DNA of 64,000 nucleotides, from assembly GCF_030406905.1 (NCBI RefSeq), contig NZ_CP129137.1, forward strand, positions 3,457,001 through 3,521,000, read 5' to 3'. This DNA comes from Streptomyces sp. HUAS CB01 (GTDB lineage Bacteria > Actinomycetota > Actinomycetes > Streptomycetales > Streptomycetaceae). A program made the translations under genes and the position numbers. The notes under the pieces were generated by a model, which saw only the letters and a list, made by a program, of their open reading frames with translations, was not told the origin of the DNA and made no database searches. The number at the start of each line of letters is the position of its first letter. Positions within the stretch are counted from its first letter, which is position 1. This document shows, piece by piece, positions 1 through 64,000 of this stretch.

Positions 1-962
1 GGGGCGTGTTCGGGCCTGGGGGGTGTGGGGGGACGGGGCCGGCCGGCGGGTGCGCCGGTGCCGGGCAGTCGTCCGCCGCGTCGGTCCTCGATGAGGGAGA
101 CGGCGCGGCCGGGCAGCCAGGCGGAGGCGGTGCCGCTGTCGTCGCCGCCGGAGGAGAAGAGGTGGGGTGCGAGTTGCGCCTGGAGGTCCTCGGGGCTGGG
201 CCGGAGTGCGGCGTCCATCTGCATGCAGGACTCGATGAGGGGGCGCAGTTCGTCGGGGAGTCCGGCGAGGTCGGGGCCTTCGCGCAGGAGCATGAAGACG
301 GTTTCGACGGGGTTGGCGCCGTGGAAGGGTGCGTGGCCGGTGGCGGCGAAGACGAGGGTGGAGCCGAGGGAGAAGACGTCGCTGGCGCCGGTGACGCTGC
401 GGGAGTCGCGGGCTTGTTCGGGCGACATGTAGGCGGGGGTGCCGACGGCGACGTTGGTCATGGTGAGGCGGGTGTTGGAGACGCCTGACGCGATGCCGAA
501 GTCGATCACGCGGGGGCCGTCCTCGACGACGAGGACGTTGGACGGCTTGAGGTCGCGGTGGACGAGGCCGGCGCCGTGGATGGACTGGAGGGCCTCGGCG
601 ATTCCGGCTGCCAGCCAGCGGACGGCCTGGGCGGGCAGGGGCCCGCACTCGTTCACGATCTCCTCGAGGGAGGGGGCGGGGACGTAGGCGGTGGCGAGCC
701 AGGGCACGGCGGCGCGTGGGTCGGCGTCCACGACGGCCGCGGTGTAGAAGCCGGACACCGCTCGTGCCGCTTCGACCTCGCGGGTGAAGCGGACGCGGAA
801 CAGTTGGTCTTCGGCGAGCTCGGTGCGCACCGTTTTGATCGCCACGCGCCGGCCGGACGCCGACCGTGCGAGATAGACCAGCCCCATGCCGCCGGCTCCG
901 AGCCGTCCCAGCACCTCGAAGGGGCCGATCCGCCTCGGGTCGTGCTGCGTCAGCTGCTCCAC
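1..962 (-). CDS. afsK: AfsK-type Ser/Thr protein kinase, N-terminal part (runs off left edge)
   Basis: Only the first 320 codons are in the window. The kinase domain is complete: glycine loop GRLGAGGMG (residues 19-27), VAIK with Lys43, HRDLKPSN with catalytic Asp137, DFG with Asp154, then an activation segment with [11 protein letters not shown] Gly/Pro-rich linker starts at the edge. In S. coelicolor AfsK phosphorylates AfsR to raise antibiotic production and also acts on polar growth; its C-terminal half (outside the window) is a beta-propeller. GTG 962 was chosen because GGAGGTG lies about 9 nt upstream and the protein then begins just before QLTQHDPRR, as I remember for AfsK. In-frame GTGs at 974 and 1013 are alternatives. 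The 297-bp gap to the upstream gene holds no other gene. Confidence 0.87.
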
Positions 963-1259
963 TTCGCTTGCCACCTCCCCGTAGGGGCCATGTAGGTACG
1001 GCCCCGTCGCCACCTGATTGTTCCTGCCGGGGGGCACGGTTGCGAACCCGGGGCGGTATCGGGGTGTCTCGGGCTATTTTGCCGGGCTGCCGGGGGGTGG
1101 CGGGCGGCTTCGGCGGGTTCGGGGGGGGCAGTGGGCGGGGCGGCCGGGGGTGTCGGTCTGGCGTTCGGTGGTGGAGTCGGCCGGGTGTTCGATGGTGGGG
1201 CGGGCTGGGGTGCCGCCGGGGCGGTCGGGGCGCGGTTCGGCCGGGCCGGGGTCGCGGGG

Positions 1260-2201
1260 TTACGTCGCGGGACCGGGTTGCCGTTCGGGTTGCCGTTCGG
1301 GTTGCCGTTCGGCCTGCTGTTCGCGTGGGCCTCGGGGCGCTCGCCCTGTCCGCTCCGACGCCTGTTCGGACGTCTGTTCGGACTGAGCCGCGGGCCCCGA
1401 TGCCGGCCCGGATGCGGGCCGGGGTTCGGCCAGGACCGCGAAGGCCGCGCCCTGGTCGTCGGTGAGGACGGCCATACGTCCGTAGGGGATGTCGAAGGGC
1501 GGCGTGGTGACGCGGGCGCCGAGCCGGGTGGCGAGCTCCACGGTGGCGTCGGTGTCGTCGACGGAGAAGTAGACGAGGAAGTGGCCGGGCATCTCCACCG
1601 GGAAGGCGTCGGTGATGACGCTGCGGGCGCCGACGGCGGTGTCCTCGCCGGGCTCGGTCCCGGCGGGCGACCACATCAGGTAGTCGACGGTGTCGTCGGG
1701 CAGCGGGGTGCCCTGGAAGCCGAACACTTCCCGGTAGAAGGGGTCGACGGCGTCCTTGTCCCGTGTGTAGACCTCGGTCCAGCAGAACGATCCGGGCTTG
1801 CCCTGAAGCGCGAAGCCGTCACGTTCGCCCTTCTGCCAGAGGCCGAAGACGGCGCCCGCGGGGTCGGCGGCGAGGACGACGGTGCCGAGGCCGTCGACGG
1901 GCGTGGGGGTGGTGATCACCTGGCCGCCGGCGTCCCTGATCGTGCGGGCGGTGGCGGCGGCGTCGTCGGTGGCGAAGTAGACGCCCCAGGTGGTGGGCAT
2001 GCGGCCGTCGCTCTTGGAGGCGAGGGCGGCGACGGGTTTCCCGTCCCGCAGGGCGTCGGTGTAGTGCGGGTAGGGGCCGCGATCAGCGCTTTTCTCGCGG
2101 TACGTCCAGCCGAACAGTTCGCCGTAGAAGCGCTTGCCCGCTTCGAGGTCGGGCAGCTGGGCGTCCACCCAGCAGGGCATGCCCTCGGTGAATGCGGCCA
2201 T
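1260..2201 (-). CDS. kbpA: VOC-fold protein, KbpA-like (AfsK-binding inhibitor)
   Basis: A 313-residue protein with two tandem glyoxalase/VOC modules, residues about 8-122 and 138-259, each starting with a C-W-[VT]-[DE] strand followed by an FY-x-E-[LV]-FG helix. It lies directly upstream of afsK on the same strand, the position of kbpA in S. coelicolor. KbpA there binds AfsK and inhibits its autophosphorylation. The family assignment is visible in the sequence; the KbpA role is inferred from position. ATG 2201 is preceded by GAAGGGG. The last 50 or so residues are a low-complexity Ala/Pro/Gln/Arg tail containing tandem QPER units and make the protein longer than the 252 residues I recall for KbpA. 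An upstream in-frame start would only add a proline/arginine-rich run. Confidence 0.75.
   Translation of the reverse strand: MAAFTEGMPCWVDAQLPDLEAGKRFYGELFGWTYREKSADRGPYPHYTDALRDGKPVAALASKSDGRMPTTWGVYFATDDAAATARTIRDAGGQVITTPTPVDGLGTVVLAADPAGAVFGLWQKGERDGFALQGKPGSFCWTEVYTRDKDAVDPFYREVFGFQGTPLPDDTVDYLMWSPAGTEPGEDTAVGARSVITDAFPVEMPGHFLVYFSVDDTDATVELATRLGARVTTPPFDIPYGRMAVLTDDQGAAFAVLAEPRPASGPASGPAAQSEQTSEQASERTGRAPRGPREQQAERQPERQPERQPGPAT
1275..1322. repeat. 12-bp tandem repeat at the 3' end of the KbpA-like gene
   Basis: Three exact copies of GGGTTGCCGTTC (1275-1310) and a degenerate fourth (1311-1322). They are in frame with the gene and encode the repeated QPER residues of the C-terminal tail, so copy-number change would alter tail length without a frameshift. 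Confidence 0.85.
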
Positions 2202-2293
2202 GGTCCGGCCCCTTCGTCGGCGCGGGCCCGCGGGGGCGGGTTCCGGGTGCGGATTCCGCGGCGCGGAGCCCTCTCCGCGGGATGTGACGTCAC

Positions 2294-2314
2294 TCACAGT
2301 CAATCGGACTGTGA
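2294..2314. promoter_or_regulatory. Palindromic operator candidate between kbpA-like and tetR genes
   Basis: Perfect inverted repeat TCACAGTC-N5-GACTGTGA, with a second 10-bp palindrome GTGACGTCAC beside it at 2284-2293. It sits 92 bp upstream of the KbpA-like start and 160 bp upstream of the divergent TetR start. This is the usual place for the operator of an autoregulated TetR repressor. Assignment to that regulator is inference. Confidence 0.55.
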
Positions 2315-2349
2315 CATGCGCCGCACGCAGAGGGGGGCCGTTCGTTGAG

Positions 2350-2383
2350 TTGTCCACCGAAATTATCCACAGGCTGTTGATAA
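2350..2383. other. Cluster of three DnaA-box-like 9-mers
   Basis: Within 34 bp are TTGTCCACC (2350-2358, one mismatch to the Streptomyces consensus TTGTCCACA), TTATCCACA (2363-2371, the classical DnaA box) and, on the opposite strand, TTATCAACA (2375-2383, one mismatch). They lie in the AT-richest part of the kbpA-tetR intergenic region, about 90 bp upstream of the TetR start. DnaA binding is inferred from motif match only. DnaA-box clusters outside oriC are known in Streptomyces. Confidence 0.5.
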
Positions 2384-2473
2384 CACTGTTGCCCCACCCG
2401 GGGGACGGTGCGGGAGCACCCCATTTGCAGTCGGCCGAATCGCGCGCCGATCACCCCTCGGTAAGCTGACGGC

Positions 2474-3121
2474 ATGACAGGACAAGTACGCACTGTCGAC
2501 GGCCGGGTCGCCGGCCGTCGCGGACAGGCGACGCGGCAGAAGCTGCTCGACTGTCTCAGCGAGATGCTCAGCTCCTCGCCGTACCGGGACGTCAAGGTCA
2601 TCGATGTGGCCCGGAAAGCGGGGACCTCGCCCGCGACCTTCTACCAGTACTTCCCGGACGTCGAGGGCGCGGTCCTCGAGCTCGCGGAGGAAATGGCCAC
2701 GGAGGGCGCGGCATTGACGGAACTGGTCGCGGGCCGCTCCTGGGTCGGCAAGTCGGCCTGGCAGACCGCCGAGCAACTCGTCGAGGGATTCCTCGACTTC
2801 TGGCGCAAGCACGACGCGATCCTCCGCGTGGTCGACCTCGGCGCGGCCGAGGGCGACAAGCGGTTCTACAAGATCCGCATGAAGATCCTGAACTCGGTCA
2901 CCAACTCCCTCGCGGACGCGGTGAAGGAGCTCCAGTCCAAGGGCAAGGTCGACAAGGACGTCAGCCCGATGGCGGTGTCGGGTTCGCTGGTCGCCATGCT
3001 GGCGTCGGTGGCCTCGCACCAGAAGGGCTTCCAGACCTGGGGCGTCAAGCAGGCCGAACTGAAGCCCAACCTGGCGCTGTTGGTGCACCTGGGCATCACG
3101 GGCAGGAAGCCGACGAAGTAG
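2474..3121 (+). CDS. TetR-family transcriptional regulator
   Basis: A 215-residue regulator with an N-terminal TetR helix-turn-helix at about residues 42-61 (VIDVARKAGTSPATFYQYF) and an all-helical ligand domain. It diverges from the KbpA-like gene. The ATG at 2474 has TAAGCT seven bases upstream, matching a Streptomyces -10 box, and no Shine-Dalgarno sequence, so the transcript may be leaderless. The adjacent palindrome at 2294-2314 is the best candidate for its own operator. The sequence across its start codon, 2466-2480, weakly resembles the CTGACG-N3-CGTCAG sites found further right (10 of 12 positions), so a role in that regulon is possible but unproven. Ligand unknown. Confidence 0.88.
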   Translation: MTGQVRTVDGRVAGRRGQATRQKLLDCLSEMLSSSPYRDVKVIDVARKAGTSPATFYQYFPDVEGAVLELAEEMATEGAALTELVAGRSWVGKSAWQTAEQLVEGFLDFWRKHDAILRVVDLGAAEGDKRFYKIRMKILNSVTNSLADAVKELQSKGKVDKDVSPMAVSGSLVAMLASVASHQKGFQTWGVKQAELKPNLALLVHLGITGRKPTK

Positions 3122-3210
3122 CGGACGGGCCGCGATGACGGGCGCGCTCGCGCCAAGTCCTGTCACAGGCACGCCCGTTCGCCACCGCCGGTGCCCGACG
3201 CCGTCGTTCC

Positions 3211-3276
3211 TTCACGCGCCGTGCCTTCCACGCGCCGTGCCTTCCACGCGCCGTGCCTTCACGCGCCGTACCCTCC
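3211..3276. repeat. 16-bp tandem repeat in the gap after the TetR gene
   Basis: About four copies of a unit close to TTCCACGCGCCGTGCC. The gap 3122-3433 (312 bp) has no gene I can support; it is this repeat plus GC-rich sequence rich in CGCGCC. Confidence 0.7.
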
Positions 3277-3433
3277 GCGTCGCGTGCATCGCCCTCACGA
3301 CGTCCCTCCGTTCGCGCCTTCACCCCACGGCCTTCCGCGCCGGGACCTCCGCCACGGCCCTCCGCGCCGTGCCGGTCACTCTGCGGGCTTCCGGATCCAC
3401 CGGGCCGTTCGCCGCGCGTCTGCCCCGCCGCCG

Positions 3434-3922
3434 TCAGTCCCCGTCGGGGTTCCGCCGCGTCAGCCGGAACAGCCGGATCTCCCGCTCCACCCTCGCCTGG
3501 TACGTCGCGTACGGCGGCCAGAAGGCGAGTGCCGCGTCCCAGGCCGCCGCGCGTTCCTCACCGGTCAGCAGTTCCGCCCGTACCGGCACGTCCCCGCCCC
3601 GCCAGCTGATCTCCGCCTCCGGGTGCGCGAGGAGATTTCCCGTCCAGGCCGGATGGCCGGGCCTGCCGAAGTTGGAGCCGACGAGGATCCAGGTGCCGGT
3701 GGCCTCCTCCGGCATGCACGCGAGCGGCGTACGGCGCGGAAGCCCGCTCCTCGCGCCGCGCGCGGTCAGCACGAGCCCCGGCAGCATCCGGGCGCTGAGC
3801 AGCACCTTCCCCCGGGTGAGCCGATGGACGGCCCGGTCCAGGGCGGGGATGACGTGCGGGGCGAGGCGCGCGAAGACGCGGGTCGAGGAGATCTTCTGGA
3901 CCGTGCGGATCCCGGTGCGCAT
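3434..3922 (-). CDS. F420-dependent (Ddn-like) nitroreductase/oxidoreductase
   Basis: A 162-residue protein of the deazaflavin-dependent nitroreductase family, a split beta-barrel that binds coenzyme F420 and reduces enones, quinones or nitro compounds. Visible family marks are R-x-TPL (residues 64-67), SNFGRPGHPAWTGNL (83-97) and WPPYATYQ near the C-terminus. The start ATG overlaps the stop codon of the upstream acyl-CoA dehydrogenase (TGATG), so the two are co-translated and should share the operator at 5236-5250. A role in saturating or desaturating a ring or side-chain intermediate of the same pathway is inference. Confidence 0.85.
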   Translation of the reverse strand: MRTGIRTVQKISSTRVFARLAPHVIPALDRAVHRLTRGKVLLSARMLPGLVLTARGARSGLPRRTPLACMPEEATGTWILVGSNFGRPGHPAWTGNLLAHPEAEISWRGGDVPVRAELLTGEERAAAWDAALAFWPPYATYQARVEREIRLFRLTRRNPDGD

Positions 3923-5217
3923 CAGACGCCCGCCGCCTCTCGTCCGGCGTGCCCCGGTCCCGCCCCGGCCCGGCGTAGGGAGCCGTCGGCGGGGGCCGGG
4001 ACCGAGACGGGGAGGGGGGCGGCGGCGGGGGGAGCCGGGGCGAACAGGTCCCCCGTCTCCGCCGCCCGTGCGCGAAGCCGGTGGACGGGGCCGAAGAGCA
4101 GTTCGTCGGAGGCGGCCCGCTTGAAGTACAGATGGGCCTCGTGCTCCCAGGTGAAGCCGATTCCGCCGTGCAGCTGGATCGCCTCACCGGCGACGGTCCG
4201 CAGCGCCTCCAGGCACTGGGCGAGGGCGAGCGCGCCCTCGCGCGGGTCCCAGGCGGCGTAGTACGCGGCGGACCGGGCCGCCTGGACGCGTACGTACAGG
4301 TCGGCGAGGCGGTGCTTGACCGCCTGGAAGGAGCCGACGGGCCGGCCGAACTGCCGCCGGTCCTTGACATGCTCCACGGTGCGGTCGAGCGCGGCCTGGG
4401 CCGCGCCGACGGCCTCGGCGGCGAGCAGCGCCCCGGCGGTGCGGCCGGTGGCGGCGAGTGCGGCGGGCACGTCCGCGTCGGGGTCGTCGCCGAGCAGTTC
4501 GGCCCGGGTGTCGCGGAGCTGGACGCGGGCCTGCGGCCGGGTCTCGTCGAGCGCGGTCCACCGGGTGCGGCGCAGGCCGTCGGCGTCCTGACCGCGGACG
4601 AGGAAGAGGAGGGCGCGGCCGCGGGTGAAACCGCCGGTGTGCGCGGCGACGAGGAGGAGCCCGGCGCTGTGCCCGTCCAGGACCTGCGCGGCCTCCCCGT
4701 AGAGCCGCCATCCGCCGTGGCCGTCGGGCCGGGCCTGGATGCCGCCGGCACGGCCGCCGCCGGCCCAGGTGCCGTCCGGGTCGCCGCCGGTGAGCGCGAG
4801 GGCGGTGGCGAGGGCGGTGCCGGGTACGCAGACGGCGGCGGTCAGCGAGCCGTCGGCGATGCCCGGCAGGAGCGCGGCACGCTGGCGTTCGGTACCGAGC
4901 GCGGTGATCAGTGGGGCGGCGAGGCCGGAGGTCGCGAACAGCGGCAGCGGTACGAGTGCGCGGCCGGTCTCCTCGAGGGCGAGGGCGAGCTCCGTGGTTC
5001 CGCAGCCGACGCCGCCGTACTTCTCCTCCAGGGCCAGTCCGGGCAGCCCGAGTCCGCCGGCCAGCCGCGACCACAGGGCGGGGTCGTAACCCGGCCCGGC
5101 CCCGGCGGCGGGCGCGCTGCCGTCCCGTCCCGGCGGCCCCGGCGGCACGCCTTTCGCGAACGCGGCGCGCAAGGTGCGTCGGATCTCGGACTGCTCCGCG
5201 GTGAAGGCGGCGTCCAT
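3922..5217 (-). CDS. Acyl-CoA dehydrogenase
   Basis: An FAD enzyme of 431 residues introducing an alpha-beta double bond into an acyl-CoA. It shows the family's C-terminal core with DRRQFGRPVGSFQAVKH and QLHGGIGFTWEHEAHLY; the Glu in FTWE occupies a catalytic-base position used by several family members. The start is ATG 5217, preceded by GAGGGGAG; an in-frame ATG at 5250 would put the start inside the operator and has no ribosome site. The last 45 or so residues are a Pro/Ala/Gly-rich extension unusual for the family. First gene of a two-gene operon with the F420 oxidoreductase, downstream of an operator at 5236-5250. Substrate unknown. Confidence 0.87.
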   Translation of the reverse strand: MDAAFTAEQSEIRRTLRAAFAKGVPPGPPGRDGSAPAAGAGPGYDPALWSRLAGGLGLPGLALEEKYGGVGCGTTELALALEETGRALVPLPLFATSGLAAPLITALGTERQRAALLPGIADGSLTAAVCVPGTALATALALTGGDPDGTWAGGGRAGGIQARPDGHGGWRLYGEAAQVLDGHSAGLLLVAAHTGGFTRGRALLFLVRGQDADGLRRTRWTALDETRPQARVQLRDTRAELLGDDPDADVPAALAATGRTAGALLAAEAVGAAQAALDRTVEHVKDRRQFGRPVGSFQAVKHRLADLYVRVQAARSAAYYAAWDPREGALALAQCLEALRTVAGEAIQLHGGIGFTWEHEAHLYFKRAASDELLFGPVHRLRARAAETGDLFAPAPPAAAPLPVSVPAPADGSLRRAGAGPGHAGREAAGV

Positions 5218-5235
5218 CGGGGCTCCCCTCGACGT

Positions 5236-5250
5236 CTGACGGGCCGTCAT
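5236..5250. promoter_or_regulatory. Regulon operator site 1 (CTGACG-N3-CGTCAT)
   Basis: CTGACGGGCCGTCAT, one mismatch from the CTGACG-N3-CGTCAG palindrome shared by eight other sites here. It ends 18 bp upstream of the acyl-CoA dehydrogenase start, consistent with repressor binding over the promoter or transcription start. Confidence 0.7.
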
Positions 5251-5344
5251 GTTAGGGGTGGGGGGCGCAGATGCCCAGAGCGGGGCGTACGGGGTGAGGG
5301 CCGGGCGCGGGGGTGCCGCGTGCCGGCCGCCCGCAGCGCCCGGC

Positions 5345-5716
5345 TCAGCAGATCCCGCCGGGCGCCGCCGCGACCGCCTTCAGCAGGTCCCGCACGAGGT
5401 CGAAGTCGATCCCCTCGGTGCGGCGGAAGCGCAGGCACCCCTTGCCCATGTCCTGGTCCGCGAGCCGCGCCTCGAAGGCGTCCCGGACGTCGGGGCGCAT
5501 CAGATAGAAGGAGACGTACTGCTTCTGGTCGGCGAAGGCGATCTCGGGTTCCCCGCCCGGCCTGCGGTACGCGGGCATCCCGTACGCCATGACCTCCTCG
5601 TGGTCGCCCAGCTCGGTCAGGCACAGTTCGCGGATGCGCACGAGGGCGGTCGACCGGTCGGGATCGGCGACCTCCGCGAGGTAGCCGTCGACGTCTTCCG
5701 CAGCGGATCGGGCCAT
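5345..5716 (-). CDS. DUF1801-family (YdhG-like) protein
   Basis: A 123-residue protein with the DUF1801 pattern: an N-terminal helix with VDGYLAEV, then MAYGMPAYRR, an FADQKQYVSFYL strand and a C-terminal GKGCLRFRRTEGIDFDLV segment. Relatives such as YdhG are described as putative iron chaperones, but the biochemical role is poorly established. ATG 5716 was chosen because it begins the conserved domain; frames further upstream are only read-through. It lies between two operator sites, but its own start is 30 bp from site 2 on the opposite strand, so co-regulation with the divergent thiolase-fold gene is possible. Confidence 0.75.
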   Translation of the reverse strand: MARSAAEDVDGYLAEVADPDRSTALVRIRELCLTELGDHEEVMAYGMPAYRRPGGEPEIAFADQKQYVSFYLMRPDVRDAFEARLADQDMGKGCLRFRRTEGIDFDLVRDLLKAVAAAPGGIC

Positions 5717-5745
5717 GCCCCGAGGGTACCGCCGACCCCCTGCAT

Positions 5746-5760
5746 CTGATGTACCGTCAG
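5746..5760. promoter_or_regulatory. Regulon operator site 2 (CTGATG-N3-CGTCAG)
   Basis: CTGATGTACCGTCAG with flanking AT on both sides, one mismatch in the left arm. It ends only 4 bp before the start codon of the thiolase-fold gene and 30 bp from the DUF1801 start, so binding could affect both directions. Confidence 0.75.
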
Positions 5761-5764
5761 ATAC

Positions 5765-6940
5765 ATGCCTCGGAGTCAGCGCCATCCCCGCAAGGTCGCC
5801 GTCGTCGGCATATCCCTCTCGGACTGCGGTCGCGTCGACGGCCCCACCCCGTACGCCCTGCACGCCCAGGCCGCCCGTCGTGCCCTCGCCGACTCGGGTC
5901 TCGGCCGGGACGTCGTCGACGGCCTGGCCTCGGCCGGGCTGGGCACCCTCGCCCCCGCCGAGGTCGCCGAGTACCTGGGACTCCGGCCGCGCTGGGTGGA
6001 CTCGACCGCCGTCGGCGGCGCCACCTGGGAGGTCATGGCCGCTCATGCCGCCGACGCCGTCGCCGCCGGCCACGCGAACGCGGTACTCCTCGTCTACGGT
6101 TCGACGGCCCGCGCCGACATCCGCGCGGGCCGGCGCACCTCCGACCTCTCCTTCGGCGCACGCGGGCCGCTGCAGTTCGAGGTGCCGTACGGGCACACGC
6201 TGATCGCCAAGTACGCCATGGCGGCCCGGCGTCACATGCACGAGTACGGTACGACGGAGGAGCAGCTGGCCGAGGTCGCCGTCCAGGCGCGGGCGAACGC
6301 CTCCCACAACCCGGACGCGATGTTCCGCGACCCGATCACCGTGGACGACGTGCTGTCCGGGCCGGTCATCGCCGATCCGTTCACCAAGCTGCACTGCTGC
6401 ATCCGCAGTGACGGCGGCTGTGCGGTGCTGCTCGCGGCGGAGGAGTACGTGCCGGACACCGCCAAGGCACCGGTGTGGGTCCTCGGCACCGGTGAGCACG
6501 TGTCCCACACCACGATGTCGGAGTGGGACGACTTCACGGTCTCCCCGGCCGCGGTCAGCGGGCGGCTGGCGTTCGAACGGGCCGGCGTGCGCCCGGGGGA
6601 CATCGACATCGCCGAGGTCTACGACGCCTTCACCTACATGACGCTCGTGACGCTGGAGGACCTGGGTTTCTGCGCGAAGGGAGAAGGCGGGGAGTTCGTC
6701 GGGAAGGGCAGGCTGGGCCTGAAGGGGGAACTGCCGGTGAACACCGACGGCGGTGGGCTGTCCGCCTGCCATCCGGGCATGCGCGGCCTGTTCCTGCTGG
6801 TCGAGGCGGTGCGCCAACTGCGCGGGGAGGCCGGGGGGCACCAGGTGCGGCGGGCCGACGGCAGCGTCCCGGAGCTGGCCGTGGCCTCGGGCACCGGCGG
6901 CTGGTTCTGCTCCTCGGGGACCGTGGTGCTGGGCCGCTGA
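5765..6940 (+). CDS. Thiolase-fold lipid-transfer-type protein, probable CoA-thioester (retro-)aldolase
   Basis: A 391-residue SCP-x/lipid-transfer-type thiolase homologue. The nucleophilic Cys expected near residue 85 is absent (AVGGAT instead of a C-x-S-G motif), and the C-terminal Cys motif is replaced by GTGGWFCSSG. Kept are YDAFTY (286-291) and ACHPGM with His336. Loss of the cysteine together with Tyr residues in YDAFTY resembles Ltp2-type aldolases of steroid side-chain degradation, which pair with a DUF35 protein; a DUF35 gene lies at 12763-13320 under the same operator type. The aldolase function is inference. The start ATG directly follows operator site 2 with no clear ribosome site, suggesting a leaderless transcript. 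Confidence 0.83.
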   Translation: MPRSQRHPRKVAVVGISLSDCGRVDGPTPYALHAQAARRALADSGLGRDVVDGLASAGLGTLAPAEVAEYLGLRPRWVDSTAVGGATWEVMAAHAADAVAAGHANAVLLVYGSTARADIRAGRRTSDLSFGARGPLQFEVPYGHTLIAKYAMAARRHMHEYGTTEEQLAEVAVQARANASHNPDAMFRDPITVDDVLSGPVIADPFTKLHCCIRSDGGCAVLLAAEEYVPDTAKAPVWVLGTGEHVSHTTMSEWDDFTVSPAAVSGRLAFERAGVRPGDIDIAEVYDAFTYMTLVTLEDLGFCAKGEGGEFVGKGRLGLKGELPVNTDGGGLSACHPGMRGLFLLVEAVRQLRGEAGGHQVRRADGSVPELAVASGTGGWFCSSGTVVLGR

Positions 6941-6973
6941 ACCACACCGGCCAGGGCGGCGCGGGGGCCCGGA

Positions 6974-7048
6974 GCCCGGTGCACGAGAGGGTCCCGGAGG
7001 CCGGTGCACGAGAAGGTCCCGCAGCCCGGTGCACCAGCGCCCCGAAGC
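6974..7048. repeat. 25-bp tandem repeat upstream of the PPOX gene
   Basis: Three head-to-tail copies of a 25-bp unit beginning GCCCGGTGCACGAGA (6974, 6999, 7024), the last diverged. Each contains the palindrome GTGCAC. They lie in the 270-bp gap 6941-7210, which has no gene. Confidence 0.7.
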
Positions 7049-7210
7049 CCCGGACTCCCCAGCCCCGCGGTGCCGCAGCACGGCTTCCCCGGCCCCGGGC
7101 GCGTGGCCGGTTCCCGCGCGTCCAGGGCCGGTGCGGGCGGGGGTTCGGGCACAGTGGGAGAGGCGGTCCACTCGCCCGCAGACCGTTCACGAGCCCGTAA
7201 GGAGACTCCG

Positions 7211-7639
7211 GTGGCCCTCAGTCGCGAAGAGCGTGAGCAGTTCCTGGCAGAGCCGCATGTCGCGGCGATCGCGATCGACTCAGGTGAGAAGGACCGGGCG
7301 CCTCTGACCGTGCCGATCTGGTACCAGTACGAGCCCGGCGGTGACGTCTGGATCCTGACGGGCCGTGACTCCCGCAAGCACCGGCTGATCGGCGCCGCGG
7401 GACGGTTCTCGCTGATGGTCGACCGGCTGGACCCCACGGTCCGGTACGTGCAGGTCGAAGGGCCCGTCACGGCGACGGAGCCCGGCACCGAGGCGGCGCT
7501 GCGTGAGCTCGCCGCCCGCTATCTGCCGGCGGACAAGGTCGACGGCTATGTCGAGTTCGCCCTGAAGGACCACGGGGAGACCGTCGTGCTCCGGATGCGG
7601 CCGCAGCGGTGGCTGTCGTCCGACCTGGGGCGGGTGTGA
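7211..7639 (+). CDS. PPOX-class (pyridoxamine oxidase-like) flavin/F420-binding protein
   Basis: A 142-residue single-domain split-barrel protein with a PPOX-class layout: LAEPHVAAIAI, VPIWYQYEPGGDVWILTG, then a central RYVQVEGPVT strand. Members bind FMN, F420 or heme and act as small oxidoreductases or scavengers; the cofactor cannot be told from sequence. The start is GTG 7211, preceded by AAGGAG at good spacing; longer in-frame extensions reach into the 25-bp repeats and are rejected. It is 10 bp upstream of a second split-barrel gene in the same direction, so the pair and the next ORF probably form an operon. Confidence 0.83.
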   Translation: MALSREEREQFLAEPHVAAIAIDSGEKDRAPLTVPIWYQYEPGGDVWILTGRDSRKHRLIGAAGRFSLMVDRLDPTVRYVQVEGPVTATEPGTEAALRELAARYLPADKVDGYVEFALKDHGETVVLRMRPQRWLSSDLGRV

Positions 7640-7649
7640 TGATCGGGGC

Positions 7650-8339
7650 ATGACGCACGAGCCCGGCGGCGACGGCACCGCCCGAGAGTTCCGTGAGCTG
7701 CTCAGGTCGCTGAAGGTCTGGGACACGGACCTGCCGCGCTTCGACCCGGACGGCGCCCCCGCGGAGCCGCTGCCGCTGTTCCACCGATGGTTCGTGGAGG
7801 CCGCGGCCGCCGGTCAGCCCGAGCCGCACACCATGACCCTCGCCACCGTGGACCAGGACGCCCGTCCCGACCTGCGGACGCTGGTGCTGCACGACGCGGA
7901 CGCCGACGGCTGGCACTTCGCCACCCACGCGACCAGCGCCAAGGGCCGCCAGCTCGCGTCCCGCCCGGAGGCCGCGCTCGGCTTCTACTGGCCCGTGCAC
8001 GGCCGGCAGGTACGCGTCCGCGGCCGGGTCGTGTCGGGCACCCCTGAGGAGGCGTACGCCGATCTGCACGCCCGGTCCACCGGCGCGCTGGCGGCGGCGC
8101 TCGTCGGCCGGCAGAGCGAGGTGCTGGGCTCGCAGGAGGAGTTGCGACGGGCGAGCGCGGCCGCGTGGGAGCGCGCGGAGGCCGATCCGGAGGCGTCGGT
8201 GGAGACCTGGACGGTGTACGTGCTCGTCCCGTCCGTGGTGGAGTTCTTCCAGGGGGACGCCCGCCGCCGGCACGTCCGGCTGCGCTACCGGCGCGAGGGC
8301 GAAGCGGACGCGTGGGTGCGGGAGCTGCTGTGGCCGTAG
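7650..8339 (+). CDS. PdxH-like pyridoxamine 5'-phosphate oxidase family protein
   Basis: A 229-residue relative of pyridoxine/pyridoxamine phosphate oxidase: an FMN-binding barrel with TMTLATVDQDARPDLRTLVL, a central FYWPVHGRQVRVRGRV strand, and a C-terminal dimerisation segment (PSVVEFFQGDARRRHVRLRY) corresponding to PdxH's P-x-x-VEFWQG...R. The canonical pdxH of this genome is at 56785-57444, so this copy is likely a paralogue with another flavin- or F420-linked role. Same operon direction as the PPOX gene 10 bp upstream. Confidence 0.8.
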   Translation: MTHEPGGDGTAREFRELLRSLKVWDTDLPRFDPDGAPAEPLPLFHRWFVEAAAAGQPEPHTMTLATVDQDARPDLRTLVLHDADADGWHFATHATSAKGRQLASRPEAALGFYWPVHGRQVRVRGRVVSGTPEEAYADLHARSTGALAAALVGRQSEVLGSQEELRRASAAAWERAEADPEASVETWTVYVLVPSVVEFFQGDARRRHVRLRYRREGEADAWVRELLWP

Positions 8340-8671
8340 CGGGGACGGGCCGGGAGGTGGACGCGGCCGCGCCGGTGCGGGACCTCCGCGACGTGCGGGT
8401 GCGGGGCGAGGAGCGGGAGCACGGTCCGACCCCGCTCACCGAGGACGAGGAGCGGCGGGCCCGCGCGGTCCTCTTCCCCGAACCGGGGAACGCCGTCGCC
8501 GACCGTGGCTGGGCGCGCTTCCCGGCGTACACGCCGGAGGGGCGGCGGCGGTTGGTCGACGTGGCGGCCGGGCTCAGCGCCCACTGGGGCCGGCAGGTGC
8601 TCGTCGTACCGGAGGACCAGTGCGCGCTGCGGCTCGTGCTCGAGGGCGCGGAGACACCTCCACTGCCCTGA
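8330..8671 (+). CDS. Conserved hypothetical protein
   Basis: I do not recognise this 113-residue acidic protein. It has no signal peptide, membrane segment or known motif. Its most structured part runs from LTEDEERRARAVLFPEPGN to HWGRQVLVVPEDQCALRLVLEG and looks like a small alpha/beta domain. The chosen GTG overlaps the last ten bases of the PdxH-like gene and has GGGAG about 6 nt upstream, indicating translational coupling. A later in-frame start would also be possible. Confidence 0.5.
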   Translation: MAVAGTGREVDAAAPVRDLRDVRVRGEEREHGPTPLTEDEERRARAVLFPEPGNAVADRGWARFPAYTPEGRRRLVDVAAGLSAHWGRQVLVVPEDQCALRLVLEGAETPPLP

Positions 8672-8961
8672 CGGACACCCCGCCGTGAGACGGACGCCGT
8701 CTCGCGTCGGCGTCGGAGCGGCTCTCGCCGGGCTCCCCCGCGAGGCGTCGAGTCCCGCCCGTCGGCCGGGTGTTCGTCCGACGCATGCCGACCCCCGACG
8801 GCAAATCGGTGGTTTCCGTTCTCAACCCGGGGAACCATTCGTGGCGCCGTCCCCTACTCCTGCGGTCGGACCGATCTCGGGCCCGGCGAGGGATTCCCCC
8901 AACTGCGGCCTGCGAAAGGGTGGGTGGGAATCGACCACCCCCCTTCTCAAGGACCGCCAAC

Positions 8962-10563
8962 ATGGTGCGAAGCAGACGAATAGCCCCCGTTCTGGCCGTC
9001 AGTGCCGTCGCGACCCTCGTCCCCGCGCTCACGCCCGCCGTGGCCTCGGCGGCCGCCCCGGCGCCCAAGGCCCCCGTCGCCGCGGACCCGCTGAAGCAGT
9101 ACACGCAGCAGAAGCCGCGCTGGAAGCGCTGCGACGCCCAGAGCCCGGCGGGCTACCAGTGCGCGACGATCAAGGTGCCGCTCGACTACGGCCGCCCCGG
9201 CGGCAAGAAGATCGACGTCGCGGTGTCGCGGATGAAGGCCACCAGTACCAGGGAGCGGCGCGGAGTGCTGCTGCTCAACCCCGGCGGCCCCGGCGGCGAG
9301 GGCCTGAGCATGCCGCTCTACCTGGCGAGCGAACTGCCCGCGTCGGTGAAGAAGCAGTACGACCTCATCGGGTTCGACCCGCGGGGCGTCGGCCAGAGCT
9401 CCCCGGTCAGCTGCGGGCTGAAGGACGGCGAACGGAACTGGGAACGGCCCTACAAGGCGGCGACGTTCGCCAAGGACGTGAAGTGGGCCCGCACGGTCGC
9501 CGAGAAGTGCCGGGCCAAGGGCGGCGACGCGCTGCTGCACTTCACCACCCGCAACACCGCCCGCGACATGGACGTCGTCCGCGCCGTGCTGGGCGAGAAG
9601 AAGATCTCCTACCTGGGGTACTCGTACGGCACCTACCTCGGCGCCGTCTACACGCAGATGTTCCCCAAGCGTGCCGACCGGTTCGTGCTGGACAGCGCCG
9701 TCGACCCGCAGCGGATCTGGCGGGGCATGATCCAGGTGTGGGCGGAGGGGGCCGAGCCCGCGTTCACGCACTGGAGCGAATGGACCGCGAAGCGGCACGC
9801 ACAGTACAAGCTCGGTGACACCCCGGCCAAGGTCCGCAAGACCTTCTGGGACCTGGTCGCCCAGGCCGACCGCAAGCCCATCGACTTCGAAGGGATGAGC
9901 CTGACCGGCGACGACATCCGCGCCGGGCGGGCGGTCTTCTTCGACGCGGACGTCGCCGCCCAGCAGATCGCCGACCTGAAGAAGGCGGCCGCGGGCAGGA
10001 AGCCCGCGCCGTCCCGCGAGCGCGGCTCGTCGCCGAGCCCCGTCCCGCCGTCGTTCGCCCGCGCCGTGCCCTCGGACAACGGGGACGCGAGCTTCTGGGC
10101 CGTGGTGTGCGCCGACACCCGCTCCTGGCCGCGCGACCCCGAGCAGTACCGCCGTGACGCCGTCCGCGACAAGGCCAAGTACCCGCTGTACGGCGACTTC
10201 GCGTCCAACATCAAGCCGTGTGCGTTCTGGAAGAACGGCCCCGAGCAGGCCACCCGGATCGACAACAAGGTGGGCGCGCTCGTCCTGCAGAACGAGTGGG
10301 ACTCCCAGACCCCGCTGACCAGCGGTCAGGGCCTGCGCCGGGCCATGAAGGGCTCCCGCATGGTCACCGTCCTCGGCGGCGAGGGCCACGGCATCTACGG
10401 CTCCAGGTCCTGCGCGGACAAGACGGCCACCGCCTATCTGACGACGGGCCGGCTCCCGGCGAAGGACGTGACCTGCCGGACGCCGGCCGGCCAGCGCAAG
10501 GACCGGCTGCAGCTTCCGCTGCCGACGCCTCCGGGGATCCCGGGGATGCGCGACCGCTTCTGA
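8962..10563 (+). CDS. Secreted alpha/beta-hydrolase peptidase (tripeptidyl aminopeptidase/SlpD-like)
   Basis: A 533-residue exported serine hydrolase. It starts with a basic N-region and hydrophobic core ending in ASA (about residue 30), a likely Sec signal peptide. Oxyanion-side motif LNPGGPGGEG lies at about 105-114; the nucleophile elbow is GYSYG with Ser221; a late Asp (NEWDSQTPL) and His (GEGHGIYG) complete the triad in the TAP-like C-terminal domain. Streptomyces Tap and SlpD/E proteins cleave N-terminal tripeptides from secreted proteins. The start is ATG 8962 with AAGGACC upstream. Followed by a strong hairpin terminator. No lipobox, so probably freely secreted. Confidence 0.9.
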   Translation: MVRSRRIAPVLAVSAVATLVPALTPAVASAAAPAPKAPVAADPLKQYTQQKPRWKRCDAQSPAGYQCATIKVPLDYGRPGGKKIDVAVSRMKATSTRERRGVLLLNPGGPGGEGLSMPLYLASELPASVKKQYDLIGFDPRGVGQSSPVSCGLKDGERNWERPYKAATFAKDVKWARTVAEKCRAKGGDALLHFTTRNTARDMDVVRAVLGEKKISYLGYSYGTYLGAVYTQMFPKRADRFVLDSAVDPQRIWRGMIQVWAEGAEPAFTHWSEWTAKRHAQYKLGDTPAKVRKTFWDLVAQADRKPIDFEGMSLTGDDIRAGRAVFFDADVAAQQIADLKKAAAGRKPAPSRERGSSPSPVPPSFARAVPSDNGDASFWAVVCADTRSWPRDPEQYRRDAVRDKAKYPLYGDFASNIKPCAFWKNGPEQATRIDNKVGALVLQNEWDSQTPLTSGQGLRRAMKGSRMVTVLGGEGHGIYGSRSCADKTATAYLTTGRLPAKDVTCRTPAGQRKDRLQLPLPTPPGIPGMRDRF

Positions 10564-10590
10564 CGCACGGCGACACCACCCGGTCGGACG

Positions 10591-10623
10591 ACGTGGGGCC
10601 TTCCGTTACGGGAGGCCCCACGT
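10591..10623. terminator. Hairpin terminator after the peptidase gene
   Basis: Inverted repeat with arms ACGTGGGGCCT and AGGCCCCACGT around an 11-nt partly paired loop, 27 bp past the stop codon. It lies between convergent genes and may serve both. Confidence 0.8.
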
Positions 10624-10881
10624 CACGTCCGAGGCCCGGCCGCCGGCCGGTCCCGCCGGGCGCGGACTCCGGGTTCGGCGCTCGGCGTTCAGCGCTTGCG
10701 CGCGCCCCGCACCGCGCGCTCCCGCCAGTCGCAGGAGACGGCGGCCGGGTCGGTCCAGTGGCGCCACGGCAGCGCGTCGACGTACCCGTCGACGATCCGG
10801 AACTCCAGCGCCGCGTCGTACCGGCCCAGGCGTGGTCCCCTGCCGGCCGGGCTGCGCGGTGCGGGGCCGAGGCCGGTGCCG

Positions 10882-11706
10882 TCAGCCCTCGGCGGTCACG
10901 AGGTCGGCGACGACCGCCGCGTGGTCGGACGGCCAGACGCCGTCCACCGGTCCGAAGCCCGCCCGCCGGACGGAGCGCACGTGTCCGAGCCCGCCCGGTC
11001 CGGGCGGACCGACGTGGATGTAGTCGATGCGGACGCTCGGCCCGAAGCCGGACAGGTACGGGTTGGCCGTGTCCCAGGTCGCGGACGGGGCCGACGGGTC
11101 CGCGTACTCCCAGGCGTCCAGGAACACCTGCCCCGCGACGGCTGGCGCGGTCCTGAGTCCGCCGAGCAGCCGGATCTCGTCGGAGTCCGACCAGGCGTTG
11201 AAGTCCCCGGTGATCACCGGCGGGTGGGGGCCGTCGCCCCGGTGCCGGGCGACGAAACCGACCAGCTCGCGCACCTGTGCCGAGCGCACGGCCGACGCGT
11301 CGGGGTCCGAGGTCAGATGGGTGGTGAAGAACGGCACGGGCGGGCCGCCGGGCACGTCCAGCCGGGTGTGGAGCACGAGGCGGCCGTCCTCGTACCTCGT
11401 GTTCGACGGCAGCCGCAGGACCTCGCGGCCGGCGATCGGCCAGCGGCTGAGCACGGCGTTGCCGAAGTCGACGTCCGGCTCGCCGTTCCTCTTCTGCCAC
11501 CGCTGCGGCGCGTCGGACGCCGCCCATGCCCAGTGGAGCCCCAGCTCCCCGGCGAGCCACTGCGCCAGGTTCTCGTCGCCCGTCGCCCACACCTCCTGGA
11601 GGCCGACGACATCGGGCCTCAGCTCGCGCAGGACGGCCAGGATCGCGTGCCGCCGCTTCTCCCAGGGCCCGAAGCGCCACCACACGTTCCACGTCACCAC
11701 ACGCAC
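10882..11706 (-). CDS. Endonuclease/exonuclease/phosphatase (EEP, DNase I-like) family protein
   Basis: A 274-residue protein with the full set of EEP metal-site motifs in order: TWNVW at the N-terminus, GLQEVW (catalytic Glu), TTHLTSD, GDFNAWSDS and the C-terminal PSDHAAV. Members hydrolyse phosphodiesters in DNA, RNA, phosphoinositides or sphingomyelin; the substrate is not predictable here. No signal peptide is seen. GTG 11706 was chosen because it begins the first beta strand; no strong ribosome site is visible, so the start is uncertain. It is the last gene after the DUF397 gene, 8 bp downstream. Confidence 0.85.
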   Translation of the reverse strand: MRVVTWNVWWRFGPWEKRRHAILAVLRELRPDVVGLQEVWATGDENLAQWLAGELGLHWAWAASDAPQRWQKRNGEPDVDFGNAVLSRWPIAGREVLRLPSNTRYEDGRLVLHTRLDVPGGPPVPFFTTHLTSDPDASAVRSAQVRELVGFVARHRGDGPHPPVITGDFNAWSDSDEIRLLGGLRTAPAVAGQVFLDAWEYADPSAPSATWDTANPYLSGFGPSVRIDYIHVGPPGPGGLGHVRSVRRAGFGPVDGVWPSDHAAVVADLVTAEG

Positions 11707-11714
11707 GGCGCGAG

Positions 11715-11891
11715 CTACCGGGCCGGGCGCGGGGCGGCGGTCGTGGCGACGAACGCGGCCCAGGCGGCCGGGGCGACGGTGAGCATGGGACCGCTGGGCA
11801 CCTTGGAGTCGCGGACGTGGACGGTGTGGGGGCAGGCGCCGCCCTCGTTGTCGCTGTAACTGCTCTTGAACCACACCAGGTCGGGGTTCAC
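11715..11891 (-). CDS. DUF397 domain protein
   Basis: A 58-residue protein made of one DUF397 domain: W-x-KSSYSDNEGGACPHTV, then HVRDSKVPSGP and a W-x-x-F segment. In actinomycetes such small proteins are encoded beside XRE/DUF5753 regulators and can antagonise them. Its GTG overlaps the upstream gene's stop (GTGA), the usual coupling, but that upstream regulator is truncated here, so this is an orphaned partner. Confidence 0.82.
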   Translation of the reverse strand: MNPDLVWFKSSYSDNEGGACPHTVHVRDSKVPSGPMLTVAPAAWAAFVATTAAPRPAR

Positions 11892-12160
11892 GGTCTCGCC
11901 GCCATCCTCTCGATCAGTTCCACCGACTCCCAGGGCGTGAGGGCCTGGGCCCGCAGTGCCCCGAAGAGGTCGAACGGCCGGTTGACCTCGTCCGGCTTGG
12001 AGATCAACGTAGCTCCGCCGTGCCCCTCCGTATACCCCGGATTCCGCCCTTGGCGGGTGCTCAGCAGTTGCATCGGCCCACTCAGTCCTGCGTGCACCTC
12101 CCGTTCCATCGGCATCACCTGCACCGTCAGATGGTTCCTCGTCCGCACCGACCCCAGCAG
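11888..12160 (-). pseudogene. Truncated XRE/DUF5753 regulator (3' remnant)
   Basis: Only the last 80 or so codons of a DUF5753 regulator are recognisable: LTVQVMPMEREVHAGL, GPMQLL, then ALTPWESVELIERM near the end. The DNA-binding XRE domain and most of the ligand-binding half are missing. Homology fades at about 12160, exactly where the remnant of a divergently oriented gene begins. No ribosome site precedes any in-frame start. It still overlaps the DUF397 gene by GTGA. Interpreted as the left side of a deletion scar. Confidence 0.72.
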
Positions 12161-12164
12161 ATGT

Positions 12165-12794
12165 ATGCGGCACACGCTGCCCTGGGTCCATGCGCTGCAC
12201 GACGATCCGGAGGCCATGCGCCGCTGCGCGGCCTCGTCCCATCTCCTGCTGCGCAGCAGTGCCGCGCGGGCGAAGCGTCTCCCGCCGGATGTCGTCGAGC
12301 GCCTGGCCCGGGACGAGGACCGGGTCGTGCGGCTGTTCCTGGCCGAGTCCTGCGACGACGCGCCCGCGTCCGTGCTGCTGGAGGTGTGGCTGTGGTGGGA
12401 CGGCAGCCTCAGCTTCCCGGGGAGGCCCCGCTCGCACCCGAACTTCCCGCGCCGGGATCTTCTCCGGTACGCGGACGATCCGCATCACCGGCTGCGTCAG
12501 CCGGCGTTGGACGATCCGGACTCGACGCCCGAGCTGGTGGAGCGCTTCAGCCGGGATCCCCACTGGGAGGTGCGGCGCCGGGCGGCGGAGGACCCGCGGC
12601 TGTCGACGGCGTCGGCGGTGCCCTTGCTCGACGACCCGCACGAATGGGTGCGCGTGACGGCGGTGCGGCACGGGCGGTTGCCCGCGCGCACGCTGGTGCG
12701 GCTGCTGCGGGACCTGAGGACGGTCCGTGACGCCCTGGTCAGCCCGACGCTTCCCGTCGCCGTCATGCGCCGGATGGCCGAGCCCTCCGGCTGA
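12165..12794 (+). pseudogene. Truncated leucine-rich-variant/HEAT-like repeat protein (3' remnant)
   Basis: About 210 codons of a repeat protein with recurring helical units of the type LPPDVVERLARDEDRVVR, STPELVERFSRDPHWEVRR and STASAVPLLDDPHEWVR. Full-length relatives, as I recall them, are around 400-500 residues and carry further N-terminal repeats that are absent here. The first ATG (12165) has no ribosome-binding site. Its 3' end overlaps the convergent DUF35 gene by 32 bp. It abuts the DUF5753 remnant head-to-head, which suggests one deletion removed both promoters and 5' ends. It could still be expressed as a short protein. Confidence 0.62.
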
Positions 12795-13320
12795 CGTCCG
12801 GCGCCGGGCGGAACACCGGCACCACCACTCCCCCGCCCTCCTCCCGGAAGGAGACCTCCAGCTCCATGCCGATGCGCAGGTCCGCCTCCGCGCACCCGAC
12901 GATCTCGGTCATCATCCGAGGCCCCTCGGCGAGATCGACGACGGCGGCGGTGTAGGGCGTGCGGGCGCCGAAGGGCGGAAGATCGTTCCGGTGGACGACG
13001 GACCAGGTGTAGAGGGTCGCCCGGCCGCCGGTGCGCTCCCAGGTGACGTCCTCGCTCCAGCAGTACGGGCAGAACTCGCGCGGGTAGTGGTGGGCGCGAC
13101 CGCACGCGCCGCAGCGGCGGATCAGCAGGCGGCCCTCGGCGGCGGCGTTCCACCATGGGCGGGTGAAGTCGTCGATGTCGGGGGTCGCCGCGGTCCGCTC
13201 CGCCGGAACCGCGCCCCGGTCCGCCGGGACCGCACTCCGGTCGGGGGGCGCAGCCGCCCCTGCGGGGGTCGCGGCCGTCCCGCCGGCACTGCTCCCGTCG
13301 CCGTTCCCGCGCGGGCTCAC
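12763..13320 (-). CDS. DUF35 OB-fold/zinc-ribbon acyl-CoA-associated protein
   Basis: A 185-residue protein: a rubredoxin-like zinc ribbon (C-GAC-GRAHHYPREFC-PYC) followed by an OB-fold with TLYTWSVVHRNDLPPF and PYTAAVVDLAEGPRMMTEI. DUF35 proteins bind acyl-CoA and form complexes with SCP-x thiolase-fold enzymes, for example in steroid side-chain aldolases. A natural partner is the cysteine-less thiolase-fold protein at 5765-6940. The GTG start overlaps the stop of the DoxX gene (GTGA). Unusual is an N-terminal Pro/Ala-rich leader of about 48 residues with imperfect repeats (VPADRGAVPAER) that the family lacks. Confidence 0.85.
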   Translation of the reverse strand: MSPRGNGDGSSAGGTAATPAGAAAPPDRSAVPADRGAVPAERTAATPDIDDFTRPWWNAAAEGRLLIRRCGACGRAHHYPREFCPYCWSEDVTWERTGGRATLYTWSVVHRNDLPPFGARTPYTAAVVDLAEGPRMMTEIVGCAEADLRIGMELEVSFREEGGGVVVPVFRPAPDVSRRARPSGA

Positions 13321-13769
13321 AGGAACAGTCCCAGCACGCTGTCGAGGGACCAGGTCTGCCACGACACGGCGAGCAGCGCGACGAGCGAGACAAGCGCCAT
13401 CATCGCGTTCTGCCCCTGCTCGGCCCAGTCGTGGATCATCAGGACCAGGTAGAGGAGATTGAGGACCAGCCCTCCGATCAGGGCGACCGGGGTGAGGAAC
13501 CCGGTGATCAGGCCGAGGCCGAGGGCGAGTTCGGCGTAGACGACGATGTACGCCATCGCCTTGGGGCGCGGGGCGACGATCCGGTCGAATCCGGACCTGA
13601 CCGCCGTCCAGCGGTGCTTCGCGGCGACATCGGCGGCCCAGGCGATGCCGGTGCCGCGCTCGAACCAGCCCTTCCTGTCCTTGTGCCTCCAGCTCTCCAG
13701 CCACCACAGGCCGAGGCCGATGCGCAGGACGGCGAGCCATTCGGCGCCGGTGAGCCAGATCGTCCGCAT
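13317..13769 (-). CDS. DoxX-like integral membrane protein
   Basis: A 150-residue membrane protein with four hydrophobic segments, beginning with WLAVLRIGLGLWWLESW and ending with LVSLVALLAVSWQTW, typical of DoxX/DoxD-like proteins. Some relatives form redox complexes in the membrane; the specific role here is unknown. ATG 13769 is preceded by GGGGAGGGG; an ATG six codons upstream would overlap that site. First gene of a two-gene operon with the DUF35 gene (GTGA overlap), reading away from operator site 3. Confidence 0.8.
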   Translation of the reverse strand: MRTIWLTGAEWLAVLRIGLGLWWLESWRHKDRKGWFERGTGIAWAADVAAKHRWTAVRSGFDRIVAPRPKAMAYIVVYAELALGLGLITGFLTPVALIGGLVLNLLYLVLMIHDWAEQGQNAMMALVSLVALLAVSWQTWSLDSVLGLFL

Positions 13770-13792
13770 CCCCGGTCCCCTCCCCACAGTTT

Positions 13793-13807
13793 CTGACGGT
13801 ACGTCAG
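13793..13807. promoter_or_regulatory. Regulon operator site 3 (perfect CTGACG-N3-CGTCAG), divergent
   Basis: CTGACGGTACGTCAG, perfect arms. It lies 23 bp upstream of the DoxX/DUF35 operon and 81 bp upstream of the divergent flavin monooxygenase gene, so one site may control both. Confidence 0.8.
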
Positions 13808-13888
13808 TTCACCGGAACCGGGCCCGTGTGCGCAAGAGGTAGCCGGCCGTGACCGTTTCGCAACCGCGTGCCACTAGAGTCAGCGCTC

Positions 13889-15076
13889 ATGCCCGACCAC
13901 AGAGCCATCGACCTCACCGACGACCGCCCGGTGTACGTCATCGGGGCCGGACCCGGCGGTCTCGCCGTGGCCGCCGCCCTGCGGGAGCGCGGGGTGCGGG
14001 CGGTCGTCCTGGAGAAGTCGGATTCCGTGGGCGCGTCCTGGCGCGGTCACTACGACCGGCTGCACCTGCACACGACCCGGCGCCTGTCGGGCCTGCCCGG
14101 CCTGCCCATGCCGCGCCGCTTCGGACGCTGGGTCTCCCGGGACGACGTGGTCCGCTACCTGGAGAAGTACGCCGAGTTCCACGAGCTGGAGCTGGTGACG
14201 GGCGTGGAGGTGTCCAGGATCGAGCCCGAGGGCTCCGACTGGGTGCTCCACGCGACCGGCGGCCGCCGGCTCACCGGGCGGGCCGTCGTGGTGGCGACCG
14301 GGTTCAACCACACGCCCCGTACACCGGACTGGCCCGGCCGGGACACGTACACGGGCGAGCTGCTGCACGCCTCCGCGTACCGCAACCCCGACCCGTACAC
14401 GGGCAAGGACGTGCTCGTCGTCGGAGTCGGCAACACGGGCGCGGAGATAGCGGCGGACCTGGCCGGGGCGGGAGCCGCGCGGGTGCGTCTGGCCGTGCGG
14501 ACCGCCCCGCACATCGTGCGCCGTTCGACCGCCGGCTGGCCGGCGCAGCGCACGGGGATCCTCGTGCGGCGGCTGCCCGTGCGGCTGGTGGACGCGGCGG
14601 GCCGGCTGATGGCGCGGGCGGCCGTGCCCGACCTGTCCGCCCAGGGGCTGCCGCGCCCCGAGGCGGGCCTGTACACACGCGTCCGGCAGGGCGCCATCCC
14701 CGTACAGGACGTGGGTCTGATCGACGCGGTCCGCACCGGGAAGGTGGAGCCGGTCGCCGCCGTCGACGCCTTCGACGACGACAAGGTGGTCCTCGCGGAC
14801 GGCTCCCGCATATCGCCGGACGCGGTCATCGCGGCCACCGGCTACCACCGTGCGCTGGAGCCGCTGGTGGGGCATCTCGGCGTACTGGACGAGCGCGGCC
14901 GGCCGGTCGTCCACGGCGGCCGGACCCCGCGCGAGGCCCCGGGCCTGTACTTCACGGGCTTCACCAACCCCATCAGCGGGATGCTCCGTGAAATGGCCCT
15001 GGACGCACGGAAGATCGCCAAGGCCCTCTCGAAGCGGCCTTCCGGGCCGGGCGAGGAGCGTCCGGGGCGCGGATGA
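13889..15076 (+). CDS. Flavin-containing (YUCCA/BVMO-like) monooxygenase
   Basis: A 395-residue flavoprotein with an FAD Rossmann motif GAGPGG (residues 19-24), the ATGFN strand near 136-140, a second NADPH Rossmann motif GVGNTG (179-184) and a late IAATGYH segment. This two-nucleotide layout is that of class B flavin monooxygenases (N-hydroxylating, YUCCA-type, Baeyer-Villiger relatives). It probably inserts oxygen into a pathway intermediate or substrate. ATG 13889 is used; GTG 13868 in the same frame is the alternative. TAGAGT at 13875-13880 could be a -10 box for a leaderless transcript. Diverges from DoxX/DUF35 across operator site 3. Confidence 0.87.
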   Translation: MPDHRAIDLTDDRPVYVIGAGPGGLAVAAALRERGVRAVVLEKSDSVGASWRGHYDRLHLHTTRRLSGLPGLPMPRRFGRWVSRDDVVRYLEKYAEFHELELVTGVEVSRIEPEGSDWVLHATGGRRLTGRAVVVATGFNHTPRTPDWPGRDTYTGELLHASAYRNPDPYTGKDVLVVGVGNTGAEIAADLAGAGAARVRLAVRTAPHIVRRSTAGWPAQRTGILVRRLPVRLVDAAGRLMARAAVPDLSAQGLPRPEAGLYTRVRQGAIPVQDVGLIDAVRTGKVEPVAAVDAFDDDKVVLADGSRISPDAVIAATGYHRALEPLVGHLGVLDERGRPVVHGGRTPREAPGLYFTGFTNPISGMLREMALDARKIAKALSKRPSGPGEERPGRG

Positions 15077-15091
15077 CGCCCGGCGCCGGGC

Positions 15092-16288
<1,197 letters not shown>

Positions 16289-16768
16289 TGCGTGGGGCGT
16301 TCCTTCGGGGGGCGGTGCTCGGTCACAGAGGTGGACGCGGATCGGGCGGGTGGCGTTGACCCCGACGGGCTTCGGCCGGGGTGCCGGCGTCCGGTCCCGA
16401 CGCCGTAGCCCGGTCTCGGTCGCCGGCAGCGGACCACGGACCGGGCCCGGCGGCGACCGGACCCGCCGCCCAGGAGGCGCAGGCCTCACGCCGGGCGCCG
16501 ACCGCGGACCGGACGCGCCCGCCCGGCGGTGTCCGGGCATGCCCGTCCCGGCGCCGTCGGACACGCCCGTCCCGGGAGGCGCAGGCCCCACGCCGAGGAG
16601 CCGCAGTCCCACCGGTACCGGTGATCCGGCCAGTCCCTCCCGTGCATCCGGCCATCCTGGACCCGTTCGCCCGGGGACGGGTTCCTTCCGCGCCGCCCCG
16701 GGCAGGCATCCCTCCGCGCACCCGCCCGGCCGGGCTCCCACAGGCACTTCCCCACGCACGAGCAGTTC

Positions 16769-16783
16769 CTGACATGCCGTCAG
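16769..16783. promoter_or_regulatory. Regulon operator site 4a (CTGACA-N3-CGTCAG)
   Basis: CTGACATGCCGTCAG, one mismatch in the left arm, first of a tandem pair. The 553-bp gap 16289-16841 otherwise contains only GC-rich low-complexity sequence and no gene I can support. Confidence 0.75.
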
Positions 16784-16792
16784 TTCTGTAAT

Positions 16793-16807
16793 CTGACTAT
16801 GCGTCAG
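16793..16807. promoter_or_regulatory. Regulon operator site 4b (CTGACT-N3-CGTCAG)
   Basis: CTGACTATGCGTCAG, second of a tandem pair with centres 24 bp apart; it ends 34 bp before the acyl-CoA synthetase start. Two sites on one face or nearly so would permit cooperative binding; this is the only promoter here with two sites for one direction. Confidence 0.75.
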
Positions 16808-16841
16808 TAACGTGGCCGACGAGCAAGGAGCGGGCGGAACG

Positions 16842-19064
16842 ATGCTTGGATCAACCCACGGCACCTTGACCACCGACCTCCGCGCCCGAGTGGTGGCCTG
16901 CGGGCAGCAGACCGGGGCAGCCGTCCACGGCGTCACCGCGGCCGAGGGCGACCTCGACGTCAGCGGCCGTCCGCTGTACGCGCCCGTACCCGACCTCGAC
17001 CGCTTCTTCCGGCCCGAGGCGGTCGCCGTCGTGGGCGCCTCCGACGCCGACGGCCGGCCCAACACCGGCATCACCCGGCAGCTGATCGCCTGGGCCGCGC
17101 GGGTCGGGGCGAGACTGCACCCGGTCCATCCGACCCGTACCGCCGTCTTCGGGCTGCCCTGCGTGCCGTCCGTCGCGGAACTGCCCGAGCCGGTGGACCT
17201 CGCCGTCCTGCTCGTCGGCGATCCGCTGCCCGTGATCGAGGAACTCGGCCAGGCGAAGGTGAAGTTCGCCGTCGCCTTCGCCTCCGGGTTCGCCGAGACC
17301 GGCGAGGCCGGCGCCGACGCCCAGCGGCGGCTCGCGGCGGCCGTGGAACGGTCCGGGCTGCGGTTGCTCGGCCCGAACACCAACCTCAACGCCTTCGAGC
17401 GGTTCCGCGACGACCTCGAAGGGCCCGCCATCGCGCTGATCACCCAGTCCGGACACCAGGGCCGCCCGGTCTTCACCATGCAGGAACTCGGCGTACGGCT
17501 CTCCCACTGGGCGCCGACGGGCAACGAGGCAGACCTGGAGACCTCGGACTTCATCTCGTACTTCGCCGGACGGCCCGAGGTCGGGGCGATCGCCTGCTAC
17601 GTGGAGGGCCTCAAGGACGGCCGCTCCTTCCTGCTCGCAGCGGACCGGGCCGCCCGCAGCCGCGTCCCGGTCGTCGCGGTGAAGGTGGGCCGCACCGAGG
17701 CGGGCGCCCGGACGGCCGCCTCGCACACCGGCAAGCTCACGGGGGCCGACCAGGTCGTGGACGCGGCGATGCGCCAGTACGGGGTGATCCGCGTCGACGG
17801 GCTCGACGAACTCCAGGACACCGCCGCCCTGCTGGCCCGGGCCCGCCGGCCCGCCGCCGACGGTGTCGTCGTCTACTCGATCTCCGGCGGGACCGGCGCG
17901 CACTTCGCGGACCTCGCCACCGCCGCCGGGCTGCGGCTGCCCCAGCTGTCCGCGGCACGCCAGGCCGAACTGCACGAGTGGATACCGGACTACCTGAACG
18001 TCGCGAACCCCGTCGACAACGGCGGGCACCCCGTCGGCGACTGGCGCGGCCGGAAGATCATCGACGCGATCCTCGCCGACCCCGCCGTCGGCGTGCTGAT
18101 CTGCCCGATCACCGGCCCCTTCCCGCCCATGAGCGACAAGCTCGCCCAGGACCTGGTGGACGCCGCGGAGGCCACGGACAAGCTGGTGTGCGTGGTGTGG
18201 GGTTCACCGGTCGGGACGGAGGAGGCGTACCGGACGACGCTGCTCGGCTCGTCCCGGGTCGCGACCTTCCGCACGTTCGGCAACTGCATCACGGCCGTCC
18301 GGGCGTACTTCGACCACCACCGCTTCACCACCGGCTACCGCTCCCCCTTCGACGAGGCGCCCCGCACCCTGTCCCCCTCCTTCCGCAAGGCACAGGCGCT
18401 GCTCCGGCCCGGCCACCGGCTCAGCGAGCACGCGGCGAAGCAGCTGCTGCGCGCGTACGGGATCCGCGTGCCGCGCGAGCAGCTGGTGACCAGCGCGGCG
18501 GCCGCCGTGCGGGCGGCGGGGCTGGTCGGCTACCCGGTGGTGATGAAGGCGTCCGCGCCGCAGCTCGCGCACAAGACGGAGCTGGGCCTGGTCAAGATCG
18601 GGCTGACCTCGGCCAGCCAGGTCCGTGACACCTACCGGGAACTGACCGACATCGCCCGTTACGAGGGGGTGGACCTGGACGGCGTCCTCGTCTGCCAGAT
18701 GGTCGAGCGCGGAGTCGAGATGGTCGTCGGTGTCACGCAGGACGAGCTGTTCGGGCCGACGGTGACGGTCGGTCTCGGCGGGGTGCTCGTGGAAGTGCTG
18801 CGGGACGTCGCGGTAAGGGTCCCGCCGTTCGGCGAGGACCAGGCCCGCGCCATGCTCGCCGAGCTGCGCGGCCGGGCCCTGCTGGACGGGGTCAGGGGCG
18901 GGCCGCCCGTGGACGTGGACGCGCTCGTCGAGGTCGTCCTGCGGGTCCAGCGGATGGCGCTGGAGCTCGGCGGGGACCTCTCCGAGCTGGACATCAACCC
19001 CCTGATGGTCCTGCCGCGCGGGCAGGGCGCGGTGGCCCTGGACGCGCTGGCGGTGTGCCGGTGA
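16842..19064 (+). CDS. ADP-forming acyl-CoA synthetase (acetate-CoA ligase family)
   Basis: A 740-residue fused synthetase: an N-terminal CoA-binding Rossmann domain (from FRPEAVAVVGASDADGRP), a succinyl-CoA-ligase-like central region with ITQSGHQG and SHTGKLTG, and a C-terminal ATP-grasp domain (from LLRAYGIRVPREQ to LSELDINPLMVLP). Such enzymes activate a carboxylic acid to its CoA thioester with formation of ADP and phosphate. ATG 16842 has AAGGAG about 11 nt upstream; an in-frame GTG at 16812 has none. It is followed by an enoyl-CoA hydratase with GTGA overlap, and preceded by tandem operator sites, so it belongs to the regulon. Confidence 0.88.
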   Translation: MLGSTHGTLTTDLRARVVACGQQTGAAVHGVTAAEGDLDVSGRPLYAPVPDLDRFFRPEAVAVVGASDADGRPNTGITRQLIAWAARVGARLHPVHPTRTAVFGLPCVPSVAELPEPVDLAVLLVGDPLPVIEELGQAKVKFAVAFASGFAETGEAGADAQRRLAAAVERSGLRLLGPNTNLNAFERFRDDLEGPAIALITQSGHQGRPVFTMQELGVRLSHWAPTGNEADLETSDFISYFAGRPEVGAIACYVEGLKDGRSFLLAADRAARSRVPVVAVKVGRTEAGARTAASHTGKLTGADQVVDAAMRQYGVIRVDGLDELQDTAALLARARRPAADGVVVYSISGGTGAHFADLATAAGLRLPQLSAARQAELHEWIPDYLNVANPVDNGGHPVGDWRGRKIIDAILADPAVGVLICPITGPFPPMSDKLAQDLVDAAEATDKLVCVVWGSPVGTEEAYRTTLLGSSRVATFRTFGNCITAVRAYFDHHRFTTGYRSPFDEAPRTLSPSFRKAQALLRPGHRLSEHAAKQLLRAYGIRVPREQLVTSAAAAVRAAGLVGYPVVMKASAPQLAHKTELGLVKIGLTSASQVRDTYRELTDIARYEGVDLDGVLVCQMVERGVEMVVGVTQDELFGPTVTVGLGGVLVEVLRDVAVRVPPFGEDQARAMLAELRGRALLDGVRGGPPVDVDALVEVVLRVQRMALELGGDLSELDINPLMVLPRGQGAVALDALAVCR

Positions 19065-19927
19065 TCGAGGGGGAGCCGGTGGCACGGGGCGTACTGCACC
19101 GCACCGGGAACGGCGTCTCGTGGATCACGCTCGACCGGCCCGAGGCGATGAACGCCGTCACCCGGGACCAGCGCGAGCGCATCATCGCACTCCTCGCGGA
19201 CGCTTCCGCCGATCCGGACGTCCGGGCGGTCGTGATCACGGCGACGGGCAAGGGCTTCTGCGCCGGCGCGGATCTGCGCGGGGAGCGCTCCGGGCGGTCC
19301 GCGTCCGGGAATCCGGCGTCCGGTGCGCCCGCGGACGGTGCGGAGGAACACGGGCGGGAGAGCGTGCCCGGTGACGTGGCCCGGATGATCCGGCTCGGGG
19401 CCCAGCGGTTCGTCGCCGCCGTGCTGGACTGCGAGAAGCCCGTGATCGCCGCGGTGAACGGCACGGCGGCCGGCATCGGGGCGCATCTGGCCTTCGCCTG
19501 CGACCTGGTCCTCGCCGCCGAGTCCGCGCGTTTCATCGAGGTGTTCGTACGGCGCGGGCTCGTCCCGGACGGGGGCGGCGCGTATCTGCTGCCGCGGCTG
19601 GTCGGGCCGCAGCGCGCGAAAGAGCTGATGTTCTTCGGTGACGCGCTGTCCGCCGCCGACGCCGAGCGGATGGGGCTGGTCAACCGGGTCGTGGCGGCGG
19701 ACGAACTGGAGAAGACGGCCCGCGCGTGGGCGGAACGTCTGGCCCAGGGCCCGACCCGAGCCCTCGCCCTCACCAAACAGCTGGTGAACGCCTCGCTCGA
19801 CACCGACCGCGCCTCCGCGTTCGCGGCGGAGGCGTCTGCGGTGGAGATCGCCATGACGACGCGGGACGCCAACGAGGGCGTGGCGAGCTTCGTGGAACGC
19901 CGCACACCGGAGTACCGGGGACGGTAG
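19061..19927 (+). CDS. Enoyl-CoA hydratase/isomerase
   Basis: A 288-residue crotonase-fold enzyme: substrate pocket GFCAGADLRG, oxyanion-hole GTAAGIGAHLAFACDLVLAAE, and FVRRGLVPDGGGAYLLPRLVG covering the second catalytic loop. It hydrates enoyl-CoA or acts as an isomerase. A Gly/Ser/Ala-rich insert of about 30 residues after the first motif is not typical. GTG 19061 overlaps the stop of the acyl-CoA synthetase (GTGA); GTG 19055 is an alternative. Second gene of the operon controlled by sites 4a/4b. Confidence 0.88.
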   Translation: MIEGEPVARGVLHRTGNGVSWITLDRPEAMNAVTRDQRERIIALLADASADPDVRAVVITATGKGFCAGADLRGERSGRSASGNPASGAPADGAEEHGRESVPGDVARMIRLGAQRFVAAVLDCEKPVIAAVNGTAAGIGAHLAFACDLVLAAESARFIEVFVRRGLVPDGGGAYLLPRLVGPQRAKELMFFGDALSAADAERMGLVNRVVAADELEKTARAWAERLAQGPTRALALTKQLVNASLDTDRASAFAAEASAVEIAMTTRDANEGVASFVERRTPEYRGR

Positions 19928-20104
19928 GCGGTCACCGGGGCGGGGCGGGGTTCCGGGGCGGTTCCTGGCCGGTTCCGGGCCGATTCCGATCCCCATGGCC
20001 CGCGGTCCGTGGCCCTTGGCCCTCGGCCCTCGGCCCTGGGTCCGATACCGGGCCGGGGGGAACGGGCCCAGCCCGTACGGCCCGTCGTCCGATACCGGGC
20101 CGGG

Positions 20105-20209
20105 GCGCGGGTTCAGCCCGTGCGGCCGTCACCGGACCGGCGCGGGTTCAGCCCGTGCGGCCGTCACCGGACCGGCGCGGGCCCGGCCCGTGCGGCTCGT
20201 CACCGGCCC
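20105..20209. repeat. 35-bp tandem repeat
   Basis: Two nearly identical 35-bp units (20105-20139, 20140-20174) beginning GCGCGGGTTCAGCCCGTGCG, and a diverged third to 20209. It lies in the 297-bp gap between convergent genes, where no gene is seen. Confidence 0.8.
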
Positions 20210-20224
20210 TTCCAGGTCACGGGC

Positions 20225-20866
20225 TCAGTCCTTGCGGCCCGTCGCCGCGACGGTGACTCCGAGGCCGATCATCGTGAGCCCGCCGACCCCGCCGACCATG
20301 GCGAGCCGCCGCGGCGACCGGGCGAACCAGCTCCGTGTGGTCGCCGCGACCAGGCCCCAGGCACTGTCGGAGACCAGCGCGATGACGTTGAAGACCAGAC
20401 CGAGCAGCAGCATCTGCACCACCACGTGTCCCGCCTCGCGGTCCACGAACTGGGGCAGCACGGCGGCGAAGAACACGATCGTCTTCGGGTTCGCCACCCC
20501 GACCGCGAACCCCTCCCACAGCGTGCGCGCGCTTCCGTGCCCGGGGTCACCGGCCGTGAACGCCGACTGCAGGGCGGACCGCCGCTGCCGCACCGCCCTG
20601 ACCCCGAGGTACACCAGGTACGCGGCACCCGCGAGCTTCAGCGCCGTGAACACGAGAACGGAGCGCTCCACGACGGTGCCGACCCCGAGGGCGACGGTCA
20701 CGACGAGCAGGTAGGCCCCCAGCGTGTTGCCGACGACCGTGGTCAGCGCGGCACGGCGCCCCTGCGCCAGAGCGCGCCCGATCACGAACAGCACGCTCGG
20801 GCCGGGGACCACGATCAGCAGGAACGACATGGCCGCGAAGGCCGGCAGACGGTCGGTGGACACCAT
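20225..20866 (-). CDS. LysE/RhtB-family amino-acid exporter
   Basis: A 213-residue membrane protein with six hydrophobic segments. The LysE family signature is near the N-terminus (FLLIVVPGPSVLFVIGRAL) and VANPKTIVFFAAVLPQFVD is in the middle. Members export basic or hydrophobic amino acids and metabolites such as homoserine lactone; the substrate is unknown here. ATG 20866 starts the first membrane helix. It sits just downstream of trpF on the same strand, 83 bp apart, so the two may be co-transcribed. Confidence 0.87.
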   Translation of the reverse strand: MVSTDRLPAFAAMSFLLIVVPGPSVLFVIGRALAQGRRAALTTVVGNTLGAYLLVVTVALGVGTVVERSVLVFTALKLAGAAYLVYLGVRAVRQRRSALQSAFTAGDPGHGSARTLWEGFAVGVANPKTIVFFAAVLPQFVDREAGHVVVQMLLLGLVFNVIALVSDSAWGLVAATTRSWFARSPRRLAMVGGVGGLTMIGLGVTVAATGRKD

Positions 20867-20949
20867 GGGCTCATGGAACCCGCGGGCGTCAGGCCCGCGC
20901 GACCCATTTTCCGGGCCGGCCCCGAGGCCCCGGCCGGCTGCGTCCCGCC

Positions 20950-21558
20950 TCACACTCCGCGCGCTGCCGCGATGAACGCCGTGATCAGTTCCGGGCTCTT
21001 CACACCGCGGCTGATCTCGATGCCGCTGGAGACGTCGACACCCCAGGGGCGGGCCGCGCGGACCGCCTCCGCGACGTTGTGCGGGTCGAGTCCACCGGCG
21101 AGCAGCCACCGCACGCCGGGGTCCGGGAGTCGCTTGCCGGTGCGGTCCCAGACCTCGCCCGCGCCGGGTACGGGCGCGTCGAGGAGGAGGATGTCCTCAC
21201 CGCGCTCGCCGTACGGCGGTACCGCGTCCTTGACGGCGACTCCCCGGAGCAGGGTCCGGCCGTCCGGGCGCAGGGCGTCGTAGTACGCGAGGTCCTCCCG
21301 GCCGTGCAGTTGCACGGCGCGCATCCCGGTCTCGGCCAGCAGGGCACGGACCTCGTCCAGCGGCTGGTCGCGGAAGACGCCGACGGTCAGGACGCCGTCG
21401 GGGACACGGGCGGCAAGGCGGCGCGCGGTGCCGGCGTCGACCCGGCGCGGGCTCGCGGCGAAGACGAAGCCGATGGCGTCGGCCCCGGCCTCGACGGCGG
21501 TGTCCACGTCCCGCTCCGTGCGCAGACCGCAGACCTTGACGAACAGGGGTGTGCCCAT
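20950..21558 (-). CDS. trpF: Phosphoribosylanthranilate isomerase
   Basis: A 202-residue TIM-barrel enzyme of tryptophan synthesis converting N-(5'-phosphoribosyl)anthranilate to the enol carboxyphenylamino-deoxyribulose phosphate. VKVCGLR near the N-terminus carries the catalytic Cys, AIGFVFAASPRRV and AVQLHG follow, and the phosphate-binding LAGGLDPHNVAEAV and GVDVSSGIE close the barrel. Catalytic Asp is in LLLDAPVPGAG. ATG 21558 begins the domain. It is isolated from other trp genes, as is common in Streptomyces, and the neighbouring catabolic genes give it no functional link. Confidence 0.95.
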   Translation of the reverse strand: MGTPLFVKVCGLRTERDVDTAVEAGADAIGFVFAASPRRVDAGTARRLAARVPDGVLTVGVFRDQPLDEVRALLAETGMRAVQLHGREDLAYYDALRPDGRTLLRGVAVKDAVPPYGERGEDILLLDAPVPGAGEVWDRTGKRLPDPGVRWLLAGGLDPHNVAEAVRAARPWGVDVSSGIEISRGVKSPELITAFIAAARGV

Positions 21559-21683
21559 GCCGGTGCTTCTCCGTAACTGCGGCGGCGACTGGTCGACCGC
21601 CACGCTACCGGCAGCGGGCGTCCCGCACCGCGGGGTCCGCCGGGGTTCGGGAGCGGGGCGAGGGGGCGGCGGAGGGTTCCTAT

Positions 21684-21698
21684 CTGACGAGCCGTCAG
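21684..21698. promoter_or_regulatory. Regulon operator site 5 (perfect CTGACG-N3-CGTCAG)
   Basis: CTGACGAGCCGTCAG with flanking AT, ending 5 bp before the first possible start of the flavin reductase gene. Confidence 0.8.
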
Positions 21699-21703
21699 GT
21701 TCA

Positions 21704-22330
21704 ATGGACGGTGTGATGGGACACGCAGGGATGGCCGCGACCGCCGTCCGCTACCTCCGCTCCGTCGGCGCCGCCACGGCGGCCGGACCGGCCTTCGACG
21801 CGCTGCCGCGTCCCGTGCTGCGCACCGTCGGGGAGGACGAGCGGCTGCCGGTCGCTCCTGCCGAATTCCGACGTGTGCTGGGGCAGTTCGCGAGCGGCGT
21901 CACGGTGATCACGGCCCAGGACGAGGAGGGCAGCGGCCCGGCGGGCTTCGCCTGCCAGTCCTTCGCCTCGCTGTCGCTCGACCCGCCCCTGGTGGTGTTC
22001 ATGGTCGCCCGTACGTCGACGACCTGGCCGCGCATCGCCCGCGCGGGGGCGTTCTGCGTCAACGTCCTCGGCGCGGACCAGGGCGGGCTCTGCCGCGCCT
22101 TCGCGGTGAGCGGCGCCGACAAGTTCGCGGGCGTCGGCCACACCCCGGCCCCGGTGACCGGCTCTCCCCGTCTCGCCTCCGTCCCCGCCTGGATCGACTG
22201 CACGATCAGCACGGTCCACACCGGTGGCGACCATCTGATCGTGGTGGGGCGGGTCGAGGCCCTGGGCGCCGAGGAACACGGCGATCCGCTGCTGTTCCAC
22301 CGGGGACGCTTCGGGCGCTTCGCGCCGTAG
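21704..22330 (+). CDS. Flavin reductase-like (HpaC/HsaB-type) protein
   Basis: A 208-residue protein with a C-terminal flavin-reductase split barrel: FASGVTVITAQDEEG, GFACQSFASLSLDPPLVVFMV and the late GDHLIVVGRVEAL strand. These enzymes use NAD(P)H to reduce free FMN/FAD for a partner monooxygenase; in steroid degradation HsaB plays this role. No matching two-component monooxygenase lies next to it; the flavin monooxygenase at 13889 has its own NADPH domain. ATGs at 21704, 21716 and 21731 are in frame; the first lies 5 bp after the operator and has only a weak AGG upstream, so the start is uncertain. The first 45 residues are not part of the barrel. Confidence 0.85.
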   Translation: MDGVMGHAGMAATAVRYLRSVGAATAAGPAFDALPRPVLRTVGEDERLPVAPAEFRRVLGQFASGVTVITAQDEEGSGPAGFACQSFASLSLDPPLVVFMVARTSTTWPRIARAGAFCVNVLGADQGGLCRAFAVSGADKFAGVGHTPAPVTGSPRLASVPAWIDCTISTVHTGGDHLIVVGRVEALGAEEHGDPLLFHRGRFGRFAP

Positions 22331-22566
22331 GCGCCGGGCGGGGACCTCGTCGTCGGCAAACCCGCACGGCTGTCGGGGCAGGGCCTTCCCGGTGAGCCGT
22401 GCGCGGAGAGAGGGTCCGGGAGGAGTCGCGGCACCCCGGCGGCGTGCGCCGGACGGACGGACCGCTCGCGACGTACGGAACGCGCGTCGGGCCATCGGTC
22501 CCAACCGCCGGACCGGCGCGCACGGCTCCCCGTGGGATCGTCCCGCCCATCGGGACGCGGCTGCGG

Positions 22567-23493
22567 TCAGCGCACCCGGGTCAGCGTGTGGACGTCCGGG
22601 GAATCCGGGTCCCCGCACACGTGGTGCAACTCCAGGGCGCCGGCGGTCCCGCCGACGCTCCACCCGGGAAGCGCGCAGTCCGGCACCTCGACGGAAACGG
22701 TCTGCCGCCATGGGTCGTCGTCCGGTACGAACCTCCAGGTGCCGGTCCCTCCGCAGCGTTCGCCGCCGGTGCCCCCCTCGGCCGGCTCGTGCTTGACGGC
22801 GACCGCCTCGGCCGTACCGTCGGGCGAGAGGCGGAGCGTTCCCCCACTGCCGTCGGACCACGTCCCGGTGAGCGGGTCCTTCGTCACGCGGGGCGGCGTG
22901 TACACGTCCATCAGTCCGGTCTGCGAGGCCGCGCCCCCGAGCGCGAACACCACGGCGACCAGCAGCGTGCCGTACAGCAGCACCGTTCTCAGGCGCAGCC
23001 CGGGACGGCCGGCCTCGCGCCGCAGGACGGAATGCCGGGCCAGCAGGGCCGCGACGGCCACCCCGGAGGTGCCGACGAGCCAGGTGCCGAGGGCGAGGCC
23101 CGGCCCCTCCCAGCCGGCGACCGCGGCCGCCGGTACCGCCACGAGTCCCGAGGAGACCAGCGGTACCCACCACCACGCCTCGCGTCCGGTCAGCCGACGG
23201 CCCAGCCAGGCCGCGAGAACCGCCACGGGAAGCACCACCGCGGCGGTCCCCACGACGGCCACCGGCAACCCGAAGCACAGCAGGAACGGGATCATCAGCA
23301 GGAAGACCCCCGGGTCCCGCGGCTGTACCGGGGACGGCTGCCCGAGGGCGACGAACTCATGGACTTCCAGGGCGAGAACCGTCGCCATGAACAGTCCTGC
23401 CGCCGACACCACGTACGCGTTCGAGTCCTGCCACGCACCGCCCCGGCCGGGCACCCCTCGCGGCGGCACCGTCCCCCACCCTCCCCTGACCAT
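22567..23493 (-). CDS. Hypothetical membrane protein
   Basis: I do not recognise a family. The 308-residue protein has about five hydrophobic segments in its first 200 residues (for example FLLMIPFLLCFGLPVAVVG and TVLLYGTLLVAVVFALGG) and a C-terminal extracytoplasmic domain of about 110 residues with LTGTWSDGSGGTLRLSPDG and two Cys pairs, resembling lipocalin-like TWxGxxGGxL domains of Streptomyces secreted proteins. ATG 23493 has GGAGGTGG upstream. It is flanked by the MFS gene on the same strand (80-bp gap) but shows no functional link. Confidence 0.7.
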   Translation of the reverse strand: MVRGGWGTVPPRGVPGRGGAWQDSNAYVVSAAGLFMATVLALEVHEFVALGQPSPVQPRDPGVFLLMIPFLLCFGLPVAVVGTAAVVLPVAVLAAWLGRRLTGREAWWWVPLVSSGLVAVPAAAVAGWEGPGLALGTWLVGTSGVAVAALLARHSVLRREAGRPGLRLRTVLLYGTLLVAVVFALGGAASQTGLMDVYTPPRVTKDPLTGTWSDGSGGTLRLSPDGTAEAVAVKHEPAEGGTGGERCGGTGTWRFVPDDDPWRQTVSVEVPDCALPGWSVGGTAGALELHHVCGDPDSPDVHTLTRVR

Positions 23494-23573
23494 GTGGTCC
23501 ACCTCCGGCGGGAATTCTGCTCCGGGCCGGAAGGCGGCCTGCGTCTGGGTTGCCCGTCGGCCCTTCCGGGGCC

Positions 23574-24899
23574 TCAGGCCACCGCCACCCCTGCCCGCGC
23601 CCCCGCTCCTCGCCGCCGGATCACCAGCGCCATCAGCGCCGCCGCCGCGCACAGGGCGCCCGAGGCGTACCAGACCACGTCGTAGGTGCCGAAGACGTCG
23701 CGGGCGAGGCCGCCCGCGAACGCGACGACCGCGGCGCCGACCTGGTGGGAGGCGAGGACCCAGCCGAAGACGATCGCGCTGTCGTCGCCGTAGTGCTCCC
23801 GGCACAGCGCGATCGTCGGCGGGACCGTGGCGACCCAGTCGAGGCCGTAGAAGACGATGAAGAAGATCATCGGCGGGTGCACGGACGGCGCCAGGAGCAT
23901 CGGCAGGAAGAGCAGCGAGACGCCGCGCAGGGCGTAGTAGACGGCGAGCAGCCGGCGGGCGTCGAAGCGGTCGGTGAACCAGCCGGAGGCGATCGTCCCG
24001 ACGACGTCGAAGACGCCGATGACCGCGAGCAGCGAGGCGGCGGCCGTGATGGGCATGCCGTGGTCGTGGGCGGCGGGGACGAAGTGGGTCTGGACGAGGC
24101 CGTTCGTGGACGCGCCGCAGATCGCGAACGTGCCGGCGAGCAGCCAGAACGGCCCGGTGCGGGCGGCTGAGAAGAGGACGCCCAGGGTGCGGCGGGCCGC
24201 GCCCGGCACCGGCGGCGGCTTGGGCACGAACTCCTTGGCCCCGTAGGGGGCCGTCCCCACGTCCGCCGGGTGGTCGCGCAGCAGGAGCCAGACGAACGGG
24301 ACGACGGCCAGCGCGGCGAGCGCGACGGTGACGGCCGCGGGGCGCCACTGGTGCTCCTGGACGATCCAGGACAGCAGGGGGAGGAAGATCAGCTGCCCGG
24401 ACGCGGCGGCCGCCGTCAGGATGCCGGTGACCAGGCCCCTGCGTTCGGTGAACCAGCGGTTCGTCACCGTCGCGGCGAAGGCCAGCGCCATCGAGCCGGT
24501 ACCGAGCCCGACGAGCAGGCCCCAGCAGAGGAGCAGCTGCCACGGCGCCGTCATCCACACCGTCAGGCCGGAGCCGGCCGCGATCACGGTCAGCGCGACC
24601 GCGACGACCCTGCGGATGCCGTACCGGTCCATCAGGGCGGCGGCGAACGGGGCGGTGAGCCCGTACAGCGCCAGGTTGATGGAGACGGCGAGCCCGATCG
24701 TGCCGCGCGACCAGCCGAACTCCTGGTGCAGCGGGTCGATCAGCAGCCCCGGCAGGGACCGGAAGGCGGCCGCGCCGATGATCGTCACGAAGGCGACGGC
24801 GGCGACGAACCACGCGCGGTGGACGCGACGCCGGCGGCGGACCGCCTCCCCGTCGGGGGAGGCGGCGCGGGCTGCGGGGAGATCGCTTGTCTGGGTCAC
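23574..24899 (-). CDS. MFS transporter
   Basis: A 441-residue major facilitator protein with twelve predicted hydrophobic helices. The loop after helix 2 carries DRYGIRRVVAVAL, and the middle loop is GAKEFVPKPPPVPGAARR. The sequence resembles OFA/monocarboxylate-type MFS carriers, so import or export of an organic acid is plausible but not certain. The GTG at 24899 (GTGACCCAG) leaves a 70-bp gap to the divergent regulator gene; an ATG at 24953 would leave only 16 bp and is rejected. Divergence from a GlxA-type regulator suggests that regulator controls it. Confidence 0.85.
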   Translation of the reverse strand: MTQTSDLPAARAASPDGEAVRRRRRVHRAWFVAAVAFVTIIGAAAFRSLPGLLIDPLHQEFGWSRGTIGLAVSINLALYGLTAPFAAALMDRYGIRRVVAVALTVIAAGSGLTVWMTAPWQLLLCWGLLVGLGTGSMALAFAATVTNRWFTERRGLVTGILTAAAASGQLIFLPLLSWIVQEHQWRPAAVTVALAALAVVPFVWLLLRDHPADVGTAPYGAKEFVPKPPPVPGAARRTLGVLFSAARTGPFWLLAGTFAICGASTNGLVQTHFVPAAHDHGMPITAAASLLAVIGVFDVVGTIASGWFTDRFDARRLLAVYYALRGVSLLFLPMLLAPSVHPPMIFFIVFYGLDWVATVPPTIALCREHYGDDSAIVFGWVLASHQVGAAVVAFAGGLARDVFGTYDVVWYASGALCAAAALMALVIRRRGAGARAGVAVA

Positions 24900-24969
24900 G
24901 TCACCAGCATCCGCAGGGCGGGGCACGGCAACGAGTGGCCTGAAGGACAGCATTCGATACGATCGGGCC

Positions 24970-26022
24970 ATGGTCCGTACCCAGGTGTCCGCCCCTCCCC
25001 GGGCATCAGCCCCGTCCCCCGATGCCGCACCGCCGCGCACCACGCGCCCGCACCGCGTCGTCGTCCTGGCGCTCGACGGCTGCCTCCCGTTCGAGCTGGG
25101 CATTCCGCAGCGGATCTTCGGCCGTGCCGCCGACGCCGCCGGACGGAAGCTGTACGAGGTCGTGACCTGCTCGGTGCGGCCGCCCGGGCCGGTCCGCACG
25201 GACGCAGACTTCGCCGTGCTGGTGGAGAACGGCCCGGACGCCCTGGCCACCGCCGACACGGTGATCGTGCCGGCGTCGTACGGGCTGGGCCCCGTCCACG
25301 CCGAGGGCGTCCTCACGCCCGAGCTGGCCGCCGCCCTGGCCCGGCTGCGGCCCGGCACCCGGATGGTGTCGATCTGCACGGGCGCATACGTCCTCGCCGC
25401 CGCCGGCTTCCTCGACGGGCGGCCCGCGACGACGCACTGGTCGTCCGCCGAGCACTTCCAGAAGACGTTCCCGAAGGTCCGGGTGGACGCGGACGTCCTC
25501 TTCATCGACGACGGGGACGTGCTGACGTCCGCCGGGGTGGCCGCGGGCATCGACCTCTGCCTGCACATCGTGCGCCGCGACCACGGCACGGCCGTCGCGA
25601 ACGACGTCGCCCGGCGCACGATCGTCCCGCCGCACCGGGACGGCGGGCAGGCCCAGTACATCCACCGCCCGGTGCCCGAGCCGCAGACGGCGACGACCTC
25701 GGGGGCCCGGGCCTGGGCGCTGGCCCACCTCCACGAGCCGATCCAGCTGCGCGACCTGGCCGGCCGGGAGTCCATGTCCGTGCGGACCTTCACCCGCCGC
25801 TTCCGCGAGGAGGTCGGGGTGAGCCCCGGCCAGTGGCTCGCCCGGCAGCGCGTGGAGCGGGCCCGGCAGCTGCTGGAGTCCACGGAGCTGCCCATGGACC
25901 GGGTGGCCCGCGACTCCGGGTTCGGGACGGCGCAGTCGATGCGCCAGCATCTGACGGCGGCACTGGGCGTGACGCCGACGGTCTACCGGCGGACGTTCCG
26001 CGCGACGGCCGTGCCGCGCTGA
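24970..26022 (+). CDS. GlxA-family (DJ-1/PfpI + AraC) transcriptional regulator
   Basis: A 350-residue regulator with an N-terminal DJ-1/PfpI-like domain (VVVLALDGCLPFELGIPQRI ... SICTGAYVLAAAGFLDGRPATTHW) and a C-terminal AraC/XylS double helix-turn-helix (LRDLAGRESMSVRTFTRRF and DRVARDSGFGTAQSMRQHL). The Cys in ICTGA sits where the nucleophile elbow of DJ-1 proteins lies. The family acts as amidase-like ligand sensors. It diverges from the MFS gene across 70 bp, a classical regulator/transporter arrangement. Confidence 0.9.
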   Translation: MVRTQVSAPPRASAPSPDAAPPRTTRPHRVVVLALDGCLPFELGIPQRIFGRAADAAGRKLYEVVTCSVRPPGPVRTDADFAVLVENGPDALATADTVIVPASYGLGPVHAEGVLTPELAAALARLRPGTRMVSICTGAYVLAAAGFLDGRPATTHWSSAEHFQKTFPKVRVDADVLFIDDGDVLTSAGVAAGIDLCLHIVRRDHGTAVANDVARRTIVPPHRDGGQAQYIHRPVPEPQTATTSGARAWALAHLHEPIQLRDLAGRESMSVRTFTRRFREEVGVSPGQWLARQRVERARQLLESTELPMDRVARDSGFGTAQSMRQHLTAALGVTPTVYRRTFRATAVPR

Positions 26023-26056
26023 CGCCGCCGGACCTGCCGCACCCGCCGCACCGCGC

Positions 26057-27106
26057 TCAGAACGTCAGCACGCCCCGCGCCACCCGTCCGTGCTCCGCGT
26101 CCTCGGCCGCCTTGGCGAAGTCCTCCACCGGGTACGTCTCCGTGACCAGTTCGTCCAGCAGCAGCCGCCCCTCCCGGTAGAGCCGGGCGTACAGCGCGAT
26201 GTCGTGCTGCGGGCGGGAGGAGCCGTAGCGGCAGCCGAGGACGGCCTTGTCCAGGAACATCGCCGCGGGCAGGAAGGTCGCCTCCGCGGTCGGCGCCGGC
26301 ATGCCGAGCAGGACCGCCTGCCCGTGGCGGTCCAGGAGGTCGATCGCCCGGCGCACCAGTCCCGTGTGCCCGACGCACTCGAAGACGTGCTGCGCGCCGT
26401 GCGGCAGCACGTCCCGTACCGCGTCCACGGAGGTGAGGAAGTGCGTCGCGCCGAAGATGCGGGCCGTCTCCTCCTTCGCCGGGTTGGTGTCGACGGCGAC
26501 GATCGTCACCGCGCCCGCGAGGCGGGCCCCCTGCAGCACGTTCAGCCCGATGCCGCCGGCGCCGATGACCACGACCGTGTCGCCGAGGGCCACCCTGGCC
26601 CGGTTGAGGACGGCTCCCACGCCGGTCAGCACCCCGCAGCCGATGAGCGCGGCGGAGGTGAGGGGGATGCCGTCGGGGATCCGCACCGCCTGGACGGCCT
26701 CGACCAGGGTGCGTTCCGCGAAAGCCGAGTTGGCGGCGAACTGGTAGAGCGGCTTCCCCGCCCGGGTGAACGGCCGCCCCGGCCTGCCGATCGAGGCCCG
26801 GCACATCGTCGGCCGGCCCCGGTCGCACTCCGCGCACGCGCCGCAGTTGGCGAGCGTCGACAGCGACACATGGTCGCCCGGCGCGACATGGGTGACGCCC
26901 GCGCCGACGTCCTCGACGACGCCCGCGCCCTCGTGCCCCAGCACGACGGGCACGGGGAAGGGGATGGTGCCGTCGATCACCGACAGGTCGCTGTGGCAGA
27001 GCCCCGCGGCCACGACGCGGACGAGCACCTCGCCCGGGGCCGGTTCGCGTATCTCCAGGTCGTCGGCGACCTCGACCCGTTCGCCGTCGAAGACGACACC
27101 TCTCAC
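26057..27106 (-). CDS. Zinc-dependent alcohol dehydrogenase (MDR superfamily)
   Basis: A 349-residue class III-like MDR dehydrogenase: catalytic-zinc ligands in GLCHSDL and LGHEGAGVVE, structural zinc cysteines in CGACAECDRGRPTMC, and the nucleotide motif GAGGIGLNVLQGARLAGA. It oxidises an alcohol, or the mirror reaction, with NAD(P), probably acting on a pathway intermediate. The GTG start overlaps the stop of the upstream acyl-CoA dehydrogenase (GTGA), making it third in the SDR-dehydrogenase-ADH operon read from operator site 6. Confidence 0.9.
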   Translation of the reverse strand: MRGVVFDGERVEVADDLEIREPAPGEVLVRVVAAGLCHSDLSVIDGTIPFPVPVVLGHEGAGVVEDVGAGVTHVAPGDHVSLSTLANCGACAECDRGRPTMCRASIGRPGRPFTRAGKPLYQFAANSAFAERTLVEAVQAVRIPDGIPLTSAALIGCGVLTGVGAVLNRARVALGDTVVVIGAGGIGLNVLQGARLAGAVTIVAVDTNPAKEETARIFGATHFLTSVDAVRDVLPHGAQHVFECVGHTGLVRRAIDLLDRHGQAVLLGMPAPTAEATFLPAAMFLDKAVLGCRYGSSRPQHDIALYARLYREGRLLLDELVTETYPVEDFAKAAEDAEHGRVARGVLTF

Positions 27107-28281
27107 CGCAGCTCCCTGGGTAGGCCGAGCACCCGCTCGGCGATGATGTTCCGCTGGATCTCGTCCGAGCCGCCGTAGATCGTGTCGGCGCGGGTGAAGA
27201 GGAACAGCCGTTGCAGCGCGTCCAGTTCGTACGAGGGCGACCAGGCGCCCGGTCCGGCGGCGGCGGCCGCGCCCCGTACCTGCACGGCCAGTTCACCGAG
27301 CCGCTGGTGCCAGCCGCCCCACAGCAGCTTCGCGACGCTCGGCGCGCCCGGGTCGCCGGTGCGGCCGAGGGTGCGCAGCGCGTTCCAGCGCATGGTGCGC
27401 AGTTCGGCCCACTGGCGGATCAGGCGGTCCCGGAGCACGGGGTCGTCGTCGAGGACGCCGCCTGCGGCGGCGAGGCGCAGGACACGGCCCAGTTCCTCCT
27501 CGAAGCCGATCTGCTGGACGAGTGTGGACACCCCGCGTTCCAGGGCGAGCAGGCCCATGGCGACGCGCCAGCCGTTGCCCTCGCCGCCGACCGTTCCGAC
27601 GGCCTCGGCGCCGTCGAGGAAGACCTCGTTGAACTCGCTGGTGCCGGACATCTGCCGGATGGGCCGTACGTCGATGCGGCCCGGCTGGTCCATCGGCACG
27701 AGCAGGAACGACAGTCCGCGGTGGCGGGTGGAGCCGGGCTCGGTGCGGGCCAGGACGAAGCACCAGTGCGCCTCGCGGGCGAGCGACGTCCAGATCTTCT
27801 GTCCGGTGACGCGGTAGCGGCCGCCGTCCGCGACGGCCGTGGTCCGCACGGACGCCAGGTCGGAGCCCGCGCCGGGCTCGCTGTAGCCCTGGCACCAGAA
27901 CTCCTCGCCGCGGGCGATGCCGGGCAGATGGCGGGCCTGCTGGTCCGTGTCGCCGTGGGCGATCAGGGTCGGGGCGAGCAGGTTCTCGCCGATGTGGCCG
28001 AGCCGTGCGGGGGCGCGGGCCCGGGCGTACTCCTCGGCCCAGACCACCTGCTGGGTCAGGGTGGCACGGCGGTTGCCGTGGTCGGCGTCCCAGCCGAGTC
28101 CGATCCATCCGCCGGCGCCGAGCTCCCGCTCCCAGGCGAGCCGGGTGCGGGCGCTCTCGTGCTCGCTGCCGGAGTCGCCGCGCCCGGCGGCGTCCGCGAA
28201 CGTGCCGGTGAGACGGTCCTCCAGCCAGGCGCGTGCCTCGTGCCGGAAGGCGCTGTCGTCGGGGCCGAAGGCGAAGTCCAT
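27103..28281 (-). CDS. Acyl-CoA dehydrogenase
   Basis: A 392-residue FAD acyl-CoA dehydrogenase with WCQGYSEPGAGSDLASVRTTA (FAD/substrate loop), VTGQKIWTSLAREAHWCFVL and a C-terminus ending QRNIIAERVLGLPREL. This last motif marks the subfamily that includes the FadE-type subunits of steroid and cyclic-acid degradation. The start is ATG 28281, 15 bp after the SDR stop; the next gene overlaps by GTGA. Middle gene of the operon behind operator site 6. Confidence 0.9.
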   Translation of the reverse strand: MDFAFGPDDSAFRHEARAWLEDRLTGTFADAAGRGDSGSEHESARTRLAWERELGAGGWIGLGWDADHGNRRATLTQQVVWAEEYARARAPARLGHIGENLLAPTLIAHGDTDQQARHLPGIARGEEFWCQGYSEPGAGSDLASVRTTAVADGGRYRVTGQKIWTSLAREAHWCFVLARTEPGSTRHRGLSFLLVPMDQPGRIDVRPIRQMSGTSEFNEVFLDGAEAVGTVGGEGNGWRVAMGLLALERGVSTLVQQIGFEEELGRVLRLAAAGGVLDDDPVLRDRLIRQWAELRTMRWNALRTLGRTGDPGAPSVAKLLWGGWHQRLGELAVQVRGAAAAAGPGAWSPSYELDALQRLFLFTRADTIYGGSDEIQRNIIAERVLGLPRELR

Positions 28282-28296
28282 GGCCGCGGGCCCGCG

Positions 28297-29208
28297 TCAA
28301 CGGTTCGGGCGGTCGCCGGCGGCGGCCGCCTTCGCCATCGCCTCGAGTCGGGCGAGCATGGGCATCGGGTCGGTGCCGACGGTCCCGGGGAGGAAGTCCG
28401 CGATCCGCTCCGGGGTCCACGCGCCGTCGGCGTAGGCCGCCCGGAGTTCGCGGGGCTGGGCCCAGACCGCGATCTTGGGGCCGGCGATCGTGTAGACCTG
28501 CCCGGTGATGTTCTCCGCGCGCGCCCGCTCGGACAGCAGGTAGACGACGAGTGCCGCCACGTCCTCCGGCTCCCCGATCTCCTTGAGCTCCATGGGGACG
28601 TTGGCCGACATACGGGTCCGGGCGACGGGCGCGACCGCGTTCGCCGTCACGCCGTACTTGTGCAGTCCGAGTGCCGCGCTGCGCACCAGCGAGATGATGC
28701 CGCCCTTGGCCGCCGAGTAGTTGGCCTGGGCGACGGAGCCCTGGTGGTTGCCGCTGGTGAAGCCGATCAGGGTGCCGCCGCCCTGTGTGCGCATGACCGC
28801 GGCGGCCGCGCGGAAGACGGTGAAGGTGCCCTTGAGGTGGGTGGCGACGACCGGGTCCCATTCGTCCTCGGTCATGTTGAAGAGCATGCGCTCGCGCAGG
28901 ATGCCGGCGACGCACACGGCGCCGTCGAGCCGTCCGAACCGGGCGAGCGCGGTGTCGACGACCCGCTGCCCGCCCTCCATCGTCGAGATGTCGTCGGCGA
29001 CGGCGACGGCCTCTCCGCCCGCGGCCTCGATCTCCTTGACCACCGCCTCGGCGACCTCCGAGGCCGGTTCGCCGCCGTCGACGGAGACGCCGTGGTCGTT
29101 GACGACGACCTTCGCCCCCTCGGCGGCGCACGCGAGTGCCACGGCGCGGCCGATGCCGCGTCCGGCGCCGGTCACGGCGACGGTCCTGCCTGCCAGGAAG
29201 TTCCCCAC
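28297..29208 (-). CDS. Short-chain dehydrogenase/reductase (3-hydroxyacyl-CoA dehydrogenase-like)
   Basis: A 303-residue SDR: nucleotide motif TGAGRGIGRAVAL, NDHGVSVDGG, a catalytic Ser region FTSGNHQGSVAQ followed by YSAAK (Tyr and Lys). The NDHGVS-type loop and length match the 17-beta-HSD type 4/multifunctional beta-oxidation group, which oxidise 3-hydroxyacyl-CoAs, and the C-terminal extension ends in a Lys/Ala-rich helix. GTG 29208 has GGAAGGGG upstream; upstream in-frame codons would cross operator site 6. First gene of the SDR-dehydrogenase-ADH operon. Confidence 0.9.
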   Translation of the reverse strand: MGNFLAGRTVAVTGAGRGIGRAVALACAAEGAKVVVNDHGVSVDGGEPASEVAEAVVKEIEAAGGEAVAVADDISTMEGGQRVVDTALARFGRLDGAVCVAGILRERMLFNMTEDEWDPVVATHLKGTFTVFRAAAAVMRTQGGGTLIGFTSGNHQGSVAQANYSAAKGGIISLVRSAALGLHKYGVTANAVAPVARTRMSANVPMELKEIGEPEDVAALVVYLLSERARAENITGQVYTIAGPKIAVWAQPRELRAAYADGAWTPERIADFLPGTVGTDPMPMLARLEAMAKAAAAGDRPNR

Positions 29209-29228
29209 GTCCGGCCCCTTCCAGTTTC

Positions 29229-29243
29229 CTGACGGTCCGTTAG
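29229..29243. promoter_or_regulatory. Regulon operator site 6 (CTGACG-N3-CGTTAG), divergent
   Basis: CTGACGGTCCGTTAG, one mismatch in the right arm. It lies 20 bp upstream of the SDR start (minus strand) and 48 bp upstream of the cyclase start (plus strand). Confidence 0.75.
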
Positions 29244-29291
29244 ATTTTATGGTCCGCCGGATGCATGAGCACAAGCCCCAGGGAGACGCGG

Positions 29292-30218
29292 ATGTCACTG
29301 CCGGAGGAGTTCCACGAGATCGCCGAGCGCGTCAACAACTGGGGGCGCTGGGGCGACGACGACGAGATCGGGACGCTCAACCTGATCACCGACGACGTGG
29401 TGCGGGAGGCCGCCGCCGCGGTGCGGGCCGGCCGGCGCGTTCCGCTCGCCCTGCCGCTCCGGCAGGACGGCGTCCAGACCGGGATGATCCCGGGGCGGGT
29501 GAACCCCCTCCACACCATGGTGCAGATCAACCAGGAGCTGTTCGGCCCCGGCACGGTCGCGACCAGCGACGACGCCGTGACGATGGGGCTCCAGGCGGCC
29601 ACCCACTGGGACGCGCTCACCCATGTCTCGCACTCGGGCAGGATCTGGAACGGCCGCCCCGCGGACAGCATCACCGCCCACGAGGGCGCCCGCTTCAGCG
29701 GCATCGAGACGGTCCGCAGCCTCGTCTCGCGCGGTGTGCTGCTCGACGTGGCGCGCGCCAAGGGCGTGGACCGGCTGCCGGGCGACCACGCCGTCGCCCC
29801 GGAAGACCTCGCCGAGGCGGAGGAGTTCGGGGGCGTGCGGGTACGGCCGGGCGACGTGGTGCTCGTCAGGACCGGTCAGATACGGGCGTACCTCGCCGGC
29901 GACAGGCACGCGTACGCCCATCCCTCGCCGGGCCTCTCGGTCCGTGCGCCCGAGTGGTTCCGCGCCCGCGACACGGCCGCCGTCGCGAACGACACGCTCA
30001 CCTTCGAGATCTTCCCGCCCGAGATCGAGAACCTCTGGCTGCCCGTGCACGCCCTGGACCTGGTGGAGATGGGCATGCTGCAGGGCCAGAACTGGAACCT
30101 GGAGGAGCTCTCCACGGCCTGCGCGGAGGAACGGCGGTACGCCTTCCTGCTGTCGGCCACACCCGAGCCGTTCGTCGGCGGCACGGGGACACCGGTCGCG
30201 CCGGTGGCGGTGCTCTGA
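29292..30218 (+). CDS. Metal-dependent cyclase/kynurenine-formamidase-like hydrolase
   Basis: A 308-residue member of the cyclase (PF04199) family, whose metal site is marked by ATHWDALTHVS, with a second conserved stretch ITAHEGARFSGIETVRSLVSRGVLLD and VRPGDVVLVRTGQ. Members hydrolyse amides or lactones, or cyclise. It is probably a ring-opening or lactone-hydrolysing step of the pathway; that is inference. ATG 29292 follows AGGGAG; ATG 29265 is an in-frame alternative. Diverges from the SDR operon across operator site 6. Confidence 0.85.
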   Translation: MSLPEEFHEIAERVNNWGRWGDDDEIGTLNLITDDVVREAAAAVRAGRRVPLALPLRQDGVQTGMIPGRVNPLHTMVQINQELFGPGTVATSDDAVTMGLQAATHWDALTHVSHSGRIWNGRPADSITAHEGARFSGIETVRSLVSRGVLLDVARAKGVDRLPGDHAVAPEDLAEAEEFGGVRVRPGDVVLVRTGQIRAYLAGDRHAYAHPSPGLSVRAPEWFRARDTAAVANDTLTFEIFPPEIENLWLPVHALDLVEMGMLQGQNWNLEELSTACAEERRYAFLLSATPEPFVGGTGTPVAPVAVL

Positions 30219-30251
30219 GCCCGTCGGCACCGCACCGGCGCGGGGCCGCCG

Positions 30252-30740
30252 TCAGGCGGTGTACGCGCCCGGCGTCACCCCGGAGGGGAGGACCTGGACG
30301 ACGGGGACCGCGGGCGGCGGCACCGGGGGGCGGGCCACCACACAGCGGTCCACCTCGCACCAGATGCTCTTGCCCGCGCCCTCGCGCTTCCAGCCCCAGC
30401 GGTCGGCCAGACCGTCGACGAGTTCGAGTCCGCGGCCGCCCGTGTCGTCACCGGCCGCGCGGCGCGGCTGCGGCGGCCGCGCGCAGGTGTCCGCGACCTC
30501 GACCCGCACCGTGCCCGCCTCCGCCGCGCCGAGGCCGAACAGCATCCGCAGCACGGCCGGACAGCCCGTGTGGACCACCGCGTTGGTGACCAGTTCGGAG
30601 ATGAGCAGCACCAGCGTCTCGGCCAGCGGCTCGTCGTCCCCTATGCCCGACCCGGCGAGCCGTGAACGGGCCCATCTTCTGGCCCGTCCCACCTCCGCGG
30701 GATCCGGCCCGACCTCCAACTGAACCTGAAGCACCTGCAC
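30252..30740 (-). CDS. ATP-binding (HATPase_c, anti-sigma-like) protein
   Basis: A 162-residue protein with a histidine-kinase-type ATPase fold but no kinase dimerisation domain: N-box LLISELVTNAVVHTG, a middle VRVEVADTC strand and the G-box GGRGLELVDGLADRWG. Streptomyces encode dozens of these RsbW-like proteins, some acting as anti-sigma switches; the partner is unknown. The C-terminal 30 residues are Pro/Val-rich. GTG 30740 begins the first strand. It stands alone after the cyclase gene, convergent to it with a 33-bp gap. Confidence 0.85.
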   Translation of the reverse strand: MQVLQVQLEVGPDPAEVGRARRWARSRLAGSGIGDDEPLAETLVLLISELVTNAVVHTGCPAVLRMLFGLGAAEAGTVRVEVADTCARPPQPRRAAGDDTGGRGLELVDGLADRWGWKREGAGKSIWCEVDRCVVARPPVPPPAVPVVQVLPSGVTPGAYTA

Positions 30741-30882
30741 CGCTCACACCATCCGAACCGGCGGACACATCGCCTCGCGCCTCACAGCCATTACGGAACG
30801 TGATTTCCCTGCGAGACAGCATGGTTGACGTACAGTCACCGCAACAAGCGCTTCGGGCATATTCCAGCGCGAAGGAGTACCC

Positions 30883-31059
30883 GTGGTGCATACTGTGCGG
30901 CGCAGCTTGCGAATAGTCGAACACCCTGTGCGAGCGGCGCGTTCTTCTCCGCCGGCCCTGTCTGATTCGGGCCGGGGCGTCGGGATCACTGCCCCCGGGC
31001 AGTACGCGTCTCGCACCCCACGGAGCGTACCCGAGGGCGGGCCCGACTCCGGGCCGTGA
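30883..31059 (+). CDS. Possible small ORF (58 aa) with a good ribosome site
   Basis: AAGGAG at 30872-30877 lies 5 nt before a GTG (30883) opening a 58-codon frame that begins VVHTVRRSLRIVEHP and ends in Ser/Gly/Pro-rich sequence. There is no recognisable domain. It lies in the 432-bp gap between the ATP-binding gene and the acyl-CoA dehydrogenase pair, an unusually AT-rich stretch that also carries TTGACG at 30825-30830. It may be a real small gene or a chance frame. Nothing else is visible in the gap. Confidence 0.25.
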   Translation: MVHTVRRSLRIVEHPVRAARSSPPALSDSGRGVGITAPGQYASRTPRSVPEGGPDSGP

Positions 31060-31172
31060 CGGCCCGTGCCAAGGACACAACCCGATATCGACGCAGGGTG
31101 ACTCCCGCGCGTACGCCGCCCGGTTGCCTTCCGGCCCACCGTCCGCCCTCACCGTCGGTTCCCGGCCGGCCC

Positions 31173-32039
31173 TCAGAGGGCGGCCGCCAGCGCCTCCTCC
31201 GCCTGCGCGGCCGTCAGGCCCAGCTCGGCGCGCACCCAGGCCCGTTTGAGGTGCAGATGCACCTCGGCCTCCCAGGTGAATCCCATGCCGCCGTGCACCT
31301 GGAGGCAGTCCCGGGCGCCCTGGACCGCGGCCTCGTCGGCGAGGAGCTTGGCGCCCGCGATCTCCACGGGATCGGCGGTCACGGCGGCGGCGTACACGGC
31401 GGCGCGGGCCAGTTCGGTCCGCACCAGCATCTGCGCGCAGAGGTGCTTGACCGCCTGGAACGCGCCGATGGGCCGGCCGAACTGCTCGCGCTCCTTCGCG
31501 TACCGCACGGCCATCGCCGTGGTGCGCCCGGCGGAGCCCAGCTGTTCGGCCGCCGTCAGCAGCACCGCCGCCGGGTCCGGGTCGCCGGGAGGCGCGGAGG
31601 GAATCCGGTGCAGCGGCGTGAGCGGGTCGACGGACCGTACGGGCACGGCGTCCGAGGCGTCCCCGAGCACCACGTCGGCCTCGTCCAGCCAGGGCACGAG
31701 CCCCCCGTCGGCCCGGGTGACGACCGTCGTCCCGTCGGCGGCGCCCGCAACGGTACCCGCGGCGAGGTGCGTGGCCACCAGCGGACCCGTCAGCAGCACC
31801 CGTCCCGCCTCCTCGAAGACCAGTGCTGCCTCGGGGAGTCCGAGCCCCACACCGCCCTCCGCCTCCGGCAGCCGCAGCGAGAAGAACCCGGTCCGGCCGA
31901 GCTCCCGCCACAGGGCCCGGTCGATCCGCGCCCCGGCCGTCCGGAGGGCGTCCGGGGCGCAGCGGGCCGACAGCAGCTCCCGGACGCCCCCGCGCAAGGC
32001 CCGCTGGTCCTCCGTCGGTTGGAAGTGCACGGCCCTCAC
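31173..32039 (-). CDS. Acyl-CoA dehydrogenase, small subunit of a probable heteromeric pair
   Basis: A 288-residue, shortened acyl-CoA dehydrogenase: ALWRELGRTGFFSLRLPEAEGG near the N-terminus, an abbreviated middle beta domain, then AKEREQFGRPIGAFQAVKH and VHGGMGFTWEAEVHLHLKRA. Shortened members form alpha2-beta2 complexes with a full-length partner in steroid side-chain degradation (FadE28/FadE29 type). The partner is the next gene upstream, which it overlaps by GTGA. The two subunits together should carry one set of FAD and substrate sites. Last gene of the amidohydrolase operon. Confidence 0.87.
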   Translation of the reverse strand: MRAVHFQPTEDQRALRGGVRELLSARCAPDALRTAGARIDRALWRELGRTGFFSLRLPEAEGGVGLGLPEAALVFEEAGRVLLTGPLVATHLAAGTVAGAADGTTVVTRADGGLVPWLDEADVVLGDASDAVPVRSVDPLTPLHRIPSAPPGDPDPAAVLLTAAEQLGSAGRTTAMAVRYAKEREQFGRPIGAFQAVKHLCAQMLVRTELARAAVYAAAVTADPVEIAGAKLLADEAAVQGARDCLQVHGGMGFTWEAEVHLHLKRAWVRAELGLTAAQAEEALAAAL

Positions 32040-33169
32040 CGCTCCTTCGGCAGGCCGAGGATCCGCTCGGCGACGATGTTCCGCTGGATCTGCGAGGTGC
32101 CGGCGGCGATGGTGTACGACAGCGACGACAGCCGGTCGAGGGTCCACTCGCGGGACAGGTCGAGCGCGTCCGGGCCGAGCACCTCGGCGGCCGTGTCGTA
32201 CAGCTCCTGGCGGGCGTGGGAGTAGCGGAGCTTGAAGACCGAGCCGCCGGTGCCGGGAACGCCGCCGGTGGCCTCGGCCTCGCTGACGTTCCACTGCGTG
32301 AGCCGCCACAGGGCGCCGAACTCCGCGTTCAGCCTGCCGAGCCGGCGGCGCAGGACGGCGTCGTCCCAGCGACCGTCCTCCCGTGCCGTGCGGGCCAGTG
32401 CGGCGAGCGTGCGGCGGCAGGCGACGACCTCGCCGACGAAGGCGGTGCCGCGTTCGAAGGACAGCGTCACCATCGTGACCCGCCAGCCGTCGTTCTCCTC
32501 CCCCACCCGGTTCGCGACCGGCACCCGCACCTCGTCGAGGAAGACCTCCGCGAACTCGGCCGAGCCCGCGAGGGTGCGCAGCGGCCGGACGGTGACGCCG
32601 GGCGCGTCCATCGGCATCGCCAGCCAGCTGATGCCGCGGTGGCGGGGCGCCTCCGGGTCGGTGCGCACGAGCAGTTCGCACCAGTCGGCGACCTCGGCGT
32701 GCGACGTCCAGATCTTGGCGCCGGTCACGACGTAGGAGTCGCCGTCCCGGACGGCCCTGGTCCGCAGGGAGGCGAGGTCGGAGCCGGCGTCCGGCTCGCT
32801 GAAGCCCTGGCACCAGATCTCGTCGCCGCGCAGGATCGGCGGCAGCCAGCGCTCACGCTGTTCGCGCGTGCCCTCGGCGGCGACGGTCGGGCCGGCGTGC
32901 AGCAGTCCCACGAAGTTCGCGCCGACGTACGGCGCCCCGGCCTTCTCGGTCTCCTCCAGGAAGATCAGCCGCCGGGTCGGGGACGCGTCCCAGTGCACGT
33001 CCGCGTATCCGGCGTCGTAGAGCGCCCGCTGCCAGGCGCTGTCGTGGGCGCGGCGGGCCGGCCAGTCGTCGGGCGGGGGCCGGGGCGGGAGTTCGGGCAG
33101 GGCGACGCCGAGCCAGTCCCGCAGCCCGGCCCGGAAGGCCTCCTCCTCCTCCGTGTACGTGAGGTCCAC
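32036..33169 (-). CDS. Acyl-CoA dehydrogenase, large subunit of a probable heteromeric pair
   Basis: A 377-residue FAD acyl-CoA dehydrogenase with WCQGFSEPDAGSDLASLRT, VVTGAKIWTSHAEVADWC and a C-terminus QRNIVAERILGLPKER. Between YADVHW and PTRRLIFLEETEKAGAP the usual glycine-rich loop (of the EYGGRGA type) is shortened by about six residues, which is odd for the family. It overlaps both neighbours (TAGTG with the amidohydrolase stop; GTGA with the small subunit), so all three are tightly coupled. Confidence 0.88.
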   Translation of the reverse strand: MDLTYTEEEEAFRAGLRDWLGVALPELPPRPPPDDWPARRAHDSAWQRALYDAGYADVHWDASPTRRLIFLEETEKAGAPYVGANFVGLLHAGPTVAAEGTREQRERWLPPILRGDEIWCQGFSEPDAGSDLASLRTRAVRDGDSYVVTGAKIWTSHAEVADWCELLVRTDPEAPRHRGISWLAMPMDAPGVTVRPLRTLAGSAEFAEVFLDEVRVPVANRVGEENDGWRVTMVTLSFERGTAFVGEVVACRRTLAALARTAREDGRWDDAVLRRRLGRLNAEFGALWRLTQWNVSEAEATGGVPGTGGSVFKLRYSHARQELYDTAAEVLGPDALDLSREWTLDRLSSLSYTIAAGTSQIQRNIVAERILGLPKER

Positions 33170-34365
33170 TACGTGTCCAGGTCCAGTCCGAGCATCCGGA
33201 TCGCGTTGCCGCGCATCAGCTTGTGGACGGTCTCGTCGTCGAGGTCCTTCACATGGTCCAGGGCGACCTCCCTGGTGTGCGGGAAGGTCGAGTCGACGTG
33301 CGGGTAGTCCGTCTCGAAGGTGGCGTTGTCGCGCCCCACGACGTCGAGCGAGGCAACACCGTGCTTGTCGCGGAAGAAGCAGCAGAAGATCTGCCGGTAG
33401 TAGTACGTGGACGGCGGCTCGGGGACGAGGTCGCGCACGCCGCCCCAGGCCCGGTGCTCCTGCCACACGTCGTCCGCGCGTTCCAGGGCGTACGGGATCC
33501 AGCCCATCTGGCCCTCGCTGTACGCGAGCTTGAGCGCCGGGAACTTCACCAGCACCCCGCTGAAGAGGAAGTCCATCATCGACGCCATCGCGTTGTTGAA
33601 GGAGAGGGACGCCTGGACGGCGGGAGGGGCGTCGGGCGAGGCGGCCGGCATCTGGGAGGACGAGCCGATGTGCATGTTGACGACCGTGCCGGTCTCCTGG
33701 CAGGCGGCGAAGAACGGGTCCCAGTAGCCGGAGTGGATCGACGGCAGCCCCAGGTGGGTGGGGATCTCGGAGAAGGTCACGGCGCGCACGCCACGGGCCG
33801 CGTTGCGCCGGATCTCGGCCACCGCGAGGTCGATGTCCCACAGGGGGATGATGCAGAGGGGGATGAGGCGGCCGCCGCTGTCGCCGCACCACTCCTCCAC
33901 CATCCAGTCGTTGTAGGCGCGGACGCACGCGAGCGCGACCTCCTTGTCCTCGGCCTCGGCGAAGGTCTGGCCGCAGAAGCGGGGGAAGGTCGGGAAGCAC
34001 AGGGACGCCTCGACGTGGTTGAGGTCCATGTCCTCCAGCCGGGCCCTGGGGTCCCAGCAGCCGCGCCGCATCTCGGCCCGGGTGATCCCCTCCAGCGTCA
34101 TGTCGTCGCGGTCGAAGCCGACGGCGGCGATGTTGCGCTTGTACGGGAACTTCAGGTCCTCGTAGATCCACCAGTCCGTGGGCGGCCCGTCCGGGTCCAT
34201 CGTGATCTGGTACTTCCCGCCGACGTAGGCGAGCTCGCCGATGCCCGCGGTGAGGGGCCGGGGTCCGCGGTCCCGGTACTTCGCCGGCAGCCAGGTCTCG
34301 AAGAGATGCGCGGGCTCGATCACATGGTCGTCGACGCTGATGATCCGAGGCAGTTCCCGTTCCAT
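33169..34365 (-). CDS. Amidohydrolase family (PF04909-type) metal-dependent hydrolase
   Basis: A 398-residue TIM-barrel amidohydrolase: ISVDDHVIEPAHLFETWLP at the N-terminus, LDMDLNHVEA-type strand (seen as MDLNHVEASLCFP), VVNMHIGSSS for a metal His, and ETDYPHVDSTFPHT near the end. Members perform hydrolysis or decarboxylation in aromatic and steroid-like pathways. ATG 34365 lies 24 bp from operator site 7. First gene of a three-gene operon with the acyl-CoA dehydrogenase pair. Confidence 0.87.
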   Translation of the reverse strand: MERELPRIISVDDHVIEPAHLFETWLPAKYRDRGPRPLTAGIGELAYVGGKYQITMDPDGPPTDWWIYEDLKFPYKRNIAAVGFDRDDMTLEGITRAEMRRGCWDPRARLEDMDLNHVEASLCFPTFPRFCGQTFAEAEDKEVALACVRAYNDWMVEEWCGDSGGRLIPLCIIPLWDIDLAVAEIRRNAARGVRAVTFSEIPTHLGLPSIHSGYWDPFFAACQETGTVVNMHIGSSSQMPAASPDAPPAVQASLSFNNAMASMMDFLFSGVLVKFPALKLAYSEGQMGWIPYALERADDVWQEHRAWGGVRDLVPEPPSTYYYRQIFCCFFRDKHGVASLDVVGRDNATFETDYPHVDSTFPHTREVALDHVKDLDDETVHKLMRGNAIRMLGLDLDT

Positions 34366-34389
34366 CGGGCCCCTCCGTTCGACACATTT

Positions 34390-34404
34390 CTGACGGGTCG
34401 TCAG
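34390..34404. promoter_or_regulatory. Regulon operator site 7 (perfect CTGACG-N3-CGTCAG)
   Basis: CTGACGGGTCGTCAG, 24 bp upstream of the amidohydrolase operon. One of two perfect sites in the same divergent intergenic region (see site 8). Confidence 0.8.
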
Positions 34405-34467
34405 ACAGCAGGCTAGCTCCGCACCCCTGGACCGACAAGGCGACGAGCCCTACGCTTCCGGCGTTAT

Positions 34468-34482
34468 CTGACGATCCGTCAG
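34468..34482. promoter_or_regulatory. Regulon operator site 8 (perfect CTGACG-N3-CGTCAG)
   Basis: CTGACGATCCGTCAG with flanking AT, 25 bp upstream of the AMP-forming acyl-CoA synthetase start. Its centre is 78 bp from that of site 7, so each divergent operon has its own copy. Confidence 0.8.
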
Positions 34483-34507
34483 TCAGGTTCGGCAAGAAGG
34501 GACGGCC

Positions 34508-36028
34508 GTGACCGACACCGCACACTCCCTGGGCGCCTCCCGCACGCTCTGGGAGCTCATCGACCGCCGCGCCCGGCTCACCCCCGACCGCACCGTCCTG
34601 CTCCAGGAGGACCGTCGCATCACCTTCGGCGAACTGCGCGAGCGCTGCGAACGGGTCGCCGCCGGCCTGTACGCGCGCGGCGTGCGGCCCGGCACGGTCG
34701 TGGCCTGGCAGCTGCCCACCAGGATCGAGACCGTCCTGCTCGCCGGGGCGCTGGCCAGGATCGGCGCGGTGCAGTCCCCGGTGATCCCCTTCTACCGGGA
34801 CCGCGAGGTCGGCTTCGCCCTGGACGCCTGCGCGGCGGAGTTCTTCGCCGTGCCGGGCGTGTGGCGCGGCTTCGACCACACGGCGATGGCCGGCCGGATC
34901 GGCGCCCGCGGGGTCTTCGAGGCGTACGGGGAACTGCCCGACGGCGATCCCTCCGCCCTGCCCCCGCCGCCCGCGGACGGAACCGAGGTGCGCTGGATCT
35001 ACTGGACCTCCGGCACCACCTCCGACCCCAAGGGAGTCCTGCACACCGACCGGTCGCTGATCGCGGGCGGCTCCTGCCTCGCCCACGCGCTGCGGCTGAC
35101 GTCCGACGACGTCGGCTCCATCGCCTTCCCGTTCGCCCACATCGGCGGTGCGGACTACCTGGTGATGATGCTGCTGTACGGCTTCCCCGCCGTGCTCTTC
35201 GAGAGGTTCGCCCTCCCGGAGGCGCTGGACACCTACCGCAGGCACGGGGTCACCACGGCCGGCGGGTCCACGGCCTTCTACTCGATGTTCCTCGCCGAGC
35301 AGCGCAAGCAGCCGGACGAGCCCGTCGTCCCCACCCTCCGGCTGCTGGCCGGCGGGGGCGCCCCCAAGCCTCCCGAGCTGTACCACGCCGTCGTACGGGA
35401 GATGGGCGTGCAGCTCACCCACGGCTACGGCATGACCGAGGTCCCCATGGTCACGATGGGGTCGCCGGACGACCGCCCGGAGGACCTCGCGACGACCGAG
35501 GGTCGGCCGCCCGAGGGCATGGAGATACGGATCGTCGACGGCGAGGTGCGGCTGCGCGGCGAGGCCGTCTGCCGGGGCTATCTGGACCCCGGGCAGACCG
35601 CGGCCGTGTTCGACGCCGACGGCTTCCTGATCACCGGGGACCTGGGACACCTCACCGAGTCCGGCCATCTCGTCCTGACCGGACGGCTCAAGGACGTCAT
35701 CATCCGCAAGGGCGAGAACGTCTCGGCCAAGGAGATCGAGGACCTGCTCCACACGCACCCCGGCGTCGGCGAGGCGGCGGTGATCGGACTGCCGGACGTG
35801 GAACGCGGCGAGCGGGTCTGCGCCGTGGTCGAACAGCCCGAGGGCGCGGGACCGCTGAGCCTGGACGAGGTCACGGAGTACCTGCGCGGCGCGGGTCTCG
35901 CCGTCCACAAGCTCCCGGAACAGCTGGAGCTCGTGGACGCGCTCCCCCGCAACGACACACTGCGCAAGGTGCTCAAGTACAAGCTGCGCGAGCGGTTCAC
36001 TGGGGCGGACACGACATCCAGGACGTGA
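34508..36028 (+). CDS. AMP-forming acyl-CoA synthetase
   Basis: A 506-residue ANL-superfamily ligase: the ATP loop is YWTSGTTSDPKG, the A5 region HGYGMTEVPM, the hinge TGDLGHLTESGHLVLTGRLKD followed by VIIRKGENVSAKEIED, and the catalytic-Lys region LPRNDTLRKVLKYKLRE. It activates the pathway's carboxylic-acid substrate or an intermediate to its CoA thioester. The GTG start has AAGGGA upstream. Followed after 28 bp by a molbindin-like gene. Confidence 0.9.
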   Translation: MTDTAHSLGASRTLWELIDRRARLTPDRTVLLQEDRRITFGELRERCERVAAGLYARGVRPGTVVAWQLPTRIETVLLAGALARIGAVQSPVIPFYRDREVGFALDACAAEFFAVPGVWRGFDHTAMAGRIGARGVFEAYGELPDGDPSALPPPPADGTEVRWIYWTSGTTSDPKGVLHTDRSLIAGGSCLAHALRLTSDDVGSIAFPFAHIGGADYLVMMLLYGFPAVLFERFALPEALDTYRRHGVTTAGGSTAFYSMFLAEQRKQPDEPVVPTLRLLAGGGAPKPPELYHAVVREMGVQLTHGYGMTEVPMVTMGSPDDRPEDLATTEGRPPEGMEIRIVDGEVRLRGEAVCRGYLDPGQTAAVFDADGFLITGDLGHLTESGHLVLTGRLKDVIIRKGENVSAKEIEDLLHTHPGVGEAAVIGLPDVERGERVCAVVEQPEGAGPLSLDEVTEYLRGAGLAVHKLPEQLELVDALPRNDTLRKVLKYKLRERFTGADTTSRT

Positions 36029-36056
36029 ACGACATCCCCGACACGAACGGCACGAC

Positions 36057-36479
36057 ATGAGCCTGAGCATCCGCAACCAGCTGCCCGGCACCGTGATCGC
36101 GGTCTCCGGCGGCCCCGCCATGGCGACGGTGAGGATCCGCCTCGACAGCGGTGAGGAGGTCACCTCGGCCGTGACCGCCGACGCCGTCGCGGAGCTGGGC
36201 ATCTTTCCGGGCGGTGCGGTCAGCGCCCTGATGAAGGCCAGTGAGGTCGCGCTCGCCACGGCGCGCGTGGAGGGCGTCAGCATCCGCAACCAGCTGCCCG
36301 GCACGGTGACCTCGGTGACCCCGGGCTCGGCGGTGGCCGCCGTCCGGATGCGGCTGGACGGCGGCCAGGACCTGACCGCCGTGATCACCAAGGACGCCCT
36401 GGACGAACTCGGGCTCACGGAGGGCAGTTCCGCGGTCGCCCTGGTCAAGGCGACGGAGATCTCGCTCTCCACCGCCTGA
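36057..36479 (+). CDS. Molbindin-like protein with two Mop/TOBE domains
   Basis: A 140-residue protein made of two tandem Mop domains (about residues 2-69 and 73-140); each starts with SIRNQLPGTV and contains VRIRLDSG or VRMRLDGG and an ALxKATE-like end. Such proteins bind molybdate or tungstate oxyanions in the cytoplasm. Its position directly behind an acyl-CoA synthetase in a catabolic regulon is unexpected, since no molybdoenzyme is seen in the window. Co-transcription is implied by the 28-bp gap; a hairpin follows. Confidence 0.9.
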   Translation: MSLSIRNQLPGTVIAVSGGPAMATVRIRLDSGEEVTSAVTADAVAELGIFPGGAVSALMKASEVALATARVEGVSIRNQLPGTVTSVTPGSAVAAVRMRLDGGQDLTAVITKDALDELGLTEGSSAVALVKATEISLSTA

Positions 36480-36486
36480 GACGCGG

Positions 36487-36507
36487 GGGCGGCCGGCCGG
36501 GCCGCCC
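36487..36507. terminator. Hairpin after the molbindin gene
   Basis: Arms GGGCGGCC (36487-36494) and GGCCGCCC (36500-36507) with a 5-nt loop, 8 bp past the stop codon. GC-rich and without a T-run, so only moderately convincing. Confidence 0.45.
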
Positions 36508-36625
36508 GCCCGGTTCGCCTCGGACCTCGCGCCGCGTGGGCCGGGGCCGAGCCGCGCCGGACGGGGGGCCGGTTGAACCTCACGGCCCGCGCCGCGCGGA
36601 CCGGGCCCGACCGCATCGGCCTGAA

Positions 36626-36707
36626 CCTCACAGCCCTCGCCGCGCCTGCCTCAGCCGCACCGCACCGCGCCTGCCTAAGCCTCACAGCCCTCGCCGCGCC
36701 TGCCTCA
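36626..36707. repeat. 28-bp direct repeat in a non-coding gap
   Basis: Two identical 28-bp copies (36626-36653 and 36680-36707) starting CCTCACAGCCCTCGCCGCGC, separated by 26 bp. The gap 36480-36811 (332 bp) has no gene I can support; its other content is GC-rich and degenerate versions of the same words (CGCGCCTGCCT). Confidence 0.8.
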
Positions 36708-36811
36708 CCCCTCGCCGCGCGGACCGGAACCGAGCCGCACCGGACCGCGGCCCGGAGCCGTGCGCCTCGGACGGCGCCGGCCGGCACCGGGCGGGCGGCC
36801 CGCGCCGCCGG

Positions 36812-38047
36812 TCAGAGCCGGGAGAGCGAGGCGGCCGCGAACAGCACGTCCCGCACGGCCTCCCGGTCCCCGTCCTGACCGGCCGCGGCGTCCGCCGGCG
36901 GCACATGGCCCGCGACCAGCTGACAGAACTCCACACCGTCGAGGGCGATCTGGGCGACCGCGTGGTCCGGGTCGCCCACCGCCGCGGGCGAGTCCAGCGC
37001 GATGTACCAGTGGCCGCCGCCCGCGCCCTCCACCTCCAGGTGCAGTGAGCGACCGGGCGAACCGGCCGCCACCAGCCGGCGGGCCGGGGCCGCGAGACCC
37101 GCCCGGCGCCGGGCGGCCAGCACCGCGGGCAGCAGCCGGACCGCCAGATCGATCATGCGGTGCAGGTGCGCGCCGGACGGGGGCTCGTACGGATAGGCCA
37201 CCGCGGCCGCGATGTCGTCCGCGTGCACCCAGCACTCGAAGGCCCGGTCCAGCATCGCGTCCTGCAGCGGCAGCGCGAAGTCCCCGTACGTCACCGACAG
37301 CTGCTCCACCCCCTGCCCCGCGAACGACACGGTCCGCACGAGCGCATGGCTCTGCTCGCGCCACGGCCCGCGCACCGAACGCGTCACCGGGCGCTCGCCC
37401 GAGCTCCACAGCCGCTCGGTGCGCTCGGCCGGGGAGACGGGCGCGTCGGGACCGGCCGGGTCGCCCAGCCCCAGGGCCGAGGCCACCAGCCCGTCCACGG
37501 ACATGAGATGGCCGATCACCCCGGCGACCGTCGTCCTGCGGCTCACCTTCTCCTCGCCGTCGAACCACTTCAGCCGCACCGGAGCGTGCCACTCCGAGTC
37601 CCCGATGTCCCGCAGCAGCGCGTCCAGCCGGGCTGTCTCCGCGTCGTAGGCACCCGCCCAGGCGGGCACCGGGATCCGGGCGGGCCGCCGCCCCAGGCAG
37701 TTCTCCAGCACCCGGGAGCGCAGCAGCGGGTCCAGGTCGAGATCGCGGTCGGTCTGCAGCAGACCCACGGCGTCCCGCAGCCGCAGGGCCTCCTCGGCGC
37801 AGGGCGCGCAGCCGGTGAGGTGCTCCTCCACCGCCGCGGTCTCCTCGGCCGAGCACGCCGCCAGCGCCCAGGCGCCGAGCAGCGACTTGAGCACACCGTG
37901 GGCCAGGGGCTCCGGCGGCGGCGAGGGCAGTACGTCCGGCGGCGAGAGGTCGTCCCCCGCCGCCCGCGGTCCGGGTATGCGCGGCGCGGCGCCCGGTGCG
38001 TCGTCGGGACCGCCGGGACCGCGGCCGCCGTTCAGGGGCCCGCTCAT
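36812..38047 (-). CDS. Zinc-finger anti-sigma-like protein with a maleylpyruvate-isomerase-type domain
   Basis: A 411-residue soluble protein. Near residues 60-85 a zf-HC2/ZAS motif (EEHLTGCAPC, i.e. H-x3-C-x2-C) identifies it as a possible anti-sigma factor. From about 130 on comes a mycothiol-dependent maleylpyruvate-isomerase/DinB-like domain (LDALLRDIGDSEWHAPV, TTVAGVIGHLMSVDGLVA) and a late ECWVHADDIAAAV helix. The ATG start overlaps the stop of the ECF sigma gene (ATGA), the standard sigma/anti-sigma arrangement. Mycothiol or redox sensing is an inference from the fused domain. The N-terminal 45 residues are Pro/Gly-rich. Confidence 0.85.
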   Translation of the reverse strand: MSGPLNGGRGPGGPDDAPGAAPRIPGPRAAGDDLSPPDVLPSPPPEPLAHGVLKSLLGAWALAACSAEETAAVEEHLTGCAPCAEEALRLRDAVGLLQTDRDLDLDPLLRSRVLENCLGRRPARIPVPAWAGAYDAETARLDALLRDIGDSEWHAPVRLKWFDGEEKVSRRTTVAGVIGHLMSVDGLVASALGLGDPAGPDAPVSPAERTERLWSSGERPVTRSVRGPWREQSHALVRTVSFAGQGVEQLSVTYGDFALPLQDAMLDRAFECWVHADDIAAAVAYPYEPPSGAHLHRMIDLAVRLLPAVLAARRRAGLAAPARRLVAAGSPGRSLHLEVEGAGGGHWYIALDSPAAVGDPDHAVAQIALDGVEFCQLVAGHVPPADAAAGQDGDREAVRDVLFAAASLSRL

Positions 38048-38622
38048 CGGCGGCGCCCCGGTCCGGGAGGCGACGATCCGTCCAGCGCACGGGTGTTGGC
38101 CGTCGCCAGCAGCTGCAGGCCGAGCCGCAGTCTGCGGCGGGCCTCGTCCTCGGTGACCCCGAGGTCGGCGGCGGCCTGCCGGTAGTCCCTGCGCTGGAAG
38201 TACGCCAGCTCCAGTGCCGCCCGCAGCGGCGCCGGCATCGACGTCACGATGTAGTCCGCGCGGGCGGCGACGGACGCGCGGCGCACCTTCTGCTCCAGGT
38301 CCTCCGCGCTGCCGCCGCTCTCGGCTGCGGCCGCGCGCTCCTGCTCCCGCAGCCGGTGGACGGCCTGGCTGTGGGTGAGGCGCGCCACCCAGGAGCGCAT
38401 CGAGCCCTGTTTGGGGTCGTATGCGTCCGGGTTCTCCCACACGTAGCCGAACACCTCGCGCGTCACCTGGTCGGCGGCCGCGTCGTCGTCGAGCACCCGG
38501 TGGGCCTGGCTGTGGACGAGCGAGGCGAACCGGTCGTACAACTCGCCGAGCGCGGCGGCCTCGCCCCGCGCCAGCCGCTGCTGCATCCTGCGGTCCCAGC
38601 GAGGTGGTGTGTCCTTGCCCAT
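38044..38622 (-). CDS. ECF-type RNA polymerase sigma factor
   Basis: A 192-residue sigma factor with region 2 (LGELYDRFASLVHSQAHRVL, then the conserved VTREVFGYVWENPDAYDPKQGSMRSW) and region 4 (APLRAALELAYFQRRDYRQAAADLGVTEDEARRRLR, a helix-turn-helix). ATG 38622 begins at MGKDTPP; longer upstream frames are arginine-rich read-through. It overlaps the anti-sigma-like gene downstream by ATGA. Its promoter region (38623-38825, 203 bp) is shared with the divergent STAS gene. Confidence 0.9.
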   Translation of the reverse strand: MGKDTPPRWDRRMQQRLARGEAAALGELYDRFASLVHSQAHRVLDDDAAADQVTREVFGYVWENPDAYDPKQGSMRSWVARLTHSQAVHRLREQERAAAAESGGSAEDLEQKVRRASVAARADYIVTSMPAPLRAALELAYFQRRDYRQAAADLGVTEDEARRRLRLGLQLLATANTRALDGSSPPGPGRRR

Positions 38623-38825
38623 CCGGCGGCCCCCAAGCCTCTGCCCGTCCTCGTCGCCCTCTGCTCGTCCTGTCGTCCACTCGAATGTAATGCGACGCGG
38701 CTGAAACGCACGCCCCTTTACGGCAAGTACGCCCCGGCCAACACCGCGCGTGATAGAGGGTTTCGCCACGGTTCGGCGGGGCAGCAGCGCCGGAAGGGAA
38801 CGACTACTTCCGGATGGGGACCGGT

Positions 38826-39218
38826 GTGACGAGAGAGCCACGCACGATGCTCAAGGTGGAACAGACCGAGCAGACCCCCTGGACGATACTGCACATTCAG
38901 GGCGAACTGGATCTGGTCAGCTCCCCCGAGGTCCGGCGGCACGTGCACGACGCCGTGGCCGTCGGACGCCGTGATCTCGTGCTGGACCTCTCCGGAGTGC
39001 TCTTCTGCGACTCCAGCGGCGTGGGAGTGCTGATCGCCTCGCGCCGCCTGCTGCGCTCCTGCCGCGGCCGCCTGCGGCTGATCCTGCCCGCCCGCGGAGC
39101 GGTCGACGGCTCCCATGTGAACCGGGTGCTCGCCGCCCTGGGGGTGCGCCGGCTGTTCGACGTGTACGAGGACGTGGACGCCGCCACCGGCGACGAGACG
39201 CGGCCCCTGTCCGCGTAA
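38826..39218 (+). CDS. STAS-domain anti-sigma factor antagonist
   Basis: A 130-residue SpoIIAA/BldG-like protein: TILHIQGELDLVSSPEVR, then DLVLDLSGVLFCDSSGVGVL whose DSSG serine is the phosphorylation site of the family, and a C-terminal VLAALGVRRLFDVYED helix. Unphosphorylated family members free a sigma factor from an RsbW-like kinase. Start uncertain: GTG 38826 follows GGGGA and is preferred; ATG 38847 is the alternative. It diverges from the ECF sigma gene; whether it acts on that system or on an HATPase protein elsewhere is unknown. Confidence 0.85.
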   Translation: MTREPRTMLKVEQTEQTPWTILHIQGELDLVSSPEVRRHVHDAVAVGRRDLVLDLSGVLFCDSSGVGVLIASRRLLRSCRGRLRLILPARGAVDGSHVNRVLAALGVRRLFDVYEDVDAATGDETRPLSA

Positions 39219-39257
39219 CAGGACGCAAGGACCGCTCTGACGTCGTACGCTCCCCGC

Positions 39258-39779
39258 ATGGACAGCGCAGAATACGAGCGCAAGATCGCCCACCGGTTCG
39301 CCGAGTTCGACCAGGACGGCAACGGCTACATCGATCGCGCGGACTTCAGCAAGGCGGCCGCGGCGCTCCTCTCCGAGTTCGGCACGACCGCGCGCTCCGA
39401 CAAGGGGCAGGCCCTCTACTCGGGCGCGGAGGCGTTCTGGCAGGGCATGGCGGGCATCGCCGACGTCGACGGCGACCAGCGGGTCTCCCGCCAGGAATTC
39501 GTCACGGGCGCCGTGAAGCGCCTGCGGGACAACCCCCGCCGCTTCGCGGAGATCGCCCGCCCCTTCCTGCACGCGGTCGTCGCGATCGCCGACGAGGACG
39601 GCGCCGGGGTCACCAGGGCCGGCGCCGAGCGGGTGCTCCGCGTCCTCGGCGTCGAGCCCGACCGCTGCACGGCGGTGGCCGCCGCGCTGGACTCGGACGG
39701 GGACGACCGGATCGGCGAGGACCAGATCCTGGAGGCGTTCGCCGCCTACTACGTGACCTCGGAGCCCGACACCCCCTGA
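39258..39779 (+). CDS. EF-hand calcium-binding protein (calerythrin-like)
   Basis: A 173-residue acidic protein with four EF-hand positions: loops DQDGNGYIDRAD, DVDGDQRVSRQE and DSDGDDRIGEDQ fit the 12-residue consensus, while the third (DEDGAGVTRAGAE) is degenerate. Length and spacing match calerythrin/CabD-type Streptomyces proteins, which buffer or sense calcium in the cytoplasm. Start ATG 39258. It is 39 bp downstream of the STAS gene on the same strand and is followed by a strong bidirectional hairpin. Confidence 0.93.
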   Translation: MDSAEYERKIAHRFAEFDQDGNGYIDRADFSKAAAALLSEFGTTARSDKGQALYSGAEAFWQGMAGIADVDGDQRVSRQEFVTGAVKRLRDNPRRFAEIARPFLHAVVAIADEDGAGVTRAGAERVLRVLGVEPDRCTAVAAALDSDGDDRIGEDQILEAFAAYYVTSEPDTP

Positions 39780-39805
39780 TCCTCCGGCCCCGGCGTCCGG
39801 CACAC

Positions 39806-39855
39806 GGGCCCCGGAGACGCGGATGGCGCCCTCGCGCCGCGCGTCTCCGGGGCCC
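39806..39855. terminator. Strong bidirectional hairpin terminator
   Basis: Perfect 15-bp arms GGGCCCCGGAGACGC (39806-39820) and its complement (39841-39855) around a 20-nt loop, between the convergent EF-hand and substrate-binding-protein genes. Confidence 0.88.
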
Positions 39856-39885
39856 CCGTCATCGCCGGGCGGCCGGTCGGGCCGG

Positions 39886-41163
39886 TCAGGCCATGGGCGC
39901 CTGGGACATCGTCCGGCCCACGTTCACGAACCCCGGCCGCTGGGCGACCAGACGGCCGTCCCGGACGACCTGGAAGGTCACGTTGGGGTTCACGATCCGG
40001 GGAAAGCCCGGGACACCCAGCATGTCCTCGAAGCGCCAGCGCAGCGCCGGCGTGAGGCCGCCGGTGTCGACGCTGACGCCGGTGTCGAGCGCGTGCGAGA
40101 CCGCGCTCGAGGTGATGCTGTCGCGGTCGAGGGCCTCGATCACCTTCCTCAGCACGGTGTACGCGATCCAGGTGGTCTGCACCCCCGCGTCCGCCGGGTC
40201 GATCCGGTCGTCGCCGAACGCGTGGTCCTGGATCACCTGCCGCATCACGCCCCAGCGGGCGTCCCCCGCTTCCGGGTACCAGCCGGTCATGTACGCGCCC
40301 TCGAAGGGCCCGCCGGCGCCGCCCGTGCGGTCGATCAGCGGCTGGCCGACGGAGCTGAGGACGGAGGAGATGCGTACACCGCCGTCGTCCCCCGGGAGCC
40401 GGCGGAAGGAGTCGAAGAAGTTCGCGGTGCGCTCGCCCAGCACGGCCGTGACGCAGCCACTCCGGCTGCCGGCCTCGTCCCGGGCCCGCTCGGCCTCCGC
40501 CAGGTACTCGGTGGCGTCCTCCGCGGCCCTGACGTCGGTGGACGGCCGCCCGTCGCCCTCGGACAGCCCGGTGTTCAGCAGGACCGGCAGGTCGTCACCC
40601 GCGATCGTGTCGGGCCGCACCAGCGACACCCTCCGGCAGCTGTCCGCCAGCTGCCGGCCGTTTCCGGCGAGGAGCGCCGCCTGGCCTCCGTTGACCGGGT
40701 AGGAGAGATAGCTGGTGAACTCCTCCTCGGACACCCCGTAACCGCCGATGTACGGAATGCCCGCGGCCTCCAGCGGCGCCATGAAGGCCCGGCCGTTCTG
40801 GCTGTACGAACCGACGACGGCGACCGCGCCCTCGGCGACCGCCCGCCGGGCGCAGGCCGCCGCGCCCGCCGTCGTGTTGTGCTCGTTGCAGGTCAGCACG
40901 CGCAGCTCGTGGCCGTCGACGCCGCCCTTCTCGTTGACGTACTTGGCGTACGCCTGGGCCATGGCGGGCATCCCGGGCATGTTCGTGGCCCGGGTCTCCT
41001 CGGGGGCGAAGGTCATCACGGTGATCGGCTCCCTGGCCCCCGCGGAGCCGCCGGGGAGCACTCCGCACGCGACGATCGAGGCGCCGACGGCCGCCGTGCA
41101 CGCGGCGAGGGCGGTCGCGGTCCTGAAGGGGCGGGGGAAGGAGAAGCGTCGCCTACCGGTCAT
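39886..41163 (-). CDS. ABC transporter substrate-binding lipoprotein (branched-chain amino acid/amide type)
   Basis: A 425-residue periplasmic-binding-protein family member of the LivJ/AmiC type. The N-terminus (MTGRRRFSFPRPF, then ATALAACTAAVGA) ends in a lipobox-like SIVACG, predicting lipoprotein export. The two lobes contain GKxxxxxxEEFTSYLS-type and GYGVSEEEF segments and a late VQTTWIAYTVLRKVI helix. No permease or ATPase gene is adjacent, so it may be a stand-alone sensor or serve a transporter elsewhere. ATG 41163 has CAGGGAC upstream. Ligand unknown. Confidence 0.85.
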   Translation of the reverse strand: MTGRRRFSFPRPFRTATALAACTAAVGASIVACGVLPGGSAGAREPITVMTFAPEETRATNMPGMPAMAQAYAKYVNEKGGVDGHELRVLTCNEHNTTAGAAACARRAVAEGAVAVVGSYSQNGRAFMAPLEAAGIPYIGGYGVSEEEFTSYLSYPVNGGQAALLAGNGRQLADSCRRVSLVRPDTIAGDDLPVLLNTGLSEGDGRPSTDVRAAEDATEYLAEAERARDEAGSRSGCVTAVLGERTANFFDSFRRLPGDDGGVRISSVLSSVGQPLIDRTGGAGGPFEGAYMTGWYPEAGDARWGVMRQVIQDHAFGDDRIDPADAGVQTTWIAYTVLRKVIEALDRDSITSSAVSHALDTGVSVDTGGLTPALRWRFEDMLGVPGFPRIVNPNVTFQVVRDGRLVAQRPGFVNVGRTMSQAPMA

Positions 41164-41350
41164 GTCCCTGCACAATTCCGCCCCATGGGTAACAGCGGAG
41201 TGGTGGCGGTTCAACGCAGGGTGACGCCGAGGTGAATTGCCGGGGGCCCGGATCGCCGAACGGCGGAGAACGTACGATCGAGACCGAGCAAGCTTCGGTG
41301 CCGACCGTTTCGCGGAGCTCGCACGGACCGAGCTCACGAGGTGAACGTCA

Positions 41351-41833
41351 ATGAACTCTTCCCGCCGCGGCCGTCACTCCTCCACCATGGGCGACATGCC
41401 GCTCAACGACATGCCCTGGTGGCGCTGGCGTGCCAATGTGCGCTCGGCGCTTCACATGTTCTCCGACCCCGCCTTCCACCAGGAGACCTGGCTGGCAGGC
41501 CACGAGGGGTACGGCGATGTCACCGACGCCGTCTACCGGCTGGTCGAGGACACCTGGCTGGACAACTGGTCCGCCGAGAAGTACGTGGGGACGATCTTCC
41601 GGGACTCCGGTGAGGCCGCGCTCGTCGACGTGGCCGTGCTGCGGGTGCTGCGGATCATGCACCAGGTCGGCGCGGACGCGCCGGTCTCGGCGTACATGGA
41701 GCACCACGGCTGGCCGGAGGCCGTACGGGCCGCGCGGGACGCCCACGTACGGCTGGCGACCAACGACGGCGAGGACCCGGACGCTCCGCCGCGCACCCTG
41801 GAAGTGCTGCGGATCATGACGCGTTCCGCCTGA
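41351..41833 (+). CDS. Conserved hypothetical protein of unknown function
   Basis: A 160-residue Trp-rich soluble protein (MPWWRWRANVRSALHMF, then LVEDTWLDNWSAEKYVGTIF and VLRVLRIMHQVGADAPVSAYM). I recall close relatives throughout Streptomyces, but no function is assigned. ATG 41351 is preceded by GAGGTGA at ideal spacing; ATGs a few codons later (41387, 41396) could also start it. It precedes purU on the same strand with a 112-bp gap; no functional link is evident. Confidence 0.75.
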   Translation: MNSSRRGRHSSTMGDMPLNDMPWWRWRANVRSALHMFSDPAFHQETWLAGHEGYGDVTDAVYRLVEDTWLDNWSAEKYVGTIFRDSGEAALVDVAVLRVLRIMHQVGADAPVSAYMEHHGWPEAVRAARDAHVRLATNDGEDPDAPPRTLEVLRIMTRSA

Positions 41834-41945
41834 CGGAGAGGCCCGCGGACCGCTCCCGTCCGCCCGACGGAGCCCGCGTGATCACGGCGGTCCGCCTGAC
41901 GGACGCACTTCCGCCGGCGGCTCCGCGGTGTGGCAGTCTACGAGA

Positions 41946-42797
41946 ATGACCGACCAGTACGTCCTCACGCTCTCCTGTCCGGACAAACAGGGCATCGTGC
42001 ACGCCGTGTCCAGCTACCTGTTCATCACCGGCTGCAACATCGAGGACAGCCGGCAGTTCGGGGACCGGGACACCGGCCTGTTCTTCATGCGGGTGCACTT
42101 CTCGGCCGAGGAGCCGGTGACGGTGGAGAAGCTGCGGGCCGGCTTCGCCGCGGTGGGCGACTCGTTCTCCATGGACTGGCAGATCCACCGCGCCGACGAG
42201 CGCATGCGGGTCGTCCTGCTGGTCAGCAAGTTCGGCCACTGCCTGAACGACCTGCTGTTCCGGTCGAGGATCGGGGCCCTGCCGGTCGACATCGCGGCCG
42301 TGGTCTCCAACCACACCGACTTCGCGGAACTCGTCGCCTCCTACGACATCCCGTTCCGGCACATCCCCGTCACCAAGGACAACAAGCCGCAGGCCGAGGC
42401 GGAGCTGCTGGAGCTGGTGCGCGAGGAGAACGTCGAACTCGTCGTGCTCGCACGCTACATGCAGGTCCTGTCCGACGACCTCTGCAAGCAGCTGAGCGGC
42501 CGGATCATCAACATCCACCACTCCTTCCTGCCGAGCTTCAAGGGCGCGAAGCCGTACCACCAGGCGCACGCGCGCGGCGTGAAGCTCATCGGCGCGACGG
42601 CCCACTACGTGACGGCCGACCTGGACGAGGGCCCGATCATCGAGCAGGAGGTGGAGCGGGTCGGCCACGAGGTGACACCGGAACAGCTGGTCGCGGTCGG
42701 CCGCGACGTCGAGTGCCAGGCGCTGGCCCGCGCGGTGAAGTGGCACGCGGAGCACCGGATCCTCCTCAACGGCCACCGCACGGTGGTGTTCGCGTAG
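41946..42797 (+). CDS. purU: Formyltetrahydrofolate deformylase
   Basis: A 283-residue enzyme hydrolysing 10-formyl-THF to formate and THF, balancing one-carbon pools. An N-terminal ACT domain (YVLTLSCPDKQGIVHAVSSYL) is followed by the formyltransferase-like domain with VVLARYMQVLSDDL, NIHHSFLPSFKGAKPYHQA and GATAHYVTADLDEGPII, which contain the catalytic Asn, His and Asp. ATG 41946 begins the ACT domain. Full-length and typical. Confidence 0.97.
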   Translation: MTDQYVLTLSCPDKQGIVHAVSSYLFITGCNIEDSRQFGDRDTGLFFMRVHFSAEEPVTVEKLRAGFAAVGDSFSMDWQIHRADERMRVVLLVSKFGHCLNDLLFRSRIGALPVDIAAVVSNHTDFAELVASYDIPFRHIPVTKDNKPQAEAELLELVREENVELVVLARYMQVLSDDLCKQLSGRIINIHHSFLPSFKGAKPYHQAHARGVKLIGATAHYVTADLDEGPIIEQEVERVGHEVTPEQLVAVGRDVECQALARAVKWHAEHRILLNGHRTVVFA

Positions 42798-42968
42798 CGC
42801 ACCCGCGTCCACGGGGGCGTCGCACCGCCCTGCGGGCGGCGGGCGCCCCTGAAGCACACGGCACGCACCGCGCCGAGCACGCACCGCGCCGCCCCCGCCC
42901 CGCGTCGGAGTGCCCGCGCCGACGCAGCGCCGGCGCACGGCGTGCGGCTCCGCGCGAGGTGGAGGGGC

Positions 42969-44525
42969 TCAGAGCTGTTCCGCCCGGCGCTCCGTCAGTG
43001 CGTACTTCGTCGCGATCCGGTTCCAGAGCGTCGCCGCCTCGCGCTTCGCCGTGGTCGCCACACCGCTCTGGGCGTTGCCCTGCGCCGTCTGGCCCGTGTT
43101 GCGCGCCTTGCCGCCCTTGCAGCCCTTCTTGTCCTTGACCTGGCCCGCCCACGCCGCGTAGTGGTCGTCCGCCGAGGCCGACGCCTCCCACGCCTTCTTC
43201 AGGGACGCGGTGAGCGCCTCGTGGTCCGGGAGTTCGTCCACGGCGACGTCCTGCAGCCGCGTCACGAGGCCGCGGCGCTGCTCCGCGGCGCCGCGCAGGT
43301 CCGCGGCCGCCTGGTCCAGGTTCCGGCAGGACTTGATCGCCTCCACGGAACGGATCACCGCGGCGCGGCTGTCGTTGCTGTCCGCGAGCAGTTTGTCGAG
43401 CTCCACGGCCTGCGCCTTCACCGGGTCGTCCGCCGCCTCCTCGGACGACTCCGCCGCCGGCGACGTCGCGGCGGCGACACCGGTGTTGGCGTCCTGGCCC
43501 TTGTCGTCGTCACCGCCGCCGAACATCAGCGCGCTCGCGCCGAGCCCGAGCACGGCGCAGCCCACGACGACCGCGGCGACCAGCGGAAGCCGCGAGGAGT
43601 TCCGCGAGGAGCCCCTCGGGGAGGGCCCGGGCTCTGCGGCGCGGCGGGAGGCACGGCCGCCCGGGGAGGCGTACGGCGGCTGGGCCCCGTACGCCGGCTC
43701 CTGCACGGGCGGAAGGTACTGCGTTGCCTCCGCGCCGCCGCCGGTCGCGCCGGCCTCGCTGCGGAAGAGGTTGTCGAACTCCGCCGGCGGCCGGCGGTCC
43801 CCCGGCGCTCCGGGACGGATGCCGTACGGGGCGCCGGGCGGCGGCTCGGGGGCGTTCTGCTGCGCCGCGTTCCCGTGCGCCGCGTTCTCGTGCGCCACGG
43901 GCGGCAGGTACTGGGTCGCCTCCGCGTTCCCCGCCGGAGCCGCCGGAGCGGCACCCGCCGACCGCACCCCGAGGAACTGCGTCGACTCGGCCGGGTTCTC
44001 CGGCGGCAGCGCCCCGGGTCCCGGGTGGACGGGCGGGAGGTACTGGGTGGCGTCGGCGCCGGACCCGGGTGCGACGGGCGGGATGTACTGCGTCGCCTCA
44101 CCGCCCGACCCGGGTGCGACGGGCGGGATGTACTGCGTCGCCTCACCGGCCCCCGGCGGAACCGGCGCGATGTACTGCGTGGCGTCGGCGTCGGGTCCCG
44201 CGGGCGTCTGCGCGCCCGGCTGCCCGTACCCGTAGGGCGGCAGAGCCTGCTGCGGCACCTGCGGAGGCAGTACCCGGGCGGGCGCGGGCTGCGGGTACGG
44301 CGCGCCGGCGCCCCCGCCCGGCGCCTCCTCCTGCGGCAGCGGCTGCCGCGCGTCCTGGCCGGGGCCCCAGGGCTCACCCCACGGAGTGCCGCCGGCCGGG
44401 GCGATCTGCTGCGCGCCGACTCCGGGTATGAAGGGCTCGCTGCCGTCCGCGGGCAGCACGACACCTTCGTGCGCGGGCCGCGAGCCGTGATGCCGCGACT
44501 CGTCACCCTGTCCGCTGTGCGTCAC
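42969..44525 (-). CDS. Single-pass membrane protein with repeated ATQY motifs
   Basis: A 518-residue protein in three parts: a Pro/Gly-rich cytoplasmic region (1-312), one membrane helix (about 313-336, LPLVAAVVVGCAVLGLGA), and an extracytoplasmic coiled domain with LRGAAEQRRGLVTRL and a late GKARNTGQT segment. The cytoplasmic region holds seven copies of [DE]-[AS]-TQ-[YF] with the Thr at residues 116, 130, 145, 160, 182, 204 and 268, six followed by [IL]-x-PV. Acidic residues before a TQ resemble sites of Ser/Thr kinases recognised by FHA domains. The GTG start follows TAGGAG. Function unknown; an envelope scaffold or kinase target is plausible. Confidence 0.75.
   Translation of the reverse strand: MTHSGQGDESRHHGSRPAHEGVVLPADGSEPFIPGVGAQQIAPAGGTPWGEPWGPGQDARQPLPQEEAPGGGAGAPYPQPAPARVLPPQVPQQALPPYGYGQPGAQTPAGPDADATQYIAPVPPGAGEATQYIPPVAPGSGGEATQYIPPVAPGSGADATQYLPPVHPGPGALPPENPAESTQFLGVRSAGAAPAAPAGNAEATQYLPPVAHENAAHGNAAQQNAPEPPPGAPYGIRPGAPGDRRPPAEFDNLFRSEAGATGGGAEATQYLPPVQEPAYGAQPPYASPGGRASRRAAEPGPSPRGSSRNSSRLPLVAAVVVGCAVLGLGASALMFGGGDDDKGQDANTGVAAATSPAAESSEEAADDPVKAQAVELDKLLADSNDSRAAVIRSVEAIKSCRNLDQAAADLRGAAEQRRGLVTRLQDVAVDELPDHEALTASLKKAWEASASADDHYAAWAGQVKDKKGCKGGKARNTGQTAQGNAQSGVATTAKREAATLWNRIATKYALTERRAEQL
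44062..44148. repeat. 42-bp tandem repeat coding for ATQY units
   Basis: Two exact 42-bp copies (44062-44103 and 44107-44148, period 45 bp). They code for consecutive EATQYIPPVAPG units in the membrane-protein gene, an in-frame recent duplication. Confidence 0.85.
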
Positions 44526-44762
44526 CGGGACTCCTACGTGTAAACCTACGGAATCGTCGGTTCACGCTACCGGGTGACTCAGGGCGTCCGCACACGCGTG
44601 TGGTACCCGTAACAAGAACACCCGTGGAGACGCTGTTATCGCCTCAAGATCCTTCCGGGGGCGCGCAGCGGCCCGCCCGGGACCCGTCGCACGGACGTGA
44701 AACCGGTTCCGCGAACTGCCCGGGGCGGACCCGCCGGCAGCGGGGACCGCCCCGGGGCCCGC

Positions 44763-46145
44763 TCACGCCGCCTGCAGTTGCAGCCTCGCGCCGAACTCGC
44801 GCACCGACGGCTCCGCCGCGTACGGCTCCAGCCGCTGGTGCAGGTCCTCCAGGTATTCCGAGCCCCGGCTCGAACGGAGGGTGCCGAGGAGTTCCATCGC
44901 CCGGGTGCCCGTGCGGCAGGCCTCCTCGACCTCGCGCTGCTGGAGCCGGGCCGTGGCGAGCAGGACCAGCCCGATCCCCCGGCGCCGTGCGCGCGACTCG
45001 GGATGGCCGTCCAGGGACTCGGTGGCCCGGCGGGCCGCCTGGTCGGCCTGGCCGAGGTCGCGGTGGCAGTGGGCCAGTTCGTCGGCGAGGTACGCGTGGT
45101 CGAAATGGGCGATCCAGTCCGGGTCGTCACCGGCATCGGGGTTCGCCCGGTCCAGCGCCGCGATCGCCCTGGCGGCCGCCTCCTGGCAGGTACGGGCGTC
45201 CCCGAGCAGCGCGTGCCCCCGGGCCTCCGCCGCGTGGAACATCGCCTCCGCCCTCGGTGTGACCTGGCCCCGGGCGCCTTCCTGCGCGGCCCGGGCGAGC
45301 TGTGCGATCTCCCTCGGATTCCCGAGTTCCGCGGCGAGGTGGCTCATCGACGCGGCCAGGACATAGCCCCCGTACGCGCGGTCGCCCGCGGCCTGGGCCA
45401 GCCGCAGGGCCTGGATGTAGTAGCGCTGGGCGAGGCCCGGCTGGCCCGTGTCGACGGCCATGTAGCCCGCCAGCTCCGTGAGCCGCGCCACCGCGGCGAA
45501 GAGCTGCCGCCCCACCGGCTCGCGGTACGAGCCGGAGAGCAGCCCGGACACCACGCTGTTGAGGTAGTGGACGACGACCGGCCGTACGTGCCCGGCACCG
45601 AACCGGTGGTCGAGCCCGGTGAGCGCCTTCGTCATCGCCCGCACCGCCTCGACGTCCGGGAGCCCCACGCGGGCCCCCGCCTGCCGGGCCACCTGGGCGT
45701 CCGCCCCGGTGATCAGCCAGTCCCTGCTGGGTTCGACGAGCGCCGAGGCGGCCACCGTCGAACCGGTCAGGAAGTCGCGCCGGCCCACGTCGCTGCGCCA
45801 CAGCTCGCAGACCTGCTCGATCGCACCGAGCACGGTGGGTGCGAACTGCAGTCCCACCCCGGAGGCCAGGTTCTTGCCGTTGGCCATCCCGATCTCGTCG
45901 ATCGTGACCGTGCGGCCCAGCTTGCGGCCCAGTGCCTCGGCGATGATGCCGGGCGCCCGCCCGCGCGGCTGCTGCCCGCGCAGCCAGCGCGCCACCGACG
46001 TCTTGTCGTAGCGCAGATCGAGGCCGCGTTCCGCCCCGACCATGTTGACCCTGCGGGCCAGACCGGCGTTGGAGCATCCGGCTTCCTGGATCAGCGCCTG
46101 CAGCCGTTCGTTCGGCTGTCGGGCGACGAGTGGCCTCGCTGCCAT
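44763..46145 (-). CDS. Helix-turn-helix/TPR-domain regulator (NsdA-like architecture)
   Basis: A 460-residue protein with an N-terminal DNA-binding region (RLQALIQEAGCSNAGLARRV, then RWLRGQQPRGRAPGIIAEAL) and a long all-helical C-terminus with TPR-like repeats (QPGLAQRYYIQALRLAQAAG, EAMFHAAEARGHALLGD). NsdA and related Streptomyces regulators with this layout repress antibiotic production and development; this is not clearly NsdA itself. ATG 46145 begins at MAARPLV. An inverted repeat at 46189-46207 lies 43 bp upstream. Confidence 0.8.
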   Translation of the reverse strand: MAARPLVARQPNERLQALIQEAGCSNAGLARRVNMVGAERGLDLRYDKTSVARWLRGQQPRGRAPGIIAEALGRKLGRTVTIDEIGMANGKNLASGVGLQFAPTVLGAIEQVCELWRSDVGRRDFLTGSTVAASALVEPSRDWLITGADAQVARQAGARVGLPDVEAVRAMTKALTGLDHRFGAGHVRPVVVHYLNSVVSGLLSGSYREPVGRQLFAAVARLTELAGYMAVDTGQPGLAQRYYIQALRLAQAAGDRAYGGYVLAASMSHLAAELGNPREIAQLARAAQEGARGQVTPRAEAMFHAAEARGHALLGDARTCQEAAARAIAALDRANPDAGDDPDWIAHFDHAYLADELAHCHRDLGQADQAARRATESLDGHPESRARRRGIGLVLLATARLQQREVEEACRTGTRAMELLGTLRSSRGSEYLEDLHQRLEPYAAEPSVREFGARLQLQAA

Positions 46146-46188
46146 CACTAACCCCCTGTGCCGGACCGCGCCGGTCGTGATCTCCGTG

Positions 46189-46207
46189 GTGATCTGCAAT
46201 CGATCAC
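46189..46207. promoter_or_regulatory. Inverted repeat upstream of the TPR regulator
   Basis: GTGATC-N7-GATCAC, preceded by another GTGATCT at 46177, between the divergent regulator and prim-pol genes. It is a candidate operator, possibly for autoregulation; unproven. Confidence 0.45.
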
Positions 46208-46403
46208 TTCCCGGCGTTATCCGGAGAATGCCAATGAGCTCGGACGATTACGGGTGAATGCCGCTCACCCGCAACTGGTTACCCGTCCGCCGGGCCCGGC
46301 CCGCACGCGCGCCCCCGTCCGTGCACCCGTGCGCCCCACGTGCGGGGTCGGTGCGCCACCGCCCGGCGCCGCGCGCCCGTAACCCGGCCTGGTGGGGGGA
46401 GTT

Positions 46404-47102
46404 GTGTTCATCGTGGAAGACACCATCGACGGGTCGATCGGCCTCACCGGGGCGGCACAGATCCCCGCACAGCGCGGCACACAACTGCTGGACAGCGCGG
46501 TCCGTTACGTGGAGGAGCGCCACTGGGAGGTGTTCCCCGGCACCTGGCTGGAGCCCGTCGAGGGCGCCGAACGGTGCTCCTGCGGCGCGGCCGTGTGCGA
46601 TGCGCCGGGGGCGCACGCCGCCCTGCCGGACTGGTCGGGCCAGGGGACCGGCAGCGCCGCCGCCGCGCGCCGGCTGTGGGGCAGGCACCCGAAGGCGTCG
46701 ATCCTGCTGCCCACGGGCCGGACGTTCGACGCCCTGGATGTCCCGGAGTCGGCGGGCTTCCTCGCGCTGGCCCGGATGGAGCGGATGGACATGGCCCTGG
46801 GGCCGGTGGCCTGCGCCCCGAACCGGCGCATGCTGTTCCTCGTCCTGCCGGGCGCTGCCGTGAAACTCGCGGACCTGGTGCGCAGGCTCGGCTGGATGCC
46901 CGGCTCGCTCGACCTGGTGGCGCGCGGCGAGGGCCAGTACATGGCGGCGCCGCCGACGCGCGTCGGCGGCCAGGGCGCCGTGCAGTGGGTCCGCAAGCCC
47001 ACGCCCGCGAACCGCTGGCTGCCGGACGCCGAGGAGCTGATCAGCCCGCTGGCCTACGCATGCGGTCGGGAGGCCGCCGACGGGCGGGACCGCCGATCGT
47101 AG
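46404..47102 (+). CDS. Bifunctional primase/polymerase (prim-pol) domain protein
   Basis: A 232-residue protein matching the N-terminal prim-pol fold of Streptomyces proteins: LLDSAVRYVEERHWEVFPGTW, then the CSCGAAVCDAPGAH zinc-like loop and WGRHPKASILLPTGRTFDALDVP containing the strand with catalytic-type acidic residues. No helicase domain follows, unlike prophage prim-pols. The chromosomal context is ordinary, and it may be a non-replicative paralogue. GTG 46404 was chosen from GGGGGGAG just upstream; GTG 46392 is an alternative. Diverges from the TPR regulator. Confidence 0.78.
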   Translation: MFIVEDTIDGSIGLTGAAQIPAQRGTQLLDSAVRYVEERHWEVFPGTWLEPVEGAERCSCGAAVCDAPGAHAALPDWSGQGTGSAAAARRLWGRHPKASILLPTGRTFDALDVPESAGFLALARMERMDMALGPVACAPNRRMLFLVLPGAAVKLADLVRRLGWMPGSLDLVARGEGQYMAAPPTRVGGQGAVQWVRKPTPANRWLPDAEELISPLAYACGREAADGRDRRS

Positions 47103-47141
47103 GGTTGTTCCCGTACCACGGGGACAACGGAAGGCGGCAAC

Positions 47142-47969
47142 ATGCCGGACCAGGCATCGGACCGGACGGTGGACACGACGGGCTGTGCGCCCGGGGCGGC
47201 ACCTCTGGCCGTCCGTGTCGAGGGGCTCTGGAAGCGGTTCGGCGAACAGATCGCGGTCGCCGGCGTCGATCTCGTCCTGCCCGCGGGCCAGTTCATCGGT
47301 CTGGTCGGCCCGAACGGCGCCGGCAAGACCACGACGCTGTCGATGATCACCGGACTGCTCCGCCCCGACCAGGGACGCGTCGAGGTCGTCGGCCACGACG
47401 TCTGGAAGGACCCGGTCGAGGTGAAGGCCCGGATCGGGGTCCTGCCCGAGGGCCTGCGGCTGTTCGAGCGGCTTTCGGGCGGTGAACTCCTCGCCTACAC
47501 GGGCCGGTTGCGCGGCCTCCCGGGCGAGGAGGTCGACAAGCGGGCCGCCCAGCTGCTGGACGTACTGGATCTCGCGGGCGCACGGCACAAGCTGGTCGTC
47601 GACTACTCGACCGGGATGCGCAAGAAGATCGGCCTGGCGGCGGCTCTGCTGCACAATCCCCAGGTGCTCTTCCTGGACGAGCCGTTCGAGGGCGTCGACC
47701 CGGTGTCCGCCCAGACCATCCGCGGGGTCCTGGAGCGGTACACCGCGTCCGGGGCGACCGTCGTGTTCTCCAGCCATGTGATGGAGCTGGTGGAGTCGCT
47801 CTGCGACTGGGTCGCGGTGATGGCCGCCGGACGGATCAGGGCCCACGGACCCCTCGCGGAGGTCCGCGGCTCGGCGAGGTCCCTGCAGGACGCCTTCCTG
47901 GAGCTCGTCGGCGCGAACGGGCGGGACAGCGGCGACGCGCTGGACTGGCTCGGCGGCGGTACGCGGTGA
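47142..47969 (+). CDS. ABC transporter ATP-binding protein
   Basis: A 275-residue ABC ATPase with Walker A GPNGAGKTT, a Q-loop region VLPEGLRLFERLSGGE, a signature YSTGMRKKIGL (variant of LSGGQ), Walker B VLFLDEPFEGVDP and an H-loop VVFSSHVMELVE. It powers the permease encoded by the next gene, whose GTG overlaps its stop (GTGA). Type: export of drug, peptide or lipid-like substrates (DrrA/CcmA-like). It starts 39 bp after the prim-pol gene. Confidence 0.93.
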   Translation: MPDQASDRTVDTTGCAPGAAPLAVRVEGLWKRFGEQIAVAGVDLVLPAGQFIGLVGPNGAGKTTTLSMITGLLRPDQGRVEVVGHDVWKDPVEVKARIGVLPEGLRLFERLSGGELLAYTGRLRGLPGEEVDKRAAQLLDVLDLAGARHKLVVDYSTGMRKKIGLAAALLHNPQVLFLDEPFEGVDPVSAQTIRGVLERYTASGATVVFSSHVMELVESLCDWVAVMAAGRIRAHGPLAEVRGSARSLQDAFLELVGANGRDSGDALDWLGGGTR

Positions 47970-49579
47970 CGGCCACGACGGCCGGCCCGGCCCCCTCGCT
48001 CACGTCCGTCTTCGTACGGCTCAAGCTGTCGCTGCTGGCCAACGGGCTGCGGCAGTCGTCCGGCCGCACGGCCGCGTTCATCACCTCGGCCGTCCTGGCG
48101 CTGCTGGTCGCCGCCGGCCAGCTCATCGGCTTCTTCCTGCTGCGCGGCACGCCGCACGCCGCCTCGCTGGTGGTCCTGCTGATCGCGGTGCTGGCGCTGG
48201 GCTGGGCGTTCCTCCCCCTCTTCTTCCCGAGCGGCGACGAGACGCTGGACCCGACCCGGCTGGTCATGCTGCCGCTGCGGCCGGGCCCGATGGTGTCGGC
48301 CCTGCTCGTGGCGTCCCTGGTGGGCATCGGACCGCTGTTCACGCTCTGCCTGGTGGTCGGCGCCGCGCTGGCCCTGGCGCACGGGGCCGCGGGGGTGGTG
48401 GCCGCGGCCGTGGCGGTGCCGCTTGCGGTGCTGGTGTGCGTGGCGCTGGCCCGGGCGGTGGCCGCGGCCAACACCCGCCTGCTGACCAGCCGCAAGGGCC
48501 GCGATCTGGCCGTGCTGAGCGGTCTGGTGATCGCGGTCGGGATCCAGGTCGTGAACTTCGGTGTGCAGCGCCTCGGTCAGGCGGGCGGGCTCACGGCACT
48601 GGAGCCGGCGGCGGCCGTGGCCCGCTGGATCCCTCCGGCGTCGGCGCTCGGCGCGGTCGACTCGGCGAGCACGGGAGCGTACGGGACCGCCGCCGCGCAA
48701 CTCGCGCTGTCCGCCGCAGCCCTGGCCGCACTGCTGTACGGATGGCAGCGCAGTCTGACCCGGCTGATGACCGCCCCGGACGGGTCGACGCTCGCGGCGG
48801 CCTCCGAACCCACCCGCCGGAGCACGTCCACGGGTCTGCACCGGCTGCTGCCCGGCGGACGCACGGGCACGGTCATGCAGCGCAGCCTCCGTTACGTCTG
48901 GCGTGACCCGAAGACGAAGACGGCGTGGGTGACGGCGCTGGTGATCGGGCTGATCGTGCCGCTGTTCAACGCCCTCCAGGGCACCGGCTCGATCTACTTC
49001 GCGTGCTTCGCGTCGGGGATGCTCGGCATCCAGATGTACAACCAGTTCGGCCAGGACACGTCGGCGTTCTGGATGGTCGCGCAGACGATCGCGTCGCCCC
49101 GCGACGCCTATCTCGAACTGCGTGCCCGGGCACTGGCGTTGCTGCTGATCACCCTGCCGTACACGCTGCTGGTCACGGTCGCCACGGCCGCCGTGCTGGG
49201 CGACTGGCGGGCGCTGCCGGAGGCGCTGGGGATCGCGCTCGGGCTGCTCGGCGCGATGATGGCGACCGGGGCGGTGGCCTCGGCACGCTTCCCGTACTCG
49301 ATTCCGCAGGACAGCGCGTACAAGAACGTGGCTCCCGGGCAGGGCGGGCTCGCGTGGATCTCCATCTTCGGCGGGATGATCGCCTCGGCGCTGCTGTGCT
49401 CCCCGCTGATCGCGCTGACGATCTGGCTGAACGCCGCGAACGCCGAGTCGGCGATATGGGTCCTGCTGCCGCTGGGCGCCGTGTACGGCGCGGTGGTGGC
49501 GTGGGGCGGGCTCCGGGTGGCGGCCCCGCAGACGGCCGCACGGCTGCCGGAGATCCTGACGGCGGTCAGCAAGGGATGA
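47966..49579 (+). CDS. ABC-2-type transporter permease
   Basis: A 537-residue integral membrane protein with about 12 hydrophobic segments (for example AAFITSAVLALLVAAGQL, LLIAVLALGWAFLPLFF, LALLLITLPYTLLVTVATAA). Translationally coupled to the ATPase gene. It has the two-halves-in-one layout of exporter permeases rather than binding-protein-dependent importers. Substrate unknown. A long inverted repeat follows at 49589-49638 before the next gene. Confidence 0.88.
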   Translation: MTATTAGPAPSLTSVFVRLKLSLLANGLRQSSGRTAAFITSAVLALLVAAGQLIGFFLLRGTPHAASLVVLLIAVLALGWAFLPLFFPSGDETLDPTRLVMLPLRPGPMVSALLVASLVGIGPLFTLCLVVGAALALAHGAAGVVAAAVAVPLAVLVCVALARAVAAANTRLLTSRKGRDLAVLSGLVIAVGIQVVNFGVQRLGQAGGLTALEPAAAVARWIPPASALGAVDSASTGAYGTAAAQLALSAAALAALLYGWQRSLTRLMTAPDGSTLAAASEPTRRSTSTGLHRLLPGGRTGTVMQRSLRYVWRDPKTKTAWVTALVIGLIVPLFNALQGTGSIYFACFASGMLGIQMYNQFGQDTSAFWMVAQTIASPRDAYLELRARALALLLITLPYTLLVTVATAAVLGDWRALPEALGIALGLLGAMMATGAVASARFPYSIPQDSAYKNVAPGQGGLAWISIFGGMIASALLCSPLIALTIWLNAANAESAIWVLLPLGAVYGAVVAWGGLRVAAPQTAARLPEILTAVSKG

Positions 49580-49588
49580 CCATGGCCT

Positions 49589-49638
49589 GATCCGTACCGT
49601 ACGCCGGGCGTTGCGGCCCATGACGTACGGTACGGATC
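49589..49638. promoter_or_regulatory. 15-bp inverted repeat ending at a start codon
   Basis: Arms GATCCGTACCGTACG (49589-49603) and its exact complement (49624-49638) with a 20-nt loop. The right arm ends at the base before the ATG of the next gene. It may terminate the ABC transporter operon and also regulate the next gene, since it would occlude any ribosome site. TACGGT within the right arm could be a -10 box of a leaderless transcript. Confidence 0.65.
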
Positions 49639-50562
49639 ATGTCCATGCCTCCTCCGCCCCAGGGACAACCGCAGTACCCGGGATATCCGCCGCCGGCCCA
49701 GGGCGCGGCGCAACCGCAGCCCCACGGACCCCGGCCGGGCCCCTACGGGCCACCGCAGCCCGGCCCGTACGGACCCGGACAGCCGGCTCCCCACGGGCCG
49801 GGACAGCCGGGCCCCTACGGTCCGCCGCCACAGGGGGGCCCGTACGGTCCGCCGCCCGGAAGCCCCTACGGACAGGGGCAGACGCCCTTCCCGCAGCAGG
49901 GCGGCTGGGCGCCCCCGCCGGCGCCGCCGAAGAAGTTCTGGTCCGGTCCGAAGGCCGCGGTCGTCGGCGTGTCCGTCGCCGTCGCGGTGGCGGTGCTCGC
50001 GTGGGCGGGAAACCGGGGCGGCGGCTCCGGCGCGTTCCCGGAGGCGACGCACAAGGTCGCCCTCCCCGAGACGCTGCTGGGCGGTGAGTACGCGCTGGCC
50101 CAGGATCTGTCCGAGCAGGGCGATTCGGCGCTGGCCGGCGCGAGCGAGGCCAACATCCGCGACCCGAAGGGCGTCGTGGGCCAGTACACGTCCGCCGGCG
50201 CGAAGCAGGGCGGGGTGCTGGTCCTCTCCGCGCTCTACGGCCGGATCAAGGACCCGGACGACGCCCGGGAGAGCATGCTGAAGGGCGCCGCCGAGTCGGA
50301 GGGCGCGACGGTCGCCGTGCCGCCGAAGGACATCGAGGTGCCCGGCTCCGACGTCACCGTCACCTGCCAGGTCCTGACCGCGGCGTCCGCCGGGGGGAAG
50401 AGCTCCTTCCCCATGTGCGCCTGGGCCGACGAGAACACCAACGGCTCCGTCGCCGAGGTGGACCCGGAAGCCGCGACGGGGAGTCCCGAGTCGGTGGACC
50501 TCCGGACCGCGGCCGCGAACACGCTGAAGGTGCGCGAGGAAGTCAGACAGCCCATCGACTGA
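49639..50562 (+). CDS. Pro/Gly-rich single-pass membrane protein
   Basis: A 307-residue protein. Residues 1-98 are Pro/Gly/Tyr-rich with repeated GPYGPP and HGP units, a membrane helix follows (about 105-125, AAVVGVSVAVAVAVLAWAG), then an extracytoplasmic domain with TLLGGEYALAQDL and a late VTCQVLTAAS and FPMCAWAD pair of Cys residues. The layout matches many Streptomyces membrane proteins of unknown function. No ribosome site is visible; the start codon directly abuts a hairpin arm. ATG 49645 is also in frame. Confidence 0.7.
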   Translation: MSMPPPPQGQPQYPGYPPPAQGAAQPQPHGPRPGPYGPPQPGPYGPGQPAPHGPGQPGPYGPPPQGGPYGPPPGSPYGQGQTPFPQQGGWAPPPAPPKKFWSGPKAAVVGVSVAVAVAVLAWAGNRGGGSGAFPEATHKVALPETLLGGEYALAQDLSEQGDSALAGASEANIRDPKGVVGQYTSAGAKQGGVLVLSALYGRIKDPDDARESMLKGAAESEGATVAVPPKDIEVPGSDVTVTCQVLTAASAGGKSSFPMCAWADENTNGSVAEVDPEAATGSPESVDLRTAAANTLKVREEVRQPID

Positions 50563-50571
50563 ACTCCGCTT

Positions 50572-50603
50572 GTGAGGGTCGTGTGCAGAACGCACGTCCT
50601 CAC
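50572..50603. terminator. Hairpin terminator after the Pro/Gly-rich gene
   Basis: GTGAGG and GTGC pair with GCAC and CCTCAC with small internal bulges, 10 bp after the stop codon. The rest of the 443-bp gap to 51005 is comparatively AT-rich (50750-50840) and carries no gene I can support. Confidence 0.55.
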
Positions 50604-51005
50604 GACGACGGGCCGGTAACGGGGTCGGAACACCCCGCTGCCGGCCCTTCGCTGTATACGAAGGCGTACGTCGCACACGAAGGCGCACGGCGGTCCAGGG
50701 CGGGCGAACACCCGTGACAGGCACCGGAATCCGGCCGAAGGGCGCCGGGCGACGATATTCAAAGATGAAACCGCTTTTGTATCAACGCAGGCCAGGTCAT
50801 TGTTCCGAGTTGGACCACTCACCACTGTCCATATACCGGACGCCGGATCACCCGCCCCGCACACCCCTCCCGAGCTGCCCGAACGGCCATTCGGTCGGCA
50901 CGTCTTGAACGTATGCGGCCGGAAACAGGTGATGGATGTGCGATCACTGTACGCATCAGCAAGACTCCCGACCGCAACCGCACACACCGTCAAAGGGGTT
51001 CACTC

Positions 51006-51446
51006 ATGCGTTACATCGTCCACACACTCGGCGCGACGGCCTCCGCAGCGGCGCTCGTGCTCAGCGGCCTGGCCGCAGGCACCGCGCACGCCGATGCCGC
51101 CGGTGACACGGGGCTCTACGCGCCGTCCGCCCTGGTGCTGGCGGTCGGCAGGGGCGAGGCCGCCGCGACGGCGACCGTCGAGCGCGCGGTCACGCTGAAC
51201 TGCGCTCCGGCGCCCGGCGGCACCCACCCGTCCGCCGACGCGGCCTGCCGGGAACTGACGGCGGTGGAAGGCGAGTTCGCCATGCTGGCCGGCTCGTCCG
51301 GCCGCCCCTGTACCCGGCAGTGGGACCCGGTCACGATCACCGCCACCGGGGTCTGGCAGGGCAAGCGCGTCGACTGGTCGGCCACGTACGGCAACGCCTG
51401 CGAGATGCGGGAGAGCATGAACGGCTCGACGGTGTTCGCCTTCTGA
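51006..51446 (+). CDS. Subtilisin inhibitor-like (SSI family) secreted protease inhibitor
   Basis: A 146-residue protein with a signal peptide ending AHA (about residue 28) and a mature SSI domain: APSALVLAVGRG, four Cys (66, 81, 102, 132) for the two disulfides, and the reactive loop C-T-R-Q-W-D-P. By alignment with SSI (C-P-M-V), the P1 residue is Arg104, which predicts preference for trypsin-like proteases rather than subtilisin. The C-terminus SMNGSTVFAF matches SSI. ATG 51006 has AAAGGGG upstream. SSI proteins control extracellular proteolysis during development. Confidence 0.95.
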   Translation: MRYIVHTLGATASAAALVLSGLAAGTAHADAAGDTGLYAPSALVLAVGRGEAAATATVERAVTLNCAPAPGGTHPSADAACRELTAVEGEFAMLAGSSGRPCTRQWDPVTITATGVWQGKRVDWSATYGNACEMRESMNGSTVFAF

Positions 51447-51642
51447 GCCCTCCTCGGCCGCGGCGGACCGGGGCGACACGACGGCGGTCCCGGTCCGTCG
51501 CACCGTCGGCGCACCGCGCCGGCACCCCATGGACCGGTCGGCCCCCTCCCCGGCCGTCCGGTCCCGGGCGGGACGACCTGGACCGCGGTCCTCGACGGCC
51601 CCGGCGGCCCTGGCACCCGGGGCCGCCGCTCCTCCGGAGGCG

Positions 51643-52506
51643 TCATGCCGTCAGAACGCCCTCCAGGAAGGGTTCGACGACCGCGCGCCAGGCGTCCGGC
51701 TGGTCGTAGTGGACGAGATGGCCGGCGTCCGCCACCTCCGCGTACTGCCCGCGGGCCAGGACCCGCACCATCTCCTGGGCCTCCGCACGGCCCAGTTCAC
51801 CGTCGAGCCCGCGGACCACGAGCGTCGGGCACGCGACCTGGGCGAGCGAGTCCCAGTGGGCGTCGTGCACCCAGGTCGCGCGGGACCTCAGCATCTGGCG
51901 GCGGGAGAAGACCGGCCGCCAGCCGTCCGCCCGTTCGGCCATCACCTCGGCGAAGAACTCGCCCCGCGCGGGGTTGGGGCGCTCGACCCAGGGGTCGTCC
52001 TCGCCGAACCACTTGCGCACGTCGGCGAGGGTCGCGAAGGGCACGGGCCACGAACGGAACCAGTCCTCCCACTCCCGCTGGGAGGCGGCCCCGAGGGCGG
52101 AGGCGCGCATGTCGCAGATGACCAGGGCCTGGACGAGGTCGGGACGCTCGGCGGCGAGCTGCCATGCGGTGAGGGCGCCCATGGAGTGGCCGACGAGGAC
52201 GGCGGGGCCCAGCCCCAGCTGCTCGACCGCGGCCGCCGCGTCGGCGACGTACGCCTCGCGGGTGAACGCGCCGTCGGCCGGCCGCTCGCTCCGGCCGTGC
52301 CCCCGCTGGTCGAGGGCGATCGCCCGGTGCCGCTCGGCCAGCCAGCGGGCGGTGGGGGCCCAGTGCGAGGCCCGGCCCATCAGCCCGTGGAGGAGTAAGA
52401 CGCCCGGGGCGCGGTCCGTCTCGCCGTGCCCCTTGGGCGGGTCGGCGAACTCCCAGGCAGCGAGCCGTACACCGGCCGTACCGGTCACGTCGATGCGCCG
52501 CACCAT
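51643..52506 (-). CDS. Alpha/beta-hydrolase
   Basis: A 287-residue cytoplasmic hydrolase: oxyanion LLLHGLMGRASHW, LDQRGHGRSERP, nucleophile elbow VGHSMGALT (Ser), an acid in VVRGLDGELG, and a catalytic His in DAGHLVHYDQP. Architecture and lid length suggest an esterase or C-C hydrolase, but the substrate is unknown. ATG 52506 begins the protein. A LexA-like palindrome lies 70 bp upstream. Confidence 0.9.
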   Translation of the reverse strand: MVRRIDVTGTAGVRLAAWEFADPPKGHGETDRAPGVLLLHGLMGRASHWAPTARWLAERHRAIALDQRGHGRSERPADGAFTREAYVADAAAAVEQLGLGPAVLVGHSMGALTAWQLAAERPDLVQALVICDMRASALGAASQREWEDWFRSWPVPFATLADVRKWFGEDDPWVERPNPARGEFFAEVMAERADGWRPVFSRRQMLRSRATWVHDAHWDSLAQVACPTLVVRGLDGELGRAEAQEMVRVLARGQYAEVADAGHLVHYDQPDAWRAVVEPFLEGVLTA

Positions 52507-52576
52507 GGTCCTGGCACCCCCTTCTGGGCCCCGTGGTTCTCCGGGCTCTCCGAAGTGATCGAGCTCCGCCAGACTA

Positions 52577-52592
52577 TCGAACTTCTATTCGA
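52577..52592. promoter_or_regulatory. LexA/SOS-box-like palindrome
   Basis: TCGAACTTCTATTCGA matches TCGAAC-N4-GTTCGA at 11 of 12 defined positions. It is 70 bp upstream of the alpha/beta-hydrolase start on the opposite strand. Could be a DNA-damage operator or coincidence. Confidence 0.35.
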
Positions 52593-52758
52593 AAACCGGC
52601 TTCCGGCGAGCAACATCCCTCGTTCGAGTGACCACCCTCAAGGATTGACGGCCGCCGCCGAGGGGAGATCTTCAGCGGGAGGCGGGCCGCTCGGGGAAAA
52701 CGGTCCGAGGGGATTGACCCTGGGAGCTCGGGGCTCCGGGTCAGCGAAGGGGAGGACA

Positions 52759-52786
52759 GGCCCCGGCGCCCCAGGGCGCCGGGGCC
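52759..52786. terminator. Strong hairpin in the 52507-53112 gap
   Basis: Perfect 12-bp arms GGCCCCGGCGCC and GGCGCCGGGGCC around CCAG. It lies in the 606-bp gap between the hydrolase gene and dmdR1, which holds no gene I can support; it probably terminates dmdR1 transcripts reading leftward. Confidence 0.6.
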
Positions 52787-53112
52787 CTCCGCGTTCGACG
52801 GGCGCATGATCCGCTCCCTCCCCTGCGGCGCGCCGACCCCCCGGCCCGCCCCGGCCCAGCCGGTCGTATGCCTCAGCCACAGCGTGGCACGGGAACCGTC
52901 CGAGCGCTGCCGTTCCGGCCGGAAAGCGCGTTCTGGAAGAGGCGTCGGGGCGGGCGGAGGAGTCGCGTGGCGAACGACGAAGCGCGCCCGCACCGCGGCA
53001 TGTGCGGTACGGACGCGCCGGATGGTCCTGACGGGCCGGTGGCCGACGGGACCCTTGGCTCAGCGGGTCCCGGAGGACGCCGGCCGGGACCGTGTGCGAT
53101 GCGCCGGGGAAC

Positions 53113-53805
53113 TCAGCGCTTCGCCACGAAGACATGCGAGGCGACGTCCGCCTCCAGCTCCGCGGCCTCACCGCCGCTGCCCACCAGCACACCTCCCGCC
53201 GACTCGGTCACGCTCACCACCGAACCGGGCTGCACACCCGCTCGGCGCAGGGTGTACATCAGCTGGGCGTCCGTCTGGATCGGCTCACCGATCCGCCGGA
53301 CGACCACCGTCTTGGCCTCCGTGCCGGCGTCCAGATCGGCCAGGCTGACCATGCCGTCGTCCAGGAACGCCTCGGCCTCCGACTTCTCGCCCAGCTCCTC
53401 CAGGCCCGGGATCGGGTTGCCGTACGGCGACTCGGTCGGGTGCCGCAGCAGCTCGAGCACGCGCCGCTCCACGGCCTCGCTCATCACGTGCTCCCAGCGG
53501 CACGCCTCGGCGTGGACCTGCTCCCACTCCAGGCCGATCACATCGACCAGGAGGCACTCCGCGAGCCGGTGCTTGCGCATCACGCGGGTGGCGAGGCGGC
53601 GGCCCTCCTCGGTGAGCTCCAGATGACGGTCGCCCGCGACCGTCACGAGCCCGTCGCGCTCCATCCGCGCGACGGTCTGGCTCACCGTGGGCCCGCTCTG
53701 GTCGAGCCGCTCCGCGATGCGGGCGCGCATGGGGACCACGCCTTCCTCTTCCAGCTCGAGGATGGTGCGGAGATACATCTCCGTGGTGTCGATCAGTCCG
53801 GACAT
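53113..53805 (-). CDS. dmdR1: DtxR-family iron-dependent regulator
   Basis: A 230-residue DtxR/IdeR-type repressor: winged helix (IAERLDQSGPTVSQTVARMERDGLV), metal-binding and dimerisation region with MRKHRLAECLL and EHVMSEAVERRV, and a C-terminal SH3-like domain (DAQLMYTLRRAGVQPGSVV). DmdR1 (also 230 residues as I recall) is the main iron regulator of Streptomyces, repressing siderophore and iron-uptake genes when Fe(II) is bound. ATG 53805 has GAGGGGCAC upstream. It diverges from a SIS-domain gene across a dre-like site, as I remember for S. coelicolor SCO4393-SCO4394. Confidence 0.93.
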   Translation of the reverse strand: MSGLIDTTEMYLRTILELEEEGVVPMRARIAERLDQSGPTVSQTVARMERDGLVTVAGDRHLELTEEGRRLATRVMRKHRLAECLLVDVIGLEWEQVHAEACRWEHVMSEAVERRVLELLRHPTESPYGNPIPGLEELGEKSEAEAFLDDGMVSLADLDAGTEAKTVVVRRIGEPIQTDAQLMYTLRRAGVQPGSVVSVTESAGGVLVGSGGEAAELEADVASHVFVAKR

Positions 53806-53903
53806 ACGTGCCCCTCGATGAAGTCGTGCGGTGGCCCTGCCTCAATTCTGACGCATGCCGCCGACAACCGGACCACGCCTGCCTGGAACCCGTATTGACA
53901 GAG

Positions 53904-53919
53904 CAATGGTCCAGACCGC
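53904..53919. promoter_or_regulatory. dre-like (DasR) site between dmdR1 and the SIS gene
   Basis: CAATGGTCCAGACCGC; shifted by one base it matches the DasR consensus ACTGGTCTAGACCACT at 12 of 16 positions and keeps the GGTC-x-AGACC core. It overlaps the region just downstream of a TTGACA (53895-53900) that could be a -35 box for the SIS gene. DasR control of dmdR1 by N-acetylglucosamine has been reported for S. coelicolor; here it is inferred from the motif. Confidence 0.7.
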
Positions 53920-53956
53920 AACGTGATCCGCGACACGACGAGAAAGGGCGACCGCA

Positions 53957-54712
53957 ATGGGCGAGAACAAGCTGGCGGACCAGTTCTTCGACGCCGCGAT
54001 CGGCCTGCTCCGGCGCGTGCGCGACGAGGAGGCGGCGAGCATCGCCGCGGCCGGCGCGGCCATCGCGGACACCGTCGCCGCGGGCGGGCGGCTCTTCGCC
54101 TTCGGCGCGGGACACTCCTCGCTCGCCGCGCAGGACGTCGTCTACCGGGCGGGCGGTCTGGCGCTGATGAACCTGCTCGCCGTCCCGGGCGTCGTCGGGG
54201 TGGACGTGATGCCCGCGACACTCGGCTCCGCGCTGGAGCGCGTGGACGGTCTGGCCGGCGCCGTACTCGACTCCAGCCCTGCCCGCGCCGGCGACGTGCT
54301 GATCGTCGTCTCCCTCTCCGGCCGCAACGCCCTGCCCGTCGAGATGGCCCTGAACGCGCGGGCGCTCGGACTGAAGGTCATCGGTGTGACGTCCGTGGCC
54401 TACGCCACGGAGACGAAGTCCCGGCACGCCTCGGGCACGTACCTCAAGGACCACTGCGACATCGTCCTCGACTCCAAGATCGCGGTCGGGGACGCCGAAC
54501 TGACCGCCGAGGGCATCGAGGCCCCGTTCGCCCCGGCGTCCACGGTCGTCACCAGTGCCCTGATGCAGGCGGCCGTCGCCGCGGCCGCCGGCGAACTGGC
54601 CGAACGCGGCATCGAGCCGCCGCTGCTGCGGTCGGGGAACGTGGACGGCGGCCACGAGTGGAACGACCGGGTCATGACGGAGTACGCGGACCGGATCTTC
54701 TACCGCCGCTGA
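53957..54712 (+). CDS. SIS-domain (sugar isomerase-like) protein
   Basis: A 251-residue protein with a sugar-isomerase SIS fold: FAFGAGHSSLAAQDVVYRAGG, VLIVVSLSGRNALPVEMAL (sugar-phosphate-binding serines) and a C-terminal SGNVDGGHEWNDRVM. Related proteins act on N-acetylmuramic acid 6-phosphate, heptose or amino-sugar phosphates; the exact substrate is not clear. ATG 53957 begins MGENKLAD. Divergent from dmdR1 with a dre-like site between them, which would suit a role in amino-sugar metabolism. Confidence 0.9.
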   Translation: MGENKLADQFFDAAIGLLRRVRDEEAASIAAAGAAIADTVAAGGRLFAFGAGHSSLAAQDVVYRAGGLALMNLLAVPGVVGVDVMPATLGSALERVDGLAGAVLDSSPARAGDVLIVVSLSGRNALPVEMALNARALGLKVIGVTSVAYATETKSRHASGTYLKDHCDIVLDSKIAVGDAELTAEGIEAPFAPASTVVTSALMQAAVAAAAGELAERGIEPPLLRSGNVDGGHEWNDRVMTEYADRIFYRR

Positions 54713-54780
54713 GCCGGCCCACCCCGGTACCCGGCCACCCGGCGGCCCCGGCACGGGCCCTGCGCCCGCTCGCGGAGGGT

Positions 54781-54863
54781 GTGCCTCGCGCACCCCGGTC
54801 GTACGGGCGCACCTGCGGAGGGCGTACCCCGCTCGCGGAAGGAGTGCCTCGCGCACCCCGGTC
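54781..54863. repeat. 20-bp direct repeat between convergent genes
   Basis: Two identical copies of GTGCCTCGCGCACCCCGGTC (54781-54800 and 54844-54863), with further partial copies (GCGCACCCCGGTCG at 54914). They lie in the 231-bp gap between the SIS and PAS genes. Confidence 0.75.
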
Positions 54864-54943
54864 TGCGGGCGCCCCCCGATCGCGGAAGCGCCCCCCGGTC
54901 TCGGGCGGCGCACCCCGGTCGAACGGGCGGTCCCGACAACGGG

Positions 54944-56305
54944 CTACTCGCCGCCCACCCGCCCCAGGTCCAGCGCCGAGGCCACGTGCGTCGCGACGCT
55001 CTCCGCGTACTCCGCGTCGGGGCGTTCGAAGCGGGGACGGTTGGCGGACCGCAGGAAGGTGACGACCCCGAGCGTGCGGCCGCGGCTGCGGAGCACCGTC
55101 GACAGGGCGTGCACCGCGTCGCGCGGCCACTGGCGTTCCGCGGCCCAGCTCTCGGTGCGGCCCGGTCCCCCGCCCGTGCTGGTGCGGACGGAGCCGACGC
55201 GGTCCATCGCCTGGAGGGCCGGGTGGCCCTGCGGGTACCGGAGCGGGATGCCCGCGCCCGCCACCCGGGCGACCGGCCCGGGGGCACCCGAGGGTGTCGC
55301 GGCGGCCCGCACCAGCCGATCCCCGTCCTCCGTCGCCACGTCGAGGAGGGCGTGGTCCGCGAACCCGGCGAGGGCGAAGTCCAGCTGCGTCGTCGCCGCC
55401 TCCATCGGGTCCTCGCACTCGGCCGCAGCCCTGGCGGCCCGGTGCAGTTGGCTGAAACGGAACCGCAGCCGGTCCGCCTCCTGCTCCGCGAGCTTGGCCT
55501 CCGTGACGTCCTGGAACAGCCAGCCGACGCCCAGCGGCACCGGCTCCTCGGCCAGCGGCGACGCCAGCCTGAGGAAACCGCTGCGCCAGCACCTGCGCCG
55601 CTCGCCCGCCTCGGTGCGCACCGTCAGCCACAGCTCGACGAGCGCGCCCGGCGCACCGTCGGCGAGGACGTGGTGCAGCGCGCCCTCCACCTCTTCGACG
55701 CCCTGCACGATCAGCTCCCCGAGAGGACGCCCGAGGGCCGTCGTACGCGCGGCGGAACCCAGCATCCGGGCCGCGTGCCGGTTCACGACGGCGGGCCTCA
55801 GGTCCACGTCCACCAGCACGACGCCCCACGACGCGTCCTCGAAGAGCGCCTCGCTCAGGGCGATCGAGCGCTCCAGGTCGATCTGGGCGTGCACCTCGCT
55901 GAACGCGCAGTACACCCCGGCGGGCCTGCCGTCGGCCCCGCGCACCCCGGCGGACTGGGTCCTGACGAGCACCCGCCCGCCGTCCTTGCGCAGCAGCGCG
56001 AACTCGTGCACCTGGCGGCCCGGCGCGGTCATCGCGGCCATCAGCCGGCCCTGGACGTCGTCCGCGTCCGCGGTCCGCACCGCCCATCCGGCGAAACCGC
56101 GCCGCCCGACGGCCTCCTCGGGCGACCAGCCGAGGATCCGCTCGGCCTCCCGGTTCCAGTGGGTGACCACACCGTCCGCGTCGAACGCGCACAGCGCGGC
56201 GTCCATCCCGTCCAGCAGCGCCGCGAGCAGATCGGAACCGGGGCCGTCCCGCTCCGGCTCGTCCGGACCCAGCGCGCTGGTGGTCTCGCTCTTGGAAGCA
56301 CTCAT
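54944..56305 (-). CDS. PAS-PAS-GAF sensor protein without an output domain
   Basis: A 453-residue cytoplasmic sensor. PAS 1 (about 25-145) has ALCAFDADGVVTHWNREAERILGW; PAS 2 (about 150-275) has DLRPAVVNRHAARMLGSAA and ends in the typical GWLFQDVTEAKLAEQEADRL helix; a GAF-like domain (about 280-450) closes the protein. No histidine kinase, phosphatase, GGDEF or DNA-binding domain follows, so it must signal through a partner or be a decayed sensor. ATG 56305 begins MSASKSET. Ligand unknown. Confidence 0.82.
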   Translation of the reverse strand: MSASKSETTSALGPDEPERDGPGSDLLAALLDGMDAALCAFDADGVVTHWNREAERILGWSPEEAVGRRGFAGWAVRTADADDVQGRLMAAMTAPGRQVHEFALLRKDGGRVLVRTQSAGVRGADGRPAGVYCAFSEVHAQIDLERSIALSEALFEDASWGVVLVDVDLRPAVVNRHAARMLGSAARTTALGRPLGELIVQGVEEVEGALHHVLADGAPGALVELWLTVRTEAGERRRCWRSGFLRLASPLAEEPVPLGVGWLFQDVTEAKLAEQEADRLRFRFSQLHRAARAAAECEDPMEAATTQLDFALAGFADHALLDVATEDGDRLVRAAATPSGAPGPVARVAGAGIPLRYPQGHPALQAMDRVGSVRTSTGGGPGRTESWAAERQWPRDAVHALSTVLRSRGRTLGVVTFLRSANRPRFERPDAEYAESVATHVASALDLGRVGGE

Positions 56306-56435
56306 CCTGGCACCCCCTGCAGGACGTGTCCTCGGGCCGGTGCCGCCCTCCGCAAAGCGGCACCCCGATCATTCAACTGGAACGTGACTCAGGACACATC
56401 AATTTCCCGGAAATCGTCGCCCGAGTGAAAAAGGG

Positions 56436-56464
56436 TTGAGCCACACTCGCGAGGTTCCTAGTGT
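56436..56464 (+). promoter_or_regulatory. Promoter of the orphan small transcription unit
   Basis: TTGAGC (56436-56441) and TAGTGT (56459-56464) with 17-bp spacing, a strong match to the Streptomyces housekeeping consensus. A palindrome CCACACT-N12-AGTGTGG (56441-56466) spans the spacer and -10 box and could be an operator. The start of transcription is expected near 56471. Confidence 0.65.
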
Positions 56465-56496
56465 GGGACGCCTCGAGAAGGGAGGTGATTCGGAAC

Positions 56497-56535
56497 ATGA
56501 AGGCATTCCGGACGCGAGAGGTGGCTGCGGGCTAG
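56497..56535 (+). CDS. 12-residue ORF with near-perfect Shine-Dalgarno sequence
   Basis: ATG with the coding sequence MKAFRTREVAAG then TAG. The preceding GAGAAGGGAGGTGAT (56475-56489) matches almost the whole complement of the 16S rRNA 3' end (AGAAAGGAGGTGAT), 7 nt before the ATG. It is followed by a 7-bp hairpin (TCGGCAG/CTGCCGA, 56561-56579) and a terminator at 56597-56659. No downstream gene on the same strand for over 1.1 kb, so it is not a simple leader peptide. It may be a micro-protein, an anti-ribosome decoy, or a small RNA that is also translated. Confidence 0.55.
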   Translation: MKAFRTREVAAG

Positions 56536-56596
56536 CGGCCCGTCGTCGCATTCGTGCACCTCGGCAGGGCCTCTGCCGAAATCCAAGCAGTCACCG

Positions 56597-56662
56597 ACCC
56601 GCGGGCTCGCCGGTACGTCCGGCCGGCTTCCTCCCCGGAGGAACCCCGAGCCCGCGGGTTTC
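56597..56662 (+). terminator. Terminator of the small transcription unit
   Basis: 13-bp perfect arms ACCCGCGGGCTCG (56597-56609) and CGAGCCCGCGGGT (56647-56659), followed by TTTCTGCGTT. The short T-run after a long GC stem makes an intrinsic terminator. With the promoter at 56436-56464, the unit would give a transcript of about 190 nt. Confidence 0.75.
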
Positions 56663-56784
56663 TGCGTTCCCGGGCCCGGGAACGCGGACGCCGCCCGGCC
56701 CGGCGGCACGGATCCGTCTCACACCGCCCGGCGGCACGGACCCCGCGTCACACTGCCCGACCCGCCGCCCCGGCCCACCGCCCG

Positions 56785-57444
56785 TCACGGGGCCAGCCGC
56801 TCCACGCGCCAGCCGCCGGGCTCCGCCGGGGTACGGACGTACCGGAGCCGGTCGTGGAGCCGGTTCTCGTGGCCCTGCCAGAACTCGACGGTCTCGGGTG
56901 TCACCCGGTAACCGCCCCACTCCGGCGGCACCGGGACCTGCTCGCCGGCCGGGTACCGCTCGGCGAGTTCCTCGTACCGCCGCACCAGTTCCCCTCGGGA
57001 CGGGAGCACCGACGACTGGGGGCTGGCCCAGGCACCGAGCTGGGAGCCGTGCGGCCGGGTGCGGAAGTACGCGGCGGTCTCGTCGCGGCCGACCCGGGCC
57101 GCGGTGCCGGTGACGATGACCTGCCGGGTCAGCGGGTGCCAGGGGAAGAGCAGCGAGACGTGCGGATTGGCGTCGAGTTCGCGGCCCTTGCGCGAGGCGT
57201 AGTTCGTGTAGAAGACGAAGCCGCGGTCGTCGAAGTGCTTCAGCAGCACGGTCCGGGAGGACGGCCGGCCGTCGGGGGTGGCCGTGGAGACGATCATGGC
57301 GTTCGGCTCGTGGAGCCGGCCGGCCGCGGCGTCCTTGAACCAGTGGACGAACTGTTCCATCGGCTCGGCGGGCAGTTCCGCCTCGTCGAGCGGCATCGAG
57401 CGGTAGTGCTCGCGCATGGCGGCGGGGTCGAGGGCGTCGGTCAC
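56785..57444 (-). CDS. pdxH: Pyridoxine/pyridoxamine 5'-phosphate oxidase
   Basis: A 219-residue FMN enzyme making pyridoxal phosphate. It shows the complete family pattern: [62 protein letters not shown] and the C-terminal [23 protein letters not shown] 57444 with AGGATG upstream is preferred because PdxH proteins begin with such a [10 protein letters not shown] segment; ATG 57417 is the internal alternative. Convergent with the small transcription unit. Confidence 0.96.
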
Positions 57445-57775
57445 GGGATCATCCTGCCGCACGGCCCCCGGGCGGCCCTTCGCCCTCCCGGGTCCGCGCC
57501 GTGGCGGTCCGGGGCGGCGCGGCCCCTTCGTCACCCGTACGGAGCGCGGCAGAGTGTTCCCGGCACGGAGTGCCGCCAACCCTCCCGGCCCGGATCGGCC
57601 CACTGTGCCGGATGTCACGCTTCCCCGCATCAGTGGGACCGGCCAAAATCGTGCGCTGGGCCGCTGTGGCCTCCCTACGACGCGGAGCGGGTGACCACGC
57701 ACCGCGCGGGGCATCACCGTGGTGGTGACCCACCCGGGCCGAAGCTTGTCTCGCACACATCTGAGGAGCCGCCTG

Positions 57776-58888
57776 ATGTCCGATTTCGTACCCGGACTCG
57801 AGGGAGTCATCGCGTTCGAGACGGAGATCGCCGAACCCGACAAGGAAGGCGGCGCGCTCCGCTACCGCGGTGTCGACATCGAGGACCTCGTCGGCCACGT
57901 CTCCTTCGGGAACGTGTGGGGGCTGCTGGTGGACGGGGCGTTCAACCCCGGGCTGCCGCCCGCCGAGCCGTTCCCGATCCCGGTCCACTCCGGTGACATC
58001 CGCGTCGACGTCCAGTCGGCGCTCGCGATGCTCGCCCCCGTGTGGGGCCTGAAGCCGCTCCTGGACATCGACGAGGCACAGGCACGGGACGACCTCGCGC
58101 GGGCCGCCGTGATGGCGCTGTCGTACGTGGCACAGAGTGCCCGCGGCCAGGGCCTGCCGATGGTGCCGCAGCGGGAGATCGACAAGGCCGAGTCGGTCGT
58201 CGAGAGGTTCATGATCCGCTGGCGCGGGGAGCCGGATCCCAAGCACGTGAAGGCCGTGGACGCCTACTGGACGTCGGCCGCGGAGCACGGCATGAACGCC
58301 TCCACGTTCACCGCCCGGGTCATCGCCTCCACCGGCGCGGACGTGGCGGCCGCGCTCTCCGGTGCCGTGGGTGCCATGTCCGGGCCGCTGCACGGCGGTG
58401 CCCCGTCCCGGGTGCTCGGCATGATCGAGGAGATCGAGCGCACCGGCGACGCGGTGGCGTACGTGAGGAAGGCCCTGGACAAGGGCGAGCGCCTGATGGG
58501 CTTCGGCCACCGGGTGTACCGGGCCGAGGACCCGCGCGCCCGCGTCCTGCGGCGCACAGCGAAGGAGCTGGGCGCACCCCGCTACGAGATCGCGGAGGCG
58601 CTGGAGAAGGCCGCGCTGGAGGAGCTGCACAACCGCCGCCCGGACCGGGTGCTGGCCACGAACGTGGAGTTCTGGGCCGCGATCATGCTGGACTTCGCCG
58701 AGGTGCCCGCGCACATGTTCACGTCGATGTTCACCTGTGCCCGTACGGCCGGCTGGTCGGCGCACATCCTGGAGCAGAAGCGCACCGGGCGGCTGGTGCG
58801 CCCGTCCGCCCGGTACATCGGCCCGGGCCCGCGCGACCCGCGCTCGATCGAGGGTTACGCCGACATCGCCGACATCGCCGCGCGGTAG
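57776..58888 (+). CDS. Citrate synthase
   Basis: A 370-residue type II-like citrate synthase with [26 protein letters not shown] at the N-terminus (given in part), catalytic histidines in EHGMNASTF and [23 protein letters not shown] with the catalytic Asp, and [14 protein letters not shown] at the end. It condenses oxaloacetate and acetyl-CoA. ATG 57776 has GAGGAG upstream. From memory it corresponds to one of several S. coelicolor citrate synthases. The 331-bp gap before it (57445-57775) has no gene; promoter elements were not convincing. Confidence 0.92.
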
Positions 58889-58904
58889 CGCGCCGCGGTG
58901 TGAC

Positions 58905-58931
58905 GGTCCGGGCACCGCGAAGGGCCGGACC
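58905..58931. terminator. Hairpin between convergent citrate synthase and oxygenase genes
   Basis: Arms GGTCCGG (58905-58911) and CCGGACC (58925-58931) with a 13-nt loop in the short gap between the two stop codons. Confidence 0.45.
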
Positions 58932-58936
58932 GGCGG

Positions 58937-59983
58937 TCAGGCCGCCCGTTCCACGAGATCCGCGTGGTGGCGGGCGGCGACCAGCGGGTGCGCCCGCAGC
59001 TTGCCCTTGAGCTCGTTGCGCCCGTACTCGGCGAACAGCGGGTTGGCCGGGTCGGTGGTGACGCCGGGCGCGTCCGCCGCGTACGGGAAGGGCAGCGGGG
59101 CGACCCGGGCGTCGAGCCGCGGGTTGAAGAAGAACGGCACGGAGAAGCGCTCGGTGGCACCGGGCGGGCTGACCACGCGGTGGTTGGTGGCGACGAGGTA
59201 GCCGTTGGTGGCGACCTCGAGGAGCTCGCCGAGGTTGACGACGAACGCGCCGGGCAGCGGCGGCACGTCGTGGAAGAGGCCGTCCTCCCGCTGCACCTGG
59301 AGACCGCCGATCCGGTCCTGGTGGAGCAGGGTGAGGAAGCCGTAGTCCTTGTGGGCGCCGACACCCTGGTCGGCGCCGTCCCCGGCGCTGCCGGGGTAGC
59401 GGACCAGCTTCAGGTGCAGATGCGCCCGATCGCCGAAGACGTCGTCGTAGAAGTCCGGCGGGGCGCCGATGGCGGTGAGGAGCTCGTGCAGCAGCCGGTG
59501 CGCCACCTCACTGAGCCGCTCGATCCAGCCGAGCGCGGCGGTACGCAGCTCGGGCAGCGCGGCGGGCCACTGGTTGGGCCCCTCCAGCCACCAGTACGCG
59601 GGCTCACCCGGCCCCGGTACGTGCGCGGGCCGCTCGGCGCCGATGTCGAGCTGGTCGCGCCAGTCGCGGCTGCCGCCGGTGCGTTCGTCGCCGATGCGCG
59701 TGTAGCCGCGGAAGTGGGGCGAGTTGACGTTGTCGATGGCGTGCCGCTCGGCCTCGGGGAGGGCGAAGAACGCGCGCGTCGCGCTCATGAGGGCGTCGGT
59801 CTCGGCCTCGGTGACGCCGTGGCCGACCAGCTGGAAGAAGCCGACGTCGTGCGCGGCGCTGTGCAGGCGGGCGTGCAGGTCGGCGCGGGCCGCGGGGCCG
59901 CGGTCGGCCGCCGAGAGGTCGATGACCGGGAGCTGCGAGAGGTCCCGCGAGGCGTGCCGCGGGAGGTGCTGCGAGGAAGACAT
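58937..59983 (-). CDS. Isopenicillin-N-synthase-type 2-oxoglutarate/Fe(II) oxygenase
   Basis: A 348-residue enzyme: N-terminal LPVIDLSAADRGPAARADLH and FFQLVGHGV, then the iron/2-oxoglutarate site with H-x-D in GAHKDYGFLTLLHQD, the distal His in ATNHRVVSPPG and R-x-S in ERFSVPFFF. Members hydroxylate, desaturate or open rings of small molecules; without neighbours the substrate cannot be given. ATG 59983 begins MSSSQHLPRH; GTG starts upstream are less likely. Confidence 0.9.
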   Translation of the reverse strand: MSSSQHLPRHASRDLSQLPVIDLSAADRGPAARADLHARLHSAAHDVGFFQLVGHGVTEAETDALMSATRAFFALPEAERHAIDNVNSPHFRGYTRIGDERTGGSRDWRDQLDIGAERPAHVPGPGEPAYWWLEGPNQWPAALPELRTAALGWIERLSEVAHRLLHELLTAIGAPPDFYDDVFGDRAHLHLKLVRYPGSAGDGADQGVGAHKDYGFLTLLHQDRIGGLQVQREDGLFHDVPPLPGAFVVNLGELLEVATNGYLVATNHRVVSPPGATERFSVPFFFNPRLDARVAPLPFPYAADAPGVTTDPANPLFAEYGRNELKGKLRAHPLVAARHHADLVERAA

Positions 59984-60447
59984 GGGTGCGTCCGCTGTTC
60001 TGTGTCCCGGCCGCCGGTCCCGGTGATGACCGGGTGTCTGTGCCGCCGACGTCCGCCGGGGTGGGGGCGGGGCCGGTGGGCCGGGTGGGGTGGAGTCAGG
60101 GCGTGGGGCGGAGGTGAGCCCGACAGCCCATGCTCGTGACGCGGAGGAAGTCCACGTGGCGACGGCGAACGAGCGGAAGCATGGGAAAAGGGTACGACGC
60201 CGGACACGGCGAGCGGCCGTGACCCGGGTCACAGGACCGGAGCGTGGGTGCGGGGCCGGGGGAGGCCCCGTATCCCGGGCCGGCCCCGGGTCGCGGGACC
60301 CACCCGACCGACCGGGCCGACCGCGGAGGGCGGCCGCGGTGCCGGGGTCCGTCCCTCGGACGGGCCCGAGGGCCGCGCCCCGTCCGGCCGACCGCGGAGC
60401 CTCACCGCACCCGGCGGCGGGGCCGGAGACCGAGGGCCGACGGGTCG

Positions 60448-60676
60448 GACGCTCAGGAGCCGGATCCGGTCGCCGCAGAGCCTGGCCATGTCGTCGAGGT
60501 CGGACGTCGTCATCACGACGGGGCCCGGCCGGCGCAGCGCCATCTCGGCTACGGTCGCGTCGACGGCGTACGTGCGGCCCGTGCAGTCCGGCGTCCTTGG
60601 GCAGCCGGGTGGCGGCCTTCGCGGACTCCTCGGTGACGGGCTCCACCTTGACGCGGAAGAGGAGCCAGTTCAGCAC
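60448..60676 (-). pseudogene. Decayed PIN-domain (VapC-like) gene, truncated and frameshifted
   Basis: One frame reads VLNWLLFRVKVEPVTEESAK then ATRLPKDAGLHG. Near 60576-60580 homology jumps by one base to another frame, RTYAVDATVAEMALRRPGPV, VMTTSDLDDMARLCGDRIRL. Together these match the C-terminal half of PIN-domain proteins. The N-terminal half with the first active-site Asp is absent, and there is no proper stop. The 464-bp gap 59984-60447 has no other gene and is low-complexity GC-rich sequence. Confidence 0.65.
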
Positions 60677-60722
60677 GGGAGCGCGACAAGGCGTAGACGA
60701 CCGAGTCAACAACCTCTGTCGT

Positions 60723-61337
60723 TCACGGCCGAGAAGCCGACCCCAGCGTCTCCTCCAGCAGCCGCGCCCACTGCCCCACGACCCGCTTCCGCCGTGCGGC
60801 GTCGTCGGTCAGCAGGTTCGCCAGACCCAGGCCGCGTGCCATGTCGAGCAGGCCCTGGACGGTCTCGCGCACGCCCGGCACCGTCTCGTCCGCACCGAGC
60901 AGCTCCACCGCGATCCGGTGGGTCTCGCGGCCGACGCGCGCCTCCAGTTCGGTGACGCGGCCGCGCAGCTGCTCCTCGTTGGAGGCCGCGACCCACAGAT
61001 GGAGGGCGGCGCGGAAGAGCGGGCCGGTGTAGAGGTCGACCAGGGCGGACACGACGGCCGCCCGGCTCTGCCCCGGAAGGGACCGCAGGGCCGAGGAGCG
61101 CTCCTCGGCCACGTACTCCACGGCCGCCGTGAACAGGTCCTCCCGGGTCGGGAAGTGGTGCTGTGCCGCGCCCCGCGAGACCCCGGCCCGCTCGGCGACC
61201 ACCGAGACGGTGGAGCCCGCCCAGCCGCGTTCGGCGAGGCAGGCCACCGCGGCCTCCAGGAGCCGCTGCCGGGTGGCCCGGCTGCGGTCCTGCTTGGGCT
61301 CCTTGGCGGAGCCGGCGGGGGAGGTCACAACACCCAT
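60723..61337 (-). CDS. TetR-family transcriptional regulator
   Basis: A 204-residue regulator: HTH VVAERAGVSRGAAQHHFPTR near residues 47-66 and a helical ligand domain. Its ATG overlaps the 3' end of the enoyl-CoA hydratase gene by 13 bp; a GTG at 61328 would give a GTGA overlap instead. Being last in the hydratase/CoA-ligase/dehydrogenase operon, it is expected to repress that operon and respond to an acyl- or aryl-CoA. It is an alternative candidate for binding CTGACG-N3-CGTCAG sites, but its operon's promoter lies beyond the window. Confidence 0.87.
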   Translation of the reverse strand: MGVVTSPAGSAKEPKQDRSRATRQRLLEAAVACLAERGWAGSTVSVVAERAGVSRGAAQHHFPTREDLFTAAVEYVAEERSSALRSLPGQSRAAVVSALVDLYTGPLFRAALHLWVAASNEEQLRGRVTELEARVGRETHRIAVELLGADETVPGVRETVQGLLDMARGLGLANLLTDDAARRKRVVGQWARLLEETLGSASRP

Positions 61338-62074
61338 GCGGGGTCCCGTCGTTCGAGGAAGGCGGTCATCCCCTCGCGCGCCTCCGCGGAGGCGAAGATC
61401 GACGCCGAGCGTTGGACGAGGTCCTCGGCGTCACGGTCGAAGGTTTCCCGCACCCTAGCCGTGATCAGCTGTTTCGTCGCGTCCAGGGCCTGCGGTGAAG
61501 CCTTGCGGAAGCCGTCGAGCACCGGCTCGAGGGCCTCGTCGACGTCCTCGGCGACGGCCGTCAGCAGTCCCGTGCGGACCGCTTCCGCGGCGTCGAAGCG
61601 CTCGCCGCTCAGGTAGTAGCGGGCCGCCGCCCGGGGCTCCAGACGCGGCAGCAGCGGCAGCGAGATCACGGCGGGCGCCACCCCGATCCGCACCTCCGTG
61701 AACGCGAAGTCGGACCCCGTGGACGCCGCGGCGACGTCGCAGGCTCCGACGAGGCCGAGCCCACCGGCGCGCACATGGCCGTCCACCCGCGCCACCACCG
61801 GTTTGGGCAGTTCGACGATCCGCCGCAGCAGCGCGACGAAGGTGTACGGGCTCGGGGGCTCCTTCAGATCGGCGCCGGCACTGAAGGTGGTGCCGGTGTG
61901 GGTCAGGACGACGGCCCGTACGGCGGGGTCCTTCCCGCACTCGGCGACGGCGTCGGCCAGTTCGCCGACGAGCCGCGCCGAGAGGGCGTTGCGGTTCGCC
62001 GGCGAGTCCAGCGTCAGGGTCGTGATGCCGCGTGCGGTCGCCGCCTTGACGGTCTTTGTGCCGGTGGATGTCAC
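61325..62074 (-). CDS. Enoyl-CoA hydratase/isomerase
   Basis: A 249-residue crotonase-fold enzyme with TTFSAGADLKEP, DGHVRAGGLGLVGACDVAAAS and FTEVRIGVAPAVISLPLLPRL. The first catalytic Glu position is retained as TEVRIG; the second loop is PAV rather than PGG. It overlaps the AMP-ligase stop by GTGA and the TetR gene by 13 bp. It may act on a hydroxycinnamoyl- or aliphatic enoyl-CoA supplied by the adjacent ligase. Confidence 0.9.
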   Translation of the reverse strand: MTSTGTKTVKAATARGITTLTLDSPANRNALSARLVGELADAVAECGKDPAVRAVVLTHTGTTFSAGADLKEPPSPYTFVALLRRIVELPKPVVARVDGHVRAGGLGLVGACDVAAASTGSDFAFTEVRIGVAPAVISLPLLPRLEPRAAARYYLSGERFDAAEAVRTGLLTAVAEDVDEALEPVLDGFRKASPQALDATKQLITARVRETFDRDAEDLVQRSASIFASAEAREGMTAFLERRDPAWVL

Positions 62075-63678
62075 GTGGTCTCCTTCTCCGAGTCCTCCCG
62101 GGTCCCCCGGGTCTCCCGATCGCGCAGCTCGCGGCGGAGGATCTTCCCCGAGGCGGCCCGGGGCACCCCTCCGATGAACTCGACGCGCCGGATCTTCTTG
62201 TACGGGGCCACGCGCTCGGCGACATGGGCGAGGACGGCGTCCGCGGTGAGGTCGGGCGCGGCGGCCTGCCGTACGACGTACGCCTTGGGTATCTCGTTCC
62301 CGTCCTCGTCGTACACGCCGATCACGGCGGCGTCCGCGATCCCCTCGTGGGTGAGCAGCAGGGCCTCCAGCTCCGCCGGGGCCACCTGGAAGCCCTTGTA
62401 CTTGATGAGTTCCTTGACCCGGTCGACGACGAACAGCCAGCCGTCCTCGTCCACGCGGCCGATGTCGCCGGTGTGCACCCAGCCGTCGTCGTCGATCATC
62501 GCCGCGGTGGCGTCGGGACGGTTCAGATAGCCCTTCATCACCTGCGGCCCGCGGATGGCGATCTCGCCCTCCTCGCCGGGCGCGGCGTCCCGGCCGGGGT
62601 CGTCGAGCGCCAGGATCCGCATCTCGGTGCCGGGCAGCAGTTTGCCCACGGCGCCGGGCGGCGGGTTCTCGGCGTCGAGGGGCACGACGTGGGTGCCGGG
62701 CGACAGCTCCGTCATCCCGTACGCCTGGAGCACCGGCGGCAGCCCGAGCCGCTCCGAGCAGGCCCGGGCGAGCCGGGCGTCCAGCGGGGCGGCGGCGCTG
62801 ACGACGTACTCCAGTGACGACAGGTCGTAGCGTGCGACCGCCGGGTGCTTGGCCAGGGCCAGCACGATCGGCGGGGCGACGTACAGGGCGTTGATGCGGT
62901 GCCTCTCGATCGCCGCGAGGAACTGTTCGAGGTCGAACCGCGGCAGGACGACGACGGTGGCGCCCTTGCGCAGCGGCGCGTTCATCAGCGCGGTGAGGCC
63001 GTAGATGTGGAAGAACGGCAGCACGGCGAGGATGCGGTCGCCGGGCTTCATGGGGATCACGGGTTCCAGCTGCGCCAGATTGGTGGCGATGGACCGGTGG
63101 GTGAGCATGACGCCCTTGGGCACGCCGGTCGTGCCGGAGGAGTACGGCAGGGCGGCGATGTCCTCGGCCGGGTCGATGGCGACGTCGGGTTCGGGGGCCG
63201 TGGAGCCGAGCATGCCGAGGACCGAGCGGTGGCCGTCGGCCTGGTCGCAGACGAAGATCTCCTCGATCCCGCCGACGAGTTCCGCCGCGCGCCGGGCCGC
63301 TTCGAGCAGCGGCGAGACGGTGACGATCCAGCGGGCGGAGGAGTCGCGCAGCTGCTTGGCGAACTCCTCCGCCGTGGACAGCGGGTGGACGGTGGTGACG
63401 GCCGCCCCGGCGCGCGTGGCGGCGTAGAAGACCGTCGGGTAGGCGATCGTGTTGGGGCTGTGCAGGGCGAGCACGTCGCCCTTGCGGACGCCGGCGTCGG
63501 CGAACGCCGCGGCGAGCCTGCGGTGGTACGTGTCGAGCTGGGCGTACGTGAGCGTCGCGCCGCCGGTCCCGTCGACCAGGGCGACGGTGTCGCCGTACTC
63601 GGCCGCCCGGCCGAGTACGGCTTCGTGGATCGGGACGGAGAGGGACGGGACATCCGCGTACTCGCTGTGCATCACCAT
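62071..63678 (-). CDS. 4-coumarate/cinnamate:CoA ligase-like enzyme
   Basis: A 535-residue ANL ligase: Box I PYSSGTTGVPKG, A5 QAYGMTELSPG, Box II-like GEIAIRGPQVMKGY, hinge VDRVKELIKYKGFQVAPAELE and the catalytic Lys in PRAASGKILRRELR. In S. coelicolor the corresponding gene (about SCO4383, from memory) encodes a cinnamate:CoA ligase. ATG 63678 follows GAAGGGG. Followed by hydratase and TetR genes with overlapping starts. Confidence 0.9.
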   Translation of the reverse strand: MVMHSEYADVPSLSVPIHEAVLGRAAEYGDTVALVDGTGGATLTYAQLDTYHRRLAAAFADAGVRKGDVLALHSPNTIAYPTVFYAATRAGAAVTTVHPLSTAEEFAKQLRDSSARWIVTVSPLLEAARRAAELVGGIEEIFVCDQADGHRSVLGMLGSTAPEPDVAIDPAEDIAALPYSSGTTGVPKGVMLTHRSIATNLAQLEPVIPMKPGDRILAVLPFFHIYGLTALMNAPLRKGATVVVLPRFDLEQFLAAIERHRINALYVAPPIVLALAKHPAVARYDLSSLEYVVSAAAPLDARLARACSERLGLPPVLQAYGMTELSPGTHVVPLDAENPPPGAVGKLLPGTEMRILALDDPGRDAAPGEEGEIAIRGPQVMKGYLNRPDATAAMIDDDGWVHTGDIGRVDEDGWLFVVDRVKELIKYKGFQVAPAELEALLLTHEGIADAAVIGVYDEDGNEIPKAYVVRQAAAPDLTADAVLAHVAERVAPYKKIRRVEFIGGVPRAASGKILRRELRDRETRGTREDSEKETT

Positions 63679-63723
63679 GACAGCCCCTTCACGGTCGGGT
63701 CGTGGTCGCCAGAATCGCGGCTG

Positions 63724-64000
63724 TCAGTACGATTTGGGGAGACCCAGGGACTGGTGGGAAACGAAGTTCAGGACCATCTCGCGGCTGACCGGGGCGATCC
63801 GGGCGACCCGGGCGGCGGTGACCAGGGACGCGAGGCCGTACTCACGGGTGAGGCCGTTGCCGCCGAGCGTGTGGACGGACTGGTCGACGGCCCTCACACA
63901 GGCCTCTCCGGCCGCGTACTTGGCCATGTTGGCGGCCTCGCCGGCGCCCAGGTCGTCGCCCGCGTCGTACAGCGCCGCGGCCTTCTGCATCATCAGCCGG
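63724..64000 (-). CDS. Acyl-CoA dehydrogenase, C-terminal part (runs off right edge)
   Basis: The last 91 codons only: LMMQKAAALYDAGDDLG, AANMAKYAAGEACVRAVDQ, then HTLGGNGLTREYGLA and a C-terminus SREMVLNFVSHQSLGLPKSY. This is the C-terminal helical bundle of an acyl-CoA dehydrogenase, with GGNGLTREYG as the FAD-interacting loop. It lies 45 bp upstream of the CoA ligase gene on the same strand, so it probably heads or precedes this operon. Confidence 0.88.
   Translation of the reverse strand, partial: RLMMQKAAALYDAGDDLGAGEAANMAKYAAGEACVRAVDQSVHTLGGNGLTREYGLASLVTAARVARIAPVSREMVLNFVSHQSLGLPKSY

Follow-up and report, generated by a model that had tools for sequence, protein, structure and literature searches.

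The question raised by the 64,000-nucleotide window analysed here, a single stretch of a Streptomyces genome, is whether a short palindrome that recurs between its catabolic genes marks one regulon and, if so, which protein binds it. A sequence-only reading had proposed nine near-identical 15-bp palindromes of the form CTGACG-N3-CGTCAG as the operators of an undescribed catabolic regulon. A motif scan of the window located nine out of nine where that reading had placed them. Four copies are exact (13793–13807, 21684–21698, 34390–34404 and 34468–34482) and five carry a single mismatch (5236–5250, 5746–5760, 16769–16783, 16793–16807 and 29229–29243). These nine are the sole matches in the window at up to one mismatch.

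None of the nine lies within a called gene according to our own gene calls, in agreement with the claim that all are intergenic. The proposed distance of 5–50 bp from a start codon was roughly correct: the site centres are 12–66 nt from the nearest called start. The choice of start matters at 5236, where an alternative ATG at 5250, upstream of the called dehydrogenase start, would overlap the palindrome. The flanks do lean towards A/T: of the 30 half-site flanks at the 15 sites of an 80 kb stretch described below, 18 have T at −1 and 18 have A at −2.

The genes behind these sites constitute a predicted catabolic set of the CoA-thioester and flavin/F420 kind, parts of which resemble steroid side-chain and diterpenoid enzymes. 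The site at 5236 precedes a minus-strand operon encoding a putative acyl-CoA dehydrogenase (3922–5217; Pfam; best PDB match Tcur3481, 108 bits) followed by a member of the F420H2-dependent quinone reductase family (3434–3922; Pfam), and that at 5746 precedes a plus-strand gene for a thiolase-fold protein (5765–6940; Pfam Thiolase_C_1; PDB entry 4u4e, a thiolase, 323 bits). On one side of 13793 are minus-strand genes for a DoxX-like protein (13317–13769; 21.7 bits, under the Pfam cut-off of 23.6) and a DUF35/ChsH2-type OB-fold protein (12763–13320), and on the other is a plus-strand gene for an FMO-like flavin monooxygenase (13889–15076). The pair at 16769 and 16793 lies before plus-strand genes for a predicted ADP-forming acyl-CoA synthetase (ATP-grasp; 16842–19064) and an enoyl-CoA hydratase (19055–19927), and the site at 21684 before that for a flavin reductase (21704–22330, plus strand). 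The site at 29229 is placed between divergent genes: a minus-strand operon for an SDR dehydrogenase (28297–29208, first gene), a PimC-like acyl-CoA dehydrogenase (27103–28281, under the cut-off) and a zinc alcohol dehydrogenase (26057–27106), and a plus-strand gene for a PF04199 cyclase/hydrolase (29292–30218). The last two sites, 34390 and 34468, are flanked by a minus-strand operon for an amidohydrolase-2 protein (33169–34365; nearest solved relatives DitZ and PtmU3, with 8uyr at 200 bits and 6omp at 138 bits), an acyl-CoA dehydrogenase (32036–33169; related to Tcur3483, at 173 bits, and to 4x28, at 171 bits) and a second acyl-CoA dehydrogenase (31173–32030), and by plus-strand genes for an AMP-forming acyl-CoA synthetase (34508–36028) and a TOBE-domain molbindin-like protein (36057–36479). 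The substrates are possibly CoA-linked acids of a steroid- or terpenoid-like kind.

The motif is well above random frequency in the 8.1 Mb genome. The exact form was matched 15 times (reversed control, 0), and 113 matches were obtained at up to one mismatch (reversed control, 35). An 80 kb stretch starting 46 kb before the window, 1% of the genome, holds eight of the 15 exact matches and 15 of the 113; the hypergeometric p for this clustering is about 6e-13 for each count, for a stretch picked after the data had been seen. Of the 15 sites with up to one mismatch in this stretch, six precede the window by a short distance, at genome positions 3411432, 3439796, 3439872, 3441593, 3445744 and 3450975. 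The regulon is larger than was stated, reaching upstream of the window and elsewhere in the genome. The sites of this genome with up to one mismatch were inspected one by one in the 181 kb around the window, where 16 were found, one of them (3556383) inside a called gene.

Placement was further assessed in 104 related loci, which together with these 181 kb make up the scope of the in-gene test. Only seven sites fell in 1.56 Mb of genes versus 353 in 345 kb outside them. A site was present upstream of the orthologous first gene in 61 of 62 loci for the AMP-ligase, 61 of 61 for a thiolase, 77 of 81 for the acyl-CoA dehydrogenase behind 5236, 78 of 79 for the thiolase behind 5746, 33 of 33 for DoxX (23 of 33 for the FMO gene on the other side) and 32 of 35 for the ADP-forming synthetase; the site at 21684 was kept in eight of 16. 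No site preceded the control genes AfsK (0/100), glyoxalase (0/85) and PNPOx (0/67) or the operon-internal genes DUF35 (0/63) and ECH (0/64). In a second genus (G055) there was a counterpart for 15 of 15 sites, one with two mismatches; these include the pair spaced by 24 bp and the counterparts of 29229, 34390 and 34468. The palindromes are genuine promoter elements, conserved in position in other species and genera. Neither outcome that the sequence-only reading had named as refuting it, a random frequency that extends into genes or a lack of conservation before orthologues, was observed. A TA at −4/−3, giving TANNNT with the near-invariant T of the operator, was found on 191 of 698 site sides, other TA offsets being at 0.4–4% save for −3 (116) and −10 (82). 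This register occurs at only two of the nine window sites (5236 and 16793) and at four of the 16 in the 181 kb. Since many sites overlap a −10 box in this way, repression by an operator-bound regulator is likely.

Two TetR-family genes of the window had been put forward as regulator candidates, and support was obtained for that at 2474–3121 (plus strand). Its product matches TetR_N (26.7 bits; cut-off 24) and PF19352/TetR_C_38, the SCO4421 type (243.5 bits; cut-off 23.9; 7e-73), and was modelled as an all-helical EthR-like TetR fold with a mean pLDDT of 91.6. The residues TSxATFYQYF of the HTH are invariant across 25 aligned proteins. Over its start codon lies a weaker form of the palindrome, CTGACGGCATGACAG (2466–2480, plus strand), with two mismatches, which we propose as an autoregulation site. 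The form CTGACG-NN-ATGACAG stands at the start codon of this gene in 101 of 101 loci; at the one-mismatch threshold a site was recorded there in just one of 101. As this site coincides in part with coding letters and with a likely −10 box, its conservation could have other causes. An orthologue was found in 150 of 150 genomes of the family Streptomycetaceae (a single match in 146), so presence or absence within the family cannot single this protein out.

Of 12 more distant orthologues (40–53% identity), seven have a match scoring above 13 near the start. For other TetR genes the count is one of 30 (Fisher p 2e-4). The 12 orthologues are not independent, four coming from family f18, three from f14 and two from f13; random windows in the same loci exceeded this threshold in 137 of 2400 cases. 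In two of the 12 (L265 and L266) the region around the start is free of sites. In f14, at least two A/T-flanked sites occur in seven of seven genomes with the TetR gene versus one of five without, and each of the 23 sites examined there is no more than 102 nt away from a called start. A Pfam tally of proteins encoded downstream of such sites took 37 of 42 target proteins, leaving out five from f13, and included eight acyl-CoA dehydrogenases, five luciferase-like proteins, three SDR proteins and three DUF35 proteins. In f18, f4 and f22 the TetR gene is present and exact flanked sites are almost absent; in one genome of 68% completeness (G289) the TetR gene was undetected, yet five sites are present. 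Among genomes outside the Streptomycetaceae, at least two flanked sites were found in 12 of 21 genomes with the TetR gene versus one of 160 without. Because A/T flanks failed to remove the background of f13, its five genomes were set aside from the co-occurrence, leaving seven of 16 versus one of 160, all seven belonging to f14.

That the palindromes are chance products of a GC-rich genome has next to no probability. At two mismatches the window does contain 14 matches versus 8.1 expected from shuffles, which is near noise, but the exact and one-mismatch counts, the clustering and the conservation before orthologous genes refute such a reading. It is also highly improbable that they are RNA-level or structural elements, such as terminator hairpins or repeats, rather than operators. 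Strings of this kind do exist: a single genome among the 150 of the family can hold as many as 127 exact copies, in other genera (g14, g4 and g6) it is often at stop codons or within genes, and of 20 sites in f13 (ten each in G230 and G200) nine are no more than 40 nt from a stop codon, eight are deep in genes and three are elsewhere. Bare motif counts were for this reason rejected as evidence. In the window and its relatives, by contrast, the sites stand just upstream of starts, avoid genes, are missing before operon-internal genes and often overlap −10-like boxes.

A further alternative accepts the operators as real and assigns them to a regulator encoded elsewhere, the neighbouring TetR gene being a bystander of the afsK locus. 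The genome holds at least 85 TetR_N matches, the candidate's own site is degenerate, and SCO4421 has been tied to sporulation in print (PMC3878966). Furthermore, the TetR gene is retained in Streptomycetaceae genomes that are without the main gene set; in five of these (G060, G072, G113, G116 and G012) three of 16 exact sites are found in the 100 nt that precede a called start, the others being at gene ends or inside genes. With so few promoter-type sites, the protein would there have few targets or another role. Against this, distant orthologues with different neighbours bear the palindrome at their own start, a feature that is missing from 29 of the 30 other TetR genes. The second TetR candidate, at 60723, was rejected, no match scoring above 9 being found near its gene, as was the PucR gene of the cluster, which is unmatched at the corresponding position in G055. 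We regard a bystander as unlikely, and conclude that the nine palindromes are very probably the operators of one regulon, bound most likely by the SCO4421-type TetR protein of 2474–3121.

In the mechanism we propose, a dimer of this TetR protein would bind ATCTGACGNNNCGTCAGAT-like sites at, and often overlapping, the −10 box or transcription start of perhaps some 20 operons and block RNA polymerase. It would weakly repress its own gene via the degenerate site on the start codon, and an acyl-CoA or related pathway intermediate would probably release it. KstR and KstR2, the TetR repressors of steroid catabolism in mycobacteria and rhodococci, act through many short palindromic operators at clustered CoA-thioester genes. 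The present system is like them in having a TetR protein with many palindromic operators at the promoters of clustered CoA-thioester catabolic genes and in its predicted enzyme types (FadD3-family ligase, paired acyl-CoA dehydrogenases, thiolase with DUF35). Its operator sequence differs from theirs. Its regulator belongs to PF19352, and among 27 PDB matches of the regulator (E ≤ 0.01) none is named KstR, several bearing generic names alone. EthR, a TetR repressor of Mycobacterium tuberculosis, is 18–20% identical to the window protein, and its operator is a long repeat-rich site that is not known to consist of many 15-bp palindromes. EthR was also the nearest structure to the model of 2474–3121, a comparison that pointed to no ligand.

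Two genes from the TetR gene is a gene for a PQQ-repeat kinase, and AfsR was recognized in the neighbourhood by a PDB match of 1471 bits. From this gene order beside afsK, the window TetR is probably the orthologue of SCO4421, which also lies close to afsK and is described as a WhiA-dependent, spore-expressed TetR of unclear function whose deletion gave no overt phenotype (PMC3878966). In its available text that paper gives no operator or regulon for SCO4421 and assigns no function to it; its likely orthologues now gain a precise predicted operator and roughly 20 predicted target operons. Nothing on this regulon was found in the open-access literature, and to that extent the description of it as undescribed holds. 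The operators point to a widespread, unassigned CoA-dependent catabolic pathway in Streptomyces that flanks a well-studied antibiotic-control locus.

More tentatively, and less likely than not, the SCO4421-type TetR of the afsK-afsR locus might be the master repressor of an unrecognized catabolism, present in many Streptomyces, of acids of a polycyclic isoprenoid type that resemble steroids, diterpenoids or hopanoids. It would link this catabolism both to sporulation and to the antibiotic-regulation locus, and regulator and operator alike would be reused in Frankiaceae-like actinobacteria.

All nine copies of the palindrome CTGACG-N3-CGTCAG that the sequence-only reading had listed (5236, 5746, 13793, 16769, 16793, 21684, 29229, 34390 and 34468) were found at those positions. 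The window (G000:C1:3457001-3521000, from an 8.1 Mb genome) was extended with flanks to 181 kb, in which genes were called using a home-made codon-usage caller. A symmetrised matrix was trained on 15 sites; their own scores (20.6-33.8) are therefore circular, and the tests independent of training used other genomes or plain mismatch counts. The next match in the 181 kb scored 13.1 and lies over the start codon of the TetR gene at 2474-3121. Genome-wide, the motif was not at random frequency: the exact form occurred 15 times, versus none for the reversed control and 0.83 expected from base composition, and the form with at most one mismatch occurred 113 times versus 35 for the control. A single 80-kb stretch holds eight of the 15 exact sites and 15 of the 113. 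Seven exact sites fall outside it. Five of them precede, by 25-188 nt, genes whose classes also occur in the cluster (the site-bearing catabolic genes around afsK-afsR). These are a DUF35-thiolase operon, a MaoC-ADH-SDR operon at the 188-nt distance, two genes for luciferase-like oxidoreductases and one for a ferredoxin-reductase-like flavoprotein, where the site also touches the gene before it at its end. The remaining two have less obvious contexts: one is some 140 nt past a glutamine synthetase-like gene, the other at the end of a gene and 163 nt away from the start of a different one.

Conservation was assessed in 104 loci (80 named contigs, 20 TetR-centred loci of 20 kb and four stretches of G055, from another genus of the Streptomycetaceae). 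As the loci are related to each other, and as L138 and L161 appear to be a single contig entered twice, the counts below are not independent events. Streptomyces supplied 79 of the 80 named contigs, with TetR protein identities of 89-96%. Sites with at most one mismatch avoided genes, with seven in 1.56 Mb of genic sequence versus 353 in 345 kb of non-genic sequence. A site was taken as kept when it had at most one mismatch and lay within 250 nt of the first gene of the operon. By this measure it was retained upstream of orthologues, for the AMP-ligase (61/62), two thiolase groups (61/61 and 78/79), acyl-CoA dehydrogenase (77/81), DoxX (33/33) and ACD synthetase (32/35), and at lower rates for FMO (23/33), flavin reductase (8/16) and DUF35 as first gene (12/45). 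Among other genes the counts were 0/100 for the AfsK-like kinase, 0/85 for glyoxalase, 0/80 for the F420 quinone reductase, 0/67 and 0/14 for two PNPOx groups, 0/63 for DUF35, 0/64 and 0/21 for two ECH groups, 0/8 for MFS and 1/9 for the AfsR-like gene. The TetR gene itself scored 1/101, since two mismatches put its own site outside this count. In G055 the cluster is syntenic and all 15 sites have a counterpart (one with two mismatches), among them the two spaced by 24 bp and the two sites that lie between the amidohydrolase and AMP-ligase genes.

The TetR at 2474-3121, encoded in mid-cluster, is the likely regulator of the palindromes, judging from the following genomic evidence. It was present in 150/150 sampled family genomes, with exactly one match in 146 and two or three in four (G022, G074, G078 and G124). 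CTGACG-NN-ATGACAG lies over its start codon in 101/101 loci, accompanied by a box (TAAGCT or TAAACT) in the register seen at target operators, and its helix-turn-helix residues TSxATFYQYF were invariant among 25 aligned proteins. In the class, the protein was detected at E <= 1e-15 in 37 of 197 genomes, of which 21 belong to other families. Twelve of these 21 genes were taken with their flanks: the best site near the start scored above 13 in seven, and a site within one core mismatch was present in nine, including a second match in L267; none was found near the start in L265 and L266. Among other TetR genes of eight genomes 1/30 exceeded 13, and that site has four core mismatches; of random windows in the 12 loci, 137/2400 exceeded 13. 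Neighbours of the gene vary by family (SDR, luciferase-like, ADH, acyl-CoA dehydrogenase), and several bear their own sites. In family f14, whose matching proteins carry names from Frankiaceae or Mycobacteriales MAGs, 7/7 genomes with the TetR had two or more A/T-flanked sites, versus 1/5 without it (p 0.01). None of the 23 f14 sites examined was more than 102 nt from a called start, and the 37 proteins downstream of f14 sites include eight acyl-CoA dehydrogenases, five luciferase-like proteins, three SDR and three DUF35.

Against this assignment, the TetR persists where the gene set is gone. The main set was absent around it in seven of the 20 TetR-centred loci (G060, G072, G113, G116, G012, G073 and G081), and no site scoring above 20 was found in those 20-kb loci; the other 13 had both an at least partial set and such sites. 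Families f18, f4 and f22 also carry the TetR with almost no exact flanked sites, and in f13 most sites are not promoter sites. In f18 (L257-L260) a variant operator, CTGTCGACCCGTCAG or CTGGTGACCCGTCAG, separates a luciferase-like gene from a conserved unknown one, and CTGACGNNCCGTCGG occurs near the TetR start in three of the four loci; the operator may have drifted together with its regulator. In some genera, seen in G081, G003 and G005 (L099-L127) and in G230 and G200 (L299-L318), the palindrome string is abundant at gene ends or within genes, the gene-end copies often carrying stop codons in their arms. Such strings may be terminator hairpins, or some other element without a link to the operator. 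Separately, a 298-residue protein without a Pfam match is encoded at L032:10498-11394 (minus strand), divergent from a site-bearing SDR gene; it has 82% identity in G055 and 55-72% in four f18 loci, with a site adjoining every time.

Read toward their genes, many operators start within a TANNNT box (e.g. TAATCT, TAACAT). Of 698 site sides, 191 had TA at -4/-3, 116 at -3/-2 and 82 at -10/-9, the remaining offsets from -24 to -1 giving 0.4-4%. The register occurs at four of the 16 sites of the 181 kb, the window contributing two (5236 and 16793). This overlap fits repression by promoter block at a fair proportion of the sites, though not at every one. Ahead of the ADP-forming synthetase, two operators stand exactly 24 bp apart (16769-16807), with the same spacing in G055; cooperative binding is possible.

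The cluster encloses the afsK-afsR locus. Its 987-residue SARP (G000:C1 3445907-3448870) matched the solved AfsR with 1471 bits; an operator stands 156 nt ahead of this gene and is not conserved (1/9 loci). The kinase with PQQ repeats (G000:C1 3455572-3457962, in the window up to 962) we take to be AfsK from its architecture and place. One ligase belongs to the FadD3 family, scoring above the cut-off (826 versus 657). The nearest matches were the lipid-transfer protein 6ok1 (333 bits) for the thiolase just upstream of the window, Tcur3483 and Tcur3481 for acyl-CoA dehydrogenases, and DitZ and PtmU3 for the amidohydrolase at 33169. The side chains of steroids are what 6ok1 and the Tcur proteins work on, while DitZ and PtmU3 work on diterpenoids. 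These similarities point to enzymes handling polycyclic or alicyclic acids as their CoA esters, the substrate being a guess. PMC3878966 locates the TetR gene SCO4421 near afsK, describes its expression in spores as WhiA-dependent and its function as unclear, and reports that deleting it had no overt phenotype. A phosphoribosylanthranilate isomerase-like gene (PRAI family, 20950-21558) also lies within the catabolic cluster.
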